From an uncultured Blautia sp. (GTDB lineage Bacteria > Bacillota > Clostridia > Lachnospirales > Lachnospiraceae), in assembly GCA_934408705.1 (NCBI GenBank), contig CAKRVL010000005.1:1-57232 (forward strand): DNA of 57,232 bases, in the 5' to 3' direction. The notes under the pieces are model-generated. The model had not been told where the DNA came from and ran no database searches. It saw only the letters and a list, made by a program, of their open reading frames with translations. Made by a program: the position numbers and the translations under genes. Below, one piece after another: positions 1-57,232 of this stretch (position 1 is its first letter; each line of letters opens with the position of its first letter).

Positions 1-1460
1 GCTTTTTCCACAACTTTTTCCTGATACTCATCAAAGTATGGTTTTCTTGCATCAAAGGTAAGCTCTGCATTTCCTTTATCGATCAGATCGGAAAGCTCTG
101 TATCCTGAAGCTGGCAGAAGTTGCAGGAGCTTCCCGGATAGATCATCTCACGGCTTTCACTTGGATCAAGTGTTCCGCCGGAGCCAATAATTCCAAGATC
201 ATGCTCACCATCAAGCATACGGCTCATCAGTGTTGCAAAATCCATCTGTTCGATTTCTACTTTTACGCCAATATTAGCAAAATCCTGGACGATCAATGCT
301 GCACATCTTTCAGTAATGCTGTTTCCTGAAGAAATGAAGAATTTCAGTGTCTGGTCAGACGGGAAACCTGCTTCTGCAAGCATTTCTTTCGCTTTTTCAG
401 GATCATACTGAACCTGAACCTTGTCATTGTAATATGGGCTTACCGGTGCGATCGGTGTCATGATAGGTGTTCCCTCTCCCATGAGAAGACCATTTACCAG
501 TACTTCACGATTGATTGCCATATTTAACGCCTGACGTACCTCCTGAGTCAGGTATTCCTTCTGAGTGTTATAGATCAGAGTGGAATAAGAGGTTGTAGGA
601 ACAGATTCTGTTACCAGATTATCCTGGGTTTTAGCTGTTTCCCAGTCATCTGTAAGTACAGAACCGAATCCGATCATGTCAAGCTCGCCGTTCATAAGAC
701 CGGAAAGAACGTTTGCGGACGGTACCACACGGATAATAAGGCGGTCGATTTTCGGAGCTCCAAGATAGTAATTTTCGTTCTTTGTGAACTCCATACGCTC
801 ACCATTGATCTCGCTGTCGTAGATAAATGGGCCGGAGCCTACCGGGTTTGCCCAAAGGTCAGGAGCATTGATCTCTTCTGCTGTTTTTCCCTCAAATACA
901 TGCTTCGGGATGATGAAAACAGTGTCGATATCCTGAAGGAAGGTATCCGGATACATGGCTTCTTTTAATTTAAAGGTTACTTCGTAATCACTATCTGCTG
1001 TTACTTCGATAGAGTCTTCAGAAAGCTCAGCACCGGACTCATCAACACCTGCAATGTACTCCAGATGATAACGGCTCTTTGCATCTACAGACGGATCTGA
1101 GTACATCTGATAACTGAATACAACATCCTCTGCTGTAACAGGCTCACCATCAGACCATACTGCATCTTCATGAAGCTTGAAGGTTACTGCATCACTGGCA
1201 TCGTTTACAGTCCATGATTCAGCAAGACGTCCCTCGATGGAACCGTCAGCGTTTGTCTGGGTCAGACGATCATAGATCTGGTCACAGATAAAACGTGTGT
1301 AATTGCTTGTGGTGTTCAGTGGCATCATGGTATCCCATGCCTGGTCCATAGCTGCTGTTACCACTTTCTCTTCTGACTCAGCGGCTGCCGGCACAGCAAA
1401 TGCTGTTACCATAGTTCCGGCGAGAAGAAGAGCTGCGGCTTTTTTCATGTTGATTTTCAT
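1..1460 (-). CDS. ABC transporter solute-binding protein, family 5 (partial)
   Basis: The extracellular substrate-binding component of an Opp/Dpp/Nik-type ABC importer, cut by the left edge after about 486 codons. I chose the ATG at 1460 because GGAGG lies just upstream. The N-terminus is a Sec signal peptide (MKINMKKAAALLLAG, cleavage probably after AVPAAA). No lipobox cysteine is visible, which is odd for a Gram-positive binding protein. The mature part carries family-5 features: an AWDTMMPLN start, a DVVFSYQMY segment and the TPIAPVSPYY segment. It follows two permease genes on the same strand, separated by a 250-bp gap filled with palindromic repeats. The ligand cannot be told from the sequence; peptides are the usual substrate. 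The ATPase genes are not in the window and may lie beyond the left edge. Confidence 0.9.
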   Translation of the reverse strand, partial: MKINMKKAAALLLAGTMVTAFAVPAAAESEEKVVTAAMDQAWDTMMPLNTTSNYTRFICDQIYDRLTQTNADGSIEGRLAESWTVNDASDAVTFKLHEDAVWSDGEPVTAEDVVFSYQMYSDPSVDAKSRYHLEYIAGVDESGAELSEDSIEVTADSDYEVTFKLKEAMYPDTFLQDIDTVFIIPKHVFEGKTAEEINAPDLWANPVGSGPFIYDSEINGERMEFTKNENYYLGAPKIDRLIIRVVPSANVLSGLMNGELDMIGFGSVLTDDWETAKTQDNLVTESVPTTSYSTLIYNTQKEYLTQEVRQALNMAINREVLVNGLLMGEGTPIMTPIAPVSPYYNDKVQVQYDPEKAKEMLAEAGFPSDQTLKFFISSGNSITERCAALIVQDFANIGVKVEIEQMDFATLMSRMLDGEHDLGIIGSGGTLDPSESREMIYPGSSCNFCQLQDTELSDLIDKGNAELTFDARKPYFDEYQEKVVEK

Positions 1461-1494
1461 AATTTTCCTCCTTTTGCCCGTGGGCGTATTTTAT

Positions 1495-1711
1495 AAGGTT
1501 AAATGCCTTTTCGTGCAAGCACGAGCGGCCTTTAACTTTACGATTTCGATATCTACGGATTGCTCCGCTGCAAAGCAGCTCCCGCAATCCTCCGTCCATT
1601 CGGAATCCGCTGATTTACTTCGTAAATCGCTACTTCCTCATGTCCGGCAGGTTGCAAGGTTAAATGCCTTTTCGTGCAAGCACGAGCGGCCTTTAACATT
1701 GCAACCTTGAT
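1495..1711. repeat. Composite palindromic intergenic repeat, family A copy 1
   Basis: An exact 42-bp direct repeat occurs at 1495-1536 and 1656-1697. Each unit folds as a hairpin: GTTAAA pairs with TTTAAC, and TCGTG with CACGA. The second unit is extended by GGTTGCAA/TTGCAACC. Between them lie two more hairpins: GGATTGC (1557-1563) with GCAATCC (1584-1590), enclosing GCTGC/GCAGC; and GATTTAC (1612-1618) with GTAAATC (1622-1628). The same modules recur in reverse-complement order at 21881-22088. It separates the second permease gene from the binding-protein gene, so it may affect differential expression. No protein is encoded. Confidence 0.8.
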
Positions 1712-1712
1712 A

Positions 1713-2582
1713 TCACAGTTTAATTTTCGGGTCCAGAGCATCGCGGATGCCATCGCCCAGAAAATTAATACTCAATACAGTGATCAGAAGCGCAAGTCCC
1801 GGTGGGAGCCAGATCCACAGCTTCTGGGAAAGCACAGTGATGGACTGTGCATCATAGAGCATATTTCCCCAGCTTGCTCCCGGCGGCTGCACACCCATAC
1901 CAAGGAAGCTTAAGGATGATTCGGAAAGGATGGCACTTGCCATCTGGAAAGTGATCGCGATCAGAATCGGGGCAAAGGAGTTGGGAAGAACATACTTTGT
2001 CACGATTTTGAAATTGGAGGTTCCGATCGCCCTTGCAGATTCTACATACTCTTTCTCTGATACAGAAAGTACATTTGCATAAATCAGTCTGGCAAACTGT
2101 GTCCAGCCAAGTACACCGATAACACAGGTTACAGACCAGACGGATGGTCCTAAGACTGCAACCAATACCAGAATCAGTACAATTGATGGAAAAGACATGA
2201 AAATATCTGCAATTCGCATAATAATTGCTTCAACCTTCCCTCTTGCGTAACCGGCTACCAGCCCAAGAGGTACACCGATGGCACAGCTGATCAGTGTAGA
2301 GACAAAACCAACCAGAAGGGAAGTTCTTCCGCCATACATCAGACGGGCAAATACATCACGTCCGATAGCATCCGTTCCAAGGATATGTGCCCCTCCCGGC
2401 GCAGCGGAAAAGGCGGTGTAATCGGAGGTATAGGGATCCAGCTTCATGATCATCGGAAGAAAAACCACCATAAGGATTTCCACGATCAGAACTACCAGAC
2501 CTGCCATAGCCATTTTATGCTCTTTCAGTTTATCAAGCACCTCGGAAAGATAGCTTACATTTTCGTTTTTCTGTTTTTTCAT
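1713..2582 (-). CDS. ABC transporter permease, OppC/DppC type
   Basis: An inner-membrane permease of an Opp/Dpp/Nik-family importer, 289 aa, the usual length for the C-type subunit. A transmembrane helix follows the cytoplasmic N-terminus (residues about 24-45). The extended loop contains the LGTDAIGRDVFARLMYGGRTS stretch typical of DppC. The EAA loop that contacts the ATPase is ESARAIGTSNFKIVTKYVLP, followed by PNSFAPILIA. It lies 19 bp downstream of the OppB-type gene and is clearly co-transcribed with it. GGGAGGAT lies upstream of the ATG at somewhat long spacing. Substrate unknown; the family assignment is firm. Confidence 0.93.
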   Translation of the reverse strand: MKKQKNENVSYLSEVLDKLKEHKMAMAGLVVLIVEILMVVFLPMIMKLDPYTSDYTAFSAAPGGAHILGTDAIGRDVFARLMYGGRTSLLVGFVSTLISCAIGVPLGLVAGYARGKVEAIIMRIADIFMSFPSIVLILVLVAVLGPSVWSVTCVIGVLGWTQFARLIYANVLSVSEKEYVESARAIGTSNFKIVTKYVLPNSFAPILIAITFQMASAILSESSLSFLGMGVQPPGASWGNMLYDAQSITVLSQKLWIWLPPGLALLITVLSINFLGDGIRDALDPKIKL

Positions 2583-2601
2583 TTCTGTCTTCTATCCTCC
2601 C

Positions 2602-3558
2602 TTATTTATAACTGATTCTCGGATCCAGGATTCCGTACGCCACATCAGTAAGAATATTTGCAATCAATACTGCGGCAGCAATCATAACGGTAATTCCCAT
2701 AATCACCGGATAATCTCGTCCGTTAATAGCTGTTACCATTAAGGAACCAATCCCCGGCCAGCCGAAAACCTGCTCTGTTACTACCGCACCGCCAACAATA
2801 GAGGGAATGGACATTCCCACAACTGTAACAACCGGTGTGAGAGCATTTTTCAGGGCATGCTTCATGATCACCTTCCATTTGCCAAGTCCCTTCGACTTAG
2901 CGGTACGGATATAATCATCCTGCATAACCTCAAGCATACTGCTTCGCATGTGCCGCACCCAGCCTCCGATCTGCTGGAAAGAAAGTACCAGACAGGGAAG
3001 GATCATATGCTTCATCAAATCTGCGAAGGAATGAGCACCACTGGAGCTGTACATTCCGCCAGATGGCAGGATCTTAAACACAATCGCAAACAGATAAATA
3101 AATACCAGACCAACAAAGAAATTTGGTGTGGCCATCATCAGCATGGAAAGTCCACCAGAGAAATAATCTCTTCCTGAGTTAGGCTTGGATGCTGCAAAAA
3201 TCCCAAGAGGGATAGATACGATCAATGACAATAAAATGGAGCTTGCTGCAAGTATCGCAGTAGCAGGAAGTCTCTCCATGATCATAGCTGCAACCGGTCT
3301 TTGTGTACTGTAGGAAAATCCCAGATTTCCTGTGAGCAGCTGCTTCAGCCAGGTAAAATACTGGATGATCACCGGCTGATCCAATCCCAACGCTACTCTC
3401 TTACGCTCCAGCTCCGCCGGGGTGATTCCCGGATCTGCCAGAAGCGCATCCAGCGGGGAACCTGGCGCCATATTCAAAATGAAATACGCCAATATGGTGA
3501 TTCCGAAAAAAGTGGGAATAGCAACCAGTATTCTTTTTAATATGTATTTCCACCTCAT
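2602..3558 (-). CDS. ABC transporter permease, OppB/DppB type
   Basis: The B-type permease, 318 aa, partner of the next gene. It begins MRWKYILKRILVAIPTFFGI, the classic DppB/OppB/NikB opening with the first membrane helix. A periplasmic segment GSPLDALLADPGITPAELER and the EAA-loop sequence RTAKSKGLGKWKVIMKHALK follow, and it ends LTDVAYGILDPRI. Its ATG overlaps the stop of the upstream gene in the four bases ATGA (3555-3558), so translation is coupled to the UPF0597 gene. That coupling suggests the importer supplies a substrate used by that enzyme, perhaps cysteine-containing peptides; this is inference. Confidence 0.93.
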   Translation of the reverse strand: MRWKYILKRILVAIPTFFGITILAYFILNMAPGSPLDALLADPGITPAELERKRVALGLDQPVIIQYFTWLKQLLTGNLGFSYSTQRPVAAMIMERLPATAILAASSILLSLIVSIPLGIFAASKPNSGRDYFSGGLSMLMMATPNFFVGLVFIYLFAIVFKILPSGGMYSSSGAHSFADLMKHMILPCLVLSFQQIGGWVRHMRSSMLEVMQDDYIRTAKSKGLGKWKVIMKHALKNALTPVVTVVGMSIPSIVGGAVVTEQVFGWPGIGSLMVTAINGRDYPVIMGITVMIAAAVLIANILTDVAYGILDPRISYK

Positions 3559-4889
3559 AGTGTTTTCTCTTCATCTCCTTTTCCTACCATGATCCGGATG
3601 ATCTCTTTATCAGTCTCGCACATGCCGTCTTTTGCCAGCTGTCCCACATTCCGGATGGTATTTTCTACCCCATTGGTAACAATTCCGTCTCCGCCATAGA
3701 ACTGCTGCCCCTGTATATACATCTCATAGCCCATGATTCCGGCATCTACAGCTGCAGAAATCTTGGCTGCACAGGAGGCCTTCGCTCCATCACAGATGAT
3801 TCCGGAAACAATTGCCAGGGAATTCACGATTGTATGTGCAATTATCTCATAATCACCGCCATAAAGGTACGCAATTCCCGCACCACTTCCACATCCTGCG
3901 CTTACTGCTCCGCAGTAGGCTGAAAGAGTTCCGATACCTGTTTTCAGATGGATTGTCACAAGATTGGAAAGCACCAGTGCACGAAGCATTTTCTCATGGG
4001 AAACCTGCAGCTCTTTCGCAAATTCAATGACCGGGATACTAGCAGTCATTCCCTGATTACCGCTTCCGGAATTGATCACAACAGGAAGCTCGCACCCATT
4101 CATTCTGGCATCAGAGCCTGCTGCTGCTTTAGCTCTGGCACGGATCTTGATATTATCGCCATAGGTATGAAGCAGCACTTTTCCAATGTTCGCCCCATAA
4201 TTTCCCCGAAGACCTTCTTCTGAAATAGCCATGTTGTAACGGATCTGACGTTCCAGAACCTCCTTCACATCTTCTATGTCTACAGTATTGGCAAAATCAA
4301 TAATGTCTTCAATATTTAATATAGAGTGGTCAGTTTTGGTCTTTTTCTCTTCGGAACAGGCCTCCTTCTGGAAAACAGGCTGACCGTTTTTCTCAATAAG
4401 AACAATATTGGTGTGAGTGTCCACAATGCGGACGCGGGCAGTGTCAGCGCCCTTTCCCACTGTCAGGTCAATCTCAAATACATGCTCTGTGGAGGCTGGA
4501 GTGATCCTGGGCTTTACCTGCTCCATATAGGCTTTGATCTCTTCCTTCTGGCTGGGCGTAACCCCTGCAATAACTTCCAGAAGTGCTTCTGCCGCTCCTG
4601 CGATCACTCCTGCACACAAGGCTGCGGCAATTCCCCTCATTCCACCTGTATTAGGGACAATTACACTCTTAACATTTTTAATAATATTTCCGCTTACCTT
4701 AATATCCAGGGTATCCGGCAGCTCACCAAGAGTTTTTCTTGCCACAGCACCTGCATAGGCAATTGCTATAGGCTCTGTACATCCCATTGCAGGAATCAGT
4801 TCTTCTTCCAGGATTTGTACATAATCCTGATATCTTTTATCATTTTTCTGCAAGGCTTTATCCTCACTTTCACATAACAATATAGACAC
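3555..4889 (-). CDS. UPF0597 / L-cysteine desulfidase family protein (CyuA/YhaM-like)
   Basis: A cytoplasmic enzyme of the UPF0597 (COG3681) family, often labelled serine dehydratase alpha-like. Studied relatives (E. coli CyuA, archaeal CdsB) break L-cysteine to pyruvate, sulfide and ammonia. The family signature EELIPAMGCTEPIAIAYAGA is near the N-terminus; glycine-rich GSGNQGMTASIPV and cysteine-bearing YCGAVSAGCGSGAG segments follow. The span given starts at a GTG (4889) with no clear ribosome site. A TTG at 4853 preceded by GAGGATAAAG is a likely alternative and would give about 432 aa, the usual family length. It heads the transporter operon and overlaps the permease gene by 4 bp. The precise substrate is unproven. 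Confidence 0.85.
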   Translation of the reverse strand: MSILLCESEDKALQKNDKRYQDYVQILEEELIPAMGCTEPIAIAYAGAVARKTLGELPDTLDIKVSGNIIKNVKSVIVPNTGGMRGIAAALCAGVIAGAAEALLEVIAGVTPSQKEEIKAYMEQVKPRITPASTEHVFEIDLTVGKGADTARVRIVDTHTNIVLIEKNGQPVFQKEACSEEKKTKTDHSILNIEDIIDFANTVDIEDVKEVLERQIRYNMAISEEGLRGNYGANIGKVLLHTYGDNIKIRARAKAAAGSDARMNGCELPVVINSGSGNQGMTASIPVIEFAKELQVSHEKMLRALVLSNLVTIHLKTGIGTLSAYCGAVSAGCGSGAGIAYLYGGDYEIIAHTIVNSLAIVSGIICDGAKASCAAKISAAVDAGIMGYEMYIQGQQFYGGDGIVTNGVENTIRNVGQLAKDGMCETDKEIIRIMVGKGDEEKTL

Positions 4890-4951
4890 TTTAGCACACT
4901 ATTCTTGTAAAATCAATTACTTTGAAATTTTTATACAGCTTGGTAAATTCT

Positions 4952-5689
4952 TTAAAAGTAATCGTATCCTCCATGAATATCCACAACGCTTCCGTTCATA
5001 TATCCATTTTTCAGAATTTCATAAGCCATATCTGCCACTTCAGAGATCTCTCCGAAGCGGTGGAGGGCAATCTTGCGGTTGATCCTCTCATAGCTTTCCG
5101 GAGTTCGGTCTTTATGCCAGCTGGTTTCAATAAAACCTGGAGCAATGGCATTGACGCGGATTCCCTTGGGCTCCAGCTCCTTTACCAGAGATTTGGTAAG
5201 AAAATGTATAGCAGATTTGGTAACACCGTAAACTAACGAAGATGAGTAAGCCTGCTGACCTGCATAGGAACCGGTAAAAAGAATACTGCCGCCTTCACTC
5301 ATAATAGGGCGAAGCTCCTTCACCAGAAATACCGGCACTGACAGATTAGTATTTACGATCTTAGACCATTCTTCGAAGGTATAGTCCTCGAATTTGGCAT
5401 AGGTGCTGATCCCTACATTATTTACCAGCCAGTCTGCATGTCCTGCTTCTTCTTTGATCCGGGAAACGAACTTCATCATCTCATCATATGAAGACATATC
5501 AGCCTGGATCAGGCGGATCCTCTTCTGGTTTTCTTCTGACTGGGCATGAAGAAATTCTTCCGCCTGTGCTTTGTTATGTCCATAGCTTACATATAAAACA
5601 TCCTCCGGCGCAGTATTTCCAAGGATTTTCTCTCCGATGCCCCGTCCGATCCCGGAGGTTCCGCCGGTGATTATAATAACTTTGCTCAT
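4952..5689 (-). CDS. SDR-family NAD(P)-dependent oxidoreductase
   Basis: A short-chain dehydrogenase/reductase of about 245 aa. The cofactor motif TGGTSGIGRGIG lies near residues 8-19, NNVGIS follows the fourth strand, the catalytic Ser is in FTGSYAG, and Tyr and Lys are in the YGVTK (YxxxK) motif. A typical SDR ending (VVDIHGGYDYF) is present. I prefer the second ATG (5689) because AAAGGGG sits at proper spacing for it and abuts the first ATG (5698). It is the last gene of the LicD/ThDP cluster, separated from the ThDP gene by about 190 bp containing a hairpin and a palindromic repeat. A role reducing the keto product of the ThDP enzyme is plausible but inferred. Confidence 0.88.
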   Translation of the reverse strand: MSKVIIITGGTSGIGRGIGEKILGNTAPEDVLYVSYGHNKAQAEEFLHAQSEENQKRIRLIQADMSSYDEMMKFVSRIKEEAGHADWLVNNVGISTYAKFEDYTFEEWSKIVNTNLSVPVFLVKELRPIMSEGGSILFTGSYAGQQAYSSSLVYGVTKSAIHFLTKSLVKELEPKGIRVNAIAPGFIETSWHKDRTPESYERINRKIALHRFGEISEVADMAYEILKNGYMNGSVVDIHGGYDYF

Positions 5690-5738
5690 GGGATTCATCC
5701 CCTTTCTTTTTTGTAAACTGGTATCATTTTATATAGCA

Positions 5739-5788
5739 AGAACCAGGTCGCACCTCCAACATTTATTGAAAATCCCCTGGTTCTTATC
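5739..5788. other. Intergenic hairpin between the SDR and ThDP genes
   Basis: AAGAACCAGG and CCTGGTTCTT form a 10-bp inverted repeat with a loop of about 28 nt. It is followed on the forward strand by a T-rich stretch (ATCATCTTTTTTT). Genes on both sides are read in reverse, and on that strand no T-run follows the hairpin, so it is not a normal terminator for them. It may be an upstream control hairpin of the SDR gene or a forward-strand terminator of antisense transcription. Confidence 0.45.
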
Positions 5789-5812
5789 ATCTTTTTTTAG
5801 TTTTATAAATTC

Positions 5813-5882
5813 ATGATATGAGTATCAAAAGCCTTATCGTGCAAGCACGAACAGCTTTTTGACCTTTTGACACTGGTATCAT
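5813..5882. repeat. Palindromic intergenic repeat, family A copy 2
   Basis: Imperfect terminal inverted repeats of 19 bp (5813-5831 and 5864-5882, core TCAAAAG/CTTTTGA, 16 of 19 matching) surround a TCGTGC/GCACGA hairpin like that in copy 1. The reverse-strand ThDP gene takes its TGA stop (5879-5881) from the element's end, so the repeat abuts the 3' end of that gene. Confidence 0.75.
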
Positions 5883-7687
5883 AAAGTCATTAATCTGTCA
5901 TAAATATCCTTAGGAATATATGGCTGCTGATTATGGATTGGCTCACCAAGGCAGGTCTTGGGATAAGCAAAGGTACCTGGCTCCATGCGGATCTCCAGAA
6001 GCTTCGGCGCATCTGTTTCCTGTAAAAATGCTGTCCCTTTATCCTTTACTTCCTCTGCATTCATACAAGCACTTCTTATCCCGTAGGCTTTGGCTACCTC
6101 TGCGAAATCACAGGATGAGAAGCCGCTTCCTTCTGAAGTGTCAGCATAAACCTGCTGGAAATAATCCCGCTGGAGATGACGGATCATTCCAAGAGCATGA
6201 TTGTTCATAACCACCATGGTAACCGGAAGGTTCTCACGTTTCACCCATTCCAGCTCCTGGATATTCATCTGGAAAGCACCATCACCGCAAATACAGGCCA
6301 CTGGCCTGCCTGTAGCATAATAAGCTCCGATTGCTGCGGGAAGTGCGTAACCCATAGCTCCGTGTCCCCCGGAAAAAAGTAATTTCTGATCTCTCTGATT
6401 ATGGAAAGACTGATAGCTCCATACCATATGCTGTCCTACATCCACTGCCACCGCAGATGTAGTCCTAAGAGAATCACTTAAATCTGCAAGCATACGGTTG
6501 GGATATCGCTCCGGAGTGGAATCATCAACCTGGCGCAGTGAAGTACGGATATCCGTGCATACAGCCAGCCAGTCGCCAAAATCACATGCTTCGGAATCAG
6601 CAAATTTCCTCTCCATTGCTACGTCAACAGCTCCATCTGCCAGCGCCTTCACAACTTCAGCACCATCTGCACAGAATTTTAATTCATTAACTCCGTTCTC
6701 ATGGATATCTCTCTGTAAATTATAACTATCAATATCCACCCGGATAATTTTCGCATTTTTCGCAAATTCATGTACTTTCGTACCAATTTGACGGGTACAA
6801 AGGGAAATTCCCAGGCAGATAAGCAGATCGCTTTTTACATTGGCGATCATATTTGCATAACGATGTCCGTAAGCGCCTCCGATACAGCCAAAGTTCAAAG
6901 GATCATCCCACGGCAGAGCGGACATCTCAAGAACACTTGTAATTACCGGAATCTTCCACTTGCGTGCCAAAGTAAACAATTCATCACGGACAGCTTTGTC
7001 GCTGACACCGTGCCCCAGCATGATTACCGGACGCTGTGCCATCTCAAGTGCCTTGCTGATCGCTGCAGCCGCCTTTTCACACTCATCCCCTGCCGTCTCG
7101 CCGCCAGCCTGCCAGTTCTCAGCTTCTGCACCCAGCGCCTCCAGGTTCATTTCATAAACTGGCTTCTTCACATCCCCGCGCTGAATATTCATGGGCAGAT
7201 CAATAAGTACAGGTCCCTTACGTCCGGAATTAGCAATATGATAAGCCTTATTCAGTTCCTTTACAATATCCTCTGCTTCCCGGATCTGCACTGCATATTT
7301 CGTCACCGGCTTCGCCATGGCAACAATATCGATCTCCTGAAATCCCTGCTGGCGAAGACCTCGAATCCCTGAATATTCATAAGTATTCAGCTGACCGGTA
7401 AGAAAAATCACCGGCAGGGAATCAAAATAAGCATCTGCAATTCCTGATATGAGATTCGCCGCCCCGGGACCACTTGTGGCATACGCACAGGCACATCTCT
7501 CTCCCGCCTGTGCATAACCGCAGGCCGCAAATGCAGCTCCCTGCTCATTGTAGCTGGAATGGCTTTTTGTATGAGGATTTTTCTCTATAGAATCAACCAG
7601 ATGGGCAATCATGGTTCCCTGGTATCCAAAGAAGTCATGAATTCCTTTTCTCTGTAAAAACTCAACAATATAATCAGTTAATTTCAT
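5879..7687 (-). CDS. ThDP-dependent enzyme, acetolactate synthase-like
   Basis: A 602-aa thiamine-diphosphate enzyme of the acetohydroxyacid synthase/POX fold. The N-terminal PYR domain has the catalytic Glu at about residue 48 (SSYNEQGAAFAACGY). A central Rossmann-like domain (VIMLGHGVSDKAVRDEL) and a C-terminal PP domain with CGDGAFQMNIQELEW...NN (Mg-ThDP motif) follow. It overlaps the upstream LicD-like gene by ATGA (7684-7687), so it belongs to the glycan-decoration operon rather than to branched-chain amino-acid synthesis; no small regulatory subunit or ilv gene is nearby. YerE, an AHAS-like enzyme that adds a two-carbon branch to a CDP-sugar in yersiniose synthesis, is a precedent for such a context. 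That parallel is inference. Confidence 0.85.
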   Translation of the reverse strand: MKLTDYIVEFLQRKGIHDFFGYQGTMIAHLVDSIEKNPHTKSHSSYNEQGAAFAACGYAQAGERCACAYATSGPGAANLISGIADAYFDSLPVIFLTGQLNTYEYSGIRGLRQQGFQEIDIVAMAKPVTKYAVQIREAEDIVKELNKAYHIANSGRKGPVLIDLPMNIQRGDVKKPVYEMNLEALGAEAENWQAGGETAGDECEKAAAAISKALEMAQRPVIMLGHGVSDKAVRDELFTLARKWKIPVITSVLEMSALPWDDPLNFGCIGGAYGHRYANMIANVKSDLLICLGISLCTRQIGTKVHEFAKNAKIIRVDIDSYNLQRDIHENGVNELKFCADGAEVVKALADGAVDVAMERKFADSEACDFGDWLAVCTDIRTSLRQVDDSTPERYPNRMLADLSDSLRTTSAVAVDVGQHMVWSYQSFHNQRDQKLLFSGGHGAMGYALPAAIGAYYATGRPVACICGDGAFQMNIQELEWVKRENLPVTMVVMNNHALGMIRHLQRDYFQQVYADTSEGSGFSSCDFAEVAKAYGIRSACMNAEEVKDKGTAFLQETDAPKLLEIRMEPGTFAYPKTCLGEPIHNQQPYIPKDIYDRLMTL

Positions 7688-8886
7688 TTCCAGAATTTCT
7701 CCACTTTTTTCTTCAGATTAGTACGTCCGGTCTTCTCCAGAACCATCAGATAAATGTGCTGAAGTTCCTCGTCCGGTATAAATATCTCGTCATTCTTAAG
7801 GCTCTTCACCATAGCCCTCGTATATGGAATGAAAATCTGCTCTAAGGCCGGATAGTCCTTATTCTTATATAAATTCGTAATATAATCCTTATTATCCAGA
7901 TAATACTTCTCCAGCTGGATCTTAGATGCACAGAACTTTACATAATTCCAGCTCCAGTTCAGATACTCCTTCTTTCTGCTGGCATGTCCTGACTTTCTGC
8001 GAGCACGGTTCCGCTTACGTATCAGGCTTTTCTGACTTCCCACTTCCTGGAAAAAATCCTGGAAAGGAACACGGGCACTGACCATCTCAGATAACTTAAA
8101 CGTATACTTATCCAGGATCTTCTCCTGATAGTTTTCCCCGTAATACTTCTGAAGATACGTGTAAGTATCCTCCGGCACCGGAAATTTCTTCCCGTCAATT
8201 TCCATGGTTTCTGTCTCATCAAAAATCTCTTTCGGAAAATATACTGCCTTTTTCTTCAAACGTACTACATATTCCTGGGTATCCTCCACATCCATTCTCC
8301 TGCAGAGCATACGATAAAGGCTCTTTCCCAGACGGGCACGGCCTGTGATCAGGCGGATCCGCATGGCAAAACGGCAGATTGCCCGCTTCTTTCCCACACG
8401 TTTTCCATAATGATCTGCCAGCTCATTCCAGCCAACCTCCTGGGCTCTTGTCCACAAATGAGCCAGGCGGAAACGCTGTTTTCCACGTAAAGGCACAATA
8501 TCCACACCCATACCCGGATATTTATAATTCCGCCCCTCATTCAGACGGAAACAAAGCGTATCCAGATCCGTATAACGAAGGAAAAATCCATAAAAACGCT
8601 TATTATTATTCATGGATTCCACAATTCTGCCCTCTGGAGTCTCCTGTTCCACAGCCAGACGAAAACGTTCCATATCAGCAGTTCTCATATAAACTACGCC
8701 TGCATGGGGACTGGTGATCTCCTGCCCTGTCACACAGCACAGCGTAAGCTGCGGTCCCAGATAATAAGGAATCCCTTCTCTTTTACATATTTTGTCTATT
8801 TCAGTCAGAAGCTTTACAACTTCCTTAATTTCTCTATTCAAAGTATGTCTGCTCCCATCTATCCATTTACTGAAATTGGCCTGCAT
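7684..8886 (-). CDS. LicD-like protein lacking the acidic catalytic motif
   Basis: About 400 aa, recognisable as a divergent LicD (phosphocholine/phosphopolyol transferase-like nucleotidyltransferase) by REIKEVVKLLTEIDKIC, the VDIVPL strand and FPVPEDTYTYLQKYYGENY. Where active LicD proteins carry a GxxLGAxR...PWDDDxD motif, this protein has LTLCCVTGQEITSPHAGVVY, so the metal-binding acids are absent. A basic region (RKRNRARRKSGHASRKK) lies in the C-terminal half. The longest frame starts at 8907, but that ATG lies in the loop of a conserved repeat, so I prefer the ATG at 8886; neither has a good ribosome site. It overlaps the ThDP gene by 4 bp. It may be a non-catalytic partner of the intact LicD upstream. 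Confidence 0.7.
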   Translation of the reverse strand: MQANFSKWIDGSRHTLNREIKEVVKLLTEIDKICKREGIPYYLGPQLTLCCVTGQEITSPHAGVVYMRTADMERFRLAVEQETPEGRIVESMNNNKRFYGFFLRYTDLDTLCFRLNEGRNYKYPGMGVDIVPLRGKQRFRLAHLWTRAQEVGWNELADHYGKRVGKKRAICRFAMRIRLITGRARLGKSLYRMLCRRMDVEDTQEYVVRLKKKAVYFPKEIFDETETMEIDGKKFPVPEDTYTYLQKYYGENYQEKILDKYTFKLSEMVSARVPFQDFFQEVGSQKSLIRKRNRARRKSGHASRKKEYLNWSWNYVKFCASKIQLEKYYLDNKDYITNLYKNKDYPALEQIFIPYTRAMVKSLKNDEIFIPDEELQHIYLMVLEKTGRTNLKKKVEKFWK

Positions 8887-8897
8887 GGCTGCTAGTA

Positions 8898-8996
8898 AAG
8901 CGGACATTCCAGGTCCGCTTCGCTACTTGCTCATGAACGCAGTCACTTCGCGATCTGTCAGTGGGAGCTGAAAGCTCCCACTGACATAACGTTCAC
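8898..8996 (-). repeat. 3'-UTR structured repeat, family B copy 1 (short form)
   Basis: It begins a few bases 3' of the LicD stop codon (9004). On the forward strand: head hairpin AGCGGAC (8899-8905)/GTCCGCT (8913-8919); closing stem TGAACG (8934-8939)/CGTTCA (8990-8995); perfect 11-bp inner stem TCAGTGGGAGC (8958-8968)/GCTCCCACTGA (8974-8984). The second large inner arm seen in copies 2, 3 and 5 is missing. It lies between two co-oriented genes of one operon. Confidence 0.85.
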
Positions 8997-9003
8997 AGTA
9001 ACA

Positions 9004-11283
9004 CTACATGCACTCTTTCACAAACTGCTGCAGTTCTTCTATGCTTCCGTATTTTTTCAGCCACAGGTCCATAAAATCAGAAGCATCTCCTGCTTTGGCA
9101 TAAACCGAAGATTTACGGCTTCCCTCATATAAATCCGTGAGAAAAATCCTGGAAAGCTCAGTCCTTACAAATCCGTTTCCATTCTGACCAAATGCCTTCA
9201 TATAATTCTCGAAAGCAGCTCCGGTCTGTCCCTCTTTTCTTTTTATATCTCCGATCACCTTATATACCTGAGCGCGCTTATCCTTACGGATCTGACTATC
9301 CTTCGCACGCTCTGCCAGCCATTCCAGCTCATCCGGCTCGCTGGTATAAACCAGCTCTGTCCGAACCTTCGCAAGCTCACCAGGATAACCGAGACGCTCC
9401 CATGCCTTTGTCAGGGCACGTTTGTAAATCTGAATATCATTATTGTCACCAGGACTTTCTGTGCTCTCCTTTTCGATCCGTTCCTGAATCTCCTGAATAA
9501 TTTCCTCCATCTCAGAGCGTGTTTTGGCGACACTGGCTCTTGCCAGATAATAATACTCCCGTACTGCCAGATTCTCTGGTAAAAGCCGGTACCACAGCCC
9601 CATAAGCCGCATTGCCCCATCCTTCTGTCCAAAATCCAGAAGCTGCTGACAGGTCTTCACTGTCTCTTTGCCATAAGGATTCAGGAATTTATCCAGCTCC
9701 AGCTGAGTGATTCCATTATTCGTCTTCTCACGGGCATCTGCAAAAACCTCAAGGGCATCTGCACATCTGCCCCTCATCCAAAGCAGCTCTCCTTTATATT
9801 TCAGGAAATATCCATCCTCCGGGAAGTCCCGCAACGCCTCGTCCATATAAAGCTCAGCTTCCACAATACCAATTCCATTGCGTGCACGCTCCATAAGAAA
9901 ACGGCTTTTAAATTTCACAAAGCCCGGAACCTTTGGATAACGCTCCATCAGCGGCTCCATTGTCTCCTCTGCCTCACGGAAGCGCTTGAATTCATAATCA
10001 CAGACAGCTCTTCTGAAAAGCTCAATATCGGCCTTCAGGCGGGCCATTTCTGTAGGGAAGGTACCTGTCTGCTCCTTCACAACCAGCATTCTCCAGGCTT
10101 TACCTATCCGCTCTGTATAAACAAGAGTCAGCATTGCTGCATAAAATAACTCGTCACTGATCTCCAGCAAAACCGGATGATAAAAGGCATAGATTCCTCC
10201 GAAATCCTCCCTGCCGATAAATGCAGCACTAAGCTGGACCTGAAAATATTTGGTGAATATTTCATTTAATTCTGTAAAATCACGCTCTTCCAACAATTGC
10301 TTTACACTGCGCTTGCTGCTGGAAATATGCGCCTCCAGATCCATCACTGTACTCTTCGCCAGCAAAAGATTGCGCTTATGCTGAAGACGGTGATTCCGCT
10401 TCGCTCCTGCCAGGGCGTATATCTTTCTCCAGATTGAATCCCTGCGCAGCTTGCCCTTACGGATTCCAGGCAGATAATCGTCACGAAGCTCTCTGTAGGT
10501 GATTCCCTCTACTGTAACCGCATCATGTGATTCTCTCTCTCCATGAGGCGGAATATAAGACCACTCATCTCCATAATGCCAGATCAGATAATCACTCATT
10601 CTGTTAGGCACCATCACCCTGGTGTCCTCAAAATTCATGTATTTCACAGGGAACATCATGTCCTTATCAAAAAGGAACGGACAGCCACCCCAGCGCATGG
10701 CATAGCGCGGACAGTCAGCCTCCTGATAAGAGTACATGATCTTCTCCAGTTTCTTCAAAGTACGGTCTTTTCCCAGAAAGGTGTAGGAAAACAGCCAGCG
10801 CAGATAAGTGGTCACAGGGATCTCCCATCGCGCCCCATAAACAACTACAAGATTTACCAATTCAGAATAGATCATCATATGAGTACGATACTTCTCATAT
10901 TCTCTGTCATCTGCCGGAATAGGATCCAGAGTCAGTACATCAATGATCTCACCGGCACTGTCACGCCCGATGATCTGATGCTTATGCAGGGCACAGCTGT
11001 CTGTGGCAACATATCTGGGGAAGGTATTGGTATAATTACGATCCACATCCACGCACTGAAGGGCGCGGTGCTCCGGAAGCACAGAGCCTGATATCTCCAC
11101 AAGCTTATTCCAGTCATCTCTTGGCATATAGATATCCACGTCATCATCCCAGGGTATGAAGCCCTCATTCCTGACAACGCCGATAGCTGTTCCTCCTGCC
11201 ATAACATATCTCAGATTATTCTCTTTACAGATCTCATCCAGCTCACGAAAAAGCTGCAACAGATGTTCCTGTTTCTCTGTCAT
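9004..11283 (-). CDS. LicD family phosphotransferase with long helical C-terminus
   Basis: A 759-aa LicD protein. Residues about 5-50 hold the family motif: LDEICKENNLRYVMAGGTAIG, then GFIPWDDDVDIYM, with the acidic cluster D46-D48 and D50 intact. LicD enzymes transfer phosphocholine or another phospho-alcohol from a CDP carrier to cell-surface glycans. After about residue 290 the chain is a long helical region resembling tetratricopeptide repeats (for example EAEETMEPLMERYPKVPGFVKFKSRFL), probably a scaffold. GAGAGGATAACC precedes the ATG. Only 3 bp separate it from the cytidylyltransferase fusion upstream, which could supply its CDP-activated donor. Donor and acceptor are unknown. Confidence 0.87.
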   Translation of the reverse strand: MTEKQEHLLQLFRELDEICKENNLRYVMAGGTAIGVVRNEGFIPWDDDVDIYMPRDDWNKLVEISGSVLPEHRALQCVDVDRNYTNTFPRYVATDSCALHKHQIIGRDSAGEIIDVLTLDPIPADDREYEKYRTHMMIYSELVNLVVVYGARWEIPVTTYLRWLFSYTFLGKDRTLKKLEKIMYSYQEADCPRYAMRWGGCPFLFDKDMMFPVKYMNFEDTRVMVPNRMSDYLIWHYGDEWSYIPPHGERESHDAVTVEGITYRELRDDYLPGIRKGKLRRDSIWRKIYALAGAKRNHRLQHKRNLLLAKSTVMDLEAHISSSKRSVKQLLEERDFTELNEIFTKYFQVQLSAAFIGREDFGGIYAFYHPVLLEISDELFYAAMLTLVYTERIGKAWRMLVVKEQTGTFPTEMARLKADIELFRRAVCDYEFKRFREAEETMEPLMERYPKVPGFVKFKSRFLMERARNGIGIVEAELYMDEALRDFPEDGYFLKYKGELLWMRGRCADALEVFADAREKTNNGITQLELDKFLNPYGKETVKTCQQLLDFGQKDGAMRLMGLWYRLLPENLAVREYYYLARASVAKTRSEMEEIIQEIQERIEKESTESPGDNNDIQIYKRALTKAWERLGYPGELAKVRTELVYTSEPDELEWLAERAKDSQIRKDKRAQVYKVIGDIKRKEGQTGAAFENYMKAFGQNGNGFVRTELSRIFLTDLYEGSRKSSVYAKAGDASDFMDLWLKKYGSIEELQQFVKECM

Positions 11284-11286
11284 TGG

Positions 11287-12618
11287 TTATCCTCTCTGGT
11301 TTATGATTTCCAGAATGTCTGCCAGTGTCTCTGATTCCTCATTAAAAAGTCTGGTACATTCTGTTCTCTCGTCACTGATCATAATAAGCAGCTCCTGTAA
11401 AAGGTAACGAAGCCCGTTTCCTTCAAAGTTAAAACAGAACCGCTTTAAGCCCTTGCTATCATCAATTTTCGCCTCAAAGTATCCTGTATTCCACCAGTCT
11501 CCCGGAATGGTAACACGCCCCTTCGTGCCGATCACAACAAATTCGTCCTCCACATCAACTGTGGTGCCAATCTCAATAGTAGCAAGCGCATCCTTATATT
11601 TCATGGTAATCATATCGTAAATGCAGTTTCCGGACTTATCCTTCACTACATTGGACTTCACTTCCCGGTAATCCTGCCCTAATATCTTGATAATGGCACA
11701 TAAGGGCAGCACCGCTGTCTCCTGAAAGCTTCTCCCACCTTCAAAGTGATCCTGGGAAATAGAGCATTTCACACACACAATATCTCCCACAAGCGCACTG
11801 TGAGTCTGCCATACAAGCTGATTAAACGCCCTGAGATACACCAGATTGATCTTCTCAACGAGAAGCACCTGCTTCGCTGCTGCAAGGGCAAACAGATCCT
11901 TCAGCTTCTCCTTATTCCCAGTCATGGGCGCATCGCTGATCACATATTTACCACGCTCCAGGGCTCTGCGGATATATTTCTCCCGTTTCTTCTGTTCGGT
12001 CTTAATATATACCATATCAACCTGGGACAAAAAGCAATCAAAGCCTTCTTCCCATTCCCTGGTATCCCCTTTCACACTGTAATAGGAGTCCAGCTCATAT
12101 TTGTCACAAAAGGACTCTGCCGCCGTTGCATTCTCAGAAAAAACACATTCCACATGGAGGCCGCTGACATATTTAGTCTCCCATACAATGCCATTATCCT
12201 GGTCATCATCTGTGACTACGCCCACTGTATAGGTAGTGCCCTCCCCACGCAGCTTGGTGCTGGAAATATTCTTGGTTCTCTCCAGATATTTCACATCGCA
12301 GTAGTTCTTCAGATAATCAAACTTGCCCCTCCAGTCAGAGCCCAGAACAAGAAGGTCTATCTTATACTTAATGATATCACTGAGCTTCTGTCCCTGATAT
12401 TCCTCTATAATGATCTCGTCAGCAAAACCGGTACGGCGCACATTCTCAATTCTCTTCAGAAGACTGTCACGCACATTCAGCTTACCACGTTCTATATCGT
12501 AGCTCTCGCTGGTCACGCCCACGATCAGATAATCGCCCAGTGCCTTCGCTCTTTTTAAAATATTATAATGCCCTTCGTGGAACAGGTCAAAGGTTCCATA
12601 GGTAATTACTTTTTTCAT
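11287..12618 (-). CDS. Cytidylyltransferase (TagD-type) fused to Gfo/Idh/MocA-like domain
   Basis: A 443-aa two-domain protein. Residues 1-130 are a TagD/GCT-type cytidylyltransferase: VITYGTFDLFHEGH (HxGH at 14-17), a GSDWRGKFD segment, and ERTKNISSTKLR. These enzymes make CDP-glycerol or a related CDP-alcohol. From about residue 131 a second domain resembles the Gfo/Idh/MocA oxidoreductases (VEKINLVYLRAFNQLVW, VGDIVCVKCSIS, GTKGRVTIPGDWWNTGYFE). Its first strand-turn reads VGVVTDDDQDNG instead of GxGxxG, and the usual EKP is EKI, so NAD binding may be weakened or lost. AGGGGAAA precedes the ATG. It opens the operon with the LicD gene. A single polypeptide could couple oxidation or reduction of a polyol to CDP activation. 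Confidence 0.82.
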   Translation of the reverse strand: MKKVITYGTFDLFHEGHYNILKRAKALGDYLIVGVTSESYDIERGKLNVRDSLLKRIENVRRTGFADEIIIEEYQGQKLSDIIKYKIDLLVLGSDWRGKFDYLKNYCDVKYLERTKNISSTKLRGEGTTYTVGVVTDDDQDNGIVWETKYVSGLHVECVFSENATAAESFCDKYELDSYYSVKGDTREWEEGFDCFLSQVDMVYIKTEQKKREKYIRRALERGKYVISDAPMTGNKEKLKDLFALAAAKQVLLVEKINLVYLRAFNQLVWQTHSALVGDIVCVKCSISQDHFEGGRSFQETAVLPLCAIIKILGQDYREVKSNVVKDKSGNCIYDMITMKYKDALATIEIGTTVDVEDEFVVIGTKGRVTIPGDWWNTGYFEAKIDDSKGLKRFCFNFEGNGLRYLLQELLIMISDERTECTRLFNEESETLADILEIINQRG

Positions 12619-12753
12619 ATTATTTTCCCCTGTAAGAAATCCGAAGCAGTTACCGTTCCATACGTTTCCCAGGCGTATGTAAAGACAACTCCCCTCTAAA
12701 CGATAACCTTAAATATGTTAAGTATAACACAATTTGCATAGTAAGTCATTATG

Positions 12754-12782
12754 AAAAAAGACAATCCCTGACTAGGACTGTC
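12754..12782 (-). terminator. Rho-independent terminator of the acyltransferase gene
   Basis: Read on the reverse strand: GACAGTCC, a 7-nt loop, GGATTGTC, then TTTTTTC. The 8-bp stem has one G-U pair. The acyltransferase stop codon (TAG, 12772-12774) lies in the loop, so it ends that transcription unit tightly. Confidence 0.75.
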
Positions 12783-13929
12783 CTTCTCCATGCGTTTCTT
12801 TCTCCTCTGTATCCAGTGTTGCAGCCAGCTCCTCAATAGCCATACGCCGCTGCGCCAGTATTTCAAACCGATCTTCCTCATCGTTATCATACTCGTCTTC
12901 CAGACCTTCATCCTCTACCTTCTTCTCACGCTTAAAAAGAAGGAATGTGATCAGTCCCATAATGTTAGTATAGATCCAGTCTACCGGAAGACTTCCAAGA
13001 ATCAGTACAAGCAGCACTGATACTCCAAACAGTGCCCACAGATTCATCAGCTGGGGGATATTCAGGATCTTAAGCCCATTCATCAGGATCAAAATAGGAT
13101 AATGGAAAAAGTATATTCCCATTGTATTGCGTCCAAGAAAAATAAATGGGTGCCGCTTATCCGGCATCAGTACCAGCAATGCAAAGATGACAGTAAAAGA
13201 TATGAGATACATCATACCTCTCACCACCATTCCCTCTACATTATCCATCCCGCTGGCAAGATATGAATGATTGCCACGGAAAAGATCTACCGGGATATTA
13301 TTTCCGATCATATAGTTAGTTGCTATAAACAACAGAATGATCACAAAAAGCGCTACTACAATTTTGCCCTTAAACTTGCGGATCACCTTAGTATATTCGC
13401 TCTTCCACAGATAGCCTGCCACAAAGAAGGGAAAAAATACCACAATTCTGGAAGCAGATAAAAATGTACTGAATTCCATTCTGGTACCTGCCCACAATGC
13501 AAATGCAATGCTCAGCGGTATTATAAACCGGATTCTGCCAAAGGCTTCGATAGTCAGACGGTACACAAACAGTGCCAGTACATACCACATAACCGTTCCT
13601 GATGGTCTGAGAAGCTCATAGCTCATATTATTTCCAAGCCATATCTGTGCTGCCCAGGTAAGTGTGTAGCCCAGAATGTAGGGAAGCAATAAATTCTTAA
13701 CATTCTTTAACACATCCTGAGGTTTCTTGGACAGATAGCCGGAAATAAAGATAAATGCCGGCATATGAAATATAGTGATCCCATACCAGACAAAGCGCAC
13801 GACCTGATCTGCTTTCACCAGCTGGAATGCAATAATGTGATTAAAAACCACCAGGAAAATCAAAAATATTTTTATATTGTCTACAAGATAAGAATATGGG
13901 ATTTCCTGTTCCTTCGTATTCTTGCTCAT
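12772..13929 (-). CDS. Acyltransferase family 3 membrane protein (fucose-4-O-acetylase-like)
   Basis: A polytopic membrane O-acyltransferase (COG3594/Acyl_transf_3 type), about 385 aa from the preferred start. The opening YLVDNIKIFLIFLVVFNHII contains the characteristic histidine of the first helix. About ten hydrophobic segments follow, including FHMPAFIFISGYLSKK and NTMGIYFFHYPILILMNG. The tail is charged and acidic (EDEGLEDEYDNDEEDR). I chose the ATG at 13929 because AAAGGTGG is well placed for it; the longer frame to 13956 has none. Such proteins acetylate surface sugars at the membrane. It lies upstream of the LicD operon, with its own terminator. Confidence 0.85.
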   Translation of the reverse strand: MSKNTKEQEIPYSYLVDNIKIFLIFLVVFNHIIAFQLVKADQVVRFVWYGITIFHMPAFIFISGYLSKKPQDVLKNVKNLLLPYILGYTLTWAAQIWLGNNMSYELLRPSGTVMWYVLALFVYRLTIEAFGRIRFIIPLSIAFALWAGTRMEFSTFLSASRIVVFFPFFVAGYLWKSEYTKVIRKFKGKIVVALFVIILLFIATNYMIGNNIPVDLFRGNHSYLASGMDNVEGMVVRGMMYLISFTVIFALLVLMPDKRHPFIFLGRNTMGIYFFHYPILILMNGLKILNIPQLMNLWALFGVSVLLVLILGSLPVDWIYTNIMGLITFLLFKREKKVEDEGLEDEYDNDEEDRFEILAQRRMAIEELAATLDTEEKETHGEGQS

Positions 13930-14049
13930 TTTAGCCACCTTTATACTCTGACACAACCAATCTGGCAGTCATGTCAATTTTATGAATAAAGGATAACATA
14001 CTTTTGTGAATTTTGGAACAACTTTTTAATAAATTGAAATATTTGCCTG

Positions 14050-14934
14050 TTACTTCTCTCCAAACACCTGCTGATGCAGCTTACGTCCTGTAGGTGTTGC
14101 GGCAAGACCACCCTCGGCAGTTTCCTTCAAGGCAGCCGGCATCACATCGCCAACCTTTTTCATAGACCAGATCACTTCATCTGCAGGGATTGCACTTCTG
14201 ATTCCCGCAAGAGCAAGCTCCGCAGCCACAAATGCACCGGCCACACCAGAGGCATTTCTCTTAATGCAGGGGATCTCAACCAGTCCGGCAACAGGATCGC
14301 ACACAAGGCCCAGAATGTTCTTAAGGGCAGTAGCTATTGCAGCTTCGATCATCTCCGGAGTGCCTCCTGCAAGCTCCACGATAGCCGCGGCAGCCATGGC
14401 AGCGGCAGATCCGCACTCTGCCTGGCAGCCGCCCTGAGCACCTGCAAGACAGGCATTATTGGCAATCACCATTCCCACTGCTGAGGCAGTAAAAAGAGAC
14501 ATGACACACTCTTCCTCTGTAAGCTGATACTGCTCCTGCATCGTGAGCACTGCCGCCGGGACGATCCCACAGCTTCCGGCTGTAGGTGCTGCTACAATTC
14601 TTCCCATAGAGGCATTCAGCTCTGATACAGCCAGGGCACGATAAAGCGCTCCACCCAGAAGCGGTCCGGTAAGATTTCTGCCCTGTTCTACTGCTTCTCT
14701 CATACGATAAGCATCTCCACCGGTAAGACCGCTGGTGCTTTTCAGATCCGGGGCACTTCCCGGCTGAATGCAAGAAGCCATAACCCGGTAGTTGTCTCTC
14801 ATTTTTTCGTATACTTCCTGCTTCGTCATCTCCATCTGTTCTGCCTGCTGCTCCAGAACCAGCGCAGATAAACGACAGCCGTTTTCTTTCGCGGCTTTTA
14901 GCAGGGATTCTATTGAGTGGTAGTTTAAATCCAC
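14050..14934 (-). CDS. sdaAA: L-serine dehydratase, iron-sulfur-dependent, alpha subunit
   Basis: The catalytic subunit of the [4Fe-4S] L-serine ammonia-lyase, 294 aa, which converts serine to pyruvate and ammonia in the cytoplasm. It shows SCGIVPAAVLT, ANNACLAGAQGGCQAECGSAAA and LVCDPVAGLVEIPC, which contain the conserved cysteines including the cluster ligands. The start is a GTG (14934) preceded by AAAGGAG, 26 bp after the beta-subunit gene. Two separate subunit genes in this order are the Firmicutes arrangement. Nothing appears truncated. Confidence 0.95.
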   Translation of the reverse strand: MDLNYHSIESLLKAAKENGCRLSALVLEQQAEQMEMTKQEVYEKMRDNYRVMASCIQPGSAPDLKSTSGLTGGDAYRMREAVEQGRNLTGPLLGGALYRALAVSELNASMGRIVAAPTAGSCGIVPAAVLTMQEQYQLTEEECVMSLFTASAVGMVIANNACLAGAQGGCQAECGSAAAMAAAAIVELAGGTPEMIEAAIATALKNILGLVCDPVAGLVEIPCIKRNASGVAGAFVAAELALAGIRSAIPADEVIWSMKKVGDVMPAALKETAEGGLAATPTGRKLHQQVFGEK

Positions 14935-14960
14935 GATAAATTCTCCTTTATCAAAATTAT

Positions 14961-15620
14961 CTATACTCTCTCCAGCATGGTACTGGAGTAGATATTTTCC
15001 AGCCTGTTGATCCGTTCATTCAGCTCCTGGCTAAAATGGCTGTCACTTTCAATGGTCATTACCGCAAGTCCCCCCTTAGTCTCTCTGGACAGGTGGAAAT
15101 TACAGATATTTACACCATATTCTGCCATCAATTCTGTCACTGCCGCAATGGTTCCCGGCGCATCCTTATGAAGCACGATCAAAGCCGGATTCTGACCTGT
15201 AAGAGAAACCTCCATTCCGTTTACCCGGGTAATAAGAATATTGCCCCCACCAATGCTGCTGCCCCGAAGAGATACCTTTTCTCCATCTGCTGCAGTCAGC
15301 GTGATCTGTGCGGTATTCGGGTGCGCCCCATCCAGTTCACCTGTCTCGATTCGGATCTCAAGTCCCTCTTTCTTAGCCACATCCAGGGAAAAGCGGATGC
15401 GTTCATCATCTGTCTTCATTCCCAGAATTCCAGCCACAATAGCCTTATCCGTACCATGTCCTTTATATGTTTTTGCAAAGGAACCATGTAAAAAAATGTG
15501 AGCCTTCACGGGAGGCTTCCCCAGAAGGGCTCTGGTCACAAGACCAATCCGGGCTGCTCCTGCAGTATGTGAACTGGATGGTCCGATCATAACAGGACCA
15601 AGAATGTCAAATACATTCAT
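14961..15620 (-). CDS. sdaAB: L-serine dehydratase, iron-sulfur-dependent, beta subunit
   Basis: The beta subunit of the same enzyme, about 219 aa. The N-terminal MNVFDILGPVMIGPSSSHTAG matches the family opening. A C-terminal ACT domain is visible (GTIAAVTELMAEYGVNICNFHLSR), as expected for the small-ligand-binding part. I chose the ATG at 15620 because GAGGAAAG precedes it; upstream in-frame codons have no ribosome site. It is the first gene of the sdaAB-sdaAA pair and divergent from the stand-alone cytidylyltransferase gene. Confidence 0.95.
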   Translation of the reverse strand: MNVFDILGPVMIGPSSSHTAGAARIGLVTRALLGKPPVKAHIFLHGSFAKTYKGHGTDKAIVAGILGMKTDDERIRFSLDVAKKEGLEIRIETGELDGAHPNTAQITLTAADGEKVSLRGSSIGGGNILITRVNGMEVSLTGQNPALIVLHKDAPGTIAAVTELMAEYGVNICNFHLSRETKGGLAVMTIESDSHFSQELNERINRLENIYSSTMLERV

Positions 15621-15894
15621 ATCTACTTTCCTCTTCCATTTATTCAGAAGCGGACTCCCTTCCATCTCCGGCAGCCCGCTCTGTTATTATTTCATCATAA
15701 CATCAAATTATACTATTTACAACATGGTTTCCGGCCTTGGCATGTACGAGTTCTATATTTTCCCGTTTCTTTTCTATAAAGACTGTGGTAAAATGTCTGT
15801 ATATAAATCACCGGGAAATTTCTCACCGGCGGAAACCTGTTCGCAGGCAGGCTTCCTGACTATTTTCAGATATTTTATGAAAGGCAGACAATTC

Positions 15895-16284
15895 ATGAAA
15901 CGAGTAATTACTTACGGAACCTTCGATCTGCTTCACTATGGACATATTAATCTTCTCCGCAGGGCGAAGGCCTATGGTGACTACCTGATCGTAGCTTTAT
16001 CTACAGATGAGTTTAACTGGAATGAGAAGCACAAGAAGTGTTATTTTTCCTATGAGAAAAGGAAATCCCTGCTGGAAGCCATCCGTTATGTAGATCTGGT
16101 CATTCCCGAGGAGAACTGGGAGCAGAAGGTAAGTGATATTAAAGAATACCATGTAGATACCTTTGTTATGGGAGATGACTGGGAGGGGAAATTTGATTTC
16201 CTGAAGCCTTATTGCGATGTGGTGTATCTGCCGAGAACACCGGAGATCTCCACTACACAGATCAAAGAGGACTTACAGAAATAG
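15895..16284 (+). CDS. Glycerol-3-phosphate cytidylyltransferase-like protein (TagD-type)
   Basis: A single-domain nucleotidyltransferase of 129 aa, the normal length for TagD/TarD. It shows VITYGTFDLLHYGH (HxGH), FVMGDDWEGKFDFL and PRTPEISTTQIK, the last being the RTxxISTT motif. Such enzymes make CDP-glycerol from CTP and sn-glycerol-3-phosphate for teichoic acids or capsule. The ATG at 15895 has GAAAGGCAG at proper distance; a long in-frame extension back to 15604 overlaps the sdaAB promoter region and is unlikely to be translated. It is a close paralogue of the N-terminal domain of the fusion at 11287. It stands alone and is followed by a strong terminator. Confidence 0.9.
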   Translation: MKRVITYGTFDLLHYGHINLLRRAKAYGDYLIVALSTDEFNWNEKHKKCYFSYEKRKSLLEAIRYVDLVIPEENWEQKVSDIKEYHVDTFVMGDDWEGKFDFLKPYCDVVYLPRTPEISTTQIKEDLQK

Positions 16285-16309
16285 AGAAATAAGCTGATAA
16301 TGTTATCAC

Positions 16310-16361
16310 GCTGCGGCGGAAAAGATGTTACTTAGAGCATCCCGCCGCAGCTTTATTATTT
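16310..16361 (+). terminator. Rho-independent terminator after the cytidylyltransferase gene
   Basis: GCTGCGGCGG (16310-16319) pairs perfectly with CCGCCGCAGC (16342-16351) and is followed by TTTATTATTTT. The T-rich side favours forward transcripts, so it ends the gene at 15895-16284, which converges on the GH51 gene. Confidence 0.85.
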
Positions 16362-16373
16362 TACACGCAGGTT

Positions 16374-17921
<1,548 letters not shown>

Positions 17922-17963
17922 TTATTATTTTAATGGCACACGTTTTTTTTACCAGTTTTTTTC

Positions 17964-18003
17964 TTCCGATATAGTTGACTTTTTTTCCGATAATGATTAC
18001 AGT
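17964..18003 (+). promoter_or_regulatory. araC-type gene promoter with direct repeats
   Basis: TTGACT (17975-17980), a 17-bp spacer and TACAGT (17998-18003) form a promoter for the regulator gene. Two copies of TTCCGATA lie at 17964-17971 and 17985-17992. Their 21-bp offset is two helical turns, the usual spacing of AraC half-sites, and they flank the -35 box. Autoregulation, or joint control of the divergent arabinofuranosidase gene, is inferred. Confidence 0.5.
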
Positions 18004-18031
18004 AAACAAAAGAACAAAAAGGGGACAGACT

Positions 18032-18850
18032 ATGAATTTTTCCGATGCTTCAGACAGAAATTTTTCCATTCAGTTCTGTGAATATAACTATTTAAACCCT
18101 GACTATGACCAGATTTACCGCCCTAACGGAAGCGGCGACTATCTATTTCTGCTTTTTAAAACACCTATGAAGGTTTATCTGGAGCAAGGGTTGGAGATTT
18201 CAAAGGAAAACGCAGGTATTCTCTATGCTCCCGGTTATGAACAGCATTATAAGGCTGTTCACAGGTTTCGAAACAGTTATCTTCATTTTTCCTGTAAAGC
18301 AAATCCTGAAAAGCAATATGGAATTCCCATTAATACTGTTTTTTATCCGGGAAACTACGAAGAAATCGACGCCTGTATCCGACTGCTTCACAAGGAACAC
18401 ATCTCAAATGATTTATTTTCCGATGAATATGAGTATACTCTCTTTCAGCAGCTTATGATCACCATTGCAAGAGGACTTAGAAGTCACCAGATACATGGCA
18501 ATGGAACAGAAGGAGATAATCTTTATTCTGCTTTTCAAAAGCTCCGCCTGGAAATGCTGACAAATTACGCAAAACCATGGGACACTACAGCCCTTTGTAA
18601 AAAGGTCAGTCTGGAAAAAAGCCAGTTCTATTCCTGTTATCAGAAATTTTTCCAGAGCACTCCTCACTCAGATTTACTTCAGATTCGTATGGATAAGGCA
18701 AAGAATCTGCTGACCAATGAAGCGCTAACTGTCCAACACATTGCTCAGATGTGCGGATTTTCAGATTTTTCCCATTTCAGCAGATATTTTAAGAAACAGA
18801 CGGGATACTCTCCGGCGCAGTGGCGCAAAAAACCAGGAGAGTCCCTGTGA
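18032..18850 (+). CDS. AraC family transcriptional regulator
   Basis: A 272-aa regulator. An N-terminal cupin-like sensor half (residues about 1-150: LFLLFKTPMKVYLEQ, NAGILYAPGYEQHYK) precedes two helix-turn-helix motifs in the last 100 residues, DTTALCKKVSLEKSQFY and TVQHIAQMCGFSDFSHFSRY, followed by the standard GYSPAQWRK end. AAAAAGGGG supports the ATG at 18032 over the upstream frame starting at 17975. It is divergent from the GH51 gene and likely controls it in response to a pentose or arabino-oligosaccharide; the ligand is not evident. Confidence 0.9.
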   Translation: MNFSDASDRNFSIQFCEYNYLNPDYDQIYRPNGSGDYLFLLFKTPMKVYLEQGLEISKENAGILYAPGYEQHYKAVHRFRNSYLHFSCKANPEKQYGIPINTVFYPGNYEEIDACIRLLHKEHISNDLFSDEYEYTLFQQLMITIARGLRSHQIHGNGTEGDNLYSAFQKLRLEMLTNYAKPWDTTALCKKVSLEKSQFYSCYQKFFQSTPHSDLLQIRMDKAKNLLTNEALTVQHIAQMCGFSDFSHFSRYFKKQTGYSPAQWRKKPGESL

Positions 18851-18858
18851 CGAGCATG

Positions 18859-19674
18859 CTAACGATATTTCCAGATTCCATGAAGTGCATATGACAAAAA
18901 GAAGCAGGCGCTTCTCAACGGTCCGTAGCCCACATAGCGGTATACTTGATATGTCATGGCTGCAGATTTAGCTTTGTTTCTGGATTTACCACCTTCAGAA
19001 AGACGATATTTCAGATATGGTTCGTTAATTCCTGTGGCATGTCCATATTTGCGCACTACCTTCAGCCAGGTGATATAATCCTCATGGCTGTCGTCATGCT
19101 CCATCGGAAATTCCATAGCCACTTCACGAAGCAGCAGAACTGAGGAACAGTTAATGCTGTTATGTTTCAAGAGCTGACGATAGTCCAGTCTGGACTTAAC
19201 CGGAATATATCTGCCTGTAAAAGTACCATCCGGCTTCATGAGATCACGCCCTGTAGAACAGATTACATCACCGGTTGCTTCAAGAGCAGCAAGCTGGGCC
19301 GCCAGTTTCCCCTTCTCCCACCAGTCATCAGCGTCCAGAAATGCCACATATTCGCCCTTCGCCGCAGCTACTCCTCGATTACGGGAACCGGCCGCACCTA
19401 AATTGTGCTCATTTTTTATATAAACAAAATCCGGTCTATTCTCCCAAGGGGCAAGGACAGTCTTTGTCCCGTCAGTAGATCCGTCATCAATGACGATCAG
19501 CTCCACCTGAACATTCTGGTCATAAACAGACTGTACCGCCTGGGCAATATATTTCTCGCCATTATATACAGGCATGATCACAGATATTTGCGGAATTTTT
19601 CCCGCTTTCTGTTCCGTATTTATATTATGAAATTCACAATTCTGTATAGTTTTCAAGCATTTCTGTTTTTCCAC
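18859..19674 (-). CDS. Glycosyltransferase family 2
   Basis: A GT-A fold glycosyltransferase of about 271 aa. It shows ISVIMPVYNGEKYIAQAVQS, VIDDGSTDGTK (nucleotide-sugar binding), ANRGVAAAKGEYVAFLDADDWW (the DAD metal site region) and HEDYITWLKVVRKYG. The best start is a GTG at 19674, with AAGGAG about 8 bp upstream; the GTG at 19683 overlaps that site. It ends 8 bp from the convergent AraC gene and stands alone. Acceptor and donor are unknown; a surface polysaccharide role is likely. Confidence 0.88.
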   Translation of the reverse strand: MEKQKCLKTIQNCEFHNINTEQKAGKIPQISVIMPVYNGEKYIAQAVQSVYDQNVQVELIVIDDGSTDGTKTVLAPWENRPDFVYIKNEHNLGAAGSRNRGVAAAKGEYVAFLDADDWWEKGKLAAQLAALEATGDVICSTGRDLMKPDGTFTGRYIPVKSRLDYRQLLKHNSINCSSVLLLREVAMEFPMEHDDSHEDYITWLKVVRKYGHATGINEPYLKYRLSEGGKSRNKAKSAAMTYQVYRYVGYGPLRSACFFLSYALHGIWKYR

Positions 19675-19789
19675 GATATGCACTCCTTATTGTCAGTTGC
19701 TTCTGAAGCGTTTTATTGACTCTATTATAGCCCAGAATCAATTATTCGTCCAGATACGGGCATATCTGTAACAAAAAATCGCTATTTTC

Positions 19790-20791
19790 TTATGCCAGGC
19801 CGAATTCTTCCAGTAATTTATCTCGATATGCTCTATCTGTACTGGCTTTTAACAGTTCACTAATACGATCTGACAAAATAAGTTTCTCGCTTAAGGCCGC
19901 CATTTTCTCCTGGCCTTCCTGTCTTCCTTCTTGTCTTCCTTCTTGTCTTCCTTCTTGTCTTCCTTCTTGTCTTCCTTCTTGTCTGCTGTCGCGCAGCATT
20001 TCTTTAATTGCCTTACACATATCAAACTCGCCTCCTTCCGTTTGTACTTTTGTTTTGATTAATTGCAGATTCCGGATTCCCGCCATTACTGCCAGAAAAT
20101 CATAGGCATCTTCTGGTAACGCAGCAAAGATTTCCTGATTTTCTTCCATGTATGCTTTTAACTTTGTCCTGTCATTGGTTCTTTGTAAAAAGCCACAAAC
20201 CTGACGTAAATCTGTTCGAAACCATTCTTCATTGGAAAAATGACGCATATCAAAAATCAGAATTGATTTTTCTGTAAACAGCCTCTTTAGCTCTTCTGGA
20301 AATTTTTCTGTATGAAATAAATCATCCATTTTTCTTGCTGCTTTCCAACGTTTCTTTCCAAAATATATTATAATATGAATAACCGGGTAAAATTTATCCT
20401 GGCAAGTAATTCCGGAAAGAAATGCTTCTTTGTTTTTCAAATCCTGAGCTTCTTTATGTATTTTTTGTAAGCCTTTCCACTGGTTATAATAATCAGTTCC
20501 TTTTTCATGCAGCACTCGCACTGGCATCACATAATGCTCAATTGTCTGCCCTTGAATCATAAGCCGAAATTTCACCTCACCGACTGTCACCATCATAGAT
20601 AAATCCAAAGTATTCTCTACTGCAGATATTCTATTATTCTTTCTCGAAACATTATGTAAAACCGGATTTAATTCCTGCATGTCACTTTCTCTGACAATCT
20701 GCTTTCCATGAAATATAACACCGTTGAGTAAATCTGCAACCCGAGCAAAATCCCGAAAACACTCAATTGATGTGGCGTTCTCTTCCTTCAT
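19790..20791 (-). CDS. Rpn-family recombination-promoting nuclease / transposase_31-like protein
   Basis: A protein of 333 aa resembling the Rpn/PF04754 group often annotated as putative transposases. Recognisable features are the overall opening (ECFRDFARVADLLNGVIFHG), a central YPVIHIIIYFGKKRWKAA strand and the C-terminal low-complexity run. Near the end are six tandem QEGR units encoded by a 12-bp DNA repeat (about 19915-19985), then a helical tail. AGAGGGGA precedes the ATG at 20791. Rpn proteins are PD-(D/E)XK nucleases linked to DNA breakage and mobility. The central nuclease acids are hard to place here, so activity is uncertain. Confidence 0.7.
   Translation of the reverse strand: MKEENATSIECFRDFARVADLLNGVIFHGKQIVRESDMQELNPVLHNVSRKNNRISAVENTLDLSMMVTVGEVKFRLMIQGQTIEHYVMPVRVLHEKGTDYYNQWKGLQKIHKEAQDLKNKEAFLSGITCQDKFYPVIHIIIYFGKKRWKAARKMDDLFHTEKFPEELKRLFTEKSILIFDMRHFSNEEWFRTDLRQVCGFLQRTNDRTKLKAYMEENQEIFAALPEDAYDFLAVMAGIRNLQLIKTKVQTEGGEFDMCKAIKEMLRDSRQEGRQEGRQEGRQEGRQEGRQEGQEKMAALSEKLILSDRISELLKASTDRAYRDKLLEEFGLA
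19915..19985. repeat. 12-bp tandem repeat in the Rpn gene
   Basis: The unit CTTCCTTCTTGT is repeated about six times and encodes QEGR units. Because the unit is a multiple of three, slippage changes protein length without breaking the frame. Confidence 0.85.
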
Positions 20792-20867
20792 ACACACTCC
20801 CCTCTGAAATATGACGTTGGTATGTAAGAAGCGAAAAATATATTTGCAAGAATATTTTTATAATATA

Positions 20868-20896
20868 ATTATACTTAATTTTGTTTTATTTTTCAA
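20868..20896 (-). promoter_or_regulatory. Promoter of the Rpn gene
   Basis: On the reverse strand: TTGAAA (20891-20896), 17 bp, TATAAT (20868-20873). It lies about 77 bp upstream of the Rpn start in an AT-rich region and is a close match to the vegetative consensus. Confidence 0.6.
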
Positions 20897-21092
20897 GTAT
20901 TAGTATATTTTTCATTTATTTCTTTATACACCCATCATTTTCCAACAATGCAAAACAAACAAAACAAATATGAAATCACCTGGTCGAATGACCGGACACA
21001 GATTTTTCTGTGAGATTTTCTGTAGTGAAAGTGAGTTTAGTATACGGCTTGTGGTGAAGCTTGTCAATAGCATTTACAAATACTTTAAAAGC

Positions 21093-21148
21093 AAAAAAAC
21101 AAGCTGCCCTCATAGTGCAAAAATTTTTACACTTAAAAGAGCAGCTTG
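21093..21148 (-). terminator. Terminator of the lipoprotein gene
   Basis: On the reverse strand, CAAGCTGC (21148-21141) pairs with GCAGCTTG (21107-21100), with an inner AGTG/CACT extension, followed by TTTTTTT. It starts 6 bp after the stop of the lipoprotein gene. The remaining intergenic stretch toward the Rpn gene (20897-21092) holds nothing else I recognise. Confidence 0.8.
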
Positions 21149-21153
21149 CTTTA

Positions 21154-21786
21154 TTATAGCAGTTCTTTATCAATAATCTGGTAATTTGCCCGGTGTATGT
21201 ACAAGGCCTTGCCATCGACCATAAGCTTTGTCATTTTCGGCAGGTCATCCGGAATTTCCCAGTATACATTGTCTCCGGAAAATGCGGCGATTGGCTGTCC
21301 AAGCTGGGATTTAATGACCACGACTCTGGATTTTCCAAAGTCATTTTTGTATCTGTTCAGCACTCTTGCCAGGGCTGCATTATCCGTGATTCCATTTCCC
21401 CCATCACTATTAACCTCGTCAAGCGAAAAATCCACTTCAGGCTTCAAACCATTCTGAACAAATACACAGGTATCACCACAGCTTTCGATTTCTTTTCCAT
21501 CTATTGTAATGGTAATTACTGAGGATAAATCATAGCCGGTTACTGCTCTTCCATCGCTGTCGTAACTGACTGTTTCGATTTTGTTTCCAGTAATACTGAT
21601 TTTCTTTCCAGACGTCTTCAAGGTCTGATTCCCATAATTATCATAGGTATATACCGTATAATTATTTCCAATCAGGGAACCGTGGATTTCGTTGATAATA
21701 GAGCCGATTTTACTGCATCCAGTCAGCATGACAATAAGGATTACCGACAAAACGGCTGTGGCTATTCGTTTATTTTTCTTTTGCAT
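21154..21786 (-). CDS. Predicted lipoprotein of unknown function (DUF5052-like)
   Basis: A 210-aa secreted lipoprotein. The signal peptide runs from MQKKNKRIATAVLSVILIVM to the lipobox LTGC, giving a lipid-anchored Cys at about residue 24. The mature part has a YTVYTYDNYGNQTLKTSGKKI opening, a VITIDGKEIESCGDTCVFVQNG segment and ends YIHRANYQIIDKELL. It resembles small conserved lipoproteins of Lachnospiraceae (DUF5052 type, from memory). CCAGGAGG precedes the ATG. It is monocistronic, flanked by terminators on both sides, and its function is unknown. Confidence 0.75.
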   Translation of the reverse strand: MQKKNKRIATAVLSVILIVMLTGCSKIGSIINEIHGSLIGNNYTVYTYDNYGNQTLKTSGKKISITGNKIETVSYDSDGRAVTGYDLSSVITITIDGKEIESCGDTCVFVQNGLKPEVDFSLDEVNSDGGNGITDNAALARVLNRYKNDFGKSRVVVIKSQLGQPIAAFSGDNVYWEIPDDLPKMTKLMVDGKALYIHRANYQIIDKELL

Positions 21787-21811
21787 ATTATTCCTCCTGG
21801 AAAATTTTCAA

Positions 21812-21837
21812 AAAATCGGGGCCAAGCCCCGATTTTT
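21812..21837. terminator. Bidirectional terminator-like hairpin
   Basis: AAAATCGGGGC (21812-21822) pairs perfectly with GCCCCGATTTT (21826-21836), with A-rich and T-rich flanks, so it can act on both strands. It lies upstream of the lipoprotein gene and may stop transcripts entering from the Rpn gene at 22263-23342. Confidence 0.75.
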
Positions 21838-21880
21838 ATCAATACCTTTAGATGTGATATGTTTCCTTTTACTGAAATCT

Positions 21881-22088
21881 AATGATACCAGTGTCAAAAG
21901 GTCAAAAAGCTGTTCGTGCTTGCACGATAAGGCTTTTGAACTTGGGACACGCCAAATATGAGAAAGTAGCGATTTACGCAGTAAATCAGCGGATTTCGAA
22001 TATTTGGAGGATTGCGGGAGCAGCCGTAGCTGCGTAGCAATCCGGGTATCAAATGAGTGTCAAAAGACCTTTTGACACTCATTTCATT
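21881..22088. repeat. Composite palindromic intergenic repeat, family A copy 3
   Basis: It contains, in order: GTGTCAAAAG border, TTCGTGCTTGCACGA hairpin, GATTTAC (21971-21977)/GTAAATC (21981-21987) hairpin, GGATTGC (22009-22015)/GCAATCC (22037-22043) hairpin with inner GCAGC/GCTGC, and a final palindrome of GTGTCAAAAG/CTTTTGACAC (22056-22079). It is the reverse-complement layout of copy 1. With family B copy 2 it fills the 476-bp gap between the lipoprotein and the second Rpn gene. Confidence 0.8.
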
Positions 22089-22115
22089 TAATTCCTGGTT
22101 ACACTTAATGTTTGT

Positions 22116-22276
22116 AAAGCAGACATTCCAGGTCCGCTTCGCTACTTGCTCATGAACGCAGTCGCTTCGCGATCTGTCAGTGGAATCTGAAGGCTCCCAC
22201 TGACATAAGCATCCCCCTCATCCGCCGCTTAGTGCTCCGCGCACTTGAAACGGGGGGAATGCTTATCTGCGTTCAA
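22116..22276 (-). repeat. 3'-UTR structured repeat, family B copy 2 (full length)
   Basis: Head hairpin near 22118-22138; closing stem TGAACGCAG (22153-22161)/CTGCGTTCA (22267-22275), a perfect 9 bp; small TCGC/GCGA hairpin; inner arm around TCAGTG/CACTGA; second arm AAGCAT...AATGCTT with an apical GTGC/GCAC hairpin. The stop codon of the Rpn gene (22263) and its last codons lie inside the element, so the repeat supplies the protein's C-terminal residues. Confidence 0.85.
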
Positions 22277-23342
22277 GTTCCTTTTTTAATCGCTGAATTT
22301 CCAGCTCTGCTGCATCCGCGCGAACTTTCTCTGCGTCTGCGCGCTCTTTCTCTGCATCTGCGCGCTCTTTCTCTGCATCTGCGCGCTCTTTCTCTACATC
22401 TGCACGTTCTTTCTCTGCGTCTGCGCGCTCTTTCTCTACATCTGCGCGCTCTTTCTCTCTTTCCGTATTTTGTCTTTCAGCCTGAATGTCCATTTTCTCC
22501 ATATTTTCAAATAGATATCCCATTCCCCGACCTCCAATCTCGCCCATCATTTCCTCAGCTTCGTCCACGGGCACATTCATCTTTATTAGTAAAGCCCATA
22601 AAATTTTTTGGTAAATTTCTTTTATTGCTTGCGGGGCATTGCCATAAATAGAATTTACAAGATCTTCCGATAGCTTTCGGAAATTTTCACAATCCTCTGG
22701 TGTCTGTATTTTGTTGATCATCATGATCAGAGACATCTCGTCTCGTTTCATACTGAGTTCTTCATTTGTATATTGGCTGACACTTACTACCTCATAAGAA
22801 AAATCCGGAATATATTTTCCCATCTGTTCCGCAAATTCTATACGGTCTTTCAAATGGAAATCTGCCGTCCACTTTTTACTCCCCTCATAATAAACGATAG
22901 GAATAATCAGAGGATAACGGAAATCCTTCCGCTTACTACTATTTTTTATTTTTTTATCCTGAGTCTTTTTATAATCCTGCCAAATAACAGTCATATATCT
23001 GAGAAGCTGCATTGCCACATCATAGTCGATATCACTTTTATGTTCGATGAGAGAGATGACATAAACTTCCTTTTCAAGCATTCCCTCTGTGTCCCGAATG
23101 TATACCTTTTTTATAGTATCGGCTTCATATTCCACTCCAAGAAATGCCCGATATTTGCCAGATACATCCGTGATATCTTCCGGCTGGACATTTGCAAACA
23201 ATGGAATATTTGTGTAATTTCTCAGAAATTGACTTGCAAGAGTACTGTTTTTAAAAATTTCCCGACTGTTTACATCCCTTACGTGCATTCCGGAATGATA
23301 GATCGTGTCTCTTTTTCTTTTGCTCTGTGTTTTTCTGCTCAT
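22263..23342 (-). CDS. Rpn family recombination-promoting nuclease with heptad-repeat tail
   Basis: A protein of 359 aa. The N-terminal nuclease domain has RDVNSREIFKNSTLASQFL, AFLGVEYEAD and YVISLIEHKSDIDYDVAMQLLRYM. The E-H-K in IEHKS fits the PD-(D/E)XK core of Rpn nucleases (E. coli RpnA to RpnE), which raise recombination and are linked to phage defence. The C-terminal about 60 residues are six or so heptads of the form EKERADA/EKERADV, a likely coiled coil. AAGGAGG precedes the ATG. Its last codons are provided by a family B repeat. It is distinct from the Rpn-like gene at 19790. Confidence 0.85.
   Translation of the reverse strand: MSRKTQSKRKRDTIYHSGMHVRDVNSREIFKNSTLASQFLRNYTNIPLFANVQPEDITDVSGKYRAFLGVEYEADTIKKVYIRDTEGMLEKEVYVISLIEHKSDIDYDVAMQLLRYMTVIWQDYKKTQDKKIKNSSKRKDFRYPLIIPIVYYEGSKKWTADFHLKDRIEFAEQMGKYIPDFSYEVVSVSQYTNEELSMKRDEMSLIMMINKIQTPEDCENFRKLSEDLVNSIYGNAPQAIKEIYQKILWALLIKMNVPVDEAEEMMGEIGGRGMGYLFENMEKMDIQAERQNTEREKERADVEKERADAEKERADVEKERADAEKERADAEKERADAEKVRADAAELEIQRLKKELERR
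22310..22452. repeat. 21-bp tandem repeat encoding EKERAD(A/V) heptads
   Basis: Variants of a 21-bp unit (core GCGCTCTTTCTCTGC on the forward strand) repeat about six times at the 3' end of the Rpn gene. Units are near-identical, so recombination or slippage could change the coiled-coil length in frame. Confidence 0.8.
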
Positions 23343-23515
23343 TAATCCTCCTTATGCAGGAAACGTTTCACAGATCAAAAGATATTTACATATTTATAGT
23401 AGCATGACAAATTTCAGAATACAAGATAAAAGAGTAATAGATTATCATCCATACTGTATTCCCATAGCTTGCAAAATCACATCCATTTAGTAATTAATTC
23501 TCGCCCAATTTGAGT

Positions 23516-23675
23516 CAAGCGGATATTCCAGGTCCGCTTCGCTGCTTGCTCATAACCGAATGCTGCTTCGCAGCTTATCAGGAGTGACTTGCACCACTCC
23601 TGATACAAACAAGTCCCAACCCACTGCTTATTGCTTTGCGCAACCCCAGCAGGGGACTTGCTTAATTCGGTTATA
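23516..23675 (-). repeat. 3'-UTR structured repeat, family B copy 3 (covarying form)
   Basis: The head hairpin AGCGGAT/GTCCGCT (23518-23524, 23532-23538) is as in other copies, but the branched body has different bases with the same pairing: closing stem ATAACCGAAT (23552-23561)/ATTCGGTTAT (23665-23674); GCTGC/GCAGC (23562-23566, 23570-23574); ATCAGGAGTG (23577-23586)/CACTCCTGAT (23595-23604); CAAGTCCC (23610-23617)/GGGACTTG (23653-23660); apical TTGC/GCAA. It ends 5 bp before the stop of the reverse-strand recombinase gene (23680). The rest of the gap 23343-23515 shows no gene. Confidence 0.88.
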
Positions 23676-23679
23676 CGAA

Positions 23680-25077
23680 CTATTGAACACCCGAATTCCC
23701 TATCTGGAAGTCAGCACTTTGCAGACAGGTGTCATCCATAAATTTAATTCTTAAATTGCCACAGTCATCTATCAAAACTTCCCGAATCAGCATTCTTGTC
23801 AGGTTTTTCACATCCTCCCACTGTGCATATTTTCCTGTCAGCTCCTGCAGTTGTTCCGCACGAATACTCTCGAGGGCGTCACCATTCTCTATTGCATTTC
23901 CCCATTCTGTGAGCAGATTTTCCCGTTGCTGTACCAGCTTTTTCCAGGCATCTCCAATAGCGGCAGTGATGTGCTCTTCCTCAACGGGCTGGCTGAAGCA
24001 CATATCCCCCTTCTTTCCTGTATTCTTATATTTCCAGATGCTTTTTCCTGACTTTTTTGTTATTTTTCCACCGCAGCACGCGCAAAAAAGCTTCCCATAA
24101 TATGGCTCCATTGTACAGCTTCCAAGCTCGCGAATATGGCGGAACTCCCGCAATTCTTCCAGTCTTTTTAACTCCAGCTGGACCGCATCCCATGTCCTTC
24201 TTTTAATAATAGCTTTGTGATTATTTTCCACATAATATTGCGCCAATCTGCCATCATTTGACCGTATTTCCCGTGTCAAAAAATCCTGGACGTAATATTT
24301 CTGCATCAGAAGATCACCCTTATAAGCTTCATTTCGCAGCATACGCAAAATGGAAACAGCCGCCCAGCGAGGCTCCCCATGCACGCCGGGAATTTTTTCC
24401 TGATTAAGCCGCCTGGCGATTTCTGAAGGCTGCCAGCCCTCCAGAAATTCCCGAAAAATCCGCCGGACCGTCTGAACCTGATCCGGATTAATAACCAGTC
24501 CTCCCTTTTTATCCTTATCATATCCAAGAAAGCATTCTGTATTAATATGAGGGATTCCCTGCTGAAAGCGGGAACGGATTCCCCATCTTGTATTTTCCGA
24601 AATATTTCGTGATTCTTCCTGGGCGAGACTGGAAAGAATAGTGAACAAAAGCTCGCCGGAGGATTCCATGGTATTAATGCATTCCTTTTCAAAAATCACA
24701 GGAATTCCAAGGCTTTTCAGATGTCTTGCATAATGGAGACAGTCACGGGTATTCCGGGCAAAACGACTAATAGATTTGGTGATCACCAGGTCTATTTTTC
24801 CCTCTTCGCAGGCTGAGATCATCCTTCGAAAGCCTGTCCTTTTTCTGGTTCCTGTACCGGAAATACCCTCATCTGAAAAAATTTCAACCAGCTGATATTC
24901 CTCTTTTTCACCAATATATTCCCTATAATAAACCACCTGGTTGATCAGGGAACCTAACTGTTCCTCCTGCTCTGTAGAGACACGGCAGTAAGCCGCCACC
25001 CGGAGCTTTTTCAGATCTCTTTCTTTGCCACTTTTATTCATCTGGTTTGGTGGAATAACCGTAAGCTTCTTTTCCAT
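23680..25077 (-). CDS. Large serine recombinase (resolvase/invertase family)
   Basis: A site-specific DNA recombinase of 465 aa. The catalytic domain starts LRVAAYCRVSTEQEEQLGSL with the nucleophile Ser in RVST, and ITKSISRFARNT is the conserved arginine segment. A recombinase domain (KKGGLVINPDQVQTVRRIFREF, RMLRNEAYKGDLLMQK) and a zinc ribbon (CACCGGK...MCFSQP) follow. AGGAGG precedes the ATG, which overlaps the end of the next recombinase gene by 44 bp. It is the last of three overlapping genes. No phage or conjugation genes are nearby. It could invert or excise local DNA, such as the adjacent pilin array; that is inference. Confidence 0.92.
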   Translation of the reverse strand: MEKKLTVIPPNQMNKSGKERDLKKLRVAAYCRVSTEQEEQLGSLINQVVYYREYIGEKEEYQLVEIFSDEGISGTGTRKRTGFRRMISACEEGKIDLVITKSISRFARNTRDCLHYARHLKSLGIPVIFEKECINTMESSGELLFTILSSLAQEESRNISENTRWGIRSRFQQGIPHINTECFLGYDKDKKGGLVINPDQVQTVRRIFREFLEGWQPSEIARRLNQEKIPGVHGEPRWAAVSILRMLRNEAYKGDLLMQKYYVQDFLTREIRSNDGRLAQYYVENNHKAIIKRRTWDAVQLELKRLEELREFRHIRELGSCTMEPYYGKLFCACCGGKITKKSGKSIWKYKNTGKKGDMCFSQPVEEEHITAAIGDAWKKLVQQRENLLTEWGNAIENGDALESIRAEQLQELTGKYAQWEDVKNLTRMLIREVLIDDCGNLRIKFMDDTCLQSADFQIGNSGVQ

Positions 25078-26272
25078 TTATCTGCGCCTCCTTTCCTATG
25101 TATACTGGAAAATTAATGGTACAAAGGGAAAGTAATTTCTCATCCGGGACACGTATTCCTTTGCAAAAAGCTTTTCCTTTACGGCTGAGCAGATCACAAA
25201 TCCACCACACAGAACCATTTCTGGCTATGATTCTTCGCAGCCTCGAGCCGCAATATTTGCAAAAAATCCGGTCTTTGTATGGATAGTTTACATAAGTTAG
25301 CCGAGGAATTTCCGGACGTACATGGGCAATCCGCTTTTTATGCGACTGGATATTCTCATGCCGGATGGGGGAAAAACGAACTGCTTCCAGACCTTTCTGA
25401 GCTTTTTCCCATAACTCCTCAGAGACAATTGCCGCATGATCATTCCGAATGTAATACATAGGCTTTTCCCCTTTGTTTTTTACAAGTCTGCGCTGATTAT
25501 CCACATAATAACGCAGACAGATATAATCTCCTTTATATGCATGATTGTGCAGGATCCGGCTCACTGAAGATGGACTGAACTGTTTTCCGTTCTGGGTTTT
25601 TACACTGTTTTCATTAAGATATCTTGTGATTTCACATATCCTCCACCCTTCTGCTGCCATCTGAAAAATCTGCCGCACAAGCTCTGCATTTTCATCCGGC
25701 ATAAGAACTCCATCCTCATTTTTCCTATAGCCCAGGCATCTCTGAAGCTGTCTCACCGGCTGGCTTTTTTCATATTTCCGACGAATAGCAGTCTGCATCA
25801 GCCACCTGGAATTCTCACTTTCTTCCTGTCCGAAGGCTGCCAAAAGAGTGAGCAAAAGCTCTCCCTCCTGAGACATTGTGTGTATCTTCTGAAGCTCAAA
25901 ATACACATCAATTCCAAGCTTTTTCAGCTGTCTGGTAGTATTCAGCACCGTATCAGTATTGCGGGCAAAACGTGTAACAGATTTGGTGATAATCTGCCGG
26001 AAAAATCCTTTTCCCGCATCCTGAAGCATCTGGTTAAAGCCCGGTCTTTTCTCCTTATAGCCTGAAATACCGTAATCATAATAGACCTTCGTCAGTCTGT
26101 ACTCCGGATGTTTTTCTATAATTTTTTCATAATGTGTAATCTGATTTTCCAGAGAATCCAGCTGATGGGGATGTGTTGTTGACACCCTGCAGTAAACTGC
26201 CACAAGAATCACATTCTGAGCTTCTCCTTCTTTACAAAAGGATAAAACGCTGGGCTTTTTGCTTTCGCTCAC
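25034..26272 (-). CDS. Serine recombinase (resolvase/invertase family)
   Basis: A second recombinase of about 412 aa. Catalytic domain VILVAVYCRVSTTHPHQLDSL with the Ser in RVST, RQIITKSVTRFARNTDTVL, recombinase domain VLMPDENAELVRQIFQMAAEGW, and a CKYCG...CD zinc-ribbon region. The open frame extends to a GTG at 26335 inside the upstream gene. I prefer the GTG at 26272 because GGGAGGCGAGG lies upstream of it; this still overlaps the upstream gene by about 41 bp. It overlaps the downstream recombinase by 44 bp, so all three genes are translationally coupled and probably work together. Confidence 0.9.
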   Translation of the reverse strand: MSESKKPSVLSFCKEGEAQNVILVAVYCRVSTTHPHQLDSLENQITHYEKIIEKHPEYRLTKVYYDYGISGYKEKRPGFNQMLQDAGKGFFRQIITKSVTRFARNTDTVLNTTRQLKKLGIDVYFELQKIHTMSQEGELLLTLLAAFGQEESENSRWLMQTAIRRKYEKSQPVRQLQRCLGYRKNEDGVLMPDENAELVRQIFQMAAEGWRICEITRYLNENSVKTQNGKQFSPSSVSRILHNHAYKGDYICLRYYVDNQRRLVKNKGEKPMYYIRNDHAAIVSEELWEKAQKGLEAVRFSPIRHENIQSHKKRIAHVRPEIPRLTYVNYPYKDRIFCKYCGSRLRRIIARNGSVWWICDLLSRKGKAFCKGIRVPDEKLLSLCTINFPVYIGKEAQINGKEAYGYSTKPDE

Positions 26273-26762
26273 TTCGCCTCGCCTCCCTTCTTTTCCGATT
26301 ATAGGCTGCCATTTTTTGTTCACTGGAGTATGCACTGCTGCCCGTCAGATTCCGGGAAAGAAATCTCCGAGCGCAGGCGTATTCACGCCCCTTCATGCCA
26401 AGCTGATTGAGCCAGATACGGAAAAGATATTTATCACCGGCTGGCTGCTCTGATTTTTTCTGAGAACGGGAAAACTGCTTTTGTCTGGCTGCCATTTGAA
26501 TAAGCTTTTCCACAAATACTTCATACACAGCCAGTTCTTCTGCCGATATTGCTTTTCGGGAAAATACAATGGATTCATCCTGAAGCTCCAGCTCCGGAAG
26601 AGCCTTTTCCAATATAGACCGCTTCTCGTCTATGATCCTGCGCAGATTGGAAAAAGTCTGGGAGGAAAGCTCTGATAATGAAATGCACAAATCCTGCTGA
26701 ACAACCTGCTGTGCGGTATTTTGCAATGTGCTCTGTTGTTGAAATATTATTACCTGCTTCAT
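26232..26762 (-). CDS. Small protein leading the recombinase operon, function unknown
   Basis: A 176-aa protein with no domain I recognise. It is largely helical and basic at the C-terminus (NRKRREARRSERKQKAQRF), suggesting nucleic-acid binding. A Q-rich opening (MKQVIIFQQQSTLQNTAQQV) precedes a middle region DEKRSILEKALPELELQDES. AGGAGGTGG precedes the ATG at good spacing. It overlaps the next recombinase gene and heads the operon, so an accessory factor (directionality or DNA-binding) is plausible. No similarity claim is made. Confidence 0.7.
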   Translation of the reverse strand: MKQVIIFQQQSTLQNTAQQVVQQDLCISLSELSSQTFSNLRRIIDEKRSILEKALPELELQDESIVFSRKAISAEELAVYEVFVEKLIQMAARQKQFSRSQKKSEQPAGDKYLFRIWLNQLGMKGREYACARRFLSRNLTGSSAYSSEQKMAAYNRKRREARRSERKQKAQRFILL

Positions 26763-26966
26763 CTGTCCACCTCCTGTTCTTTATAAATTTTCAAGCTTTT
26801 ACCCGTCTGATTTTCCCTGGTCAGCCTGGCCAATTATGCAATTTCAATATAACAGAAAAATCCAGCTCAGCCCAGACAGTTCCCCGCTTTTATTCTGGAT
26901 TTCATCATTGCAAAACCTCCGATAGCAAGATATAATAATGATAATGTCGGGGATACCTCCGGCTAT

Positions 26967-27030
26967 GATACCTGCGGATTGTTTCGTGCACTGCACTCCC
27001 GCAATCCTGGTATCTGATTAAATGCTGATA
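26967..27030. repeat. Palindromic intergenic repeat, family A copy 4, plus ATTAAAT palindrome
   Basis: GATACC (26967-26972) pairs with GGTATC (27009-27014), and GGATTG with CAATCC (26976-27007) encloses a TGCA-rich loop. This is the GGATTGC module of family A alone. Next to it ATTAAAT and ATTTAAT form a further palindrome (27018-27036). The 307-bp gap between the recombinase operon and the pilin gene holds no gene otherwise. Confidence 0.65.
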
Positions 27031-27069
27031 TTTAATCACTAACTCAAAGCTTATAACAGGAGAAAAAAA

Positions 27070-27825
27070 ATGAGAAATAAAAGAGGATTTACGCTGGCAG
27101 AACTATTAGTTGTAGTAGCTGTAATTGCTGTCCTGGTAGGTATTTCTATCCCGATTTTCACCTCTCAGCTAGAGAAAAGCCGGGAATCAACTGATTTGGC
27201 AAATGTCCGTGCTGCATATGCTGAGGTAATGGCTGAAGCGATTGACAAGGAGAATCCGAAGCCTATTACAGTCAACCTGAAACAGAAACAGAACGGCTGG
27301 CAGTCAAGCTTGCCAATCACCATTGGTGGTGTCACCTACAACGGATCAAACTCAGCCAACTGGAGCGGAATACCGACGAGCAATGGAACCTGTAAGGTTT
27401 CTTATAATAAAGATAAAGGAATTCATTTCAGATGGAACGGTGCAACGGGGGATTTGAGTACGACAATAGACACATTAAAGGCAATAAACACATCGCTGAA
27501 CAAAGACAACCATAACGCATATTACTCAAACCAGAATTTCACAGTAAATGGAAATAAAGTCACAACTCGCGTTTATTATGCTGATTCATCTCCATTTAAA
27601 ACAGCACTCAATGAGTGGGAACCACAACCTGCTTCATATAAAGAAAGTCCATTTTATAAAGTTCTAAATGACAAAGATGAAGGTAATGGATATAACGGCT
27701 TTGCATATTATACATGCGGAACAGATGGTTCCATTGATAAGTTTGTTTATGTAAATGAAACAGGGGTTTATCAAACTACAGATGAAGGTAAAACCTGGTA
27801 TGACATTACACCTGATGACGAATAA
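27070..27825 (+). CDS. Type IV prepilin (pilin array gene 1)
   Basis: A prepilin of 251 aa. The type III leader is short, MRNKRG, cut before F7. FTLAE gives the usual Glu at +5, followed by the hydrophobic helix LLVVVAVIAVLVGISIPIF and SQLEKSRESTDLANVRAAYAEVM. The C-terminal domain (residues about 60-251) is variable and unlike the other pilins here, and contains a PASYKESPFYKVLNDKDEG stretch. ACAGGAG precedes the ATG. A strong terminator follows. It is forward, opposite to the main pilus operon, so it is expressed separately or is an alternate subunit. Confidence 0.88.
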   Translation: MRNKRGFTLAELLVVVAVIAVLVGISIPIFTSQLEKSRESTDLANVRAAYAEVMAEAIDKENPKPITVNLKQKQNGWQSSLPITIGGVTYNGSNSANWSGIPTSNGTCKVSYNKDKGIHFRWNGATGDLSTTIDTLKAINTSLNKDNHNAYYSNQNFTVNGNKVTTRVYYADSSPFKTALNEWEPQPASYKESPFYKVLNDKDEGNGYNGFAYYTCGTDGSIDKFVYVNETGVYQTTDEGKTWYDITPDDE

Positions 27826-27843
27826 TTCCTGTGTGTAGAACAC

Positions 27844-27890
27844 TGCCGGATAGCTTTAGAAAAATTTTTTCTAAGTTATCCGGCATTTTT
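27844..27890 (+). terminator. Terminator after pilin array gene 1
   Basis: TGCCGGATA (27844-27852) pairs perfectly with TATCCGGCA (27877-27885), with a further A/T-rich pairing inside, followed by TTTTT. It lies 18 bp after the prepilin stop. Confidence 0.88.
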
Positions 27891-27899
27891 CAACCAGGA

Positions 27900-28236
27900 A
27901 TAAACTCGGACGAAAAGGGCCGTGTTGGTTGCGATTAGTATTCCGATTTTTACCGCGCAGTTAGAAAGAGCTAGAGATGCAGCGTCTGTTGCAAATCTCA
28001 GATCTGCATATGCAGAAGCATCTGCTAAGATACTTACATCTTCTACAGAAGAAAAATCAGCAACAATTACAGGTGTAAAAATTGAAAGCTCTGATACGGA
28101 TTTAGGTGAAGGGGCAAGTGAACTTCCATTTACAGTTCCTAGCGCTATAACGGGAAAGGGCTCCTATGATGTAAAATTTACTTGGGATGATAATAATAAA
28201 GTAAGTGCGACAGCTACAAAAAATGAAACAAAGTAA
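27900..28236 (+). pseudogene. Headless pilin cassette A (no leader peptide)
   Basis: The frame from a GTG at 27922 gives 104 aa starting VLVAISIPIFTAQLERARDA, i.e. it begins in the middle of the pilin helix. The leader, cleavage site and Glu+5 are absent. GCCGTGTTGGTTGCGATT (27919-27936) is identical to the expressed pilin gene at 31288-31305 (reverse strand). Just upstream, AACTCGGACGAAAAGG resembles the border found at cassette B. The C-terminal about 80 residues form an intact-looking, different pilin head (ITGVKIESSDTDLGEG). It cannot make a pilin as it stands; it may be a silent donor or a broken copy. The downstream terminator 28323-28354 is intact. Confidence 0.75.
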
Positions 28237-28322
28237 TTTTGAGTAGTTAAACATTGCCATGAAATGTGAGAACAGAAAATGATTAAATCTGAATTGTTCC
28301 CAGTAGATAATAAAAATTATTT

Positions 28323-28354
28323 CTGCCACCAGATGCAAAACTGGTGGCAGTTTT
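28323..28354 (+). terminator. Terminator after cassette A
   Basis: CTGCCACCAG (28323-28332) pairs perfectly with CTGGTGGCAG (28341-28350), followed by TTTT. It ends transcripts from the headless cassette. Confidence 0.85.
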
Positions 28355-28421
28355 AATGCCATCAACATATATTGTTTTTGCTTTTTCAAGAGAAGTTAAT
28401 CCACCAGATTTCTAGCTTAAG

Positions 28422-28464
28422 ATACTAATCGCAACTCCCACCCTCATCTTCGTCTGAGTTCATC
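28422..28464 (-). repeat. Inverted copy of the cassette left border
   Basis: On the reverse strand GATGAACTCAGACGAAGATG (28464-28445) is identical to the 20 bp ahead of cassette B (30304-30323). After 9 differing bases comes GTTGCGATTAGTAT, also identical to cassette B. No pilin sequence follows. The rest of the gap 28237-28663 is AT-rich and holds a terminator and no gene. Confidence 0.75.
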
Positions 28465-28663
28465 CCAATTGAAACCAAGTCTAACCGCAAATTACAACCC
28501 CAATCCTATTTCCATTCGTTCACAGCTTACTTTATATTCTTGAATCTCTCCGAATCCAAGTTGTGTTTTTTTATTATATATGTTACTCTACATTACAAAG
28601 CACAATAAAAATTGTATTGCTGATACTGTAGATGTTAATTGAATTTTTTATGAGAAAGCAGAA

Positions 28664-29458
28664 ATGAAAATAAATAAAAAAGGCTTTACACTGGCAGAGC
28701 TTTTAATTGTCGTTGCCATAATCGCAGTGCTGGTGGCAATAGGTATTCCTGTTTTTGCCAGTCAGCTTGAGAAAAGCAGAGAAGCTGCTGATGCTGCTAA
28801 TATTAGAGCACAGTACGCTCAGGTTATGGCTGAGGCAATTACTTCTGACAGAGATGTAAATATTGATGGACAAGATTTTGGGAAAATTGAACTCCGGCAA
28901 AAGCAAGCAGATTGGCAAACTGAAGCACTTCAAAGCAGCCTGGAGAATTTTGCCACTATTATTGGGAAACCTGGAACACGGGCTTGGGTAGAATATAAAA
29001 CTGATACGGAAACTGCGTATATCAAGTTTGAAGAGAAAAGCACAGGAAATAATAGCGGCTCAAATCAGGCAAACAATCTCCTGACCAATAGTAACTTTTC
29101 TAATGGTAATACTGGTTGGGAAATAATTCATGGAAAGCTTGAAAATGGCAAGGTAGTTTTAAACTCCTCTTCGCAAGATAATGTATTAAAGCAGTCGATT
29201 ACCATACAAGAAAATAAAAAATATAAAATTACCATTGATATAGAGTCTTGCGGTGCAAATTTGGTAGTTAGAGTAACGAACAAAAATGGAAATAATACCT
29301 ACTTTAAAGAAAACATCACCACTTCCGGGGTGTTTTGTTATGAGTATACACACCGGAAAAACCTCGACAATAATATCCAAATTTCTCTCACAGTACCCCA
29401 AAATCAGAAAAAAGATCCAGTAATAGTAAAATCTGTTTCACTTACAGAGGTTAACTAA
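28664..29458 (+). CDS. Type IV prepilin with carbohydrate-binding-like C-terminal domain
   Basis: A prepilin of 264 aa. Leader MKINKKG, cut before F8; FTLAE with Glu+5; helix LLIVVAIIAVLVAIGIPVF; then SQLEKSREAADAANIRAQYAQV. From about residue 138 the sequence NLLTNSNFSNGNTGWEI, VLNSSSQDNVLKQSITIQENK, and VSLTEV resembles the opening and strands of CBM4/9-type jelly-roll modules. A pilin carrying such a domain could bind glycan. That similarity is by eye. It starts with only a weak GAGAAAG ribosome site. The gene stands alone between a terminator and the mntA gene. Confidence 0.85.
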   Translation: MKINKKGFTLAELLIVVAIIAVLVAIGIPVFASQLEKSREAADAANIRAQYAQVMAEAITSDRDVNIDGQDFGKIELRQKQADWQTEALQSSLENFATIIGKPGTRAWVEYKTDTETAYIKFEEKSTGNNSGSNQANNLLTNSNFSNGNTGWEIIHGKLENGKVVLNSSSQDNVLKQSITIQENKKYKITIDIESCGANLVVRVTNKNGNNTYFKENITTSGVFCYEYTHRKNLDNNIQISLTVPQNQKKDPVIVKSVSLTEVN

Positions 29459-29529
29459 TCGATTATTTTATCCATTGTGAATTAATGGAACGTGTGCTAT
29501 TCTTAAATAAATGAAAGAGGCGAGAGGTT

Positions 29530-29820
29530 ATGAATTATCATCTTCCAGAAAGAATTATAAGAGAAATCGGCACATTTGCCAAAGCACATTCAGTTGAAAA
29601 AATCATTCTTTTTGGCTCACGCGCCAGAGGTGATAACACAGAAAGAAGCGATATTGATATTGCTGTATATGGTGGAGATTTTGACGCTTTTTATTGGGAT
29701 ATTAAAGAGAAAATTAATTCTCTTTTAATGTTTGACATCGTGGAAATGAATGCTTCCGTTTCAGAAGAATTAATAGCGGAAATTAAAAGGGATGGTGTGG
29801 TAATTTATGAAAAAGCTTGA
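29530..29820 (+). CDS. mntA: MNT-domain nucleotidyltransferase antitoxin
   Basis: A 96-aa minimal nucleotidyltransferase. GSRARG (residues 29-34) followed by DID (41-43) gives the GSx10DxD catalytic motif. In the well-studied pair, MntA neutralises the HEPN ribonuclease HepT by adding AMP units to a Tyr. AGAGGCGAGAGG precedes the ATG. It overlaps the HEPN gene by 14 bp. It sits inside the pilin array, between two pilin-type genes. Confidence 0.88.
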   Translation: MNYHLPERIIREIGTFAKAHSVEKIILFGSRARGDNTERSDIDIAVYGGDFDAFYWDIKEKINSLLMFDIVEMNASVSEELIAEIKRDGVVIYEKA

Positions 29821-30217
29821 TAATTTTTTGAATTGTCTTACTATATTGAAGACCGCTGATTTTGAATTGGCAGATAATAATGAAATATATCGAACCGGTG
29901 TTGTTGGACAGTTTAATCTGACTTTTGAACTTGCATGGAAGGCTTTGCAAGAAGTATTGAAAATGCACGGAGTTAAAGAAGCAGATACCGGCTCCCCACG
30001 GGAGATTCTACAGCTTGGATATAAATTAGGTTTTGTAAATGATTCTGCGGTCTGGCTGCTTATGTTAAAAAAGCGTAATACTTCCGTTCACATCTATAAT
30101 GAAAATGATATTGATGAATTGATTTTGCTGATACGCGACAGCTTTCTTCCAGCCTTCTCCGATTTAGCAGAAACACTGAAAAACAAGCTGGCGGAAGTGG
30201 AAAATGACTGGCAATAA
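29807..30217 (+). CDS. hepT: HEPN-domain toxin (HI0074-like nucleotidyltransferase substrate-binding protein)
   Basis: A 136-aa four-helix HEPN protein, predicted RNase toxin. QFNLTFELAWKALQEVLK is typical, and R90-x4-H95-x-Y97 (KKRNTSVHIYNE) is the full RX4HXY motif. In the characterised HepT/MntA system the Arg/His are catalytic and the Tyr is the site adenylylated by MntA. It overlaps mntA by 14 bp and is a complete type VII toxin-antitoxin pair. It may stabilise the variable pilin region; that is inference. Confidence 0.88.
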   Translation: MKKLDNFLNCLTILKTADFELADNNEIYRTGVVGQFNLTFELAWKALQEVLKMHGVKEADTGSPREILQLGYKLGFVNDSAVWLLMLKKRNTSVHIYNENDIDELILLIRDSFLPAFSDLAETLKNKLAEVENDWQ

Positions 30218-30303
30218 GCGGCTGAATAACAAGACAATTACGCGCTGATTTCTGCCTTAATTTTGCAGATAATAAATCGGAGGGGAAAGTTATATTCAAC
30301 AGA

Positions 30304-30719
30304 GATGAACTCAGACGAAGATGGCCGTGTTGGTTGCGATTAGTATTCCGATTTTTACCAGCCAGTTGGAGAAGAGTAGAGATGCTGTTACTGTATCAAA
30401 CCTGAGAGCAGCATATGCAGAAGCTCAAGCGTCTTATCTGACAAATAGTACATCTACATCTGCACAGACAGAGGGTGATGTAACATATACACCTACCGAT
30501 ACAGGCGCTACTGTTGTTGTAAAAAATGTTGTTGCCAAAGGAACAGTTGACGGATTTAATGGTCTTGATACCGAACTAACGCAGTTCGATCATAATGGAT
30601 GTACTACAATGGGAAATAGTAAGAATGGCAAAGATGGCAAGTTTGATGTGACGTTTACATATACAGTTACTGCTAATGGTTCTGTGACTATTGCTGCTGC
30701 AGCTGTTGCTTCAAATTAA
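30304..30719 (+). pseudogene. Headless pilin cassette B (no leader peptide)
   Basis: The frame from ATG 30321 encodes 132 aa starting MAVLVAISIPIFTSQLEKSRDAVTVSNLRAAYAEA. The leader, Glu+5 and first half of the helix are missing. GCCGTGTTGGTTGCGATT (30324-30341) matches the expressed pilin gene exactly. Over the next 35 bp only 4 bases differ, all clustered, before 29 identical bases (through GGAGAAGAG). The 20-bp border GATGAACTCAGACGAAGATG precedes it. The variable head (residues about 35-132) is intact, with no stop. No ribosome site is seen. It is a candidate silent pilin donor, or a decayed copy. Confidence 0.75.
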
Positions 30720-30857
30720 TCTAAATGAAACAGGAATTAAATATTACCTTTTATCTTTTCGGGATAAAATGTAATTGATAAAAATAATAATTCTGGATAG
30801 ACAGTCAGAGATATTCATTCGAACTGGCAATACAAAATAAAAATACTATTTTATATA

Positions 30858-30890
30858 AAAACCGTCGTACAAAAAAATACGACGGTTTTT
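30858..30890. terminator. Bidirectional terminator between cassette B and pilin gene
   Basis: AAACCGTCGTA (30859-30869) pairs with TACGACGGTTT (30878-30888), A-rich on one side and T-rich on the other. It can end both the forward cassette and the reverse-strand pilin gene. Confidence 0.88.
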
Positions 30891-30939
30891 GCAAAATCTC
30901 AATAAATTTTCTTTAATAATTAAAAACTAAAAATAATAG

Positions 30940-31377
30940 TTAGTCTGCAAAGACAACAGATACTGTAGGTTCTGTTCCATTTGTAGGAACCGTAAAAGTA
31001 CATTTAATAGATTTACCTACAACAGATGCACCTGTATAACTAAATTGTGTATAAACTGCATCGCTATATGCAACACCAGCAACAGTAGCATCTGTTCCTT
31101 TTCCAACTTTTGTGGCATTAGATGCGGCATCATCTAATTTTCCGGTTGAAGGATTATAATATTTTTCACCAGTGGTTGCTGTTCCATCAAGAATTTCAAC
31201 AACTGCTTCGGCTTTTGCAGCTCTTAAGTTTGCTAAGTCTGTTGCCTCTCTGCTCTTCTCCAACTGGCTGGTAAAAATCGGGATTGAAATCGCAACCAAC
31301 ACGGCGATGATAGCTACAACGATAAGCAGCTCAGCCAATGTAAAACCTTTTTTGTTCTCTTTTGCTTTTTTAAACAT
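30940..31377 (-). CDS. Type IV prepilin, likely major pilin
   Basis: A prepilin of 145 aa, the normal size for a Gram-positive major pilin. Leader MFKKAKENKKG, cut before F12; FTLAE with Glu+5; helix LLIVVAIIAVLVAISIPIF; SQLEKSREATDLANLRAAKAEAVVEIL; then a variable globular head ending TVSVVFAD. GGAGG precedes the ATG at the proper distance. It is the last gene of the long reverse-strand pilus operon and is followed by a strong terminator. It shares the 18-bp break-point sequence with both headless cassettes, so it is the most likely recipient if cassettes are exchanged. No cysteine-rich loop is seen. Confidence 0.92.
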   Translation of the reverse strand: MFKKAKENKKGFTLAELLIVVAIIAVLVAISIPIFTSQLEKSREATDLANLRAAKAEAVVEILDGTATTGEKYYNPSTGKLDDAASNATKVGKGTDATVAGVAYSDAVYTQFSYTGASVVGKSIKCTFTVPTNGTEPTVSVVFAD

Positions 31378-31434
31378 TTTAAAGCCTCCTATTTAATATT
31401 TTTCATTTTAAGATCATGAAGCATCCGGGATTTC

Positions 31435-31887
31435 TCAGTTGTCGGGGATGGCAATCTTAATGATTCCTATATCACCGTCAAGCTGAAGTTTCAGGTAACC
31501 ACCAACCGATCCGATAAGCTCTCTCATCTTAATGATCCGCTTGTCGAATCCCCGAATGATACGGTCCTCGCAAGAATATTGGATCTTGATGAAGGTCTGC
31601 TCCTGCATGTTACGGCAGCGGATTCTTATGTAGCGCCCCCGTGGGGCTGTGGTCTCAATACAATTTCGCTTCGCTGTACCAAGGGCCATGTCTACAATCT
31701 GGCAAAGTCGATTGCCTGACCGATTCTCCTTAAGCTCCTGAATCTCGGCAGATACCCAGATCTCATCTGCATCTGCTTCTGCTACAAATCTGTTAAATAA
31801 TTCGTTCATCTCAGAATACGACGTATAAAAGCATCTGTTCTGTCTGTGATTCATTCCATCGAAGGCATTCAGCCTTTGCACTGCCAC
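31435..31887 (-). CDS. Truncated GHKL-like ATPase domain protein
   Basis: A 150-aa protein resembling only the catalytic end of AgrC-type histidine kinases. The GNRLCQIVDMALGTAKRN segment sits where the N-box (NxxDNAxEA) should be, but the expected Asn and DNA are replaced (IVDMAL). VGGYLKLQLDGDIGIIKIAIP fits the last strand region. No membrane part and no H-box are present, so it is not a complete kinase. The start is a GTG with AAGGTGG upstream. It lies between a LytTR regulator and the pilin gene; a regulatory or anti-regulator role is possible. Confidence 0.55.
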   Translation of the reverse strand: MAVQRLNAFDGMNHRQNRCFYTSYSEMNELFNRFVAEADADEIWVSAEIQELKENRSGNRLCQIVDMALGTAKRNCIETTAPRGRYIRIRCRNMQEQTFIKIQYSCEDRIIRGFDKRIIKMRELIGSVGGYLKLQLDGDIGIIKIAIPDN

Positions 31888-31960
31888 TATCCACCTTGCT
31901 CCTTTCTCTTATGATGTATGTATTATATCAACAATTTTTTGATTTGTACACATAATGTCG

Positions 31961-32034
31961 ATTATAGCAACATTTTTGTCGAAATTAACTTCAACCAGTC
32001 ATTTTTGACACAATTTCTGTCATTTTTAACCAGT
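31961..32034 (-). promoter_or_regulatory. Candidate LytTR-controlled promoter ahead of GHKL and pilin genes
   Basis: On the reverse strand a perfect TATAAT (31961-31966) lies downstream of two ACTGGTT motifs (complements at 31993-31999 and 32028-32034, 35 bp apart), with a TGACA/TGTCA palindrome (32006-32022) between them. No -35 box matches. LytTR regulators bind paired short repeats ahead of such promoters, and the LytTR gene is immediately upstream. The rest of the 240-bp gap contains family B copy 4. Confidence 0.45.
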
Positions 32035-32086
32035 TTCGACCTGAAAACGTCCTAAAAACATCATAACCAGGCGGATAGATCTGCAT

Positions 32087-32124
32087 AAAGCGGACATTCC
32101 AGGTCCGCTTCGCTACTTGCTCAT
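32087..32124 (-). repeat. 3'-UTR structured repeat, family B copy 4 (head only)
   Basis: Only the invariant head is present: AGCGGAC (32089-32095)/GTCCGCT (32103-32109) and the linker CGCTACTTGCTCAT. The branched body is absent. It starts 3 bp after the stop (32128) of the LytTR gene, in the same orientation as the other copies. Confidence 0.85.
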
Positions 32125-32127
32125 TTT

Positions 32128-32841
32128 TCACATTTTTTCAAACATATAATCATAATAAGATTCACGCGCTGCCCGTTGATATTTCCGTGAAATAGGAATC
32201 TCTTCCGACTTGACAATAAACTTGGCGGAATCCATCTTTTCCACGAAATACAGGCTGATAATATAACTCTGATGACAGCGGAAAAAGAGCTTGCCGGGGA
32301 GCTGCTGCTCCAGCTCATCCAGCTTGGCATAGCTTTCCATCACATCCCCATTGTCCATATGCAGGATCACCTTCCGGTTCGCGCTTTCCACATAAGTGAT
32401 ATTTCTGCAATAAACACGGCAATAGCTCCCCCCTACCTCCTTCAGCATCAGAGAAGCCCTGCGCTCTATATCCGGCTTCTGCCAGAAAAAGGTAATACAG
32501 TTCTGAAGCTGGCTCACATCAAAGGGATAGAGAAGATAACCCGTAGCAAAGACAGAAAATGCTTCTGCATAATATCTCTGGGAATCAGTGATAAAACAGA
32601 TCATCACCTTTCTGTTCCGGGCGCGGATATCTGCTGCCAGCTGCAGCCCATCACCCTCATGGCGGATGGTAGTATTCAGCAGCAGGATATCAAAGGAAGA
32701 GGCATCTTCATTGAGATTTTCCAGATAATCATATTCATTTGTAAATTCACTCACCTGTATATCCATATCTACTCCGGCAAGACCGGCACGGATATATTCT
32801 CTGTGTTCCTTGGACTTTTCCACAATCGCTGCCCGCAGCAT
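32128..32841 (-). CDS. LytTR-family response regulator with non-canonical receiver
   Basis: A 237-aa protein. The receiver domain (1-120) has lost key residues: the phosphoacceptor Asp position reads Asn (DILLLN, N56) and the conserved Lys is Tyr (YLLYPF, Y105); T85 remains. The C-terminal LytTR DNA-binding domain (about 135-237) is normal: YCRVYCRNITYVESANRKVILHM, LFFRCHQSYIIS and IPISRKYQ. Phosphorylation is therefore unlikely. GGGGGA precedes the ATG. It is encoded in the pilus operon between the PilO-like gene and the GHKL gene, so it probably regulates the pilin. It may sense something other than a kinase signal. Confidence 0.85.
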   Translation of the reverse strand: MLRAAIVEKSKEHREYIRAGLAGVDMDIQVSEFTNEYDYLENLNEDASSFDILLLNTTIRHEGDGLQLAADIRARNRKVMICFITDSQRYYAEAFSVFATGYLLYPFDVSQLQNCITFFWQKPDIERRASLMLKEVGGSYCRVYCRNITYVESANRKVILHMDNGDVMESYAKLDELEQQLPGKLFFRCHQSYIISLYFVEKMDSAKFIVKSEEIPISRKYQRAARESYYDYMFEKM

Positions 32842-32906
32842 GATATGTTATCCCCCATAATCCACAACTTTGTACAATTAGTTCAGCTTCTTATCAGTGT
32901 AAGATC

Positions 32907-33515
32907 TCAATAGCCCGTTCCTGCTGCGGCTGACGTATCTGCCGGAAGTCCGCTGTCTGCCTGACCGCCCTGCATCGTCTCATAGAATGTAGCAGTCACG
33001 CCAACATTTACACTTCCCACATTCAGATCATCTCCGTCACTTACAACGCGAAGATCACTTATGATACATCTCCACTCACCGGAACAGAGACTTTTTACCA
33101 GCTCTGCTGCCTTATTATAGTCAGACGCTGAAAAAGTCAGGCTGAAGGATCTGCGGATCAGATCTCCGTCTCTGGTCACATCACTGAAACTAATATCATA
33201 TGTATTGGCATCCTTAAGAAGCTGGTTCAGCTCATCCAGCTCTGCCTTGGAATTGTTATAGCTTCCCATTTTTCCCAGGCTTGTGCCCTGTTCAATATAA
33301 TCCAGCTCGCTCTGCATCTGGGAAAGAGAAGCAGCCTTTGTCTGCAGAAGCATAAGCTCCGTATTCAGCTCATCCTGCTGACTTTTCGCATTGCTTATGG
33401 CTGTCCGCACAGGCTGATCTACCACTACATAATAGCCTGCGCACAGAAGGATTATGGTGAGCAGCAGCAGCATTATTTTTTCTCTCGTAGTAAAATCACG
33501 ACTCATGATTTTCAT
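32907..33515 (-). CDS. PilO/GspM-like pilus assembly protein
   Basis: A 202-aa protein. One N-terminal membrane helix (IMLLLLTIILLCAGYYVVVD) is followed by a coiled coil (SQQDELNTELMLLQTKAASLSQMQSELDYI) and a small globular domain. This is the architecture of PilO, the inner-membrane alignment protein. Its ATG overlaps the stop of the PilM gene by 1 base (TAATG, 33513-33517), so they are coupled. GGAGGGG precedes the start. The C-terminal tail is low in complexity (QADSGLPADTSAAAGTG). The exact ortholog is uncertain. Confidence 0.7.
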   Translation of the reverse strand: MKIMSRDFTTREKIMLLLLTIILLCAGYYVVVDQPVRTAISNAKSQQDELNTELMLLQTKAASLSQMQSELDYIEQGTSLGKMGSYNNSKAELDELNQLLKDANTYDISFSDVTRDGDLIRRSFSLTFSASDYNKAAELVKSLCSGEWRCIISDLRVVSDGDDLNVGSVNVGVTATFYETMQGGQADSGLPADTSAAAGTGY

Positions 33516-35284
33516 TACTGTGCCCCTCCTTCTGTCTCAGTTTCTTCTGTCCCGGCTTCTTCTGTCCCGGCTTCTCCCATTCCAGCTTCTTCTGTCCCGG
33601 CTTCTTCCGTCACGGCTTCTTCCGTTCCGGTTTCTTCCATTCCGGCTGCAGTCACCGGATCCAGCAGATAGATCACGATCTGGCCTGTTACCTTATCCGG
33701 CTGAACCTGTTCTTCACTGTTGCCATCTGTCATTGCAGTCATCACATTACAATAGTCTACAATTGACTCCTTCTCAAGTAACTGCACCAGACTGTTAATG
33801 TCTGACAGGTTCTCCCCCGTTACCGGAAGAGTCAGCTGATTACCGCTTACACTCCAGCTGCTTACCGTTACCTTCGGGAAAATCACGTCCTTCATCAGAT
33901 GCAGCACATCCGGCCGGTTCAGATAGCTAAGCTCATCCGCCGTCAGTCCCTGATAAGTATAATGTGCATATGTATCCTGAAGATCTCCGAAGCTATCAAT
34001 ATAAGCAGTAATATCATCTACCTGCTTCTGCAGCTCCGAAACCATAGACTCCTCTTCGCTCATTTTCACAAGTCTGTCTGCAACTGCAACTTTTCCGATT
34101 ATTCCAGCAGCTACAATAATAGCACCAATAGCCGGAACAGCCACAAAATAATGCTTTTTCTTCACGCCTGCAAGCGCAAGGTTGATCTGCTTCTTAGACA
34201 CATGTCCGGTACGCCCAAGGGCAACACCTGCTGCCAGCATCCACAACGCAGACACCTCAGATACATTATTTCCCCGCAGGCCCTCCAGAAGATCCTGTGC
34301 ATCATGAATTCTCACATCCAGATTTTCTTCAAGGCTCTGGCGCATGGTTTCAACAGGAGCACCACCACCGCAGATATAAATATCCTCCAGATGGCTGTCC
34401 GGATTACTGAACTGATAGAAATTCAGCGCTCTCATCAGCTCCACACTGATCTGGGAAAAAGCATCCCGGCACACATCACTGTGGATACAGTCCTCATGGT
34501 TCGCCAGCAGCCAGGTATGTGCCAGATGAATATCAATATGGTAGTTATCTGCAAGCAGCTCCTCCACCTGTCCCATACCACGTTCGATCACACGGGTAAC
34601 CTGATGTCTGTCTCCCTTGAAGATCAGAAGACGGCAGGATGTGCTTCCCAGATCCAGGATTCCGTATTCCTTATCCATGTCCCCATCACTGTTCAGCTTA
34701 TAATGAAGAAGATTCTCGCAGGCAGATACCTCCGGTGCCACGAAAGTAAGCTTAAGACCTGCCTTTCGTGCCATAAGCCGAAGGTCATCTATTGCCTCCA
34801 GCGGCGCAGCAGCGGCCAAAAGCTCCATCTCACCACGATTCTCCTGCTGCTCTTCATTTTCCTCCGAAGCTTTACGCTTCTTCTTTTTCGAAGCTTTCTT
34901 CGTCTTTTTTCCCCCGGGCACTTCTCCATCGAGATTCCAGGAATAATCAAATACATATTTCTTCAGTTCATCTGTAATATAATCACGGAATTCATAAGGC
35001 AGATTATAAACCAGCTGCTCTGCTGTCATCTCCGGCATTGTCACATTACGCAGAAAGCACATTCCTGAAGACACCACAACAGCCGCTTCCTTACAGCGGA
35101 TCTTGTTCTCCTTCATGGTTTTGCGGATCAGTTCTCCTGTAGTCTCCACAGAAACAATCCTGCCATCTCTGACAAGCCCCTCCGGCATCTGCGCAGAAGC
35201 CGTCTTCACAATATTTTCGCCCTTCATAAGCACCAGCTTCAGCTGATCCTTACCTATATCAATTCCAAGACATGATTTTGCCAT
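33515..35284 (-). CDS. pilM: PilM-PilN fusion type IV pilus assembly protein
   Basis: A 589-aa protein. Residues 1-375 are a PilM-type actin-like ATPase (CLGIDIGKDQLKLVLMKG; ILDLGSTSCRLLIF; ICGGGAPVETM). A lysine-rich insert lies at about 127-150. A membrane helix (about 395-415, FVAVPAIGAIIVAAGII) is followed by a coiled coil and a PilN-like periplasmic domain. PilM and PilN are usually separate; here they seem fused. The tail repeats GTEEAG-type units coded by about 15-bp DNA repeats. It sits next to the prepilin peptidase gene in the operon. I keep the symbol pilM for the fused protein. Confidence 0.83.
   Translation of the reverse strand: MAKSCLGIDIGKDQLKLVLMKGENIVKTASAQMPEGLVRDGRIVSVETTGELIRKTMKENKIRCKEAAVVVSSGMCFLRNVTMPEMTAEQLVYNLPYEFRDYITDELKKYVFDYSWNLDGEVPGGKKTKKASKKKKRKASEENEEQQENRGEMELLAAAAPLEAIDDLRLMARKAGLKLTFVAPEVSACENLLHYKLNSDGDMDKEYGILDLGSTSCRLLIFKGDRHQVTRVIERGMGQVEELLADNYHIDIHLAHTWLLANHEDCIHSDVCRDAFSQISVELMRALNFYQFSNPDSHLEDIYICGGGAPVETMRQSLEENLDVRIHDAQDLLEGLRGNNVSEVSALWMLAAGVALGRTGHVSKKQINLALAGVKKKHYFVAVPAIGAIIVAAGIIGKVAVADRLVKMSEEESMVSELQKQVDDITAYIDSFGDLQDTYAHYTYQGLTADELSYLNRPDVLHLMKDVIFPKVTVSSWSVSGNQLTLPVTGENLSDINSLVQLLEKESIVDYCNVMTAMTDGNSEEQVQPDKVTGQIVIYLLDPVTAAGMEETGTEEAVTEEAGTEEAGMGEAGTEEAGTEETETEGGAQ
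33535..33660. repeat. Low-complexity tandem repeat in the PilM tail
   Basis: About eight imperfect 15-bp units containing CTTCTTCTGTCCCGG or close variants encode the acidic TEEAG repeats. Unit number could change in frame. Confidence 0.75.
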
Positions 35285-35323
35285 ATGTGTCCTCTTTCTA
35301 TGTCTTTATCTCACTTATATCTG

Positions 35324-36118
35324 TCACAGCAATCCAACGTACCATCTCACCAGTCCGTCCCCGTACAAAAGCATGGCATAAAAGGCCAGCGCAATAGACG
35401 GTCCGAATGGGATCAGGGATCCGTTTCTCTCTTTTTTCCCTTTCTGTATCACTCCGGTAATAAGACCGAGGATACAGGAAAAAAACAGGGCAAACAGAGA
35501 TGCTGCCACACCCAGGTAAAGTCCCATAACAACGAAAAGCTTCAGATCTCCGCCGCCCATAGATTCTTTTCCAAGGATTTTATCAAAAAGCAGGACGAGA
35601 GCCAGCATAGCTGCTCCGTAGCCTACTCCTGAAAGTACATGATACAATACTTCTGTTCCACTCATTCCCATAAATGGAATTGCCACGAACCAGGCGATCA
35701 CCGAAACCAGCAGACAGCCATTGGGAATCTCAAAGATTTCCAGATCTACCAGGGAAAGACAGAACAGACAGCAGGCCAGCACCATATTTCTCACATATGC
35801 CGGGGAGATGTCGAACCTGAGAAGGGTGAGAACGCTCACCGCGGCAAAGAACAGCTCCGTAAGCATATACCTGGGACTGATCCTGGTTTTGCAGTAGCGG
35901 CATTTCCCCCCAAGAAAAATCCAGGAAAATACCGGAATCAGATCCAGAACTCCCAATACATGGCCACAGCTTGTACAATGGCTTCTTCCCTTCACGAAGG
36001 ATTCACCATGGGCAATCCGCCATGCGGCACAATTGAGAAAGGATCCAAGCACTGCTCCAAGGATTCCTGCTAATACACAACAGTATATCATAAAAAATAT
36101 ATCTTCATATATGGACAT
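35324..36118 (-). CDS. pilD: Prepilin peptidase (PilD-type)
   Basis: A 264-aa polytopic membrane aspartic protease that removes prepilin leaders and methylates the new N-terminus. LGSFLNCAAWRI is the typical opening; two zinc CxxC pairs are CTSC and CRYC; the catalytic Asp residues are in SLVDLEIFEIPN and in GGGDLKLF. About eight hydrophobic segments are visible. It lies downstream of pilC in the pilus operon and serves the prepilins encoded here. Confidence 0.95.
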   Translation of the reverse strand: MSIYEDIFFMIYCCVLAGILGAVLGSFLNCAAWRIAHGESFVKGRSHCTSCGHVLGVLDLIPVFSWIFLGGKCRYCKTRISPRYMLTELFFAAVSVLTLLRFDISPAYVRNMVLACCLFCLSLVDLEIFEIPNGCLLVSVIAWFVAIPFMGMSGTEVLYHVLSGVGYGAAMLALVLLFDKILGKESMGGGDLKLFVVMGLYLGVAASLFALFFSCILGLITGVIQKGKKERNGSLIPFGPSIALAFYAMLLYGDGLVRWYVGLL

Positions 36119-36188
36119 TTTGTTTTTTTACCTGTTTTTCTAAATAATTTGAATGCAGATCGCGAAACGACTGTGTTCATGAGTAAGA

Positions 36189-37403
36189 TCACATAACACT
36201 GTACATCTGGAACATAGCAATATACACTGCCAGAACAATATATCCGGCAATAACCGCCATACCTATCAGCAGCGTCGGCTCCAGTTTCTTTAGAACATCC
36301 TGTACTGCCATATCAAGTTCAGATTCATAGTATCCGGAAACAGTATGTAATGTGTCCTCCAGCTCACCGGTTTCTTCTCCAACCGCAGTCATATCCACCA
36401 GGATATCCGGCAGACAATTGGCCTCACGCATACATTCACCCAGAGTATGTCCTTCCTCCAGACGGGAGGTCATTTTTCCCACACTCTGGCTGATATAATA
36501 ATTGTTGATAACCCTTGCCGTAATACTTACCGCCTTGGTCAGCTGCAGACCGGCACCGATCAGAGTAGTCAGGTTGGCTGCGAACTCGCTTGCCGCGCTA
36601 AGATATGTAACCTTTCCCAGTACAGGAATTTTCAGAGCAAGCTTCGCCACATTCAGCCGGCCCTTTTCAGTATTTGCATACAGCTTGAAAATAAGGACAA
36701 GCGCAGCTATCACAACCACCATCAGGAAAATATATTTCTGGAAAAATCCGGATATGGCGATCAGCGACTGTGTGATAAGTGGCAGCTCCGCATCATAGGA
36801 AGCAAAAATATCCATAAAGGTAGGTACTACCTTTACCATCAATACGATTACTACAACCACTGCAAGTGCAAGGACGAAAACCGGATAGATAAGGGCATTT
36901 CGAACCTTTGCACGCATTTTTACCTGCTTATCATAATGCTGATACATTGTCTCAAAGGCTCTGGCCAGATTACCGGATTCCTCACCGGCACGGATGGTCT
37001 CTATAAATACCGCCGGAAGCAGCTTGCCGCCACGTTCCTGGAAGCTGGTGGCCACACTGCGGCCTGCCTCTACATCCTCAGCCACCTTTTTTAAAACATT
37101 TTTCAGTTTTTTGTCTGTCATTTTATCCCCGATCAGCCGGACTGTACGGCCAATAGGAATGCCGGACTGAAGGATAATGGAAAACTGGGCACACATCAGA
37201 GAAAAGGCTTTGGTATTCAGGCGATTTCCACCGATTTCCATGCTCAGAAGCCCCGGCTTCTTCTCTTCCACTTCTGTGAGCTTCAGAACAATATCACAGT
37301 CCTGCTTGATACGGTCCACCGCATCAAACTCATTAAAGCCCTCTACCACGCCGGAGACTTTCACACCGCTCCTGGAGATGGCTGTATATTTGTAGGTTGC
37401 CAA
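36189..37403 (-). CDS. pilC: Type IV pilus inner-membrane platform protein (PilC)
   Basis: A 404-aa GspF/PilC platform protein. It shows YKYTAISRSGVKVSGVVE, two repeated T2SSF domains (for example SIILQSGIPI, TIRAGEESGNLARAFETM, MTAVGEETGELEDTL), three membrane segments and the final PTLLIGMAVIAGYIVLAVYIAMF. The frame opens with a TTG at 37427, but a TTG at 37403 just after AAAGGTGG is the better start. It works with PilB and PilT. It sits between pilT and pilD. Confidence 0.93.
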   Translation of the reverse strand: MATYKYTAISRSGVKVSGVVEGFNEFDAVDRIKQDCDIVLKLTEVEEKKPGLLSMEIGGNRLNTKAFSLMCAQFSIILQSGIPIGRTVRLIGDKMTDKKLKNVLKKVAEDVEAGRSVATSFQERGGKLLPAVFIETIRAGEESGNLARAFETMYQHYDKQVKMRAKVRNALIYPVFVLALAVVVVIVLMVKVVPTFMDIFASYDAELPLITQSLIAISGFFQKYIFLMVVVIAALVLIFKLYANTEKGRLNVAKLALKIPVLGKVTYLSAASEFAANLTTLIGAGLQLTKAVSITARVINNYYISQSVGKMTSRLEEGHTLGECMREANCLPDILVDMTAVGEETGELEDTLHTVSGYYESELDMAVQDVLKKLEPTLLIGMAVIAGYIVLAVYIAMFQMYSVM

Positions 37404-37444
37404 TTGTTGTCCACCTTTCTTGCACAATTTGTCAAGGGATGCTG

Positions 37445-38491
37445 TTACGCATTCTTCTTGACATATGCCTGGTCGTGACTGTATTCTACAGCCACAGTCT
37501 TATCGATCTGTCTCTGTCTTACCAGATTTACCAGTGACTGATCCATTGTCTGTCCGCCGATTGCCGCGCTTGTAGCAATGGCATTAGCGATCTGCGGTGT
37601 ATTTCCGCTTCGGATCATATTGCGGATTCCATCAGTTACGACCATAACCTCGCTTGCCAGCACACGGCCGCCTGTTTTTTTCTTCACAAGCTGCTGTGAA
37701 ATAACTGCCATCAATGTCATGGATAACTGCAGACGGATCTGATTCTGCATGCCTTCCGGGAAAACCTGTACCATACGGTCAATAGCATCAGATGCACTTC
37801 CTGTATGCAGGGTTCCGAATACCAGATGGCCTGTTTCAGCTGCAGTAATCGCAGTCTCGATAGTATCCTTGTCTCGCATCTCACCGATAAGAATAACATC
37901 CGGATCCTCTCTCAGACTGGCACGAAGCCCTTCTGAAAAGCTTGCGGTGTCTTTTCCCACCTCACGCTGGTTGATAACGCATAAATCTGGAGTATAAACG
38001 TACTCAATAGGATCTTCCAGAGTTACGATGTGGTTCTTTCTGGTGTGATTGATCGCGTCCAGCATAGCAGCCAGAGTGGTAGATTTACCGGAGCCTGTTT
38101 CACCTGTTACCAGAACGATACCTTTATGAAGCCTGGTGAACTCCAGCGCAGACGGAGGAAGTCCCAGTTCATCCAGTCTGGGGATGGATTCGCTGAGCAG
38201 TCGGATAGCTGCTGATACTCTTCCCTGTTGTCTGAAAACATGGCATCTACAGCGGATGCCACCGATTTCCCGGGAAAAATCAAGCTCTCCTGTATACTCC
38301 AGCTTATCATATAAAGCATCCTTCGCCAAATCCCGGCAGAGAGCTTCACAGTCGTTCTCTGACAGACGTTCCTCTGCCATATTTTCCAGCTGTCCATCCA
38401 GACGGTATTTGGGAGGCAGACCGCATACCAGATGGATATCGGACGCACCCATTTGTCTGGCCTGCCGGGTTAAATCTTCTATATTGTACAT
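37445..38491 (-). CDS. pilT: Pilus retraction ATPase (PilT)
   Basis: A 348-aa hexameric ATPase that retracts the pilus. Walker A GETGSGKST (130-138), Asp box ITLEDPIEYV, Walker B VILIGEMRD, His box region LVFGTLHTGSASDAIDRMVQVFP, and the AIRNMIRSGNTPQI-type C-terminal region where AIRNLIRE is expected. ATG is preceded by AGGAGAC. PilT indicates a retractile pilus rather than a competence pseudopilus. Confidence 0.95.
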   Translation of the reverse strand: MYNIEDLTRQARQMGASDIHLVCGLPPKYRLDGQLENMAEERLSENDCEALCRDLAKDALYDKLEYTGELDFSREIGGIRCRCHVFRQQGRVSAAIRLLSESIPRLDELGLPPSALEFTRLHKGIVLVTGETGSGKSTTLAAMLDAINHTRKNHIVTLEDPIEYVYTPDLCVINQREVGKDTASFSEGLRASLREDPDVILIGEMRDKDTIETAITAAETGHLVFGTLHTGSASDAIDRMVQVFPEGMQNQIRLQLSMTLMAVISQQLVKKKTGGRVLASEVMVVTDGIRNMIRSGNTPQIANAIATSAAIGGQTMDQSLVNLVRQRQIDKTVAVEYSHDQAYVKKNA

Positions 38492-38543
38492 TGCTTTAGT
38501 CTCCTGACTGTTTATTTTCCTTTATTTCACATAAGCAGAGGGC

Positions 38544-40262
38544 TTACTCTTCCGTCTTCATATCTCCGGTTTCGTAAATTACACGCTGTACTTCTTCACA
38601 GGTAGTAATTCCCTCTTCTACAAGCTGGATCGCATTTTCCCGAAGTGTCTTGTGACCGCTCTGCACACCTGCCAGCTCCTTCTCTATGACAGCTCTTCCG
38701 GCCTGACAGGAAATTAACGAACGGATCTCAGGAGTGATTTCCAGGATCTCAAATACGCCGATTCGTCCCCTATAACCGGTATTAAAGCAATCTGCGCAGC
38801 CTTCACCGCGATAGAAAATATGCTTATGCTCTGTGCTAAGCCCCAGACGGCTTACTTCCTCATCTGTTGCCTCATAGCTTTTTTTACACTTAGGACAAAT
38901 ACGGCGGACAAGTCTCTGGGAAATCACCGCCCGGAGAGCTGCTGCAACCAGATATGGCTCAACGCCAATGTCCTCCAGACGCTCAATAGTTCCCACAGCA
39001 TCATTAGTATGAATAGTAGAAAGCACAACATGTCCTGTGATCGCGGCTCTCATACTGATCTGGGCAGTCTCACCATCTCGGATTTCTCCCACTGCAATGA
39101 TATCCGGGTCCTGACGAAGTATGGCACGAAGGCCATTGGCAAAATCCATGCCTGTTTTTTCATTGATCTGTACCTGGTTTACTCCGTCGATATTGTACTC
39201 AACAGGATCCTCCAGGGTTACTACATTCACTTCCTCAGTATTCAGCTGGGAAATCATGGTATTCATAGTAGAGGATTTACCACTTCCTGTTGGTCCAGCA
39301 ATAAGGATAACTCCGCTGTTACAGTGAATCGCACGCTGATATTTCTTCAGGTTATCGCCCATAAGACCGATAGAATCAGGAGTAAGATAACCGGCTCTTT
39401 TGTCCAGAAGACGGGCAACTATCTTCTCTCCATATACAGTTGGCAGGGAGTTAACACGAAGGTCAAACTCACCTCTTTTATTCTTCACATTAAAACGTCC
39501 ATCCTGCGGAATACGACGCTCTGCAATATCCATTCCACTCATAATTTTCAAACGGGAAACAACAGAATTCTGCAGATTCTTAGGAATTGTCAGAATCTTA
39601 CGAAGTAAACCGTCAATACGCATTCGCACCTGAAGCTCTTTTTCCTTGGGTTCAATATGAATATCGCTGGCACGTTCCAGAATGGCACGTTCGATGATAG
39701 AATTTACCAGACGAATAGTAGGCGCATCGTTAATGTTGTCGTTGAGAATATTTCCTGTGAACTGATTTTCTTCGATCGCATTCTCTTCAGAAGGCGCCTC
39801 ACGTTTCATGGCTTCGATTGCCCTTGCGGCACCCTCATTTCCATAGAGGACCAGAATGGCATGCTCCACACCCTCAGCTGTCGCGATCATAGGAATGATT
39901 TTTTTACGGACAGCCTTCTTAACCTCCTCAATTGCATAGAAGTTCATAGGATCGCTCATAGCCAGATACAGTTCATCCTTATCAACGCTGACCGGCACTA
40001 CCTGAAACTGCTTCGCTATATTTTTCGGAACAACCTGGGCCATAGTGATAGGAATGGTTGTTTTCGAAAGGTCTATGTATTCAATACCAAGCTGAAGACG
40101 AAGTGCTTCGATCAGCTCTGCTTCTGTGATGATTCCAGCAGAAATCAGGGCTGCACCAAGTCGCTCCTTGGTTTCCTTCTGTCTCTTCAGCCCTGTTTCC
40201 AATTCATCCGGGGTGATGGTACCTGCTGCGATGAGCAGGTCGCCAAGACGTTTGTATGCCAT
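38544..40262 (-). CDS. pilB: Pilus extension ATPase (PilB) with two MshEN motifs
   Basis: A 572-aa assembly ATPase. The N-terminal domain carries two RLGxxLLxxG-type motifs (residues about 5-28 and 34-57, ending LKRQ and LRLQ), matching the MshEN consensus that binds cyclic di-GMP. Then Walker A GPTGSGKSST, Asp box VVTLEDPVEYNI, Walker B DIIAVGEIRD, and a tetracysteine zinc site (CPKC...CADC). It directly precedes pilT in the operon. Cyclic di-GMP control of extension is therefore likely. Confidence 0.95.
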   Translation of the reverse strand: MAYKRLGDLLIAAGTITPDELETGLKRQKETKERLGAALISAGIITEAELIEALRLQLGIEYIDLSKTTIPITMAQVVPKNIAKQFQVVPVSVDKDELYLAMSDPMNFYAIEEVKKAVRKKIIPMIATAEGVEHAILVLYGNEGAARAIEAMKREAPSEENAIEENQFTGNILNDNINDAPTIRLVNSIIERAILERASDIHIEPKEKELQVRMRIDGLLRKILTIPKNLQNSVVSRLKIMSGMDIAERRIPQDGRFNVKNKRGEFDLRVNSLPTVYGEKIVARLLDKRAGYLTPDSIGLMGDNLKKYQRAIHCNSGVILIAGPTGSGKSSTMNTMISQLNTEEVNVVTLEDPVEYNIDGVNQVQINEKTGMDFANGLRAILRQDPDIIAVGEIRDGETAQISMRAAITGHVVLSTIHTNDAVGTIERLEDIGVEPYLVAAALRAVISQRLVRRICPKCKKSYEATDEEVSRLGLSTEHKHIFYRGEGCADCFNTGYRGRIGVFEILEITPEIRSLISCQAGRAVIEKELAGVQSGHKTLRENAIQLVEEGITTCEEVQRVIYETGDMKTEE

Positions 40263-40335
40263 TTGGGGATTCTCCTTTGTGTGTTTGGTTTATGATCGTT
40301 TTCGATTTATTTTTTTTCATATGCTAATATGAATA

Positions 40336-40935
40336 TCAAGCTTTATTTATTTTTAACTCATTCACCGGAATCACATCGAAATTATTCGTTACTAAATTGT
40401 TTCCATTTTTATCTGTAACCTGAAGTGCAACTCGAAATGTATTATGCTTCGCATCAAATTTCACACTTCCGATCTTTGCTTTCAAATTAAAAGAACTATA
40501 ACTTGCCGAAGAAATCAGCTTCTGCCAAACCAGATCATCACTCTCATCTATTATTTGAATCGCAAGCTCTCCACCTGCCGTATCAACAACGGGAGCTCCT
40601 TTTCGATCAATTGCCAGAAAACTGCTTTGCGTTTTCCCATAAACGGGACTGAAATATTTCGTTAAATTGCCACCATCATCTATTGTAATAGTTGTAGTAT
40701 ATCTAAGTTCTGTCTCAATTACATTTGTTAATGTAGAGCACAGTTGTTTTCCATGTGAACGTTCCAACGACTCATTATACATTCGTGTTGCAAAAGCCAT
40801 TCCCTGAGTCAAAACCTGACTAGCCAAAAGTATTATGATCGTAGCCACCAATAACTCCCCCAGGGAAAAGCCACGCCGTTCAGACAGCTTTTTTCGTATT
40901 TTTTCTGTAATTCTATTTTTAGCTGTATATCCCAT
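40336..40935 (-). CDS. Minor prepilin-like protein (FSLGE type)
   Basis: A 199-aa pseudopilin. Leader ends RRG (residue 22), then FSLGE with Glu+5 (E27) and the helix LLVATIIILLASQVLTQGMAF. The C-terminal domain is a beta-rich head (VFRVALQVTDKNGNNLVTNN-like ending). It probably belongs to the minor pilin tip complex with the next two genes. It lies upstream of pilB and downstream of the other minor pilin genes. It is likely cleaved by the prepilin peptidase here. Confidence 0.8.
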   Translation of the reverse strand: MGYTAKNRITEKIRKKLSERRGFSLGELLVATIIILLASQVLTQGMAFATRMYNESLERSHGKQLCSTLTNVIETELRYTTTITIDDGGNLTKYFSPVYGKTQSSFLAIDRKGAPVVDTAGGELAIQIIDESDDLVWQKLISSASYSSFNLKAKIGSVKFDAKHNTFRVALQVTDKNGNNLVTNNFDVIPVNELKINKA

Positions 40936-40982
40936 TATCCTCTCCTGTGGGTGTATTCCAGATTGTTACCATTCACTGTGTT

Positions 40983-41312
40983 TTATTTTATAATATCATA
41001 ATAATAATATTTCTTATCTGCTTTCTTTTCTGTTTCGTATATCCTTACATCCATTGTAACAGAATTTCCGGTTCCCACACTGTTCTTTTCAGAAATAGTA
41101 ACTGTAGATTGTTCTGTCTGGGGATTACCCACAACAAAAGCAGTGTCTGTATTATCAGCCTTTTTATTTACCCGGGCGGCTGTTACAACAGCTCCTGCAA
41201 CCATAAGTACTGCCAATGACAAAATAATCATTGTTACAAGCGTTTCCGCAATCGTTTCTCCAGAATTATTATGAAATTTTCTCTTTAATTTCTCTTTCAT
41301 CGGCTGCTTCAT
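40983..41312 (-). CDS. Small prepilin-like protein
   Basis: A 109-aa pseudopilin. SGETIAETLVTMIILSLAVL gives cleavage after G18 and Glu at +5 (E23), with E instead of the usual aromatic at +1. A basic leader and about 85 residues of head follow. Its ATG overlaps the upstream stop in ATGA (41309-41312). A minor subunit of the tip complex is likely. Confidence 0.75.
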   Translation of the reverse strand: MKQPMKEKLKRKFHNNSGETIAETLVTMIILSLAVLMVAGAVVTAARVNKKADNTDTAFVVGNPQTEQSTVTISEKNSVGTGNSVTMDVRIYETEKKADKKYYYYDIIK

Positions 41313-42022
41313 TCCGCCACATTACGCTCCTTATCACCATAAAAAATATCAGATGCATCCCAGGTATAAGTTACATATGTAACTTTTGTTCTATTTTCAC
41401 CCATAGTTTCTGTTCTTTCTGAACTCACTTTTCCAGACAGCGTCAACACCATCTGACAAATATCATAACCAGTACCGGCAGTGAACAAAACAGAAATATC
41501 AAACCCGGAACGTGTAGTTTCTTCTTCATTTTCGGTTTTTTTGATTGTCAAAGCTGCAGTTACTTCACACACTTGGCTTTCTTCACCAACAAGACCAGAT
41601 GGCACGGAAACAGTAAAGGTTTTTGTATATGGCTGTACTGCTACTTTAATATTATAAAAATCTTCGATATACTTTTTCAAAAAAGTGGGAAAATCCTTAC
41701 TTGAACTTGTACCATTTAAATAATTTCCGCTCCAGGTAATTACAGAGTCTCCTGTTTGATTTCCATTTTCATCTAATGTTATCTTCTTTTCCCATTTGAT
41801 ACTGGTATTCTCAATTGCATCACGAATCATTCGTGCTGCACTGGAACATATCAAATAATTCTGTTCAGCCTTTCGATCTGACTCCACACGCTTCACTGTA
41901 GTCACAGCACCATTCAAAATAACAACACTTACAACCGATGCTACTAAAAAAAGCAATAAACCAAAGAATATGGAGGTGCCTTTTTCCGATATTAATTTCT
42001 TGTTTATTTTCTCTCTCAGCAT
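41309..42022 (-). CDS. Minor pilin-like (PilX/GspK-type) protein
   Basis: A 237-aa protein. The basic leader ends EKG and the helix TSIFFGLLLFLVASVVSVVIL follows, but no Glu+5 is present, as in PilX- or GspK-like tip subunits. The rest is a soluble head. It overlaps the next gene by 4 bp and follows the giant prepilin gene by 30 bp. It is probably part of the pilus tip. Confidence 0.65.
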   Translation of the reverse strand: MLREKINKKLISEKGTSIFFGLLLFLVASVVSVVILNGAVTTVKRVESDRKAEQNYLICSSAARMIRDAIENTSIKWEKKITLDENGNQTGDSVITWSGNYLNGTSSSKDFPTFLKKYIEDFYNIKVAVQPYTKTFTVSVPSGLVGEESQVCEVTAALTIKKTENEEETTRSGFDISVLFTAGTGYDICQMVLTLSGKVSSERTETMGENRTKVTYVTYTWDASDIFYGDKERNVAE

Positions 42023-42052
42023 AAAGCTGGCACCTCCATTATTATCCTTCTT

Positions 42053-45000
42053 TTATTCTCCACTTTCCCAACCACTATTATCTGCCGTGGAACTATCGTT
42101 TGGTACGATGTCTACATACTCATTGGCATTATCCTTCCAGCCAGCCATTTCATTCTGGTCAAAACCAGCATTGTCATTTGACGGTTCATCCCAGCCACTA
42201 TTCGATGGATTTGTTCCTTCGGTGGTATCAGTAGGCTCTTCTTCTGCAGTCGGTGCTTTTACTGTCAATACAAAAGAATCCGAATAACAATCACTACCAT
42301 CAGGACTGGTTACATTTACCGTAATCTTAGCTATTCCGGCTTTATATGCCTGGATTCCAATCTTATAAACAGTATTACCTTCTGTCGGCGCTGTAATTGT
42401 TTTCACCTCTGCAATAGGTAAAACACTATCCTCTTGCGAAGCGGTATCCGAAAGTGGTGTCACTGTAAAATTGGCAACAGTTAGTGCGCCATCAGAAATA
42501 CAACTGGTCGGTACATTTAAATTATAGTTAGCAATATTCAACGGCTCTTGAACAATTCCGGAATCATCCGGCGCCAGAAGTGTCAATTCTGCTGTTGAAT
42601 TTTCCCATTTTATTTCCTTTGCCTCGGTGGTTTTTACATCCACCCAGGTCATACTGGTATATGTGCTGCCTTCATAAATAAATGTACCTGTAATTATCAA
42701 CGTTACTGGTATTTCGGCTTCACTTGTAACTTTAAACTTATTATTTACAATAGGGCTTAGTGTCACAGCACCCTCTTGGCCTTCACCAGTTTTAACTTCC
42801 CAGGTAAACAATGATGCCAGATCTTTCTCCGGTTCCGATGTTCCATTTGCATATACTTCTTCCGATGCAAATGCCTCTGCCATACTCTCTTCTGCTGTAA
42901 AGCCATCACTACCAACTACAGCCATACTATCGTCAGAAACTCCTACTGTATTACTGCCGCCAAGCATTGCTGTTGGTACTGCAAAAAGAGTTACATCTGT
43001 AGATTCATTTACCTTTTGTTCAACTGTTTCCGGAGACGCATATACCGTAAGATCTGCTGTTACCGTCAGAGTAAAGGAAGCGCGGTACGGCTGGTTGTCT
43101 GTTCCTGTGGTTTTTACAGTAATTACTGTGGTTCCTGTCTTCAGAGCCTTTACTGAAGCTACATAGCATTTCTTTTCTGTATTATATTTGATTTCAACAA
43201 CTTCCGCAATATATTCATCTGGGTTCAATATTCTGGATGTTTCATCCATATCTGACATGTTCTCGGCCACTTCTGTTTCGGACGAAAATCCATCAGGTTC
43301 TTCATCTATTGCATCTAAAAATGTTTCCTGTTCGCTTCCATCTGTAAATATAGCCGTCTCTGCATCAGAAGCACCACTGCTGTATTCGACCTGGAAATCA
43401 GAATCTCCTGTTCCAAGCTTCTTGTCATTTCCCAAAACATCTCTGCTCTGCTCAAGATAGAAATCTTTCCGTGCTGCTCCGTAATTCGCATCGTTATGAT
43501 CCGTGATCAAATCCTCATAAATATCCATAGTTGCACGGCTTTCTTTCCAATAAATGCCCTCCAGAGGCCATGCACCATAATGAACATTCACGTGTCCGCT
43601 ACCATATTTCTGCTGAAGAACTGTAGGAAATGGAAAATTCTCACCATCCAGATCCGCACGATTGCCAGGGAAAGAATATTTTCCGTCTACACTCTGACCA
43701 TTTTCCATAATAGTCACCTGTTCAAAAGGTTCTTGGTTTCCCTGATTGAGAAGGTTCAGAAGATATTCTCCGGTTTCTCCTACTGTTTTTTTATTTGCAA
43801 GTTCATCCCAACTGATTGGGGTTGCTCCAGTATTGTTGGGATAAATTCCCTCCCAGCTGGTTCCGATATTCGTCCAATAGCGATTTCCTCCCCAGACATC
43901 ATTTACCGTAAATTGTTTTCTCAGCAAAGAGTCCGAAATATAATCCTTATAATAATAGCAATTACTGATTTTTACCCATACATGGTGATTATATGAATTT
44001 TCATGCGGCGTTTCGGCATTGCTTCCTATTGGTTCAACAGATTTGACTACGTTAACAATATCTTCCGGCATCTTTATATAAGTATAACTGTTACTAATTA
44101 CTGTAGTTGGGGTTTCACACTTACTATCTTCATGCTTATAATTCCAATCTGTAAGTCCCTGGATGGGACCACCTATAAGCTCTGTCAGATTTCCGGCATT
44201 TTTGATATAGATTCCGCCAGTTATACCACCAAGGAATAATTTGGTACTGGCTGCTCCATAAGGAACTTTCAAACCAGCGTCGGTTATGGTACGCTGCTCA
44301 CACTTTATTTCTCCACCTGTATAACAACTGGTTATATTACCTCGCATACTTCCGACCAAACCACCTATTCGCACGGAAACTCCATCATTTTTTGACCCCT
44401 TAAATTCACAATTAATATCAATAGTGTTTACAGCTGTACATCTTGCCAAATCAATCGTACACATTCCAAACATACCACCTACATTACCATCGCCCCAGGA
44501 ACTTTGGGTACTATTATCACGAATTGTATACCCAGATACTGTACAGTTTTTAATCTTCACATTAGCAGGATCTCTATTTTGTCCAACTGCCGCAAGTCCG
44601 CACAAGCCACCAATTGCATACCAACTCTTAGGACTGCTCTCATTACGCTGGATACAATTGTTATTTTCAGAATATAAAATAATATTCTGAACATCCGCAC
44701 CAATGATACTTCCAAAAAGCCCCACCACTGTATTCTTACTATCAATTTCTACATTTTTAATATAATAGGTATTTCCATCATAATGACCGCTGAAATAAGA
44801 CATATAAGCACTGGCTTCTTCGCGATTATATTGTCCAAACTCATCATACATAGAGCCGATCTGAGTAAATTTCCATTCACTTGTATTCCACATCTCTGCA
44901 TCTATATCGTGAGTCTGAAGCCAACAGTAATTGACATTATAAGATTTTGCATTGGTATAATCCTTTGCATTTAACTTATTTCCCTTCGCATCCAATGGCT

Positions 45001-48000
45001 CACCATTGCCAATCCATTGCCAATATCCCGTTTTATTGGTTACTGAAGATTTCCAATGATAAGAATGCCACCAACTACTACATGGCGAAGAAGACCATGT
45101 TGTTACTTCATACACTTCGCCATTCGGATCTTCTATAAAATCCCAATAATCAGTAGATTTTGTATCAATGGTTGTATACGCACCGCAACTGCGACTCCAA
45201 CCACCCAAAGTTACTTTTACCCTTTCAGGACTTCCCGCCCCTCTCCATTTATAATTTTTTTCTTTACATGCATATCCTAAATAAGTATATTTATCTGTCT
45301 CATTGGAATAATTCTCTTCTCCCAGCATCGTATACGCATTTTTAGTATGATAATTCCAATTTAAATATTGCAGCTGATCGTCTGATCGAATTTCATATTC
45401 ATTATCCGCAGTTCCTGGCATAGGATCATAGGAATCACCTACACTTTCAAATCCATTCTCATCAACCACGTTTACACCTACAGCGGAGATTCCTGCAATC
45501 CTCAGAGTTCCGTCATCTACACCATACTGCATGGCATTTGCAAAAAATGGATTAATTGTAAACGCGTATTCCTGTTCATTATATGTAAAGCTCCACCGGC
45601 CATTTGCCTGACGATCCGCACTGTCCATTTTCATGTAATTGCCGTTACCTTGCGTGCCCTTTATAGCTGGCTCTGTAGTATATGCAATTACAGTAAAACC
45701 ATCCAGTCGTGCTGAAAGTGCTGACGATGCTTCTTCATTTTTATCACCGGGCAGAAAACCTTTAGTTTCTATTATATCTGGTTTTTGTGCATCGTCAGAT
45801 GTGTCTGCATAATAATAACCATATCCATATTGTCTGATTTTGCCGCCATCATCATGCTGCTGACATAATGTACTGCCACTCGTTCTATGAAGAGTATCAT
45901 TCGGGCTTTTTGCATCCTGTGTATAGCCAATATAGGAAAAATGATAACCGTTATTAGCACCATCCTCTTCCAGCTCCCAGTAAATCACGCCCATGCTTCC
46001 AAGATTTAACGGAATCTGCCAGTTACCATAATGAACTTTCCCAGAAGAATTACTAACAACTGCTGCAAAAGGATAATCGCTCTCGTCTGTTAACTGATGG
46101 CATTTTGATACAGCTGCCTTACTGTTCCTTGCTTGTTCCGATAACTCTTTATAGGAAATGCTTGTTCCGCCATCTCGCTGATTATCATTATCAAAGGGAT
46201 GCATTTCTCCGATATACTTGAAGGTTCCACCACTCAGATAATAACAATCCGAAGAAATAACACCAGTTCCTTTCGGTGCAAAACCGTATGTACTCGTGCT
46301 TCCAGCAGCAGTCATTGCAACTGCACAGTAATCACTGCTTAAAATGCCTGCATTATGAGCCGTAAATCCACCAATTACAGAGTTAGAACCACGGGCAAAC
46401 GTGACTGCTCCATTTCCAACAGCATAACTTTTTCGGATTGTTCCTGCTGAAGCATTTTCTCCGGCAAAGCCACCCAGATAAGCGGATCCATATAATACAT
46501 TGGCCTTTATAGAAGGAGCTTCTGCTTCGCAGTTCAGAATACTTCCCTGATTGCTTCCGACCATTCCTCCCATGTAAGCGGTTCCGTTTCTTTGTACATA
46601 TACCACCCCGTTTTTACCTATTTGGTATCCACTTACTGCACAATTCTGAATCCGCCCCTTATTAATGCCAATCAAGGTTCCCATATAAACTTTGCGGTTA
46701 TTTTCTATTGTTCCACTATAGTTTACATACAAATTAGATACTTCTTCTGTCGTATTCCAATCCCCCGCAAGAAATACATTTTGAACAACACCGTTATTCT
46801 CTCCAATGAATCCAATTTTGTTTGCCCCAGTCTCAAAACTGATTCCACGGATTTCATGGTAATTGCCATTGTATGTTGCTCCGAAGGCCGTTACCTTTCC
46901 ATCCTTTATGCCAATCGGACTCTGCACGGAAACCTTGTCCACTGTAGCGAATTCTTTCCATTCATACTCAGATGTATAATCAATATCTGTTTCCTGAAGG
47001 AAGGTACTTTTCTTTGTACTCTCAGCATAATCTGAATAATATAAACTTAAATGATAGAGCTGTCTTACCGTACGGATTGCAATTCGTGTCGGATTTTCCG
47101 GTACTGTATCTGAACTTTCCACTGTTTTGGCAAAATGAGGATTAAAGTAGAAGGTTTTTCCATCTATTACATCGTCTGCCTGTTCACCTGTACCTCCACC
47201 AACGGCAGCTTCTCCTTTGATAATTAACTTCTGATAGAATGTTTCCAACAATGGCTTTCCATTTATCAATGTTGATGGTAATGGGTATATCACATAATCG
47301 TTTCCTTCAACGGTTACTGTGTATGGAGTACAATTTGCAGGATCAATTGAGAAGCTTTCGAGATTGCTTTCCGTGCTTCCGGTCTGACACTCCACCTCGA
47401 AACACTCTGACGGTTCTTCTCCCTCTTTAAATACAATACCATATCCGTCCCCAAGAATAGTCTGGTCATCCAGTAAGGTGGGGATGACATTTCCGCCAAA
47501 GAATCCTACATTTCTTATCGTATTGTCTGCATATTTCTCATAATATACAAGACTTCCGGCTTCGTAGCTTGCCTGCCAGTCTCCATAATGCTGCATATTT
47601 TTTAATGATGGATAAGAATAACTGGAAAGGCCCTGATTCTTTAAATTATACGGATGAGTTGTAGTTGAAGCAACATAATCATTACCAAGTTTCTTTACCA
47701 TTTCCGAACGATTGCTTAAAGATTTATAACCAATCTGTTTTCCAAAATACTTCCCAGCTTCCAAAGCATCTCCATCATTTAAATAATATACATTATTTAC
47801 ATTTTTAGCTTCAGATACTACTGCATATCTTTTCACAGAATCTGTAGAAGAATCTTGTTCATCAGAATGTATAAACGTTATTGCAATATAAGAATTTTCC
47901 AACGTAGTACCTGTAGTCGCTTGCGCAATCATTCCACCTGCAATAGAAGATGCATTTAGATAGCCGGCTGTATAACAAGAATATATTTTGGTATCTGAGG

Positions 48001-49756
48001 AAAATATGTTGCATGCAATCAGTCCACCTGTAATTGTTCCAGAAAGGTATGAATCCGCATAACACCTGTTTATTTCTATATTTCCTTCTGCTTCGCCTAT
48101 TAAGCCACCCACAATGCTGTCGCTCACATTACTTCCATCCATTACAGTAGCGGCAAAACTATCTTCAATCACAACTTTTTCATCATTCTGATCAATTGTT
48201 TTTCCAACCAGCCCTCCCTGAATCTTAGCCCCACTAATCCAAGGCTCCTTCTCTGTTTTGCCTTCCACATCTTCGTCTGCAAGAAATACCTGGCAATTCG
48301 ATACCGTTACATTTCCAAAAGTTTCTCCGGCAATTGCTCCGGCACTTACATTTTGTTCATTTGTTATCTTTATGCTAGTTCCCGATAATCGAACAGATTC
48401 CACACGCATACCATGATTTAGGACAGAGAACAATCCTGCTCCCAGTTTCTTTTTATCATTGCTATCCTTAAATTCAGAGGCCTTTTCCACAGTCAGATGG
48501 TAAATTACCGTATTACCACTTCCTGTATAACTTTGTAATGTTGTATTTGTTATTGGCACAAATGCCAGATCCTTATAACAGCTATACCAGGATGTGGTAT
48601 CTCCATCCTCTTTGTCTTCCTGCGCTTCAAAATGAATATTACTTTCCTGTACTGCCTTAGTAATTTTCGATGTTACTCCGGAATTCTGATCCAAATTCTG
48701 CAAATGACGACCATACATGAGAACAGCTTTATCTGCAGTACTACTATCAGCAAACAGGCTATTTGTTGTAACTTCAGAATATTTCCCATCAACTCGAGAA
48801 CTTTCACTTCTTACCGTAACTTTAATCGTTAGAGCAGTTCCGGCTGTTAACGGAGTTTTCGTATTGCTCAATTTAGTATTGCCAGTTCCATAAAGAGCAT
48901 TAAATCTTTTTGTTGTATCAGACAAGTCATCCAACGTAATATCAAGATTATATTTCTTACCAACAATCGAACTGCTTTCATTAGGATCCATCGTTGAAGT
49001 TGCTGCAGAGTGCAAGTCATCCTGATCATGCACCAAACTCCTTTTGTCTGCACTCAACTTGTATTCTAAAGTAAGTGAATTCTTCTCAGCATCTGTTAAA
49101 GTAACCTCGAAAGACAATGGTTTGCTATCCTGACGCATACACGTAATAGATGCTACTAACTTTTCTTCATTCTTCACAGTAATTTTGGGAGCAAGTGTAG
49201 ATGTGTTACTGCTATCCAGCGCATCACCGCCATAATACCCTACCCATGCACCAGCAGCAAGACGATTCTCCTTATAACGCAGTTCATCGTAACTCTGTGG
49301 TGTGTATTTATCTTTTGTCTCACTATAAAATACTGCATATACACTGGCACTTTCTGGATTGTATTCTACTACCCAGTAATGACCATACAAGTCAGAATCC
49401 ACTGTGTCTTCTGTCATCAGTATGCTAGCTGCATTGTTTTGATCTGATTTTTCTGAAGATTTTACATAATAAAGCTTTTTTTCTTCATCTGCATCGGCAG
49501 GCGTTATTCCCATAGGAGTTGCCTTTGATGACGCATACAGTGCGCTATTACCATTATTCTGCAGCTTCACCAGATTATTCTGCACTGCCGTATAGATCAG
49601 CTCTGCTTTATTGTCCAGGGCTTTCTGGCGCAGGTTCTTCCTTATGGAAAAAATGGCTGGGACAGCAATAGCCATAAGTATGAGCAAGATCGTAACCGTG
49701 ATCAGAACTTCGGCTAATGTGTATCCTTTTTTTCGATTATTTTTATATAAATTCAT
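42053..49756 (-). CDS. Giant prepilin-type adhesin (2567 aa)
   Basis: The N-terminus is a true prepilin: leader MNLYKNNRKKG cut before Y12, YTLAE with Glu+5, helix VLITVTILLILMAIAVPAIF. Pilins are normally 150-250 aa, whereas this protein is more than ten times longer. The body has GLUG-type repeats (GGLIGE, GGLVGS, GGMFGM segments around residues 435-650, 970-1170 and 1665-1850). Bacterial Ig-like segments lie near 2180-2500 and the end is acidic. GAGGT precedes the ATG. It is the first gene of the pilus operon and is probably carried at the pilus tip or on the cell surface as an adhesin. Ligand unknown. Confidence 0.9.
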   Translation of the reverse strand: MNLYKNNRKKGYTLAEVLITVTILLILMAIAVPAIFSIRKNLRQKALDNKAELIYTAVQNNLVKLQNNGNSALYASSKATPMGITPADADEEKKLYYVKSSEKSDQNNAASILMTEDTVDSDLYGHYWVVEYNPESASVYAVFYSETKDKYTPQSYDELRYKENRLAAGAWVGYYGGDALDSSNTSTLAPKITVKNEEKLVASITCMRQDSKPLSFEVTLTDAEKNSLTLEYKLSADKRSLVHDQDDLHSAATSTMDPNESSSIVGKKYNLDITLDDLSDTTKRFNALYGTGNTKLSNTKTPLTAGTALTIKVTVRSESSRVDGKYSEVTTNSLFADSSTADKAVLMYGRHLQNLDQNSGVTSKITKAVQESNIHFEAQEDKEDGDTTSWYSCYKDLAFVPITNTTLQSYTGSGNTVIYHLTVEKASEFKDSNDKKKLGAGLFSVLNHGMRVESVRLSGTSIKITNEQNVSAGAIAGETFGNVTVSNCQVFLADEDVEGKTEKEPWISGAKIQGGLVGKTIDQNDEKVVIEDSFAATVMDGSNVSDSIVGGLIGEAEGNIEINRCYADSYLSGTITGGLIACNIFSSDTKIYSCYTAGYLNASSIAGGMIAQATTGTTLENSYIAITFIHSDEQDSSTDSVKRYAVVSEAKNVNNVYYLNDGDALEAGKYFGKQIGYKSLSNRSEMVKKLGNDYVASTTTHPYNLKNQGLSSYSYPSLKNMQHYGDWQASYEAGSLVYYEKYADNTIRNVGFFGGNVIPTLLDDQTILGDGYGIVFKEGEEPSECFEVECQTGSTESNLESFSIDPANCTPYTVTVEGNDYVIYPLPSTLINGKPLLETFYQKLIIKGEAAVGGGTGEQADDVIDGKTFYFNPHFAKTVESSDTVPENPTRIAIRTVRQLYHLSLYYSDYAESTKKSTFLQETDIDYTSEYEWKEFATVDKVSVQSPIGIKDGKVTAFGATYNGNYHEIRGISFETGANKIGFIGENNGVVQNVFLAGDWNTTEEVSNLYVNYSGTIENNRKVYMGTLIGINKGRIQNCAVSGYQIGKNGVVYVQRNGTAYMGGMVGSNQGSILNCEAEAPSIKANVLYGSAYLGGFAGENASAGTIRKSYAVGNGAVTFARGSNSVIGGFTAHNAGILSSDYCAVAMTAAGSTSTYGFAPKGTGVISSDCYYLSGGTFKYIGEMHPFDNDNQRDGGTSISYKELSEQARNSKAAVSKCHQLTDESDYPFAAVVSNSSGKVHYGNWQIPLNLGSMGVIYWELEEDGANNGYHFSYIGYTQDAKSPNDTLHRTSGSTLCQQHDDGGKIRQYGYGYYYADTSDDAQKPDIIETKGFLPGDKNEEASSALSARLDGFTVIAYTTEPAIKGTQGNGNYMKMDSADRQANGRWSFTYNEQEYAFTINPFFANAMQYGVDDGTLRIAGISAVGVNVVDENGFESVGDSYDPMPGTADNEYEIRSDDQLQYLNWNYHTKNAYTMLGEENYSNETDKYTYLGYACKEKNYKWRGAGSPERVKVTLGGWSRSCGAYTTIDTKSTDYWDFIEDPNGEVYEVTTWSSSPCSSWWHSYHWKSSVTNKTGYWQWIGNGEPLDAKGNKLNAKDYTNAKSYNVNYCWLQTHDIDAEMWNTSEWKFTQIGSMYDEFGQYNREEASAYMSYFSGHYDGNTYYIKNVEIDSKNTVVGLFGSIIGADVQNIILYSENNNCIQRNESSPKSWYAIGGLCGLAAVGQNRDPANVKIKNCTVSGYTIRDNSTQSSWGDGNVGGMFGMCTIDLARCTAVNTIDINCEFKGSKNDGVSVRIGGLVGSMRGNITSCYTGGEIKCEQRTITDAGLKVPYGAASTKLFLGGITGGIYIKNAGNLTELIGGPIQGLTDWNYKHEDSKCETPTTVISNSYTYIKMPEDIVNVVKSVEPIGSNAETPHENSYNHHVWVKISNCYYYKDYISDSLLRKQFTVNDVWGGNRYWTNIGTSWEGIYPNNTGATPISWDELANKKTVGETGEYLLNLLNQGNQEPFEQVTIMENGQSVDGKYSFPGNRADLDGENFPFPTVLQQKYGSGHVNVHYGAWPLEGIYWKESRATMDIYEDLITDHNDANYGAARKDFYLEQSRDVLGNDKKLGTGDSDFQVEYSSGASDAETAIFTDGSEQETFLDAIDEEPDGFSSETEVAENMSDMDETSRILNPDEYIAEVVEIKYNTEKKCYVASVKALKTGTTVITVKTTGTDNQPYRASFTLTVTADLTVYASPETVEQKVNESTDVTLFAVPTAMLGGSNTVGVSDDSMAVVGSDGFTAEESMAEAFASEEVYANGTSEPEKDLASLFTWEVKTGEGQEGAVTLSPIVNNKFKVTSEAEIPVTLIITGTFIYEGSTYTSMTWVDVKTTEAKEIKWENSTAELTLLAPDDSGIVQEPLNIANYNLNVPTSCISDGALTVANFTVTPLSDTASQEDSVLPIAEVKTITAPTEGNTVYKIGIQAYKAGIAKITVNVTSPDGSDCYSDSFVLTVKAPTAEEEPTDTTEGTNPSNSGWDEPSNDNAGFDQNEMAGWKDNANEYVDIVPNDSSTADNSGWESGE

Positions 49757-49835
49757 AAATCAACCTCAATACGCTTCGTAATTTTCTTTCGTCATGGAAA
49801 TCCGTACAATAAATGGACGCATTTTCACATATCTC

Positions 49836-49864
49836 ATTATAATTCATGAGTTAGGCTTTCGCAA
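49836..49864 (-). promoter_or_regulatory. Promoter of the pilus operon
   Basis: Reverse-strand TTGCGA (49859-49864), 17-bp spacer, TATAAT (49836-49841). It lies about 80 bp ahead of the giant prepilin start and is the best match in this intergenic region. It would drive the whole reverse-strand pilus operon. Confidence 0.6.
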
Positions 49865-49904
49865 CTGTTAGCATATGAAAAGATTTTTCAACTTCCTTTT
49901 CCCC

Positions 49905-49933
49905 TTGAAATCCCCCTGTTGAACTGGTACTAT
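49905..49933 (+). promoter_or_regulatory. Promoter of the GT2/TagF-like gene
   Basis: TTGAAA (49905-49910), 17 bp, TACTAT (49928-49933), about 75 bp upstream of the start at 50010. It is divergent from the pilus promoter. The rest of the 250-bp gap holds nothing else recognised. Confidence 0.5.
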
Positions 49934-50009
49934 TATAGGTAAAAGATTGACGAAACAACTGGTTTTTTGGCCATATAGGTAGAATCAGGGATGAGATAAG
50001 GAGTTATTG

Positions 50010-52853
50010 ATGAAGTCTTTTAAAGTCAGCATCATTTTACCGGTATATAACGTGGAGAAATACCTTGAGGCATGTCTGGATAGCTTACTGGCGCAGACTC
50101 TCGAGGAGATAGAGATCGTGGCTGTTAATGACGGCAGTACAGATGGAAGCCTGCAGATTCTGCAGGCTTATCAAGCGTTACATCCAAAGAAGCTTTTTAT
50201 CTTTTCTACAGAGAATCACGGAGTAAGCCGGGCGCGAAACTATGGCTTCGCACACTCCCACGGAGAATATGTCTGGTTCGTAGACAGTGATGATTACGTG
50301 GAGCCGGATGCCTGCCGTCTTCTCTATGAGAAGGCCACCTCAGACGGGAATGACCTGGTTCTTTTCCGTTATTATAATGTGGATTCTGAGACCGGCGAGC
50401 GCAAGGAATACCTGACCTCCTGCCATAATCAGAATTTCCGGATCGCAGACAAGCCTTACGAGCTTCCGGCAATTTCCCCTTATCCCTGGATCAAATTCAT
50501 TCACAGGGATTTGTTTAATGGACTTTTCTTCCCAGAGGGAATTCGCTTCGAGGATCTTCCTGTAGCCTATCTTCTGGCGGTAAAGGCGCGATCTATCGGA
50601 TATCTTGATCAGTGCTTCTATAATTACCGTAAGAATGTGGGATTTCTCAGCCGCCTCACACCTTCCACCCTTCATATTAAGAATGCTATCATTTTCATGA
50701 AGGAAGAGATGGAGAAGCAGGGACTGTTTGAGCAGTACCGGACTGAGCTGGATTTTATTGCAGTCCGCCACTTTTTCTACCGTTTCTGGAAGCTTCTGAC
50801 CAATTATGAGACGGGGCTGAAGGAATTGAAGCTTCAGCTGATAAATGAGCTTTTCGATTACATAGAGTCCAATATTCCGGACTGGGAGAATAATCATTAT
50901 GTCCGTTACTCTCTGCCCCCTCATATTGTACGACTGCTCTGCCTCTACGGTTCCAGACAGGAAATGATCTCTTTCGTGGAGGCTTGTAATGGTATGACTG
51001 ACCAGCAGCAGAAGGCCTGGATCAAGGAGTATAAGCTATCCCACAGAGTATCACCCAGTTATCAGCCTGCCCAAATGCTCCACCGGGAGAAAACTGCTGC
51101 CCAGTTTTATGGCTTTGCCTACACCGGAAGCCTGGCTCCGGATCCTGAGCAGATCCTTCTGGAGGCCAGCCGTGGAAAGGAGATTCCTACCTGGATCCTT
51201 AAGCTGCTTGTATACCTTATGAAGAATTTTGGGGAACACCATATTATTGTTTCCCTTACCGAAGAAAAGCACTCACTGTTTCTGGCTCTTCTGAACCGTT
51301 ATTTTTCGGGGAAGGGCTCTCTGCCTGAGAATATTACTCTGGTATGCCCGGACAGTGAGGATTATGGAAAAGCTCTTGCCCTTTCTGGCTATGTGATCAC
51401 GGACGGACCTTTACCCTACTATTTCCGCAAAGAAGAAGGACAGTTTGTGCTGCTATACTGCGGACATAATCTGTATCCGGAAACTGTTCTGAATACACCT
51501 GATTCCACAGCGGATACCGGACTGTGGCAGCATACTATGTTTATGGCAGATTGCTTATACTTTAACAATGTACAGAACCGGGATATTTATCTGCAGGAAT
51601 GCATGACAAGACATATCTGCAAAACACCTTATATCATAGGAGCTTCAGCAGATATCCCTATAATTCCGGACGAGTCCCACAGGGACAGACTCCGCCGCAG
51701 TCTGCAGATGGAGAATATGCAGACAATTCTGTATGCCCCGCTGCTTCCAGGATCCTATATTGCGGACACAGAGCAGACCTTCCGTAATTTTATGGCTTCT
51801 CTTTATATATTTGACCGGGAGCTTGCCCAGCATCAGATTTTATATCTCCATCTGGATCACGAACAGGAAATTGATTTTTCAGAATTTCAGCACATAAAAG
51901 AAATGCCGAAGGATTTCAATGTGCCTGATTTTGCTGCTGCATGCGATATTTTTATATCAGATTATCATAATGCCCTTTCTGCCAGATACAGTACCGGAAC
52001 ACAGGTTATACGGTTCCTGTGCGGAACATTTCAGGAACACAGAAGCACACTGACAGATAATTCAACTGCCACAGATAGCTTTTTCCCGGAGCATCCCGTT
52101 TTCGACAACGTACCGGAGTTAGTACAATATATCGGACAGTCAGAGTCTTTCCAGAGCAGCACACCTGCGGATACAAGCTCTAAGGACATCTGCTATCTCC
52201 CGGATGTTGTAGACTCACTCCTGAACGGACGGCCTCTTCCCTATTATGAGGAAGCATCTGGACAGCCTTCCGCACCAGGTACCCGCGTCCTGTTTTTTAC
52301 AGGGCGAAAGCTTTCACAGAATCTGATCCGGGATTTTAATGCACTGGCAGCGCAGACACCTGAGAAGGAATTCTGGCTTGCATACAACGATTTCCGAAAT
52401 ACAGACTCAGCCAAATATCTGGCCCAGCTGTCCCCGGAGTGCTCCTGTCTGCCTTTGAAGCCAGATCCGGAGAAGGGTAAGCGTTGGAAGCTTGCCAGCG
52501 TACTTACCAGCAGAATGGGGCTTTTCTCCCTTTACCCATTGTCCCATATCCTGGACTTAGGAAAGGAAGAATATAAGAAATGTCTGGGAAATGCACAGTT
52601 TGATGAAGTGATCATTACTTCCACAGACAGTATCAAGACCGTTGCCACACTGCTGGCAGCCGCTCCGAAGGCGTCCTATACCTTTGACACCTTTAATCCG
52701 GAGCGTTACAGTACCTCCAGACCTTACAGACATCAGATTGGATTTCTGTGCAGGTTGCTGAAGGACACCGGAAGCCTGGAATTACCGGCCGAGCTTACCG
52801 GCCTGAAGCTTGCCCAGAGCTCCGGCGGAAATAAAGATAAAGGAACTTTATAA
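50010..52853 (+). CDS. Glycosyltransferase GT2 fused to TagF-like glycerophosphotransferase-type domain
   Basis: A 947-aa protein. Residues 1-240 are GT2: VSIILPVYNVEKYLEACLDSL, NDGSTDGSL, and SHGEYVWFVDSDDY. A middle region (about 380-700) resembles CDP-glycerol glycerophosphotransferases: YVITDGPLPYYFRKEEGQ, ILYAPLLPG and CDIFISDYHNALS. The expected TWHG is replaced by CGHN and DYSS by DYHN, so this part may be inactive. A third region (760-947) begins TRVLFFTGRKLSQNLIRDFN. I chose ATG 50010, with AAGGAG upstream, over TTG 50007. It may build or decorate a teichoic-acid-like polymer. Only the GT2 part is certain. Confidence 0.75.
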   Translation: MKSFKVSIILPVYNVEKYLEACLDSLLAQTLEEIEIVAVNDGSTDGSLQILQAYQALHPKKLFIFSTENHGVSRARNYGFAHSHGEYVWFVDSDDYVEPDACRLLYEKATSDGNDLVLFRYYNVDSETGERKEYLTSCHNQNFRIADKPYELPAISPYPWIKFIHRDLFNGLFFPEGIRFEDLPVAYLLAVKARSIGYLDQCFYNYRKNVGFLSRLTPSTLHIKNAIIFMKEEMEKQGLFEQYRTELDFIAVRHFFYRFWKLLTNYETGLKELKLQLINELFDYIESNIPDWENNHYVRYSLPPHIVRLLCLYGSRQEMISFVEACNGMTDQQQKAWIKEYKLSHRVSPSYQPAQMLHREKTAAQFYGFAYTGSLAPDPEQILLEASRGKEIPTWILKLLVYLMKNFGEHHIIVSLTEEKHSLFLALLNRYFSGKGSLPENITLVCPDSEDYGKALALSGYVITDGPLPYYFRKEEGQFVLLYCGHNLYPETVLNTPDSTADTGLWQHTMFMADCLYFNNVQNRDIYLQECMTRHICKTPYIIGASADIPIIPDESHRDRLRRSLQMENMQTILYAPLLPGSYIADTEQTFRNFMASLYIFDRELAQHQILYLHLDHEQEIDFSEFQHIKEMPKDFNVPDFAAACDIFISDYHNALSARYSTGTQVIRFLCGTFQEHRSTLTDNSTATDSFFPEHPVFDNVPELVQYIGQSESFQSSTPADTSSKDICYLPDVVDSLLNGRPLPYYEEASGQPSAPGTRVLFFTGRKLSQNLIRDFNALAAQTPEKEFWLAYNDFRNTDSAKYLAQLSPECSCLPLKPDPEKGKRWKLASVLTSRMGLFSLYPLSHILDLGKEEYKKCLGNAQFDEVIITSTDSIKTVATLLAAAPKASYTFDTFNPERYSTSRPYRHQIGFLCRLLKDTGSLELPAELTGLKLAQSSGGNKDKGTL

Positions 52854-52858
52854 ACATT

Positions 52859-52898
52859 ATGATACCAGTGTCAAAAGACCTTTTGACACTCATATCAT
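52859..52898. repeat. Palindromic intergenic repeat, family A copy 5 (minimal)
   Basis: ATGATACCAGTGTCAAAAG (52859-52877) and its near complement CTTTTGACACTCATATCAT (52880-52898), only 2 bp apart. The inner hairpin modules are absent. It lies between two co-oriented glycosyltransferase genes, 6 bp after the first one's stop. Confidence 0.8.
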
Positions 52899-52922
52899 AT
52901 TATAGAACACGAAAGGATTTCC

Positions 52923-54068
52923 ATGAAACTAACTACTATCATCCCAGTTCACAATGCGGAGAAATATATTACTGCCACCCTGGACAGTGTGCTGAACCAG
53001 GATCTGGGAAATCCGGATGAGCTGGAGGTTATCTGCGTAGATGACGCATCTACTGATGCCTCTGTCTCCCTCATAAAAAAATACCAGCAAAAAGACTCCC
53101 GCATCCGTCTTTTCCTCAATGAAAAGACGGAATACGCAGGAGCCTGCCGTAATAAAGGAATCGAAGAAGCAAGGGGTGATTATATCCACTTTCTGGATGC
53201 TGATGACCTTGTGGAAGAGGGGGCCTACAGGAAATATCTGTCTATTGCCGAGCAGGCTGATGCCCACATAGTAAAGGGCTGCGCCGTCTGCTTCGACAAT
53301 GAGACCGGCGAGCTTTCCCACACACCCCTTTTCGCTTTGTCCGATGTGCCCGCTGAGGCCTTCGATAAGCCTCTGACCTTCAGCCAGATGCCGGAGGTGT
53401 TCAGCCACATCAGCGTAGTTCCCTGGAATGCCATTTATAAGCGGATCTTCCTTCTGGAAAAAGGTCTCCGCTTTAACAACCTGATCTGTGTCAATGACCG
53501 TTCCTTCTACAGCGAAGCCGTATTTACCGCAGACAGGATCTGGCTCACCCATGAACAGATCGTACGTTACCGTGTGAATAACAGCGCATCCCTTGTAGGA
53601 AACCGTGCCCGGAACTTCCACTGTGAATTTGATTCCTGGCAGCTGATCATGGACCAGTGCGCCAGATATAACATCCAGGGCCGCCAGCTTGCCATTGTCA
53701 TGGAGCGTGAGCTGATCGATATTTTCATCTGGTACCGCAAATACAAAAATATCCCGGAGATTTCCCAGGATATTATTTCACAGACCAAAGAATTTGCAAA
53801 AAAGCTGGACATCACGCCTCTCGAAGGGTTCCCTCCAGCTTTTAAGTGGTATTACGATTATCTCACATTTATGCCGGAATTTGATAACCTTACCAAAAAT
53901 TATAACAATATTAACATTTTCAAAAAACACGCAAAAGAGCTGATGCCACAGTGCGCCACTCTTTCTGAATTTCGCCAGAGAATACAGGAAGGGCCTGCAT
54001 CAGCTGCAAGCCCACACTCCAGCCAGCCTGGTTTATTCAGAAGATTGCTGTCCCGGATTTTCAGGTAA
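52923..54068 (+). CDS. Glycosyltransferase family 2
   Basis: A 381-aa GT-A glycosyltransferase. TTIIPVHNAEKYITATLDSVL, VDDASTDASVSLIKKY, and ARGDYIHFLDADDLVEEG give the donor-binding and DxD region. A long C-terminal helical region follows. AAAGGA precedes the ATG. It is the second gene of the GT pair and may work with the protein at 50010. A family B repeat begins right at its stop. The sugar is unknown. Confidence 0.9.
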   Translation: MKLTTIIPVHNAEKYITATLDSVLNQDLGNPDELEVICVDDASTDASVSLIKKYQQKDSRIRLFLNEKTEYAGACRNKGIEEARGDYIHFLDADDLVEEGAYRKYLSIAEQADAHIVKGCAVCFDNETGELSHTPLFALSDVPAEAFDKPLTFSQMPEVFSHISVVPWNAIYKRIFLLEKGLRFNNLICVNDRSFYSEAVFTADRIWLTHEQIVRYRVNNSASLVGNRARNFHCEFDSWQLIMDQCARYNIQGRQLAIVMERELIDIFIWYRKYKNIPEISQDIISQTKEFAKKLDITPLEGFPPAFKWYYDYLTFMPEFDNLTKNYNNINIFKKHAKELMPQCATLSEFRQRIQEGPASAASPHSSQPGLFRRLLSRIFR

Positions 54069-54226
54069 AGCGGACATTCCAGGTCCGCTTCGCTACTTGC
54101 TCATGAACGCAGTCGCTTTGCGATCTGTCAGTGTGAGCTGAAGGCTCCCACTGACATAAGCATTCCCCTCACCAGCCGCTTAGTGCTCCGCACACTTGAA
54201 GCAGGGGAATGCTTATCTGCGTTCAA
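54067..54226 (-). repeat. 3'-UTR structured repeat, family B copy 5 (full length)
   Basis: Head hairpin AGCGGAC (54069-54075)/GTCCGCT (54083-54089); closing stem TGAACGCAG (54104-54112)/CTGCGTTCA (54217-54225), perfect; TCGC/GCGA hairpin; inner arm TCAGTG/CACTGA; second arm AAGCATTCCCC (54158-54168)/GGGGAATGCTT (54204-54214), perfect 11 bp, with apical GTGC/GCAC. It ends 10 bp from the stop of the reverse-strand GGDEF gene. Confidence 0.88.
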
Positions 54227-54235
54227 CACATTAAG

Positions 54236-56263
54236 TTATATATCATTATTCGCTCTGCTCACTGACTTCCGCCTGTGCTTCTTCGCCTCATACAGCTGCT
54301 GGTCTGCAAGGGAGATCACCTGCTGGATATCTGTAGAGATATTCGGTCTGAACTCTGTAATTCCAAGGGAGATCTCCACCAGGAACGGCTTTCCGGATTT
54401 CTCGTTAAATCTGTTGCAGGCCAGCCTTATTCTCTGGCGGAAGGTTTCTCCAAAATCTGCTTCCTCGCACTCCAGCATGATAATATACTCATCACCGCCT
54501 ACGCGCCCCAGAATATCATTGCTTCGAAGACAGCCCTTCAGTATCTCTGCCACACTTTTCAGGGCAAAATTCCCAGCCGAATGTCCCCAGGTATCATTAA
54601 TCTCCTTCAGGTGATCCAGATCACCATAGATCATATATGCACGCTGACCATTGCCGGCCTGACAGACTCGCCTGGTATGCTCCATGAAGCCTCGCAGATT
54701 TAAAAGTCCTGTCAGCTCATCATACTCAGAAATAATACCAAGGACACGGTTTCTCTCCTGAATCTCCTCCATATTTCTGGACATTTCCAGACGGCGGGCA
54801 GCCTCGGCCTTACTGATCTCCAGATAGCGCAGGGACAGACCGATCTGCAGACTTATTACATAGAAGAACGGGAAATCCTCCTGATCGATATCACAGGCCA
54901 GAAGTCCGTATTGCTTCTCACCTGAGAACAGCAGAAATACCATGTACTGATGACGTTTCCCATTCTCCATCAGATGACAAAGTCCATTCTCCTTCATTAC
55001 CTGCGGCCTTTCATACGCAGCCTTCGTGGTGATCCTGCCATCCTCATAGCTTGCCGCAAGGTGAAGATTATATGGACATGTCCACTTACGTCTGCCATCA
55101 TAAACTATAGGCTCATCCAGAAGGAACAAATGTGTACATCGGGTATGAAGCTCCCGCATTTTCTCCATGATTTCTTTCAAAAAAGCCTGTTCGTCATCCA
55201 TACAGTTATTAAGATCCCGGGCAAGAACAGGTATAAACCATGATTTCCTCTGAAAACCAATAAGCTCCATCTTCATCCTGGCAATAGTTTTGTTCAGCCG
55301 GTGCACCTGGGTACTAAGATTCTCTGAAGTCGCTTTCTTCTCAAGCTCCTCTGACCTGCAGCCACAGGACTCCCGCTTCACCAGAGAAACCGGTACACGC
55401 CTGGACACTTCCTCGCTGCCGGTATCTTCTCCATCCAGCCACCTCACAAGATCGTAAACTGCCATTTTCCCCATCAGCTCACCGTCCTGAAGAACTGTCG
55501 TAAGAGGTGGCTCCATTCCCGATGCCCGCTCACAGTCATCAAATCCTGTGATCATAATATCTCTGCCCACACGAAGCCCACGCTTCTCGCAGACGCGGTA
55601 ACCGGCAAAAGCCATCTCATCGTTGGCAAATACAATCGCCTGGGCATCCGGATTATCATCCAGTAACCGCTCCACCTGTTTGTCTACGAATTCAGAGTAA
55701 TCGCCCTGAGCCATCATTCTGGGAGTTACCGGAAAGCGATAGCTCTCCATTGCCTCCAGATATGCCTCCTTACGCTCAATAGCATCTGTGTTGTGCTCCG
55801 GTCCTGCCACAAACAATATTCTGGACAAATGGTGTTCTTCTACCAGATGCCGGACTATCATATGTATTCCGCCTTTATTGTCACAGATCAAGGAATGACA
55901 ATTAGGTATATCCACCACCTCTGTAAGAAAAACAGTAGGCATACTATTATATTTGCGTGCAAATTTGTCCGGATTATCTTCCTTCAACTGGATTCCCAAG
56001 GTTCCATAATTGATGATCAGTCCATCCAGCCCACCGATCAGGCTATAATCATGTATGGTATTAAACTGATAATCATAGGAATTCTTCTGGCTGCCTCCCA
56101 GCACATCCTCAAAAAAATCCTTAGTCCGGGTTCCCAGGAAAAAGCAGACATTTACATCCAGCTCCTTTGCCGCCTCTGAAATCCCCTTAATATGCTCTTT
56201 TGGAAAATAGGTATGCACTCCGCCAATGAGAATTCCAAGATTATACCTCTTTTTCTCTTCCAT
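54236..56263 (-). CDS. Sugar-binding (LacI-type) sensor diguanylate cyclase
   Basis: A 675-aa cytoplasmic protein. Residues 1-300 are a periplasmic-binding-protein-like LacI sensor (NLGILIGGVHTYFPKEHIKGI, FANDEMAFAGYRVCEKRGLRVG, ITGFDDCE), ending VKRESCGC. A coiled linker precedes a GGDEF domain at about 510-675, with GGDEY in GRVGGDEYIIML and an RxxD inhibitory site (RSND) five residues upstream. No helix-turn-helix is present. I chose ATG 56263 with GAGGTG upstream. It makes cyclic di-GMP in response to a sugar-like ligand, unidentified. It may feed PilB, whose gene in this window carries two MshEN motifs. Confidence 0.85.
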   Translation of the reverse strand: MEEKKRYNLGILIGGVHTYFPKEHIKGISEAAKELDVNVCFFLGTRTKDFFEDVLGGSQKNSYDYQFNTIHDYSLIGGLDGLIINYGTLGIQLKEDNPDKFARKYNSMPTVFLTEVVDIPNCHSLICDNKGGIHMIVRHLVEEHHLSRILFVAGPEHNTDAIERKEAYLEAMESYRFPVTPRMMAQGDYSEFVDKQVERLLDDNPDAQAIVFANDEMAFAGYRVCEKRGLRVGRDIMITGFDDCERASGMEPPLTTVLQDGELMGKMAVYDLVRWLDGEDTGSEEVSRRVPVSLVKRESCGCRSEELEKKATSENLSTQVHRLNKTIARMKMELIGFQRKSWFIPVLARDLNNCMDDEQAFLKEIMEKMRELHTRCTHLFLLDEPIVYDGRRKWTCPYNLHLAASYEDGRITTKAAYERPQVMKENGLCHLMENGKRHQYMVFLLFSGEKQYGLLACDIDQEDFPFFYVISLQIGLSLRYLEISKAEAARRLEMSRNMEEIQERNRVLGIISEYDELTGLLNLRGFMEHTRRVCQAGNGQRAYMIYGDLDHLKEINDTWGHSAGNFALKSVAEILKGCLRSNDILGRVGGDEYIIMLECEEADFGETFRQRIRLACNRFNEKSGKPFLVEISLGITEFRPNISTDIQQVISLADQQLYEAKKHRRKSVSRANNDI

Positions 56264-56516
56264 TATCACACCTCAAAAATCACATTTAGTTTTTTGTCTA
56301 TTATAACAATATTAATCACGATATGCAAATACACTTTTGTTTGTTTTCGCTAAATATGTGAATATTTTCCACCTTCATTGCAGTGCAGATTTTTTTCTGC
56401 TATACTGTTAATCATCAGGTATACAGCTGTAAGGTAGAGTAGTAAAGGACTGGACTTTTCCGGTTAAGTGAGGGGAGCCGGATAAGCTATCAGATACCTG
56501 TCAGGAGGACTAGAAA

Positions 56517-56747
56517 ATGGCAATTAACCCAATGAAATTACTTGAAATCAGGAACATGTGGAGTGCCTTTACCAGACGACACCCTAAATTCCCCGCATTT
56601 CTCTCAGCAGTACAGCAGACCGGTATTCCGGAGGGCACCGTAATCGAGGTGCAGGTCACTACTCCGGACGGCAGATCCTTTACCTCCAATCTCAAGGTAC
56701 AGGCAGAGGATATAGAAGCTGTAAAAAGTTTACAGAATTACCAGTAA
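56517..56747 (+). CDS. Small conserved-looking protein of unknown function
   Basis: A 76-aa soluble protein: MAINPMKLLEIRNMWSAFT, PKFPAFLSAVQQTGIPEGTV, then a short beta segment ending with AEDIEAVKSLQNYQ. No motif or known domain is recognised. CAGGAGG precedes the ATG at good spacing, so it is a real gene. It lies between the divergent GGDEF gene and glgC. The 247 bp upstream hold a TCCGG/CCGGA hairpin (about 56458-56484) that I could not assign to a riboswitch. Confidence 0.7.
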   Translation: MAINPMKLLEIRNMWSAFTRRHPKFPAFLSAVQQTGIPEGTVIEVQVTTPDGRSFTSNLKVQAEDIEAVKSLQNYQ

Positions 56748-56858
56748 ATTTTTAGTTATATTTCATCCGGATTTTACGGTTTTTTTGCACAAAAAAATTG
56801 TTTTTTTTACGGAATGATTGTATAATATAACACAAAGGAATGAAAGAGAGGGTTCACC

Positions 56859-57232
56859 ATGAAACAGAACAGTATGTTAGCAATGATTCTGGCAGGCGGT
56901 CGTGGCAGCCGCCTTCATGATCTTACCAACAAAGTGGCTAAGCCGGCAGTTTCTTACGGCGGCAAATACCGTATCGTTGATTTTCCACTCAGTAACTGTG
57001 CAAACAGCGGCATCGATGTAGTCGGTGTACTGACACAGTACGAATCCGTTGAGCTGAACAGCTACGTTGCAGCAGGCGGACGTTGGGGACTGGATTCCAA
57101 GAACAGCGGTGTATATGTACTTCCACCAAGAGAGAAAGCAGATGCCGGACTCGACGTATATCGCGGAACAGCCGACGCGATTTCCCAGAACATTGATTTT
57201 ATAGATCAGTATGATCCGGAATACCTTCTGGT
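56859..57232 (+). CDS. glgC: Glucose-1-phosphate adenylyltransferase (partial)
   Basis: The N-terminal 124 residues of ADP-glucose pyrophosphorylase, cut by the right edge. [42 protein letters not shown] is the nucleotide-binding signature (LAGGRGxRL, K of VAKPA), and [12 protein letters not shown] is the next conserved motif. It catalyses ADP-glucose formation for glycogen. AGAGAGGG precedes the ATG. The rest of the gene is outside the window. Confidence 0.96.

Follow-up and report, generated by a model that had tools for sequence, protein, structure and literature searches.

A small mobile DNA element with a covarying four-way fold that most likely jumps in single-stranded form at the replication fork

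The repeats described here belong to a small mobile DNA element that is found in gut bacteria and has an elaborate four-way fold. Most likely it moves as a single strand at the replication fork rather than serving as an RNA signal at gene ends; it is probably a non-autonomous single-strand DNA transposon operating like IS200/IS605. Five copies lie in the window, the whole 57,232-nt stretch of an uncultured Blautia sp. that was analyzed. A first-pass annotation had placed these repeats at the 3′ ends of reverse-strand genes and proposed either a 3′-UTR RNA or a REP-like mobile element; as a whole, that interpretation is partly supported.

Copies in the window

All five copies are on the minus strand and, as annotated, share a common head. 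A 19-nt head probe gives five matches at ≤3 mismatches (0 expected from 100 shuffles), and a covariance model (R1) recovers every copy with E from 4e-42 to 2e-8, its building alignment having already included three of the five. An extra R1 match is weak (31 nt, E 0.04) and lies on the opposite strand inside copy 5. In the shared fold, stem A encloses arms B, C and D and is followed by a linker with GTAG or GCAG, the head hairpin, and the end TTTAC or TTGAC. Three of the five copies (2, 3 and 5) are complete, at ~157 nt each plus a 5-nt left flank.

Copy 1 (8895..8997 with its left flank, minus strand; R1 83.1 bits) is without arm B and keeps the closing stem TGAACG/CGTTCA, arms C and D, the head, and the end TTTAC; its linker is GAGCAAGTAG. 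Copy 2 (22114..22271, minus strand; 140.5 bits) is complete, ends in TTTAC, and through its left part provides the final codons and stop of a Transposase_31 (Rpn/YhgA-like) ORF. Its left pentamer, TTGAA (22272..22276, minus strand), is a putative insertion target. Copy 3 (23514..23670, minus strand; 165 bits) is complete and represents a second sequence group (ACCGAAT/ATTCGGT), with GCAG in place of GTAG and the end TTGAC; its presumed target, the left pentamer TATAA (23671..23675, minus strand), is one base from TTTAA. Copy 4 (32085..32124, minus strand; 37.2 bits) comprises the linker and head hairpin only and ends in TTTAT; a relative (L001) has a 72%-identical stretch without it. Copy 5 (54065..54221, minus strand; 140.2 bits) is complete, ends in TTTAC, and has the left pentamer TTGAA (54222..54226, minus strand) as its candidate target. 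At its right end it shares bases with the stop codon (54066-54068) of a glycosyltransferase ORF on the plus strand, the TAA of this ORF lying within GTAAA, the complement of TTTAC.

Beyond the window, the covariance-model search of relatives that had been proposed finds matches in 34 of 145, with 40-143 per genome in seven related genomes. The exact head pattern is absent from a genome contigs collection (29 nt) and from viral contigs (19 nt), and a plasmid collection holds no match for copy 5. Among the titles and abstract openings that searches of the open-licence literature listed, none describes such a repeat in Lachnospiraceae or related Clostridia.

Fold and covariation

Folded as single-stranded DNA, copies 2, 3 and 5 adopt like structures (z = -6.6, -8.6 and -9.1), and none of 200 shuffles is as stable; the branched body that the first-pass annotation saw in these copies is thus borne out. 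So is its observation that the stems of copy 3 are rebuilt with other bases, as 54 of 57 model pairs form there (50 Watson-Crick, 4 G-T). The covariation score is.280 for 24 copies against.121 when shuffled, and.303 against.105 for 44 matches, the latter from an alignment (A2) fitted to the model and with some of its places already in alignment A1. These values uphold the proposal that the fold is selected.

Covariation of this strength could reflect a structured RNA, either a 3′-UTR or a small RNA, that spread as a repeat and was selected as RNA. On the element strand, G-T cells exceed A-C cells by 59:24 and 45:8, as for a folded transcript, but deamination of C on an exposed lagging-strand template could also give this excess. 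The element is also without an Rfam match at gathering score, whether the whole window is searched or copies 2 and 3 separately (E up to 5). Considered together with the orientation of the copies, which follows the fork and not the neighboring genes, selection as RNA appears unlikely.

Orientation and gene context

In four near-complete genomes, counted on their main contigs, 62 of 67 copies are oriented with fork movement, as against 91 of 134 neighboring genes on the leading strand in the same count. Between two lagging-strand genes, 7 of 9 copies still follow the fork. The folded strand runs with the fork, so its sequence is that of the lagging-strand template. Copies considered later lie on the G-rich strand in 13/13 cases in G016, 17/18 in G090, and 8/12 in other genomes; in G041 and G069, agreement with skew is only 33/50. 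TnpB genes in three of the same genomes are similarly oriented (37/43). Reverse transcriptase genes are co-directional as well (25/27), so fork orientation does not single out Y1 transposases. Genes for rve, taken as a DDE orientation control, are co-directional in 4 of only 7 cases, too few for comparison.

Within the window, a simple ORF caller (≥90 aa) assigns 42.7 kb to the minus strand and 8.2 kb to the plus strand, and each third of the window is G-rich on the minus strand (skew +0.12 to +0.16). Constant association with reverse-strand genes is for this reason weak evidence alone. Stops were said to lie 0-15 bp away from each copy. Those of the LicD (9004), recombinase (23680), LytTR (32128) and GGDEF (54236) genes do lie 3-15 bp away, while the Rpn-like stop (22263) is inside copy 2. 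More widely, closeness to stops is about twice that of uniform placement (18/64 vs 9.2), a surplus that falls short of a rule.

Placement at gene 3′ ends in one orientation did not survive the wider count. In the element's frame, the neighbor contexts of 124 copies are mixed (++ 54, -+ 23, -- 20, +- 18, others 9), and neither these contexts nor the distances of 106 copies yield a rule of gene-end targeting. The distances leave out 24 of the 106 as 'inside ORF' cases, the outcome of which depended on the element cut-out point, and the gene caller takes longest ORFs only. The 20 of 124 copies that are antisense to both neighbors also argue against a structured RNA. Because orientation follows the fork and no gene-end rule is seen, a 3′-UTR RNA role may exist but is not needed.

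Integron-like attC sites trailing captured genes would likewise be folded single strands with covariation, and each window copy does follow a gene. Such sites are largely contradicted by the fork orientation (62/67) and by the lack of a gene-orientation rule among the 124 copies. In addition, clustering of 750 neighboring ORFs gave ordinary families as the largest clusters, with no recurrent cassette and no adjacent mobilizer. This origin is extremely improbable. By eye, the attC R boxes (RYYYAAC / GTTRRRY) do not fit the near-identical copies.

Mobility and insertion sites

The family is mobile, as the first-pass annotation had suggested: near-identical copies stand in unrelated flanks, and empty sites can be identified in relatives. 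In 43 copies, T occupies positions -1 and -2 in 43/43 and position -3 in 40/43; the flanks are otherwise unrelated, with no target duplication seen by eye. One copy (L278) splits an ArsC-family ORF, and here the empty-site length equals that of 8 of 8 junction-crossing homologs when TTTAA is counted as target. Counted in the same way, a second site (L274) fits the one homolog that aligned of two tried; four further genomes have an interrupted match there with about 110-200 additional bases. Other junctions are inexact: at L276 three homologs deviate by +1, +1 and about -3 nt, and at L151 the offset is 3 nt. As the homologs at these junctions are 74-96% identical, the exact insertion sites are inferred. 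The best fit, from few sites and diverged relatives, would be insertion 3′ of TTTAA without duplication.

Several candidate filled/empty pairs were rejected. By eye, L103/L208 is a deletion remnant; L104/L246 is poorly aligned, with L175, L165, L104 and L244 likewise not clean; and both sides are filled in L112/L055 and L191/L204.

Retro-mobilization by a group II intron reverse transcriptase, with entry at lagging-strand DNA as for class C introns, would be consistent with the T-rich left edge and with the similar orientation of reverse transcriptase genes (25/27). However, G015 has no reverse transcriptase match despite 44 model matches, near-identical copies have both ends fixed, and the window is without an Rfam intron match. 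Targeting of terminators, as by class C introns, was first suggested by eye and then dropped on counting, with terminator-like left flanks at 9 of 114 copies vs 116 of 1140 control sites. We consider this route very unlikely.

Resident IS200/IS605 elements and the transposase

Among the resident IS, two families of IS200/IS605 type appear to use TTTAA and TTGAA as the pentamers after which they insert. Insertion appears to follow TTTAA at 10 of 11 loci within a single TnpB family and, by eye, at the TnpA-bearing loci L081 and L082; it appears to follow TTGAA at 6 of 6 distinct IS605-type sites with a readable left end. The two groups of the element have these same pentamers. Across the Y1 and TnpB loci that were examined, the element and the resident IS have left pentamers in common and differ at the right end, which in the resident IS is TTCAC, TGTCAC or GTCAA, not TTGAC.

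Y1 genes occur in 21 of 23 model-positive vs 8 of 20 model-negative genomes; two genomes with copies, G001 and G014, have no detected Y1. The element's own transposase was not found. The 13 regions of 20 kb that surround Y1 genes hold no model match; blast gives element fragments of 44-49 nt in two of them (L111, L114). None of 20 Y1 loci shows the head, and neither these nor 30 TnpB loci contain an IS that shares the element's right end. With the element as blast query, the TnpB loci give one full copy, which precedes a TnpB frame by ~290 nt close to the end of a contig (L304), and otherwise short matches only; a degenerate element piece lies beyond TnpB at L080/L292. The 40 Y1 proteins recovered include no TnpA family shared by the carriers examined: G041, which has the most copies, has one Y1 of one family, and the Y1 recovered from G016 is of another. 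Membership of PATE or REP/RAYT is therefore not claimed.

The annotated GTAG (GCAG in copy 3) before the head hairpin is present, 2 nt ahead of the 8-bp stem in copies 2 and 5. Together with the high copy number, this motif would suit a REP or REPIN mobilized or bound by a RAYT (TnpA-REP), with GTAG as guide. Yet copy 3 has GCAG, and the copies are single units along the fork (62/67 in one orientation), not inverted pairs. A Y1 gene with a frame of ~230-270 aa is found in only 2 of 23 carriers (G038, G100) and in 3 of 20 non-carriers (G013, G021, G043). The RAYT link is accordingly not sustained, and we rate this explanation as decidedly unlikely.

Proposed mechanism and significance

If the element operates like IS200/IS605, the reaction likely involves: folding of the body when the lagging-strand template becomes single-stranded, which would bring the left boundary beside the right-end hairpin; cleavage after the left and right pentamers by a Y1 (HUH) TnpA acting in trans, giving a circle; and insertion of that circle after the same pentamer elsewhere. 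Consistent with this proposal, hairpins lie toward both ends on one strand, as in a non-autonomous element of this type. Through its outermost pairs, TAA with TTA and GAA with TTC, stem A may connect the left pentamer and the element. These pairs resemble the guide-to-target pairing of IS200/IS605, so the two groups could use two targets. The slight surplus near stops may be the remainder after selection against insertions within genes.

Two observations lower confidence in this reading: the inexact junctions and the scattered pentamer pairing. Here, the two paired types account for only 60 of 139 rows, TTTA with unpaired GTA for 8 of 139, and the remaining rows scatter. It is possible, if less probable, that target choice is encoded by the element itself, in a large single strand that folds so that an internal partner holds the left pentamer in stem A. 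The four-way junction would then be a selected DNA (not RNA) structure that places both ends for the transposase, and the transposon class would have a covarying ~160-nt single-stranded DNA architecture as its main conserved feature, moved by another single-strand recombinase or by several unrelated TnpA.

Covariation is often taken as a sign of functional RNA, and an element with very strong covariation here behaves like single-stranded DNA at the fork. This makes it a caution to those searching for new RNAs, and it offers a test case in which to study selection acting on DNA structure. Its abundance reaches 143 model matches in a single genome, and an ORF is broken by at least one of the copies. 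As the two groups have different left pentamers and matching stem partners, target choice is directly testable.

Comparison with known systems

The preferred reading, an IS200/IS605-like transposon, has precedents. ISDra2 is described as inserting 3′ of TTGAT, in the lagging strand, without target duplication (PMC8612924), and for a Sulfolobus IS605 insertion is predicted at TTTAA (PMC11043419). The lagging-strand orientation of the element resembles that of IS608 and ISDra2 as described; it differs from the Halanaerobium IS605 family, for which no strand preference is reported (PMC7290912). Like PATE and other non-autonomous IS200/IS605 elements, as represented by the PATE-like copy described in Halanaerobium (PMC7290912), the element is short and gene-less, has hairpins toward both ends, and fits insertion at a fixed pentamer without duplication. 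In contrast to PATE so described, its ends are not common with those of the resident IS in the loci examined, and ~120 nt on its left form a covarying four-way junction.

With REP/REPIN and RAYT as characterized in the accounts cited (PMC3733652, PMC6006769), the element shares GTAG before a hairpin, many copies, and a mostly intergenic location. It departs from them in its 160-nt length with a branched body, in its single units along the fork, and in the absence of a RAYT-length Y1 from 21 of 23 carriers. Clostridiales-1 RNA (RF01699), which occurs twice in the window, is also a structured repeat, but both of its places are unmatched by R1. Finally, the TnpB reRNA of ISDra2-like IS, as described (PMC8612924), has a structured right end and similar length, with TTGAT as the IS target; unlike it, the element has no attached TnpB.

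Architecture of the element and of neighboring repeats

All five repeat copies reported in the first-pass annotation were confirmed, on the minus strand of the window. In minus-strand order, a complete copy comprises: a left pentamer (TTGAA or TATAA in the complete window copies); stem A, arms B, C, and D, and the other side of stem A; and a linker, the head hairpin, and a right end, TTTAC or TTGAC. Arm B is long and contains an inner hairpin, and ATGAGCAAGTAGCGA lies between the second side of stem A and the head hairpin, with a GCAG variant in copy 3. When folded as DNA, copies 2, 3, and 5 take an identical four-way shape (z = -6.6, -8.6, and -9.1, respectively). Copy 1 has no arm B, and copy 4 is the linker and head alone.

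Other repeats share the window. Two Clostridiales-1 RNAs (RF01699; 132 and 117 bits for the pair) lie at 21883-22051 (plus strand) and 1547-1715 (minus strand). A 58-nt inverted match of 100% joins 5825-5882 to 21882-21939; on this sequence match, a partial Clostridiales-1 RNA copy is therefore probable at 5825-5882. The palindrome AGTGTCAAAAGACCTTTTGACACT occurs at 22047-22092 and 52858-52903, one copy adjoining a Clostridiales-1 RNA and copy 2. Tandem repeats within ORFs have units of 21 bp (22289-22479, the C-terminal end of the Rpn-like ORF, directly ahead of copy 2), 12 bp (19902-19996), and 15 bp (33523-33657). Copy 3 comes after the first of two adjacent minus-strand resolvase/recombinase-family ORFs (23680-26335).

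Among relatives, L117 8032-11534 (genome G015) and L183 6942-10689 (genome G062) are arrays in which several element copies and arm-B pieces fall within 4 kb; each is some 25 kb away from dnaA. By eye, L117 is also near parA/parB-like ORFs. Copies cut down to the left part or to arm B alone, some in tandem, occur at loci L043, L045, L046, L183 (10147-10493), and L238. Arm B is possibly a module in its own right. The head differs at loci L282-L285 (G042, G038); in G038 the usual one is replaced by a hairpin GGTTACCGGCAA/TTGCCGGTTACC around GTAGCGAAGCGGA.

Covariation of the stems

The proposal that the stems covary was borne out in two alignments, by shuffling rather than R-scape. The first comprises 24 complete or near-complete copies, scored on a structure taken from L051; here 92.9% of cells are paired, and a double change is seen in 27 pairs versus 14.0 in shuffles. 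Its covariation score is.280 versus.121 (best slide,.081). The second, 44 matches from later loci fitted to the model, repeats some places of the first and includes one weak fragment; it scores.303 versus.105. Covariation is thus strong, as measured against shuffle controls that ignore relatedness. The head hairpin contributes just 1 and 0 double-changed pairs. On the element strand there are more G-T than A-C cells (59:24 and 45:8), which fits folding of that strand; strand-specific deamination could give the same pattern. That these stems belong to a structured RNA, selected as RNA and spread as a repeat, appears unlikely.

Orientation relative to replication and genes

Context was scored for 124 of 171 model hits, leaving out one duplicate place, arm-B-only hits, hits in L035-L046, and weak hits (under roughly 30 bits in one hit set and 39 bits in the other). 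In the element's frame, gene contexts are ++ (54), -+ (23), -- (20), +- (18), and others (9). Locus GC skew is positive on the element's strand for 104/124 copies: 71/74 outside genomes G041 and G069, and 33/50 inside those two. For the later 43 copies, agreement is 13/13 in G016, 17/18 in G090, and 8/12 in other genomes.

Fork direction was scored for a subset of 67 copies from the main contigs of four near-complete genomes in which dnaA could be placed. On the assumption that the terminus lies opposite the origin, 62 are co-oriented with the replication fork. Of the five that are not, two are within about 3% of the assumed terminus and two are close to the origin of G049; the last is a high-scoring copy in G062. 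Leading-strand genes make up 91/134 neighbors. Copies follow the fork in 31/33 cases when both neighbors are leading-strand, and still do so in 7/9 when both are lagging-strand. Also co-directional with the fork are 37/43 TnpB genes, 25/27 reverse transcriptase genes, and 4/7 rve transposases. A stop codon lies within 15 bp of 18/64 copies, versus 9.2 expected under uniform placement. The first-pass rule that copies always sit, in one orientation, at the 3' ends of reverse-strand genes arises because the window's minus strand is the G-rich strand and also carries most of the genes.

Distribution

A PilB search identified L001 (genome G001), a relative at 93% identity. Blast matches to the element occur in 40 of 145 relatives of G001. 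The covariance-model search proposed at first pass, run with stricter filters and 19 candidates scored per genome, gave matches in 34 of the 145. Full model searches of eight genomes, with 150 candidates scored in each, returned 40, 54, 45, 44, 143, 83, 64, and 3 matches with E no higher than 0.01, counting partial copies. Plasmids gave no blast match to copy 5, the one query used. Human faecal records deposited as phage contain copies (7 by blast with copy 5, 8 with copy 3); unannotated records from one Mexican faecal set, among them the 'Bacteriophage sp.' entries MT835545, MT835578, and MT836195, carry the element. These are possibly bacterial scaffolds deposited as phage.

Mobility and insertion target

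In G016 and G090, near-identical copies have unrelated flanks. At the left edge of 43 copies, T occupies -1 and -2 in 43 and -3 in 40; at the right edge, T comes next in 31. Empty sites were found for L151 (versus L242 and L175) and for L274, L276, and L278 (versus relatives); that of L269 comes from blast spans across the junction only. At L278 a copy splits an ORF. Matches cross this junction without the element in 8/9 genomes searched, the G053 match stopping short, and the ORF, read in one homolog (L321), encodes 113 aa of the ArsC family (6.2e-6). With TTTAA taken as the target, the L278 site equals the 8 crossing homologs in length; two homologs were tried for L274, and the site agrees with the single one that was aligned. 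Three homologs of L276 deviate in junction length by +1, +1, and about -3 nt, and the L151 junction deviates by 3 nt.

Among the 30 commonest target/partner combinations in 139 rows, whose filter itself favors pairing, TTTA with TAT accounts for 55 rows, TTTG with CAT for 5, and TTTA with an unpaired GTA for 8, the remainder being scattered over other types. Target-partner pairing rests mainly on two lineages. A less likely reading is that the element encodes its own target choice in a large folded single-stranded DNA, the four-way junction being a selected DNA structure that would place both ends.

A candidate mobiliser

The single-strand transposase domain Y1 (PF01797) was found in 21/23 model-positive genomes (part of the 40 blast-positive ones) versus 8/20 model-negative genomes (those listed by the blast survey of relatives), counts uncorrected for relatedness among the 43 examined. 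Resident IS605-type elements of one TnpB family appear to insert after TTTAA at 10/11 loci (among 30 TnpB loci retrieved), as do L081 and L082, which have TnpA and were judged by eye; others appear to insert after TTGAA at 6/6 distinct sites whose left end could be read (8/12 rows). These sites are read from where alignments begin. The two element groups likewise have TTTAA and TTGAA as their left pentamers. The right ends of the resident elements differ from the element's; no IS with its ends was found in the Y1 and TnpB loci examined, and no TnpA family spans all carriers examined. One or more Y1 proteins are candidate actors that could mobilise the element in trans.

Comparison with known systems

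The element probably works like a non-autonomous IS200/IS605 element, a reading rated slightly lower, and the structured-RNA alternative slightly higher, after a recount of the L276 junction offsets and of the target/partner combinations in 139 rows. We do not class it as a PATE, since ends in common with a resident IS were looked for and not found, and a REP/RAYT assignment is also withheld. Its novelty lies in how large the folded left part is and in the covariation there, in the left pentamer's pairing into stem A, and in the abundance of the element in these bacteria.
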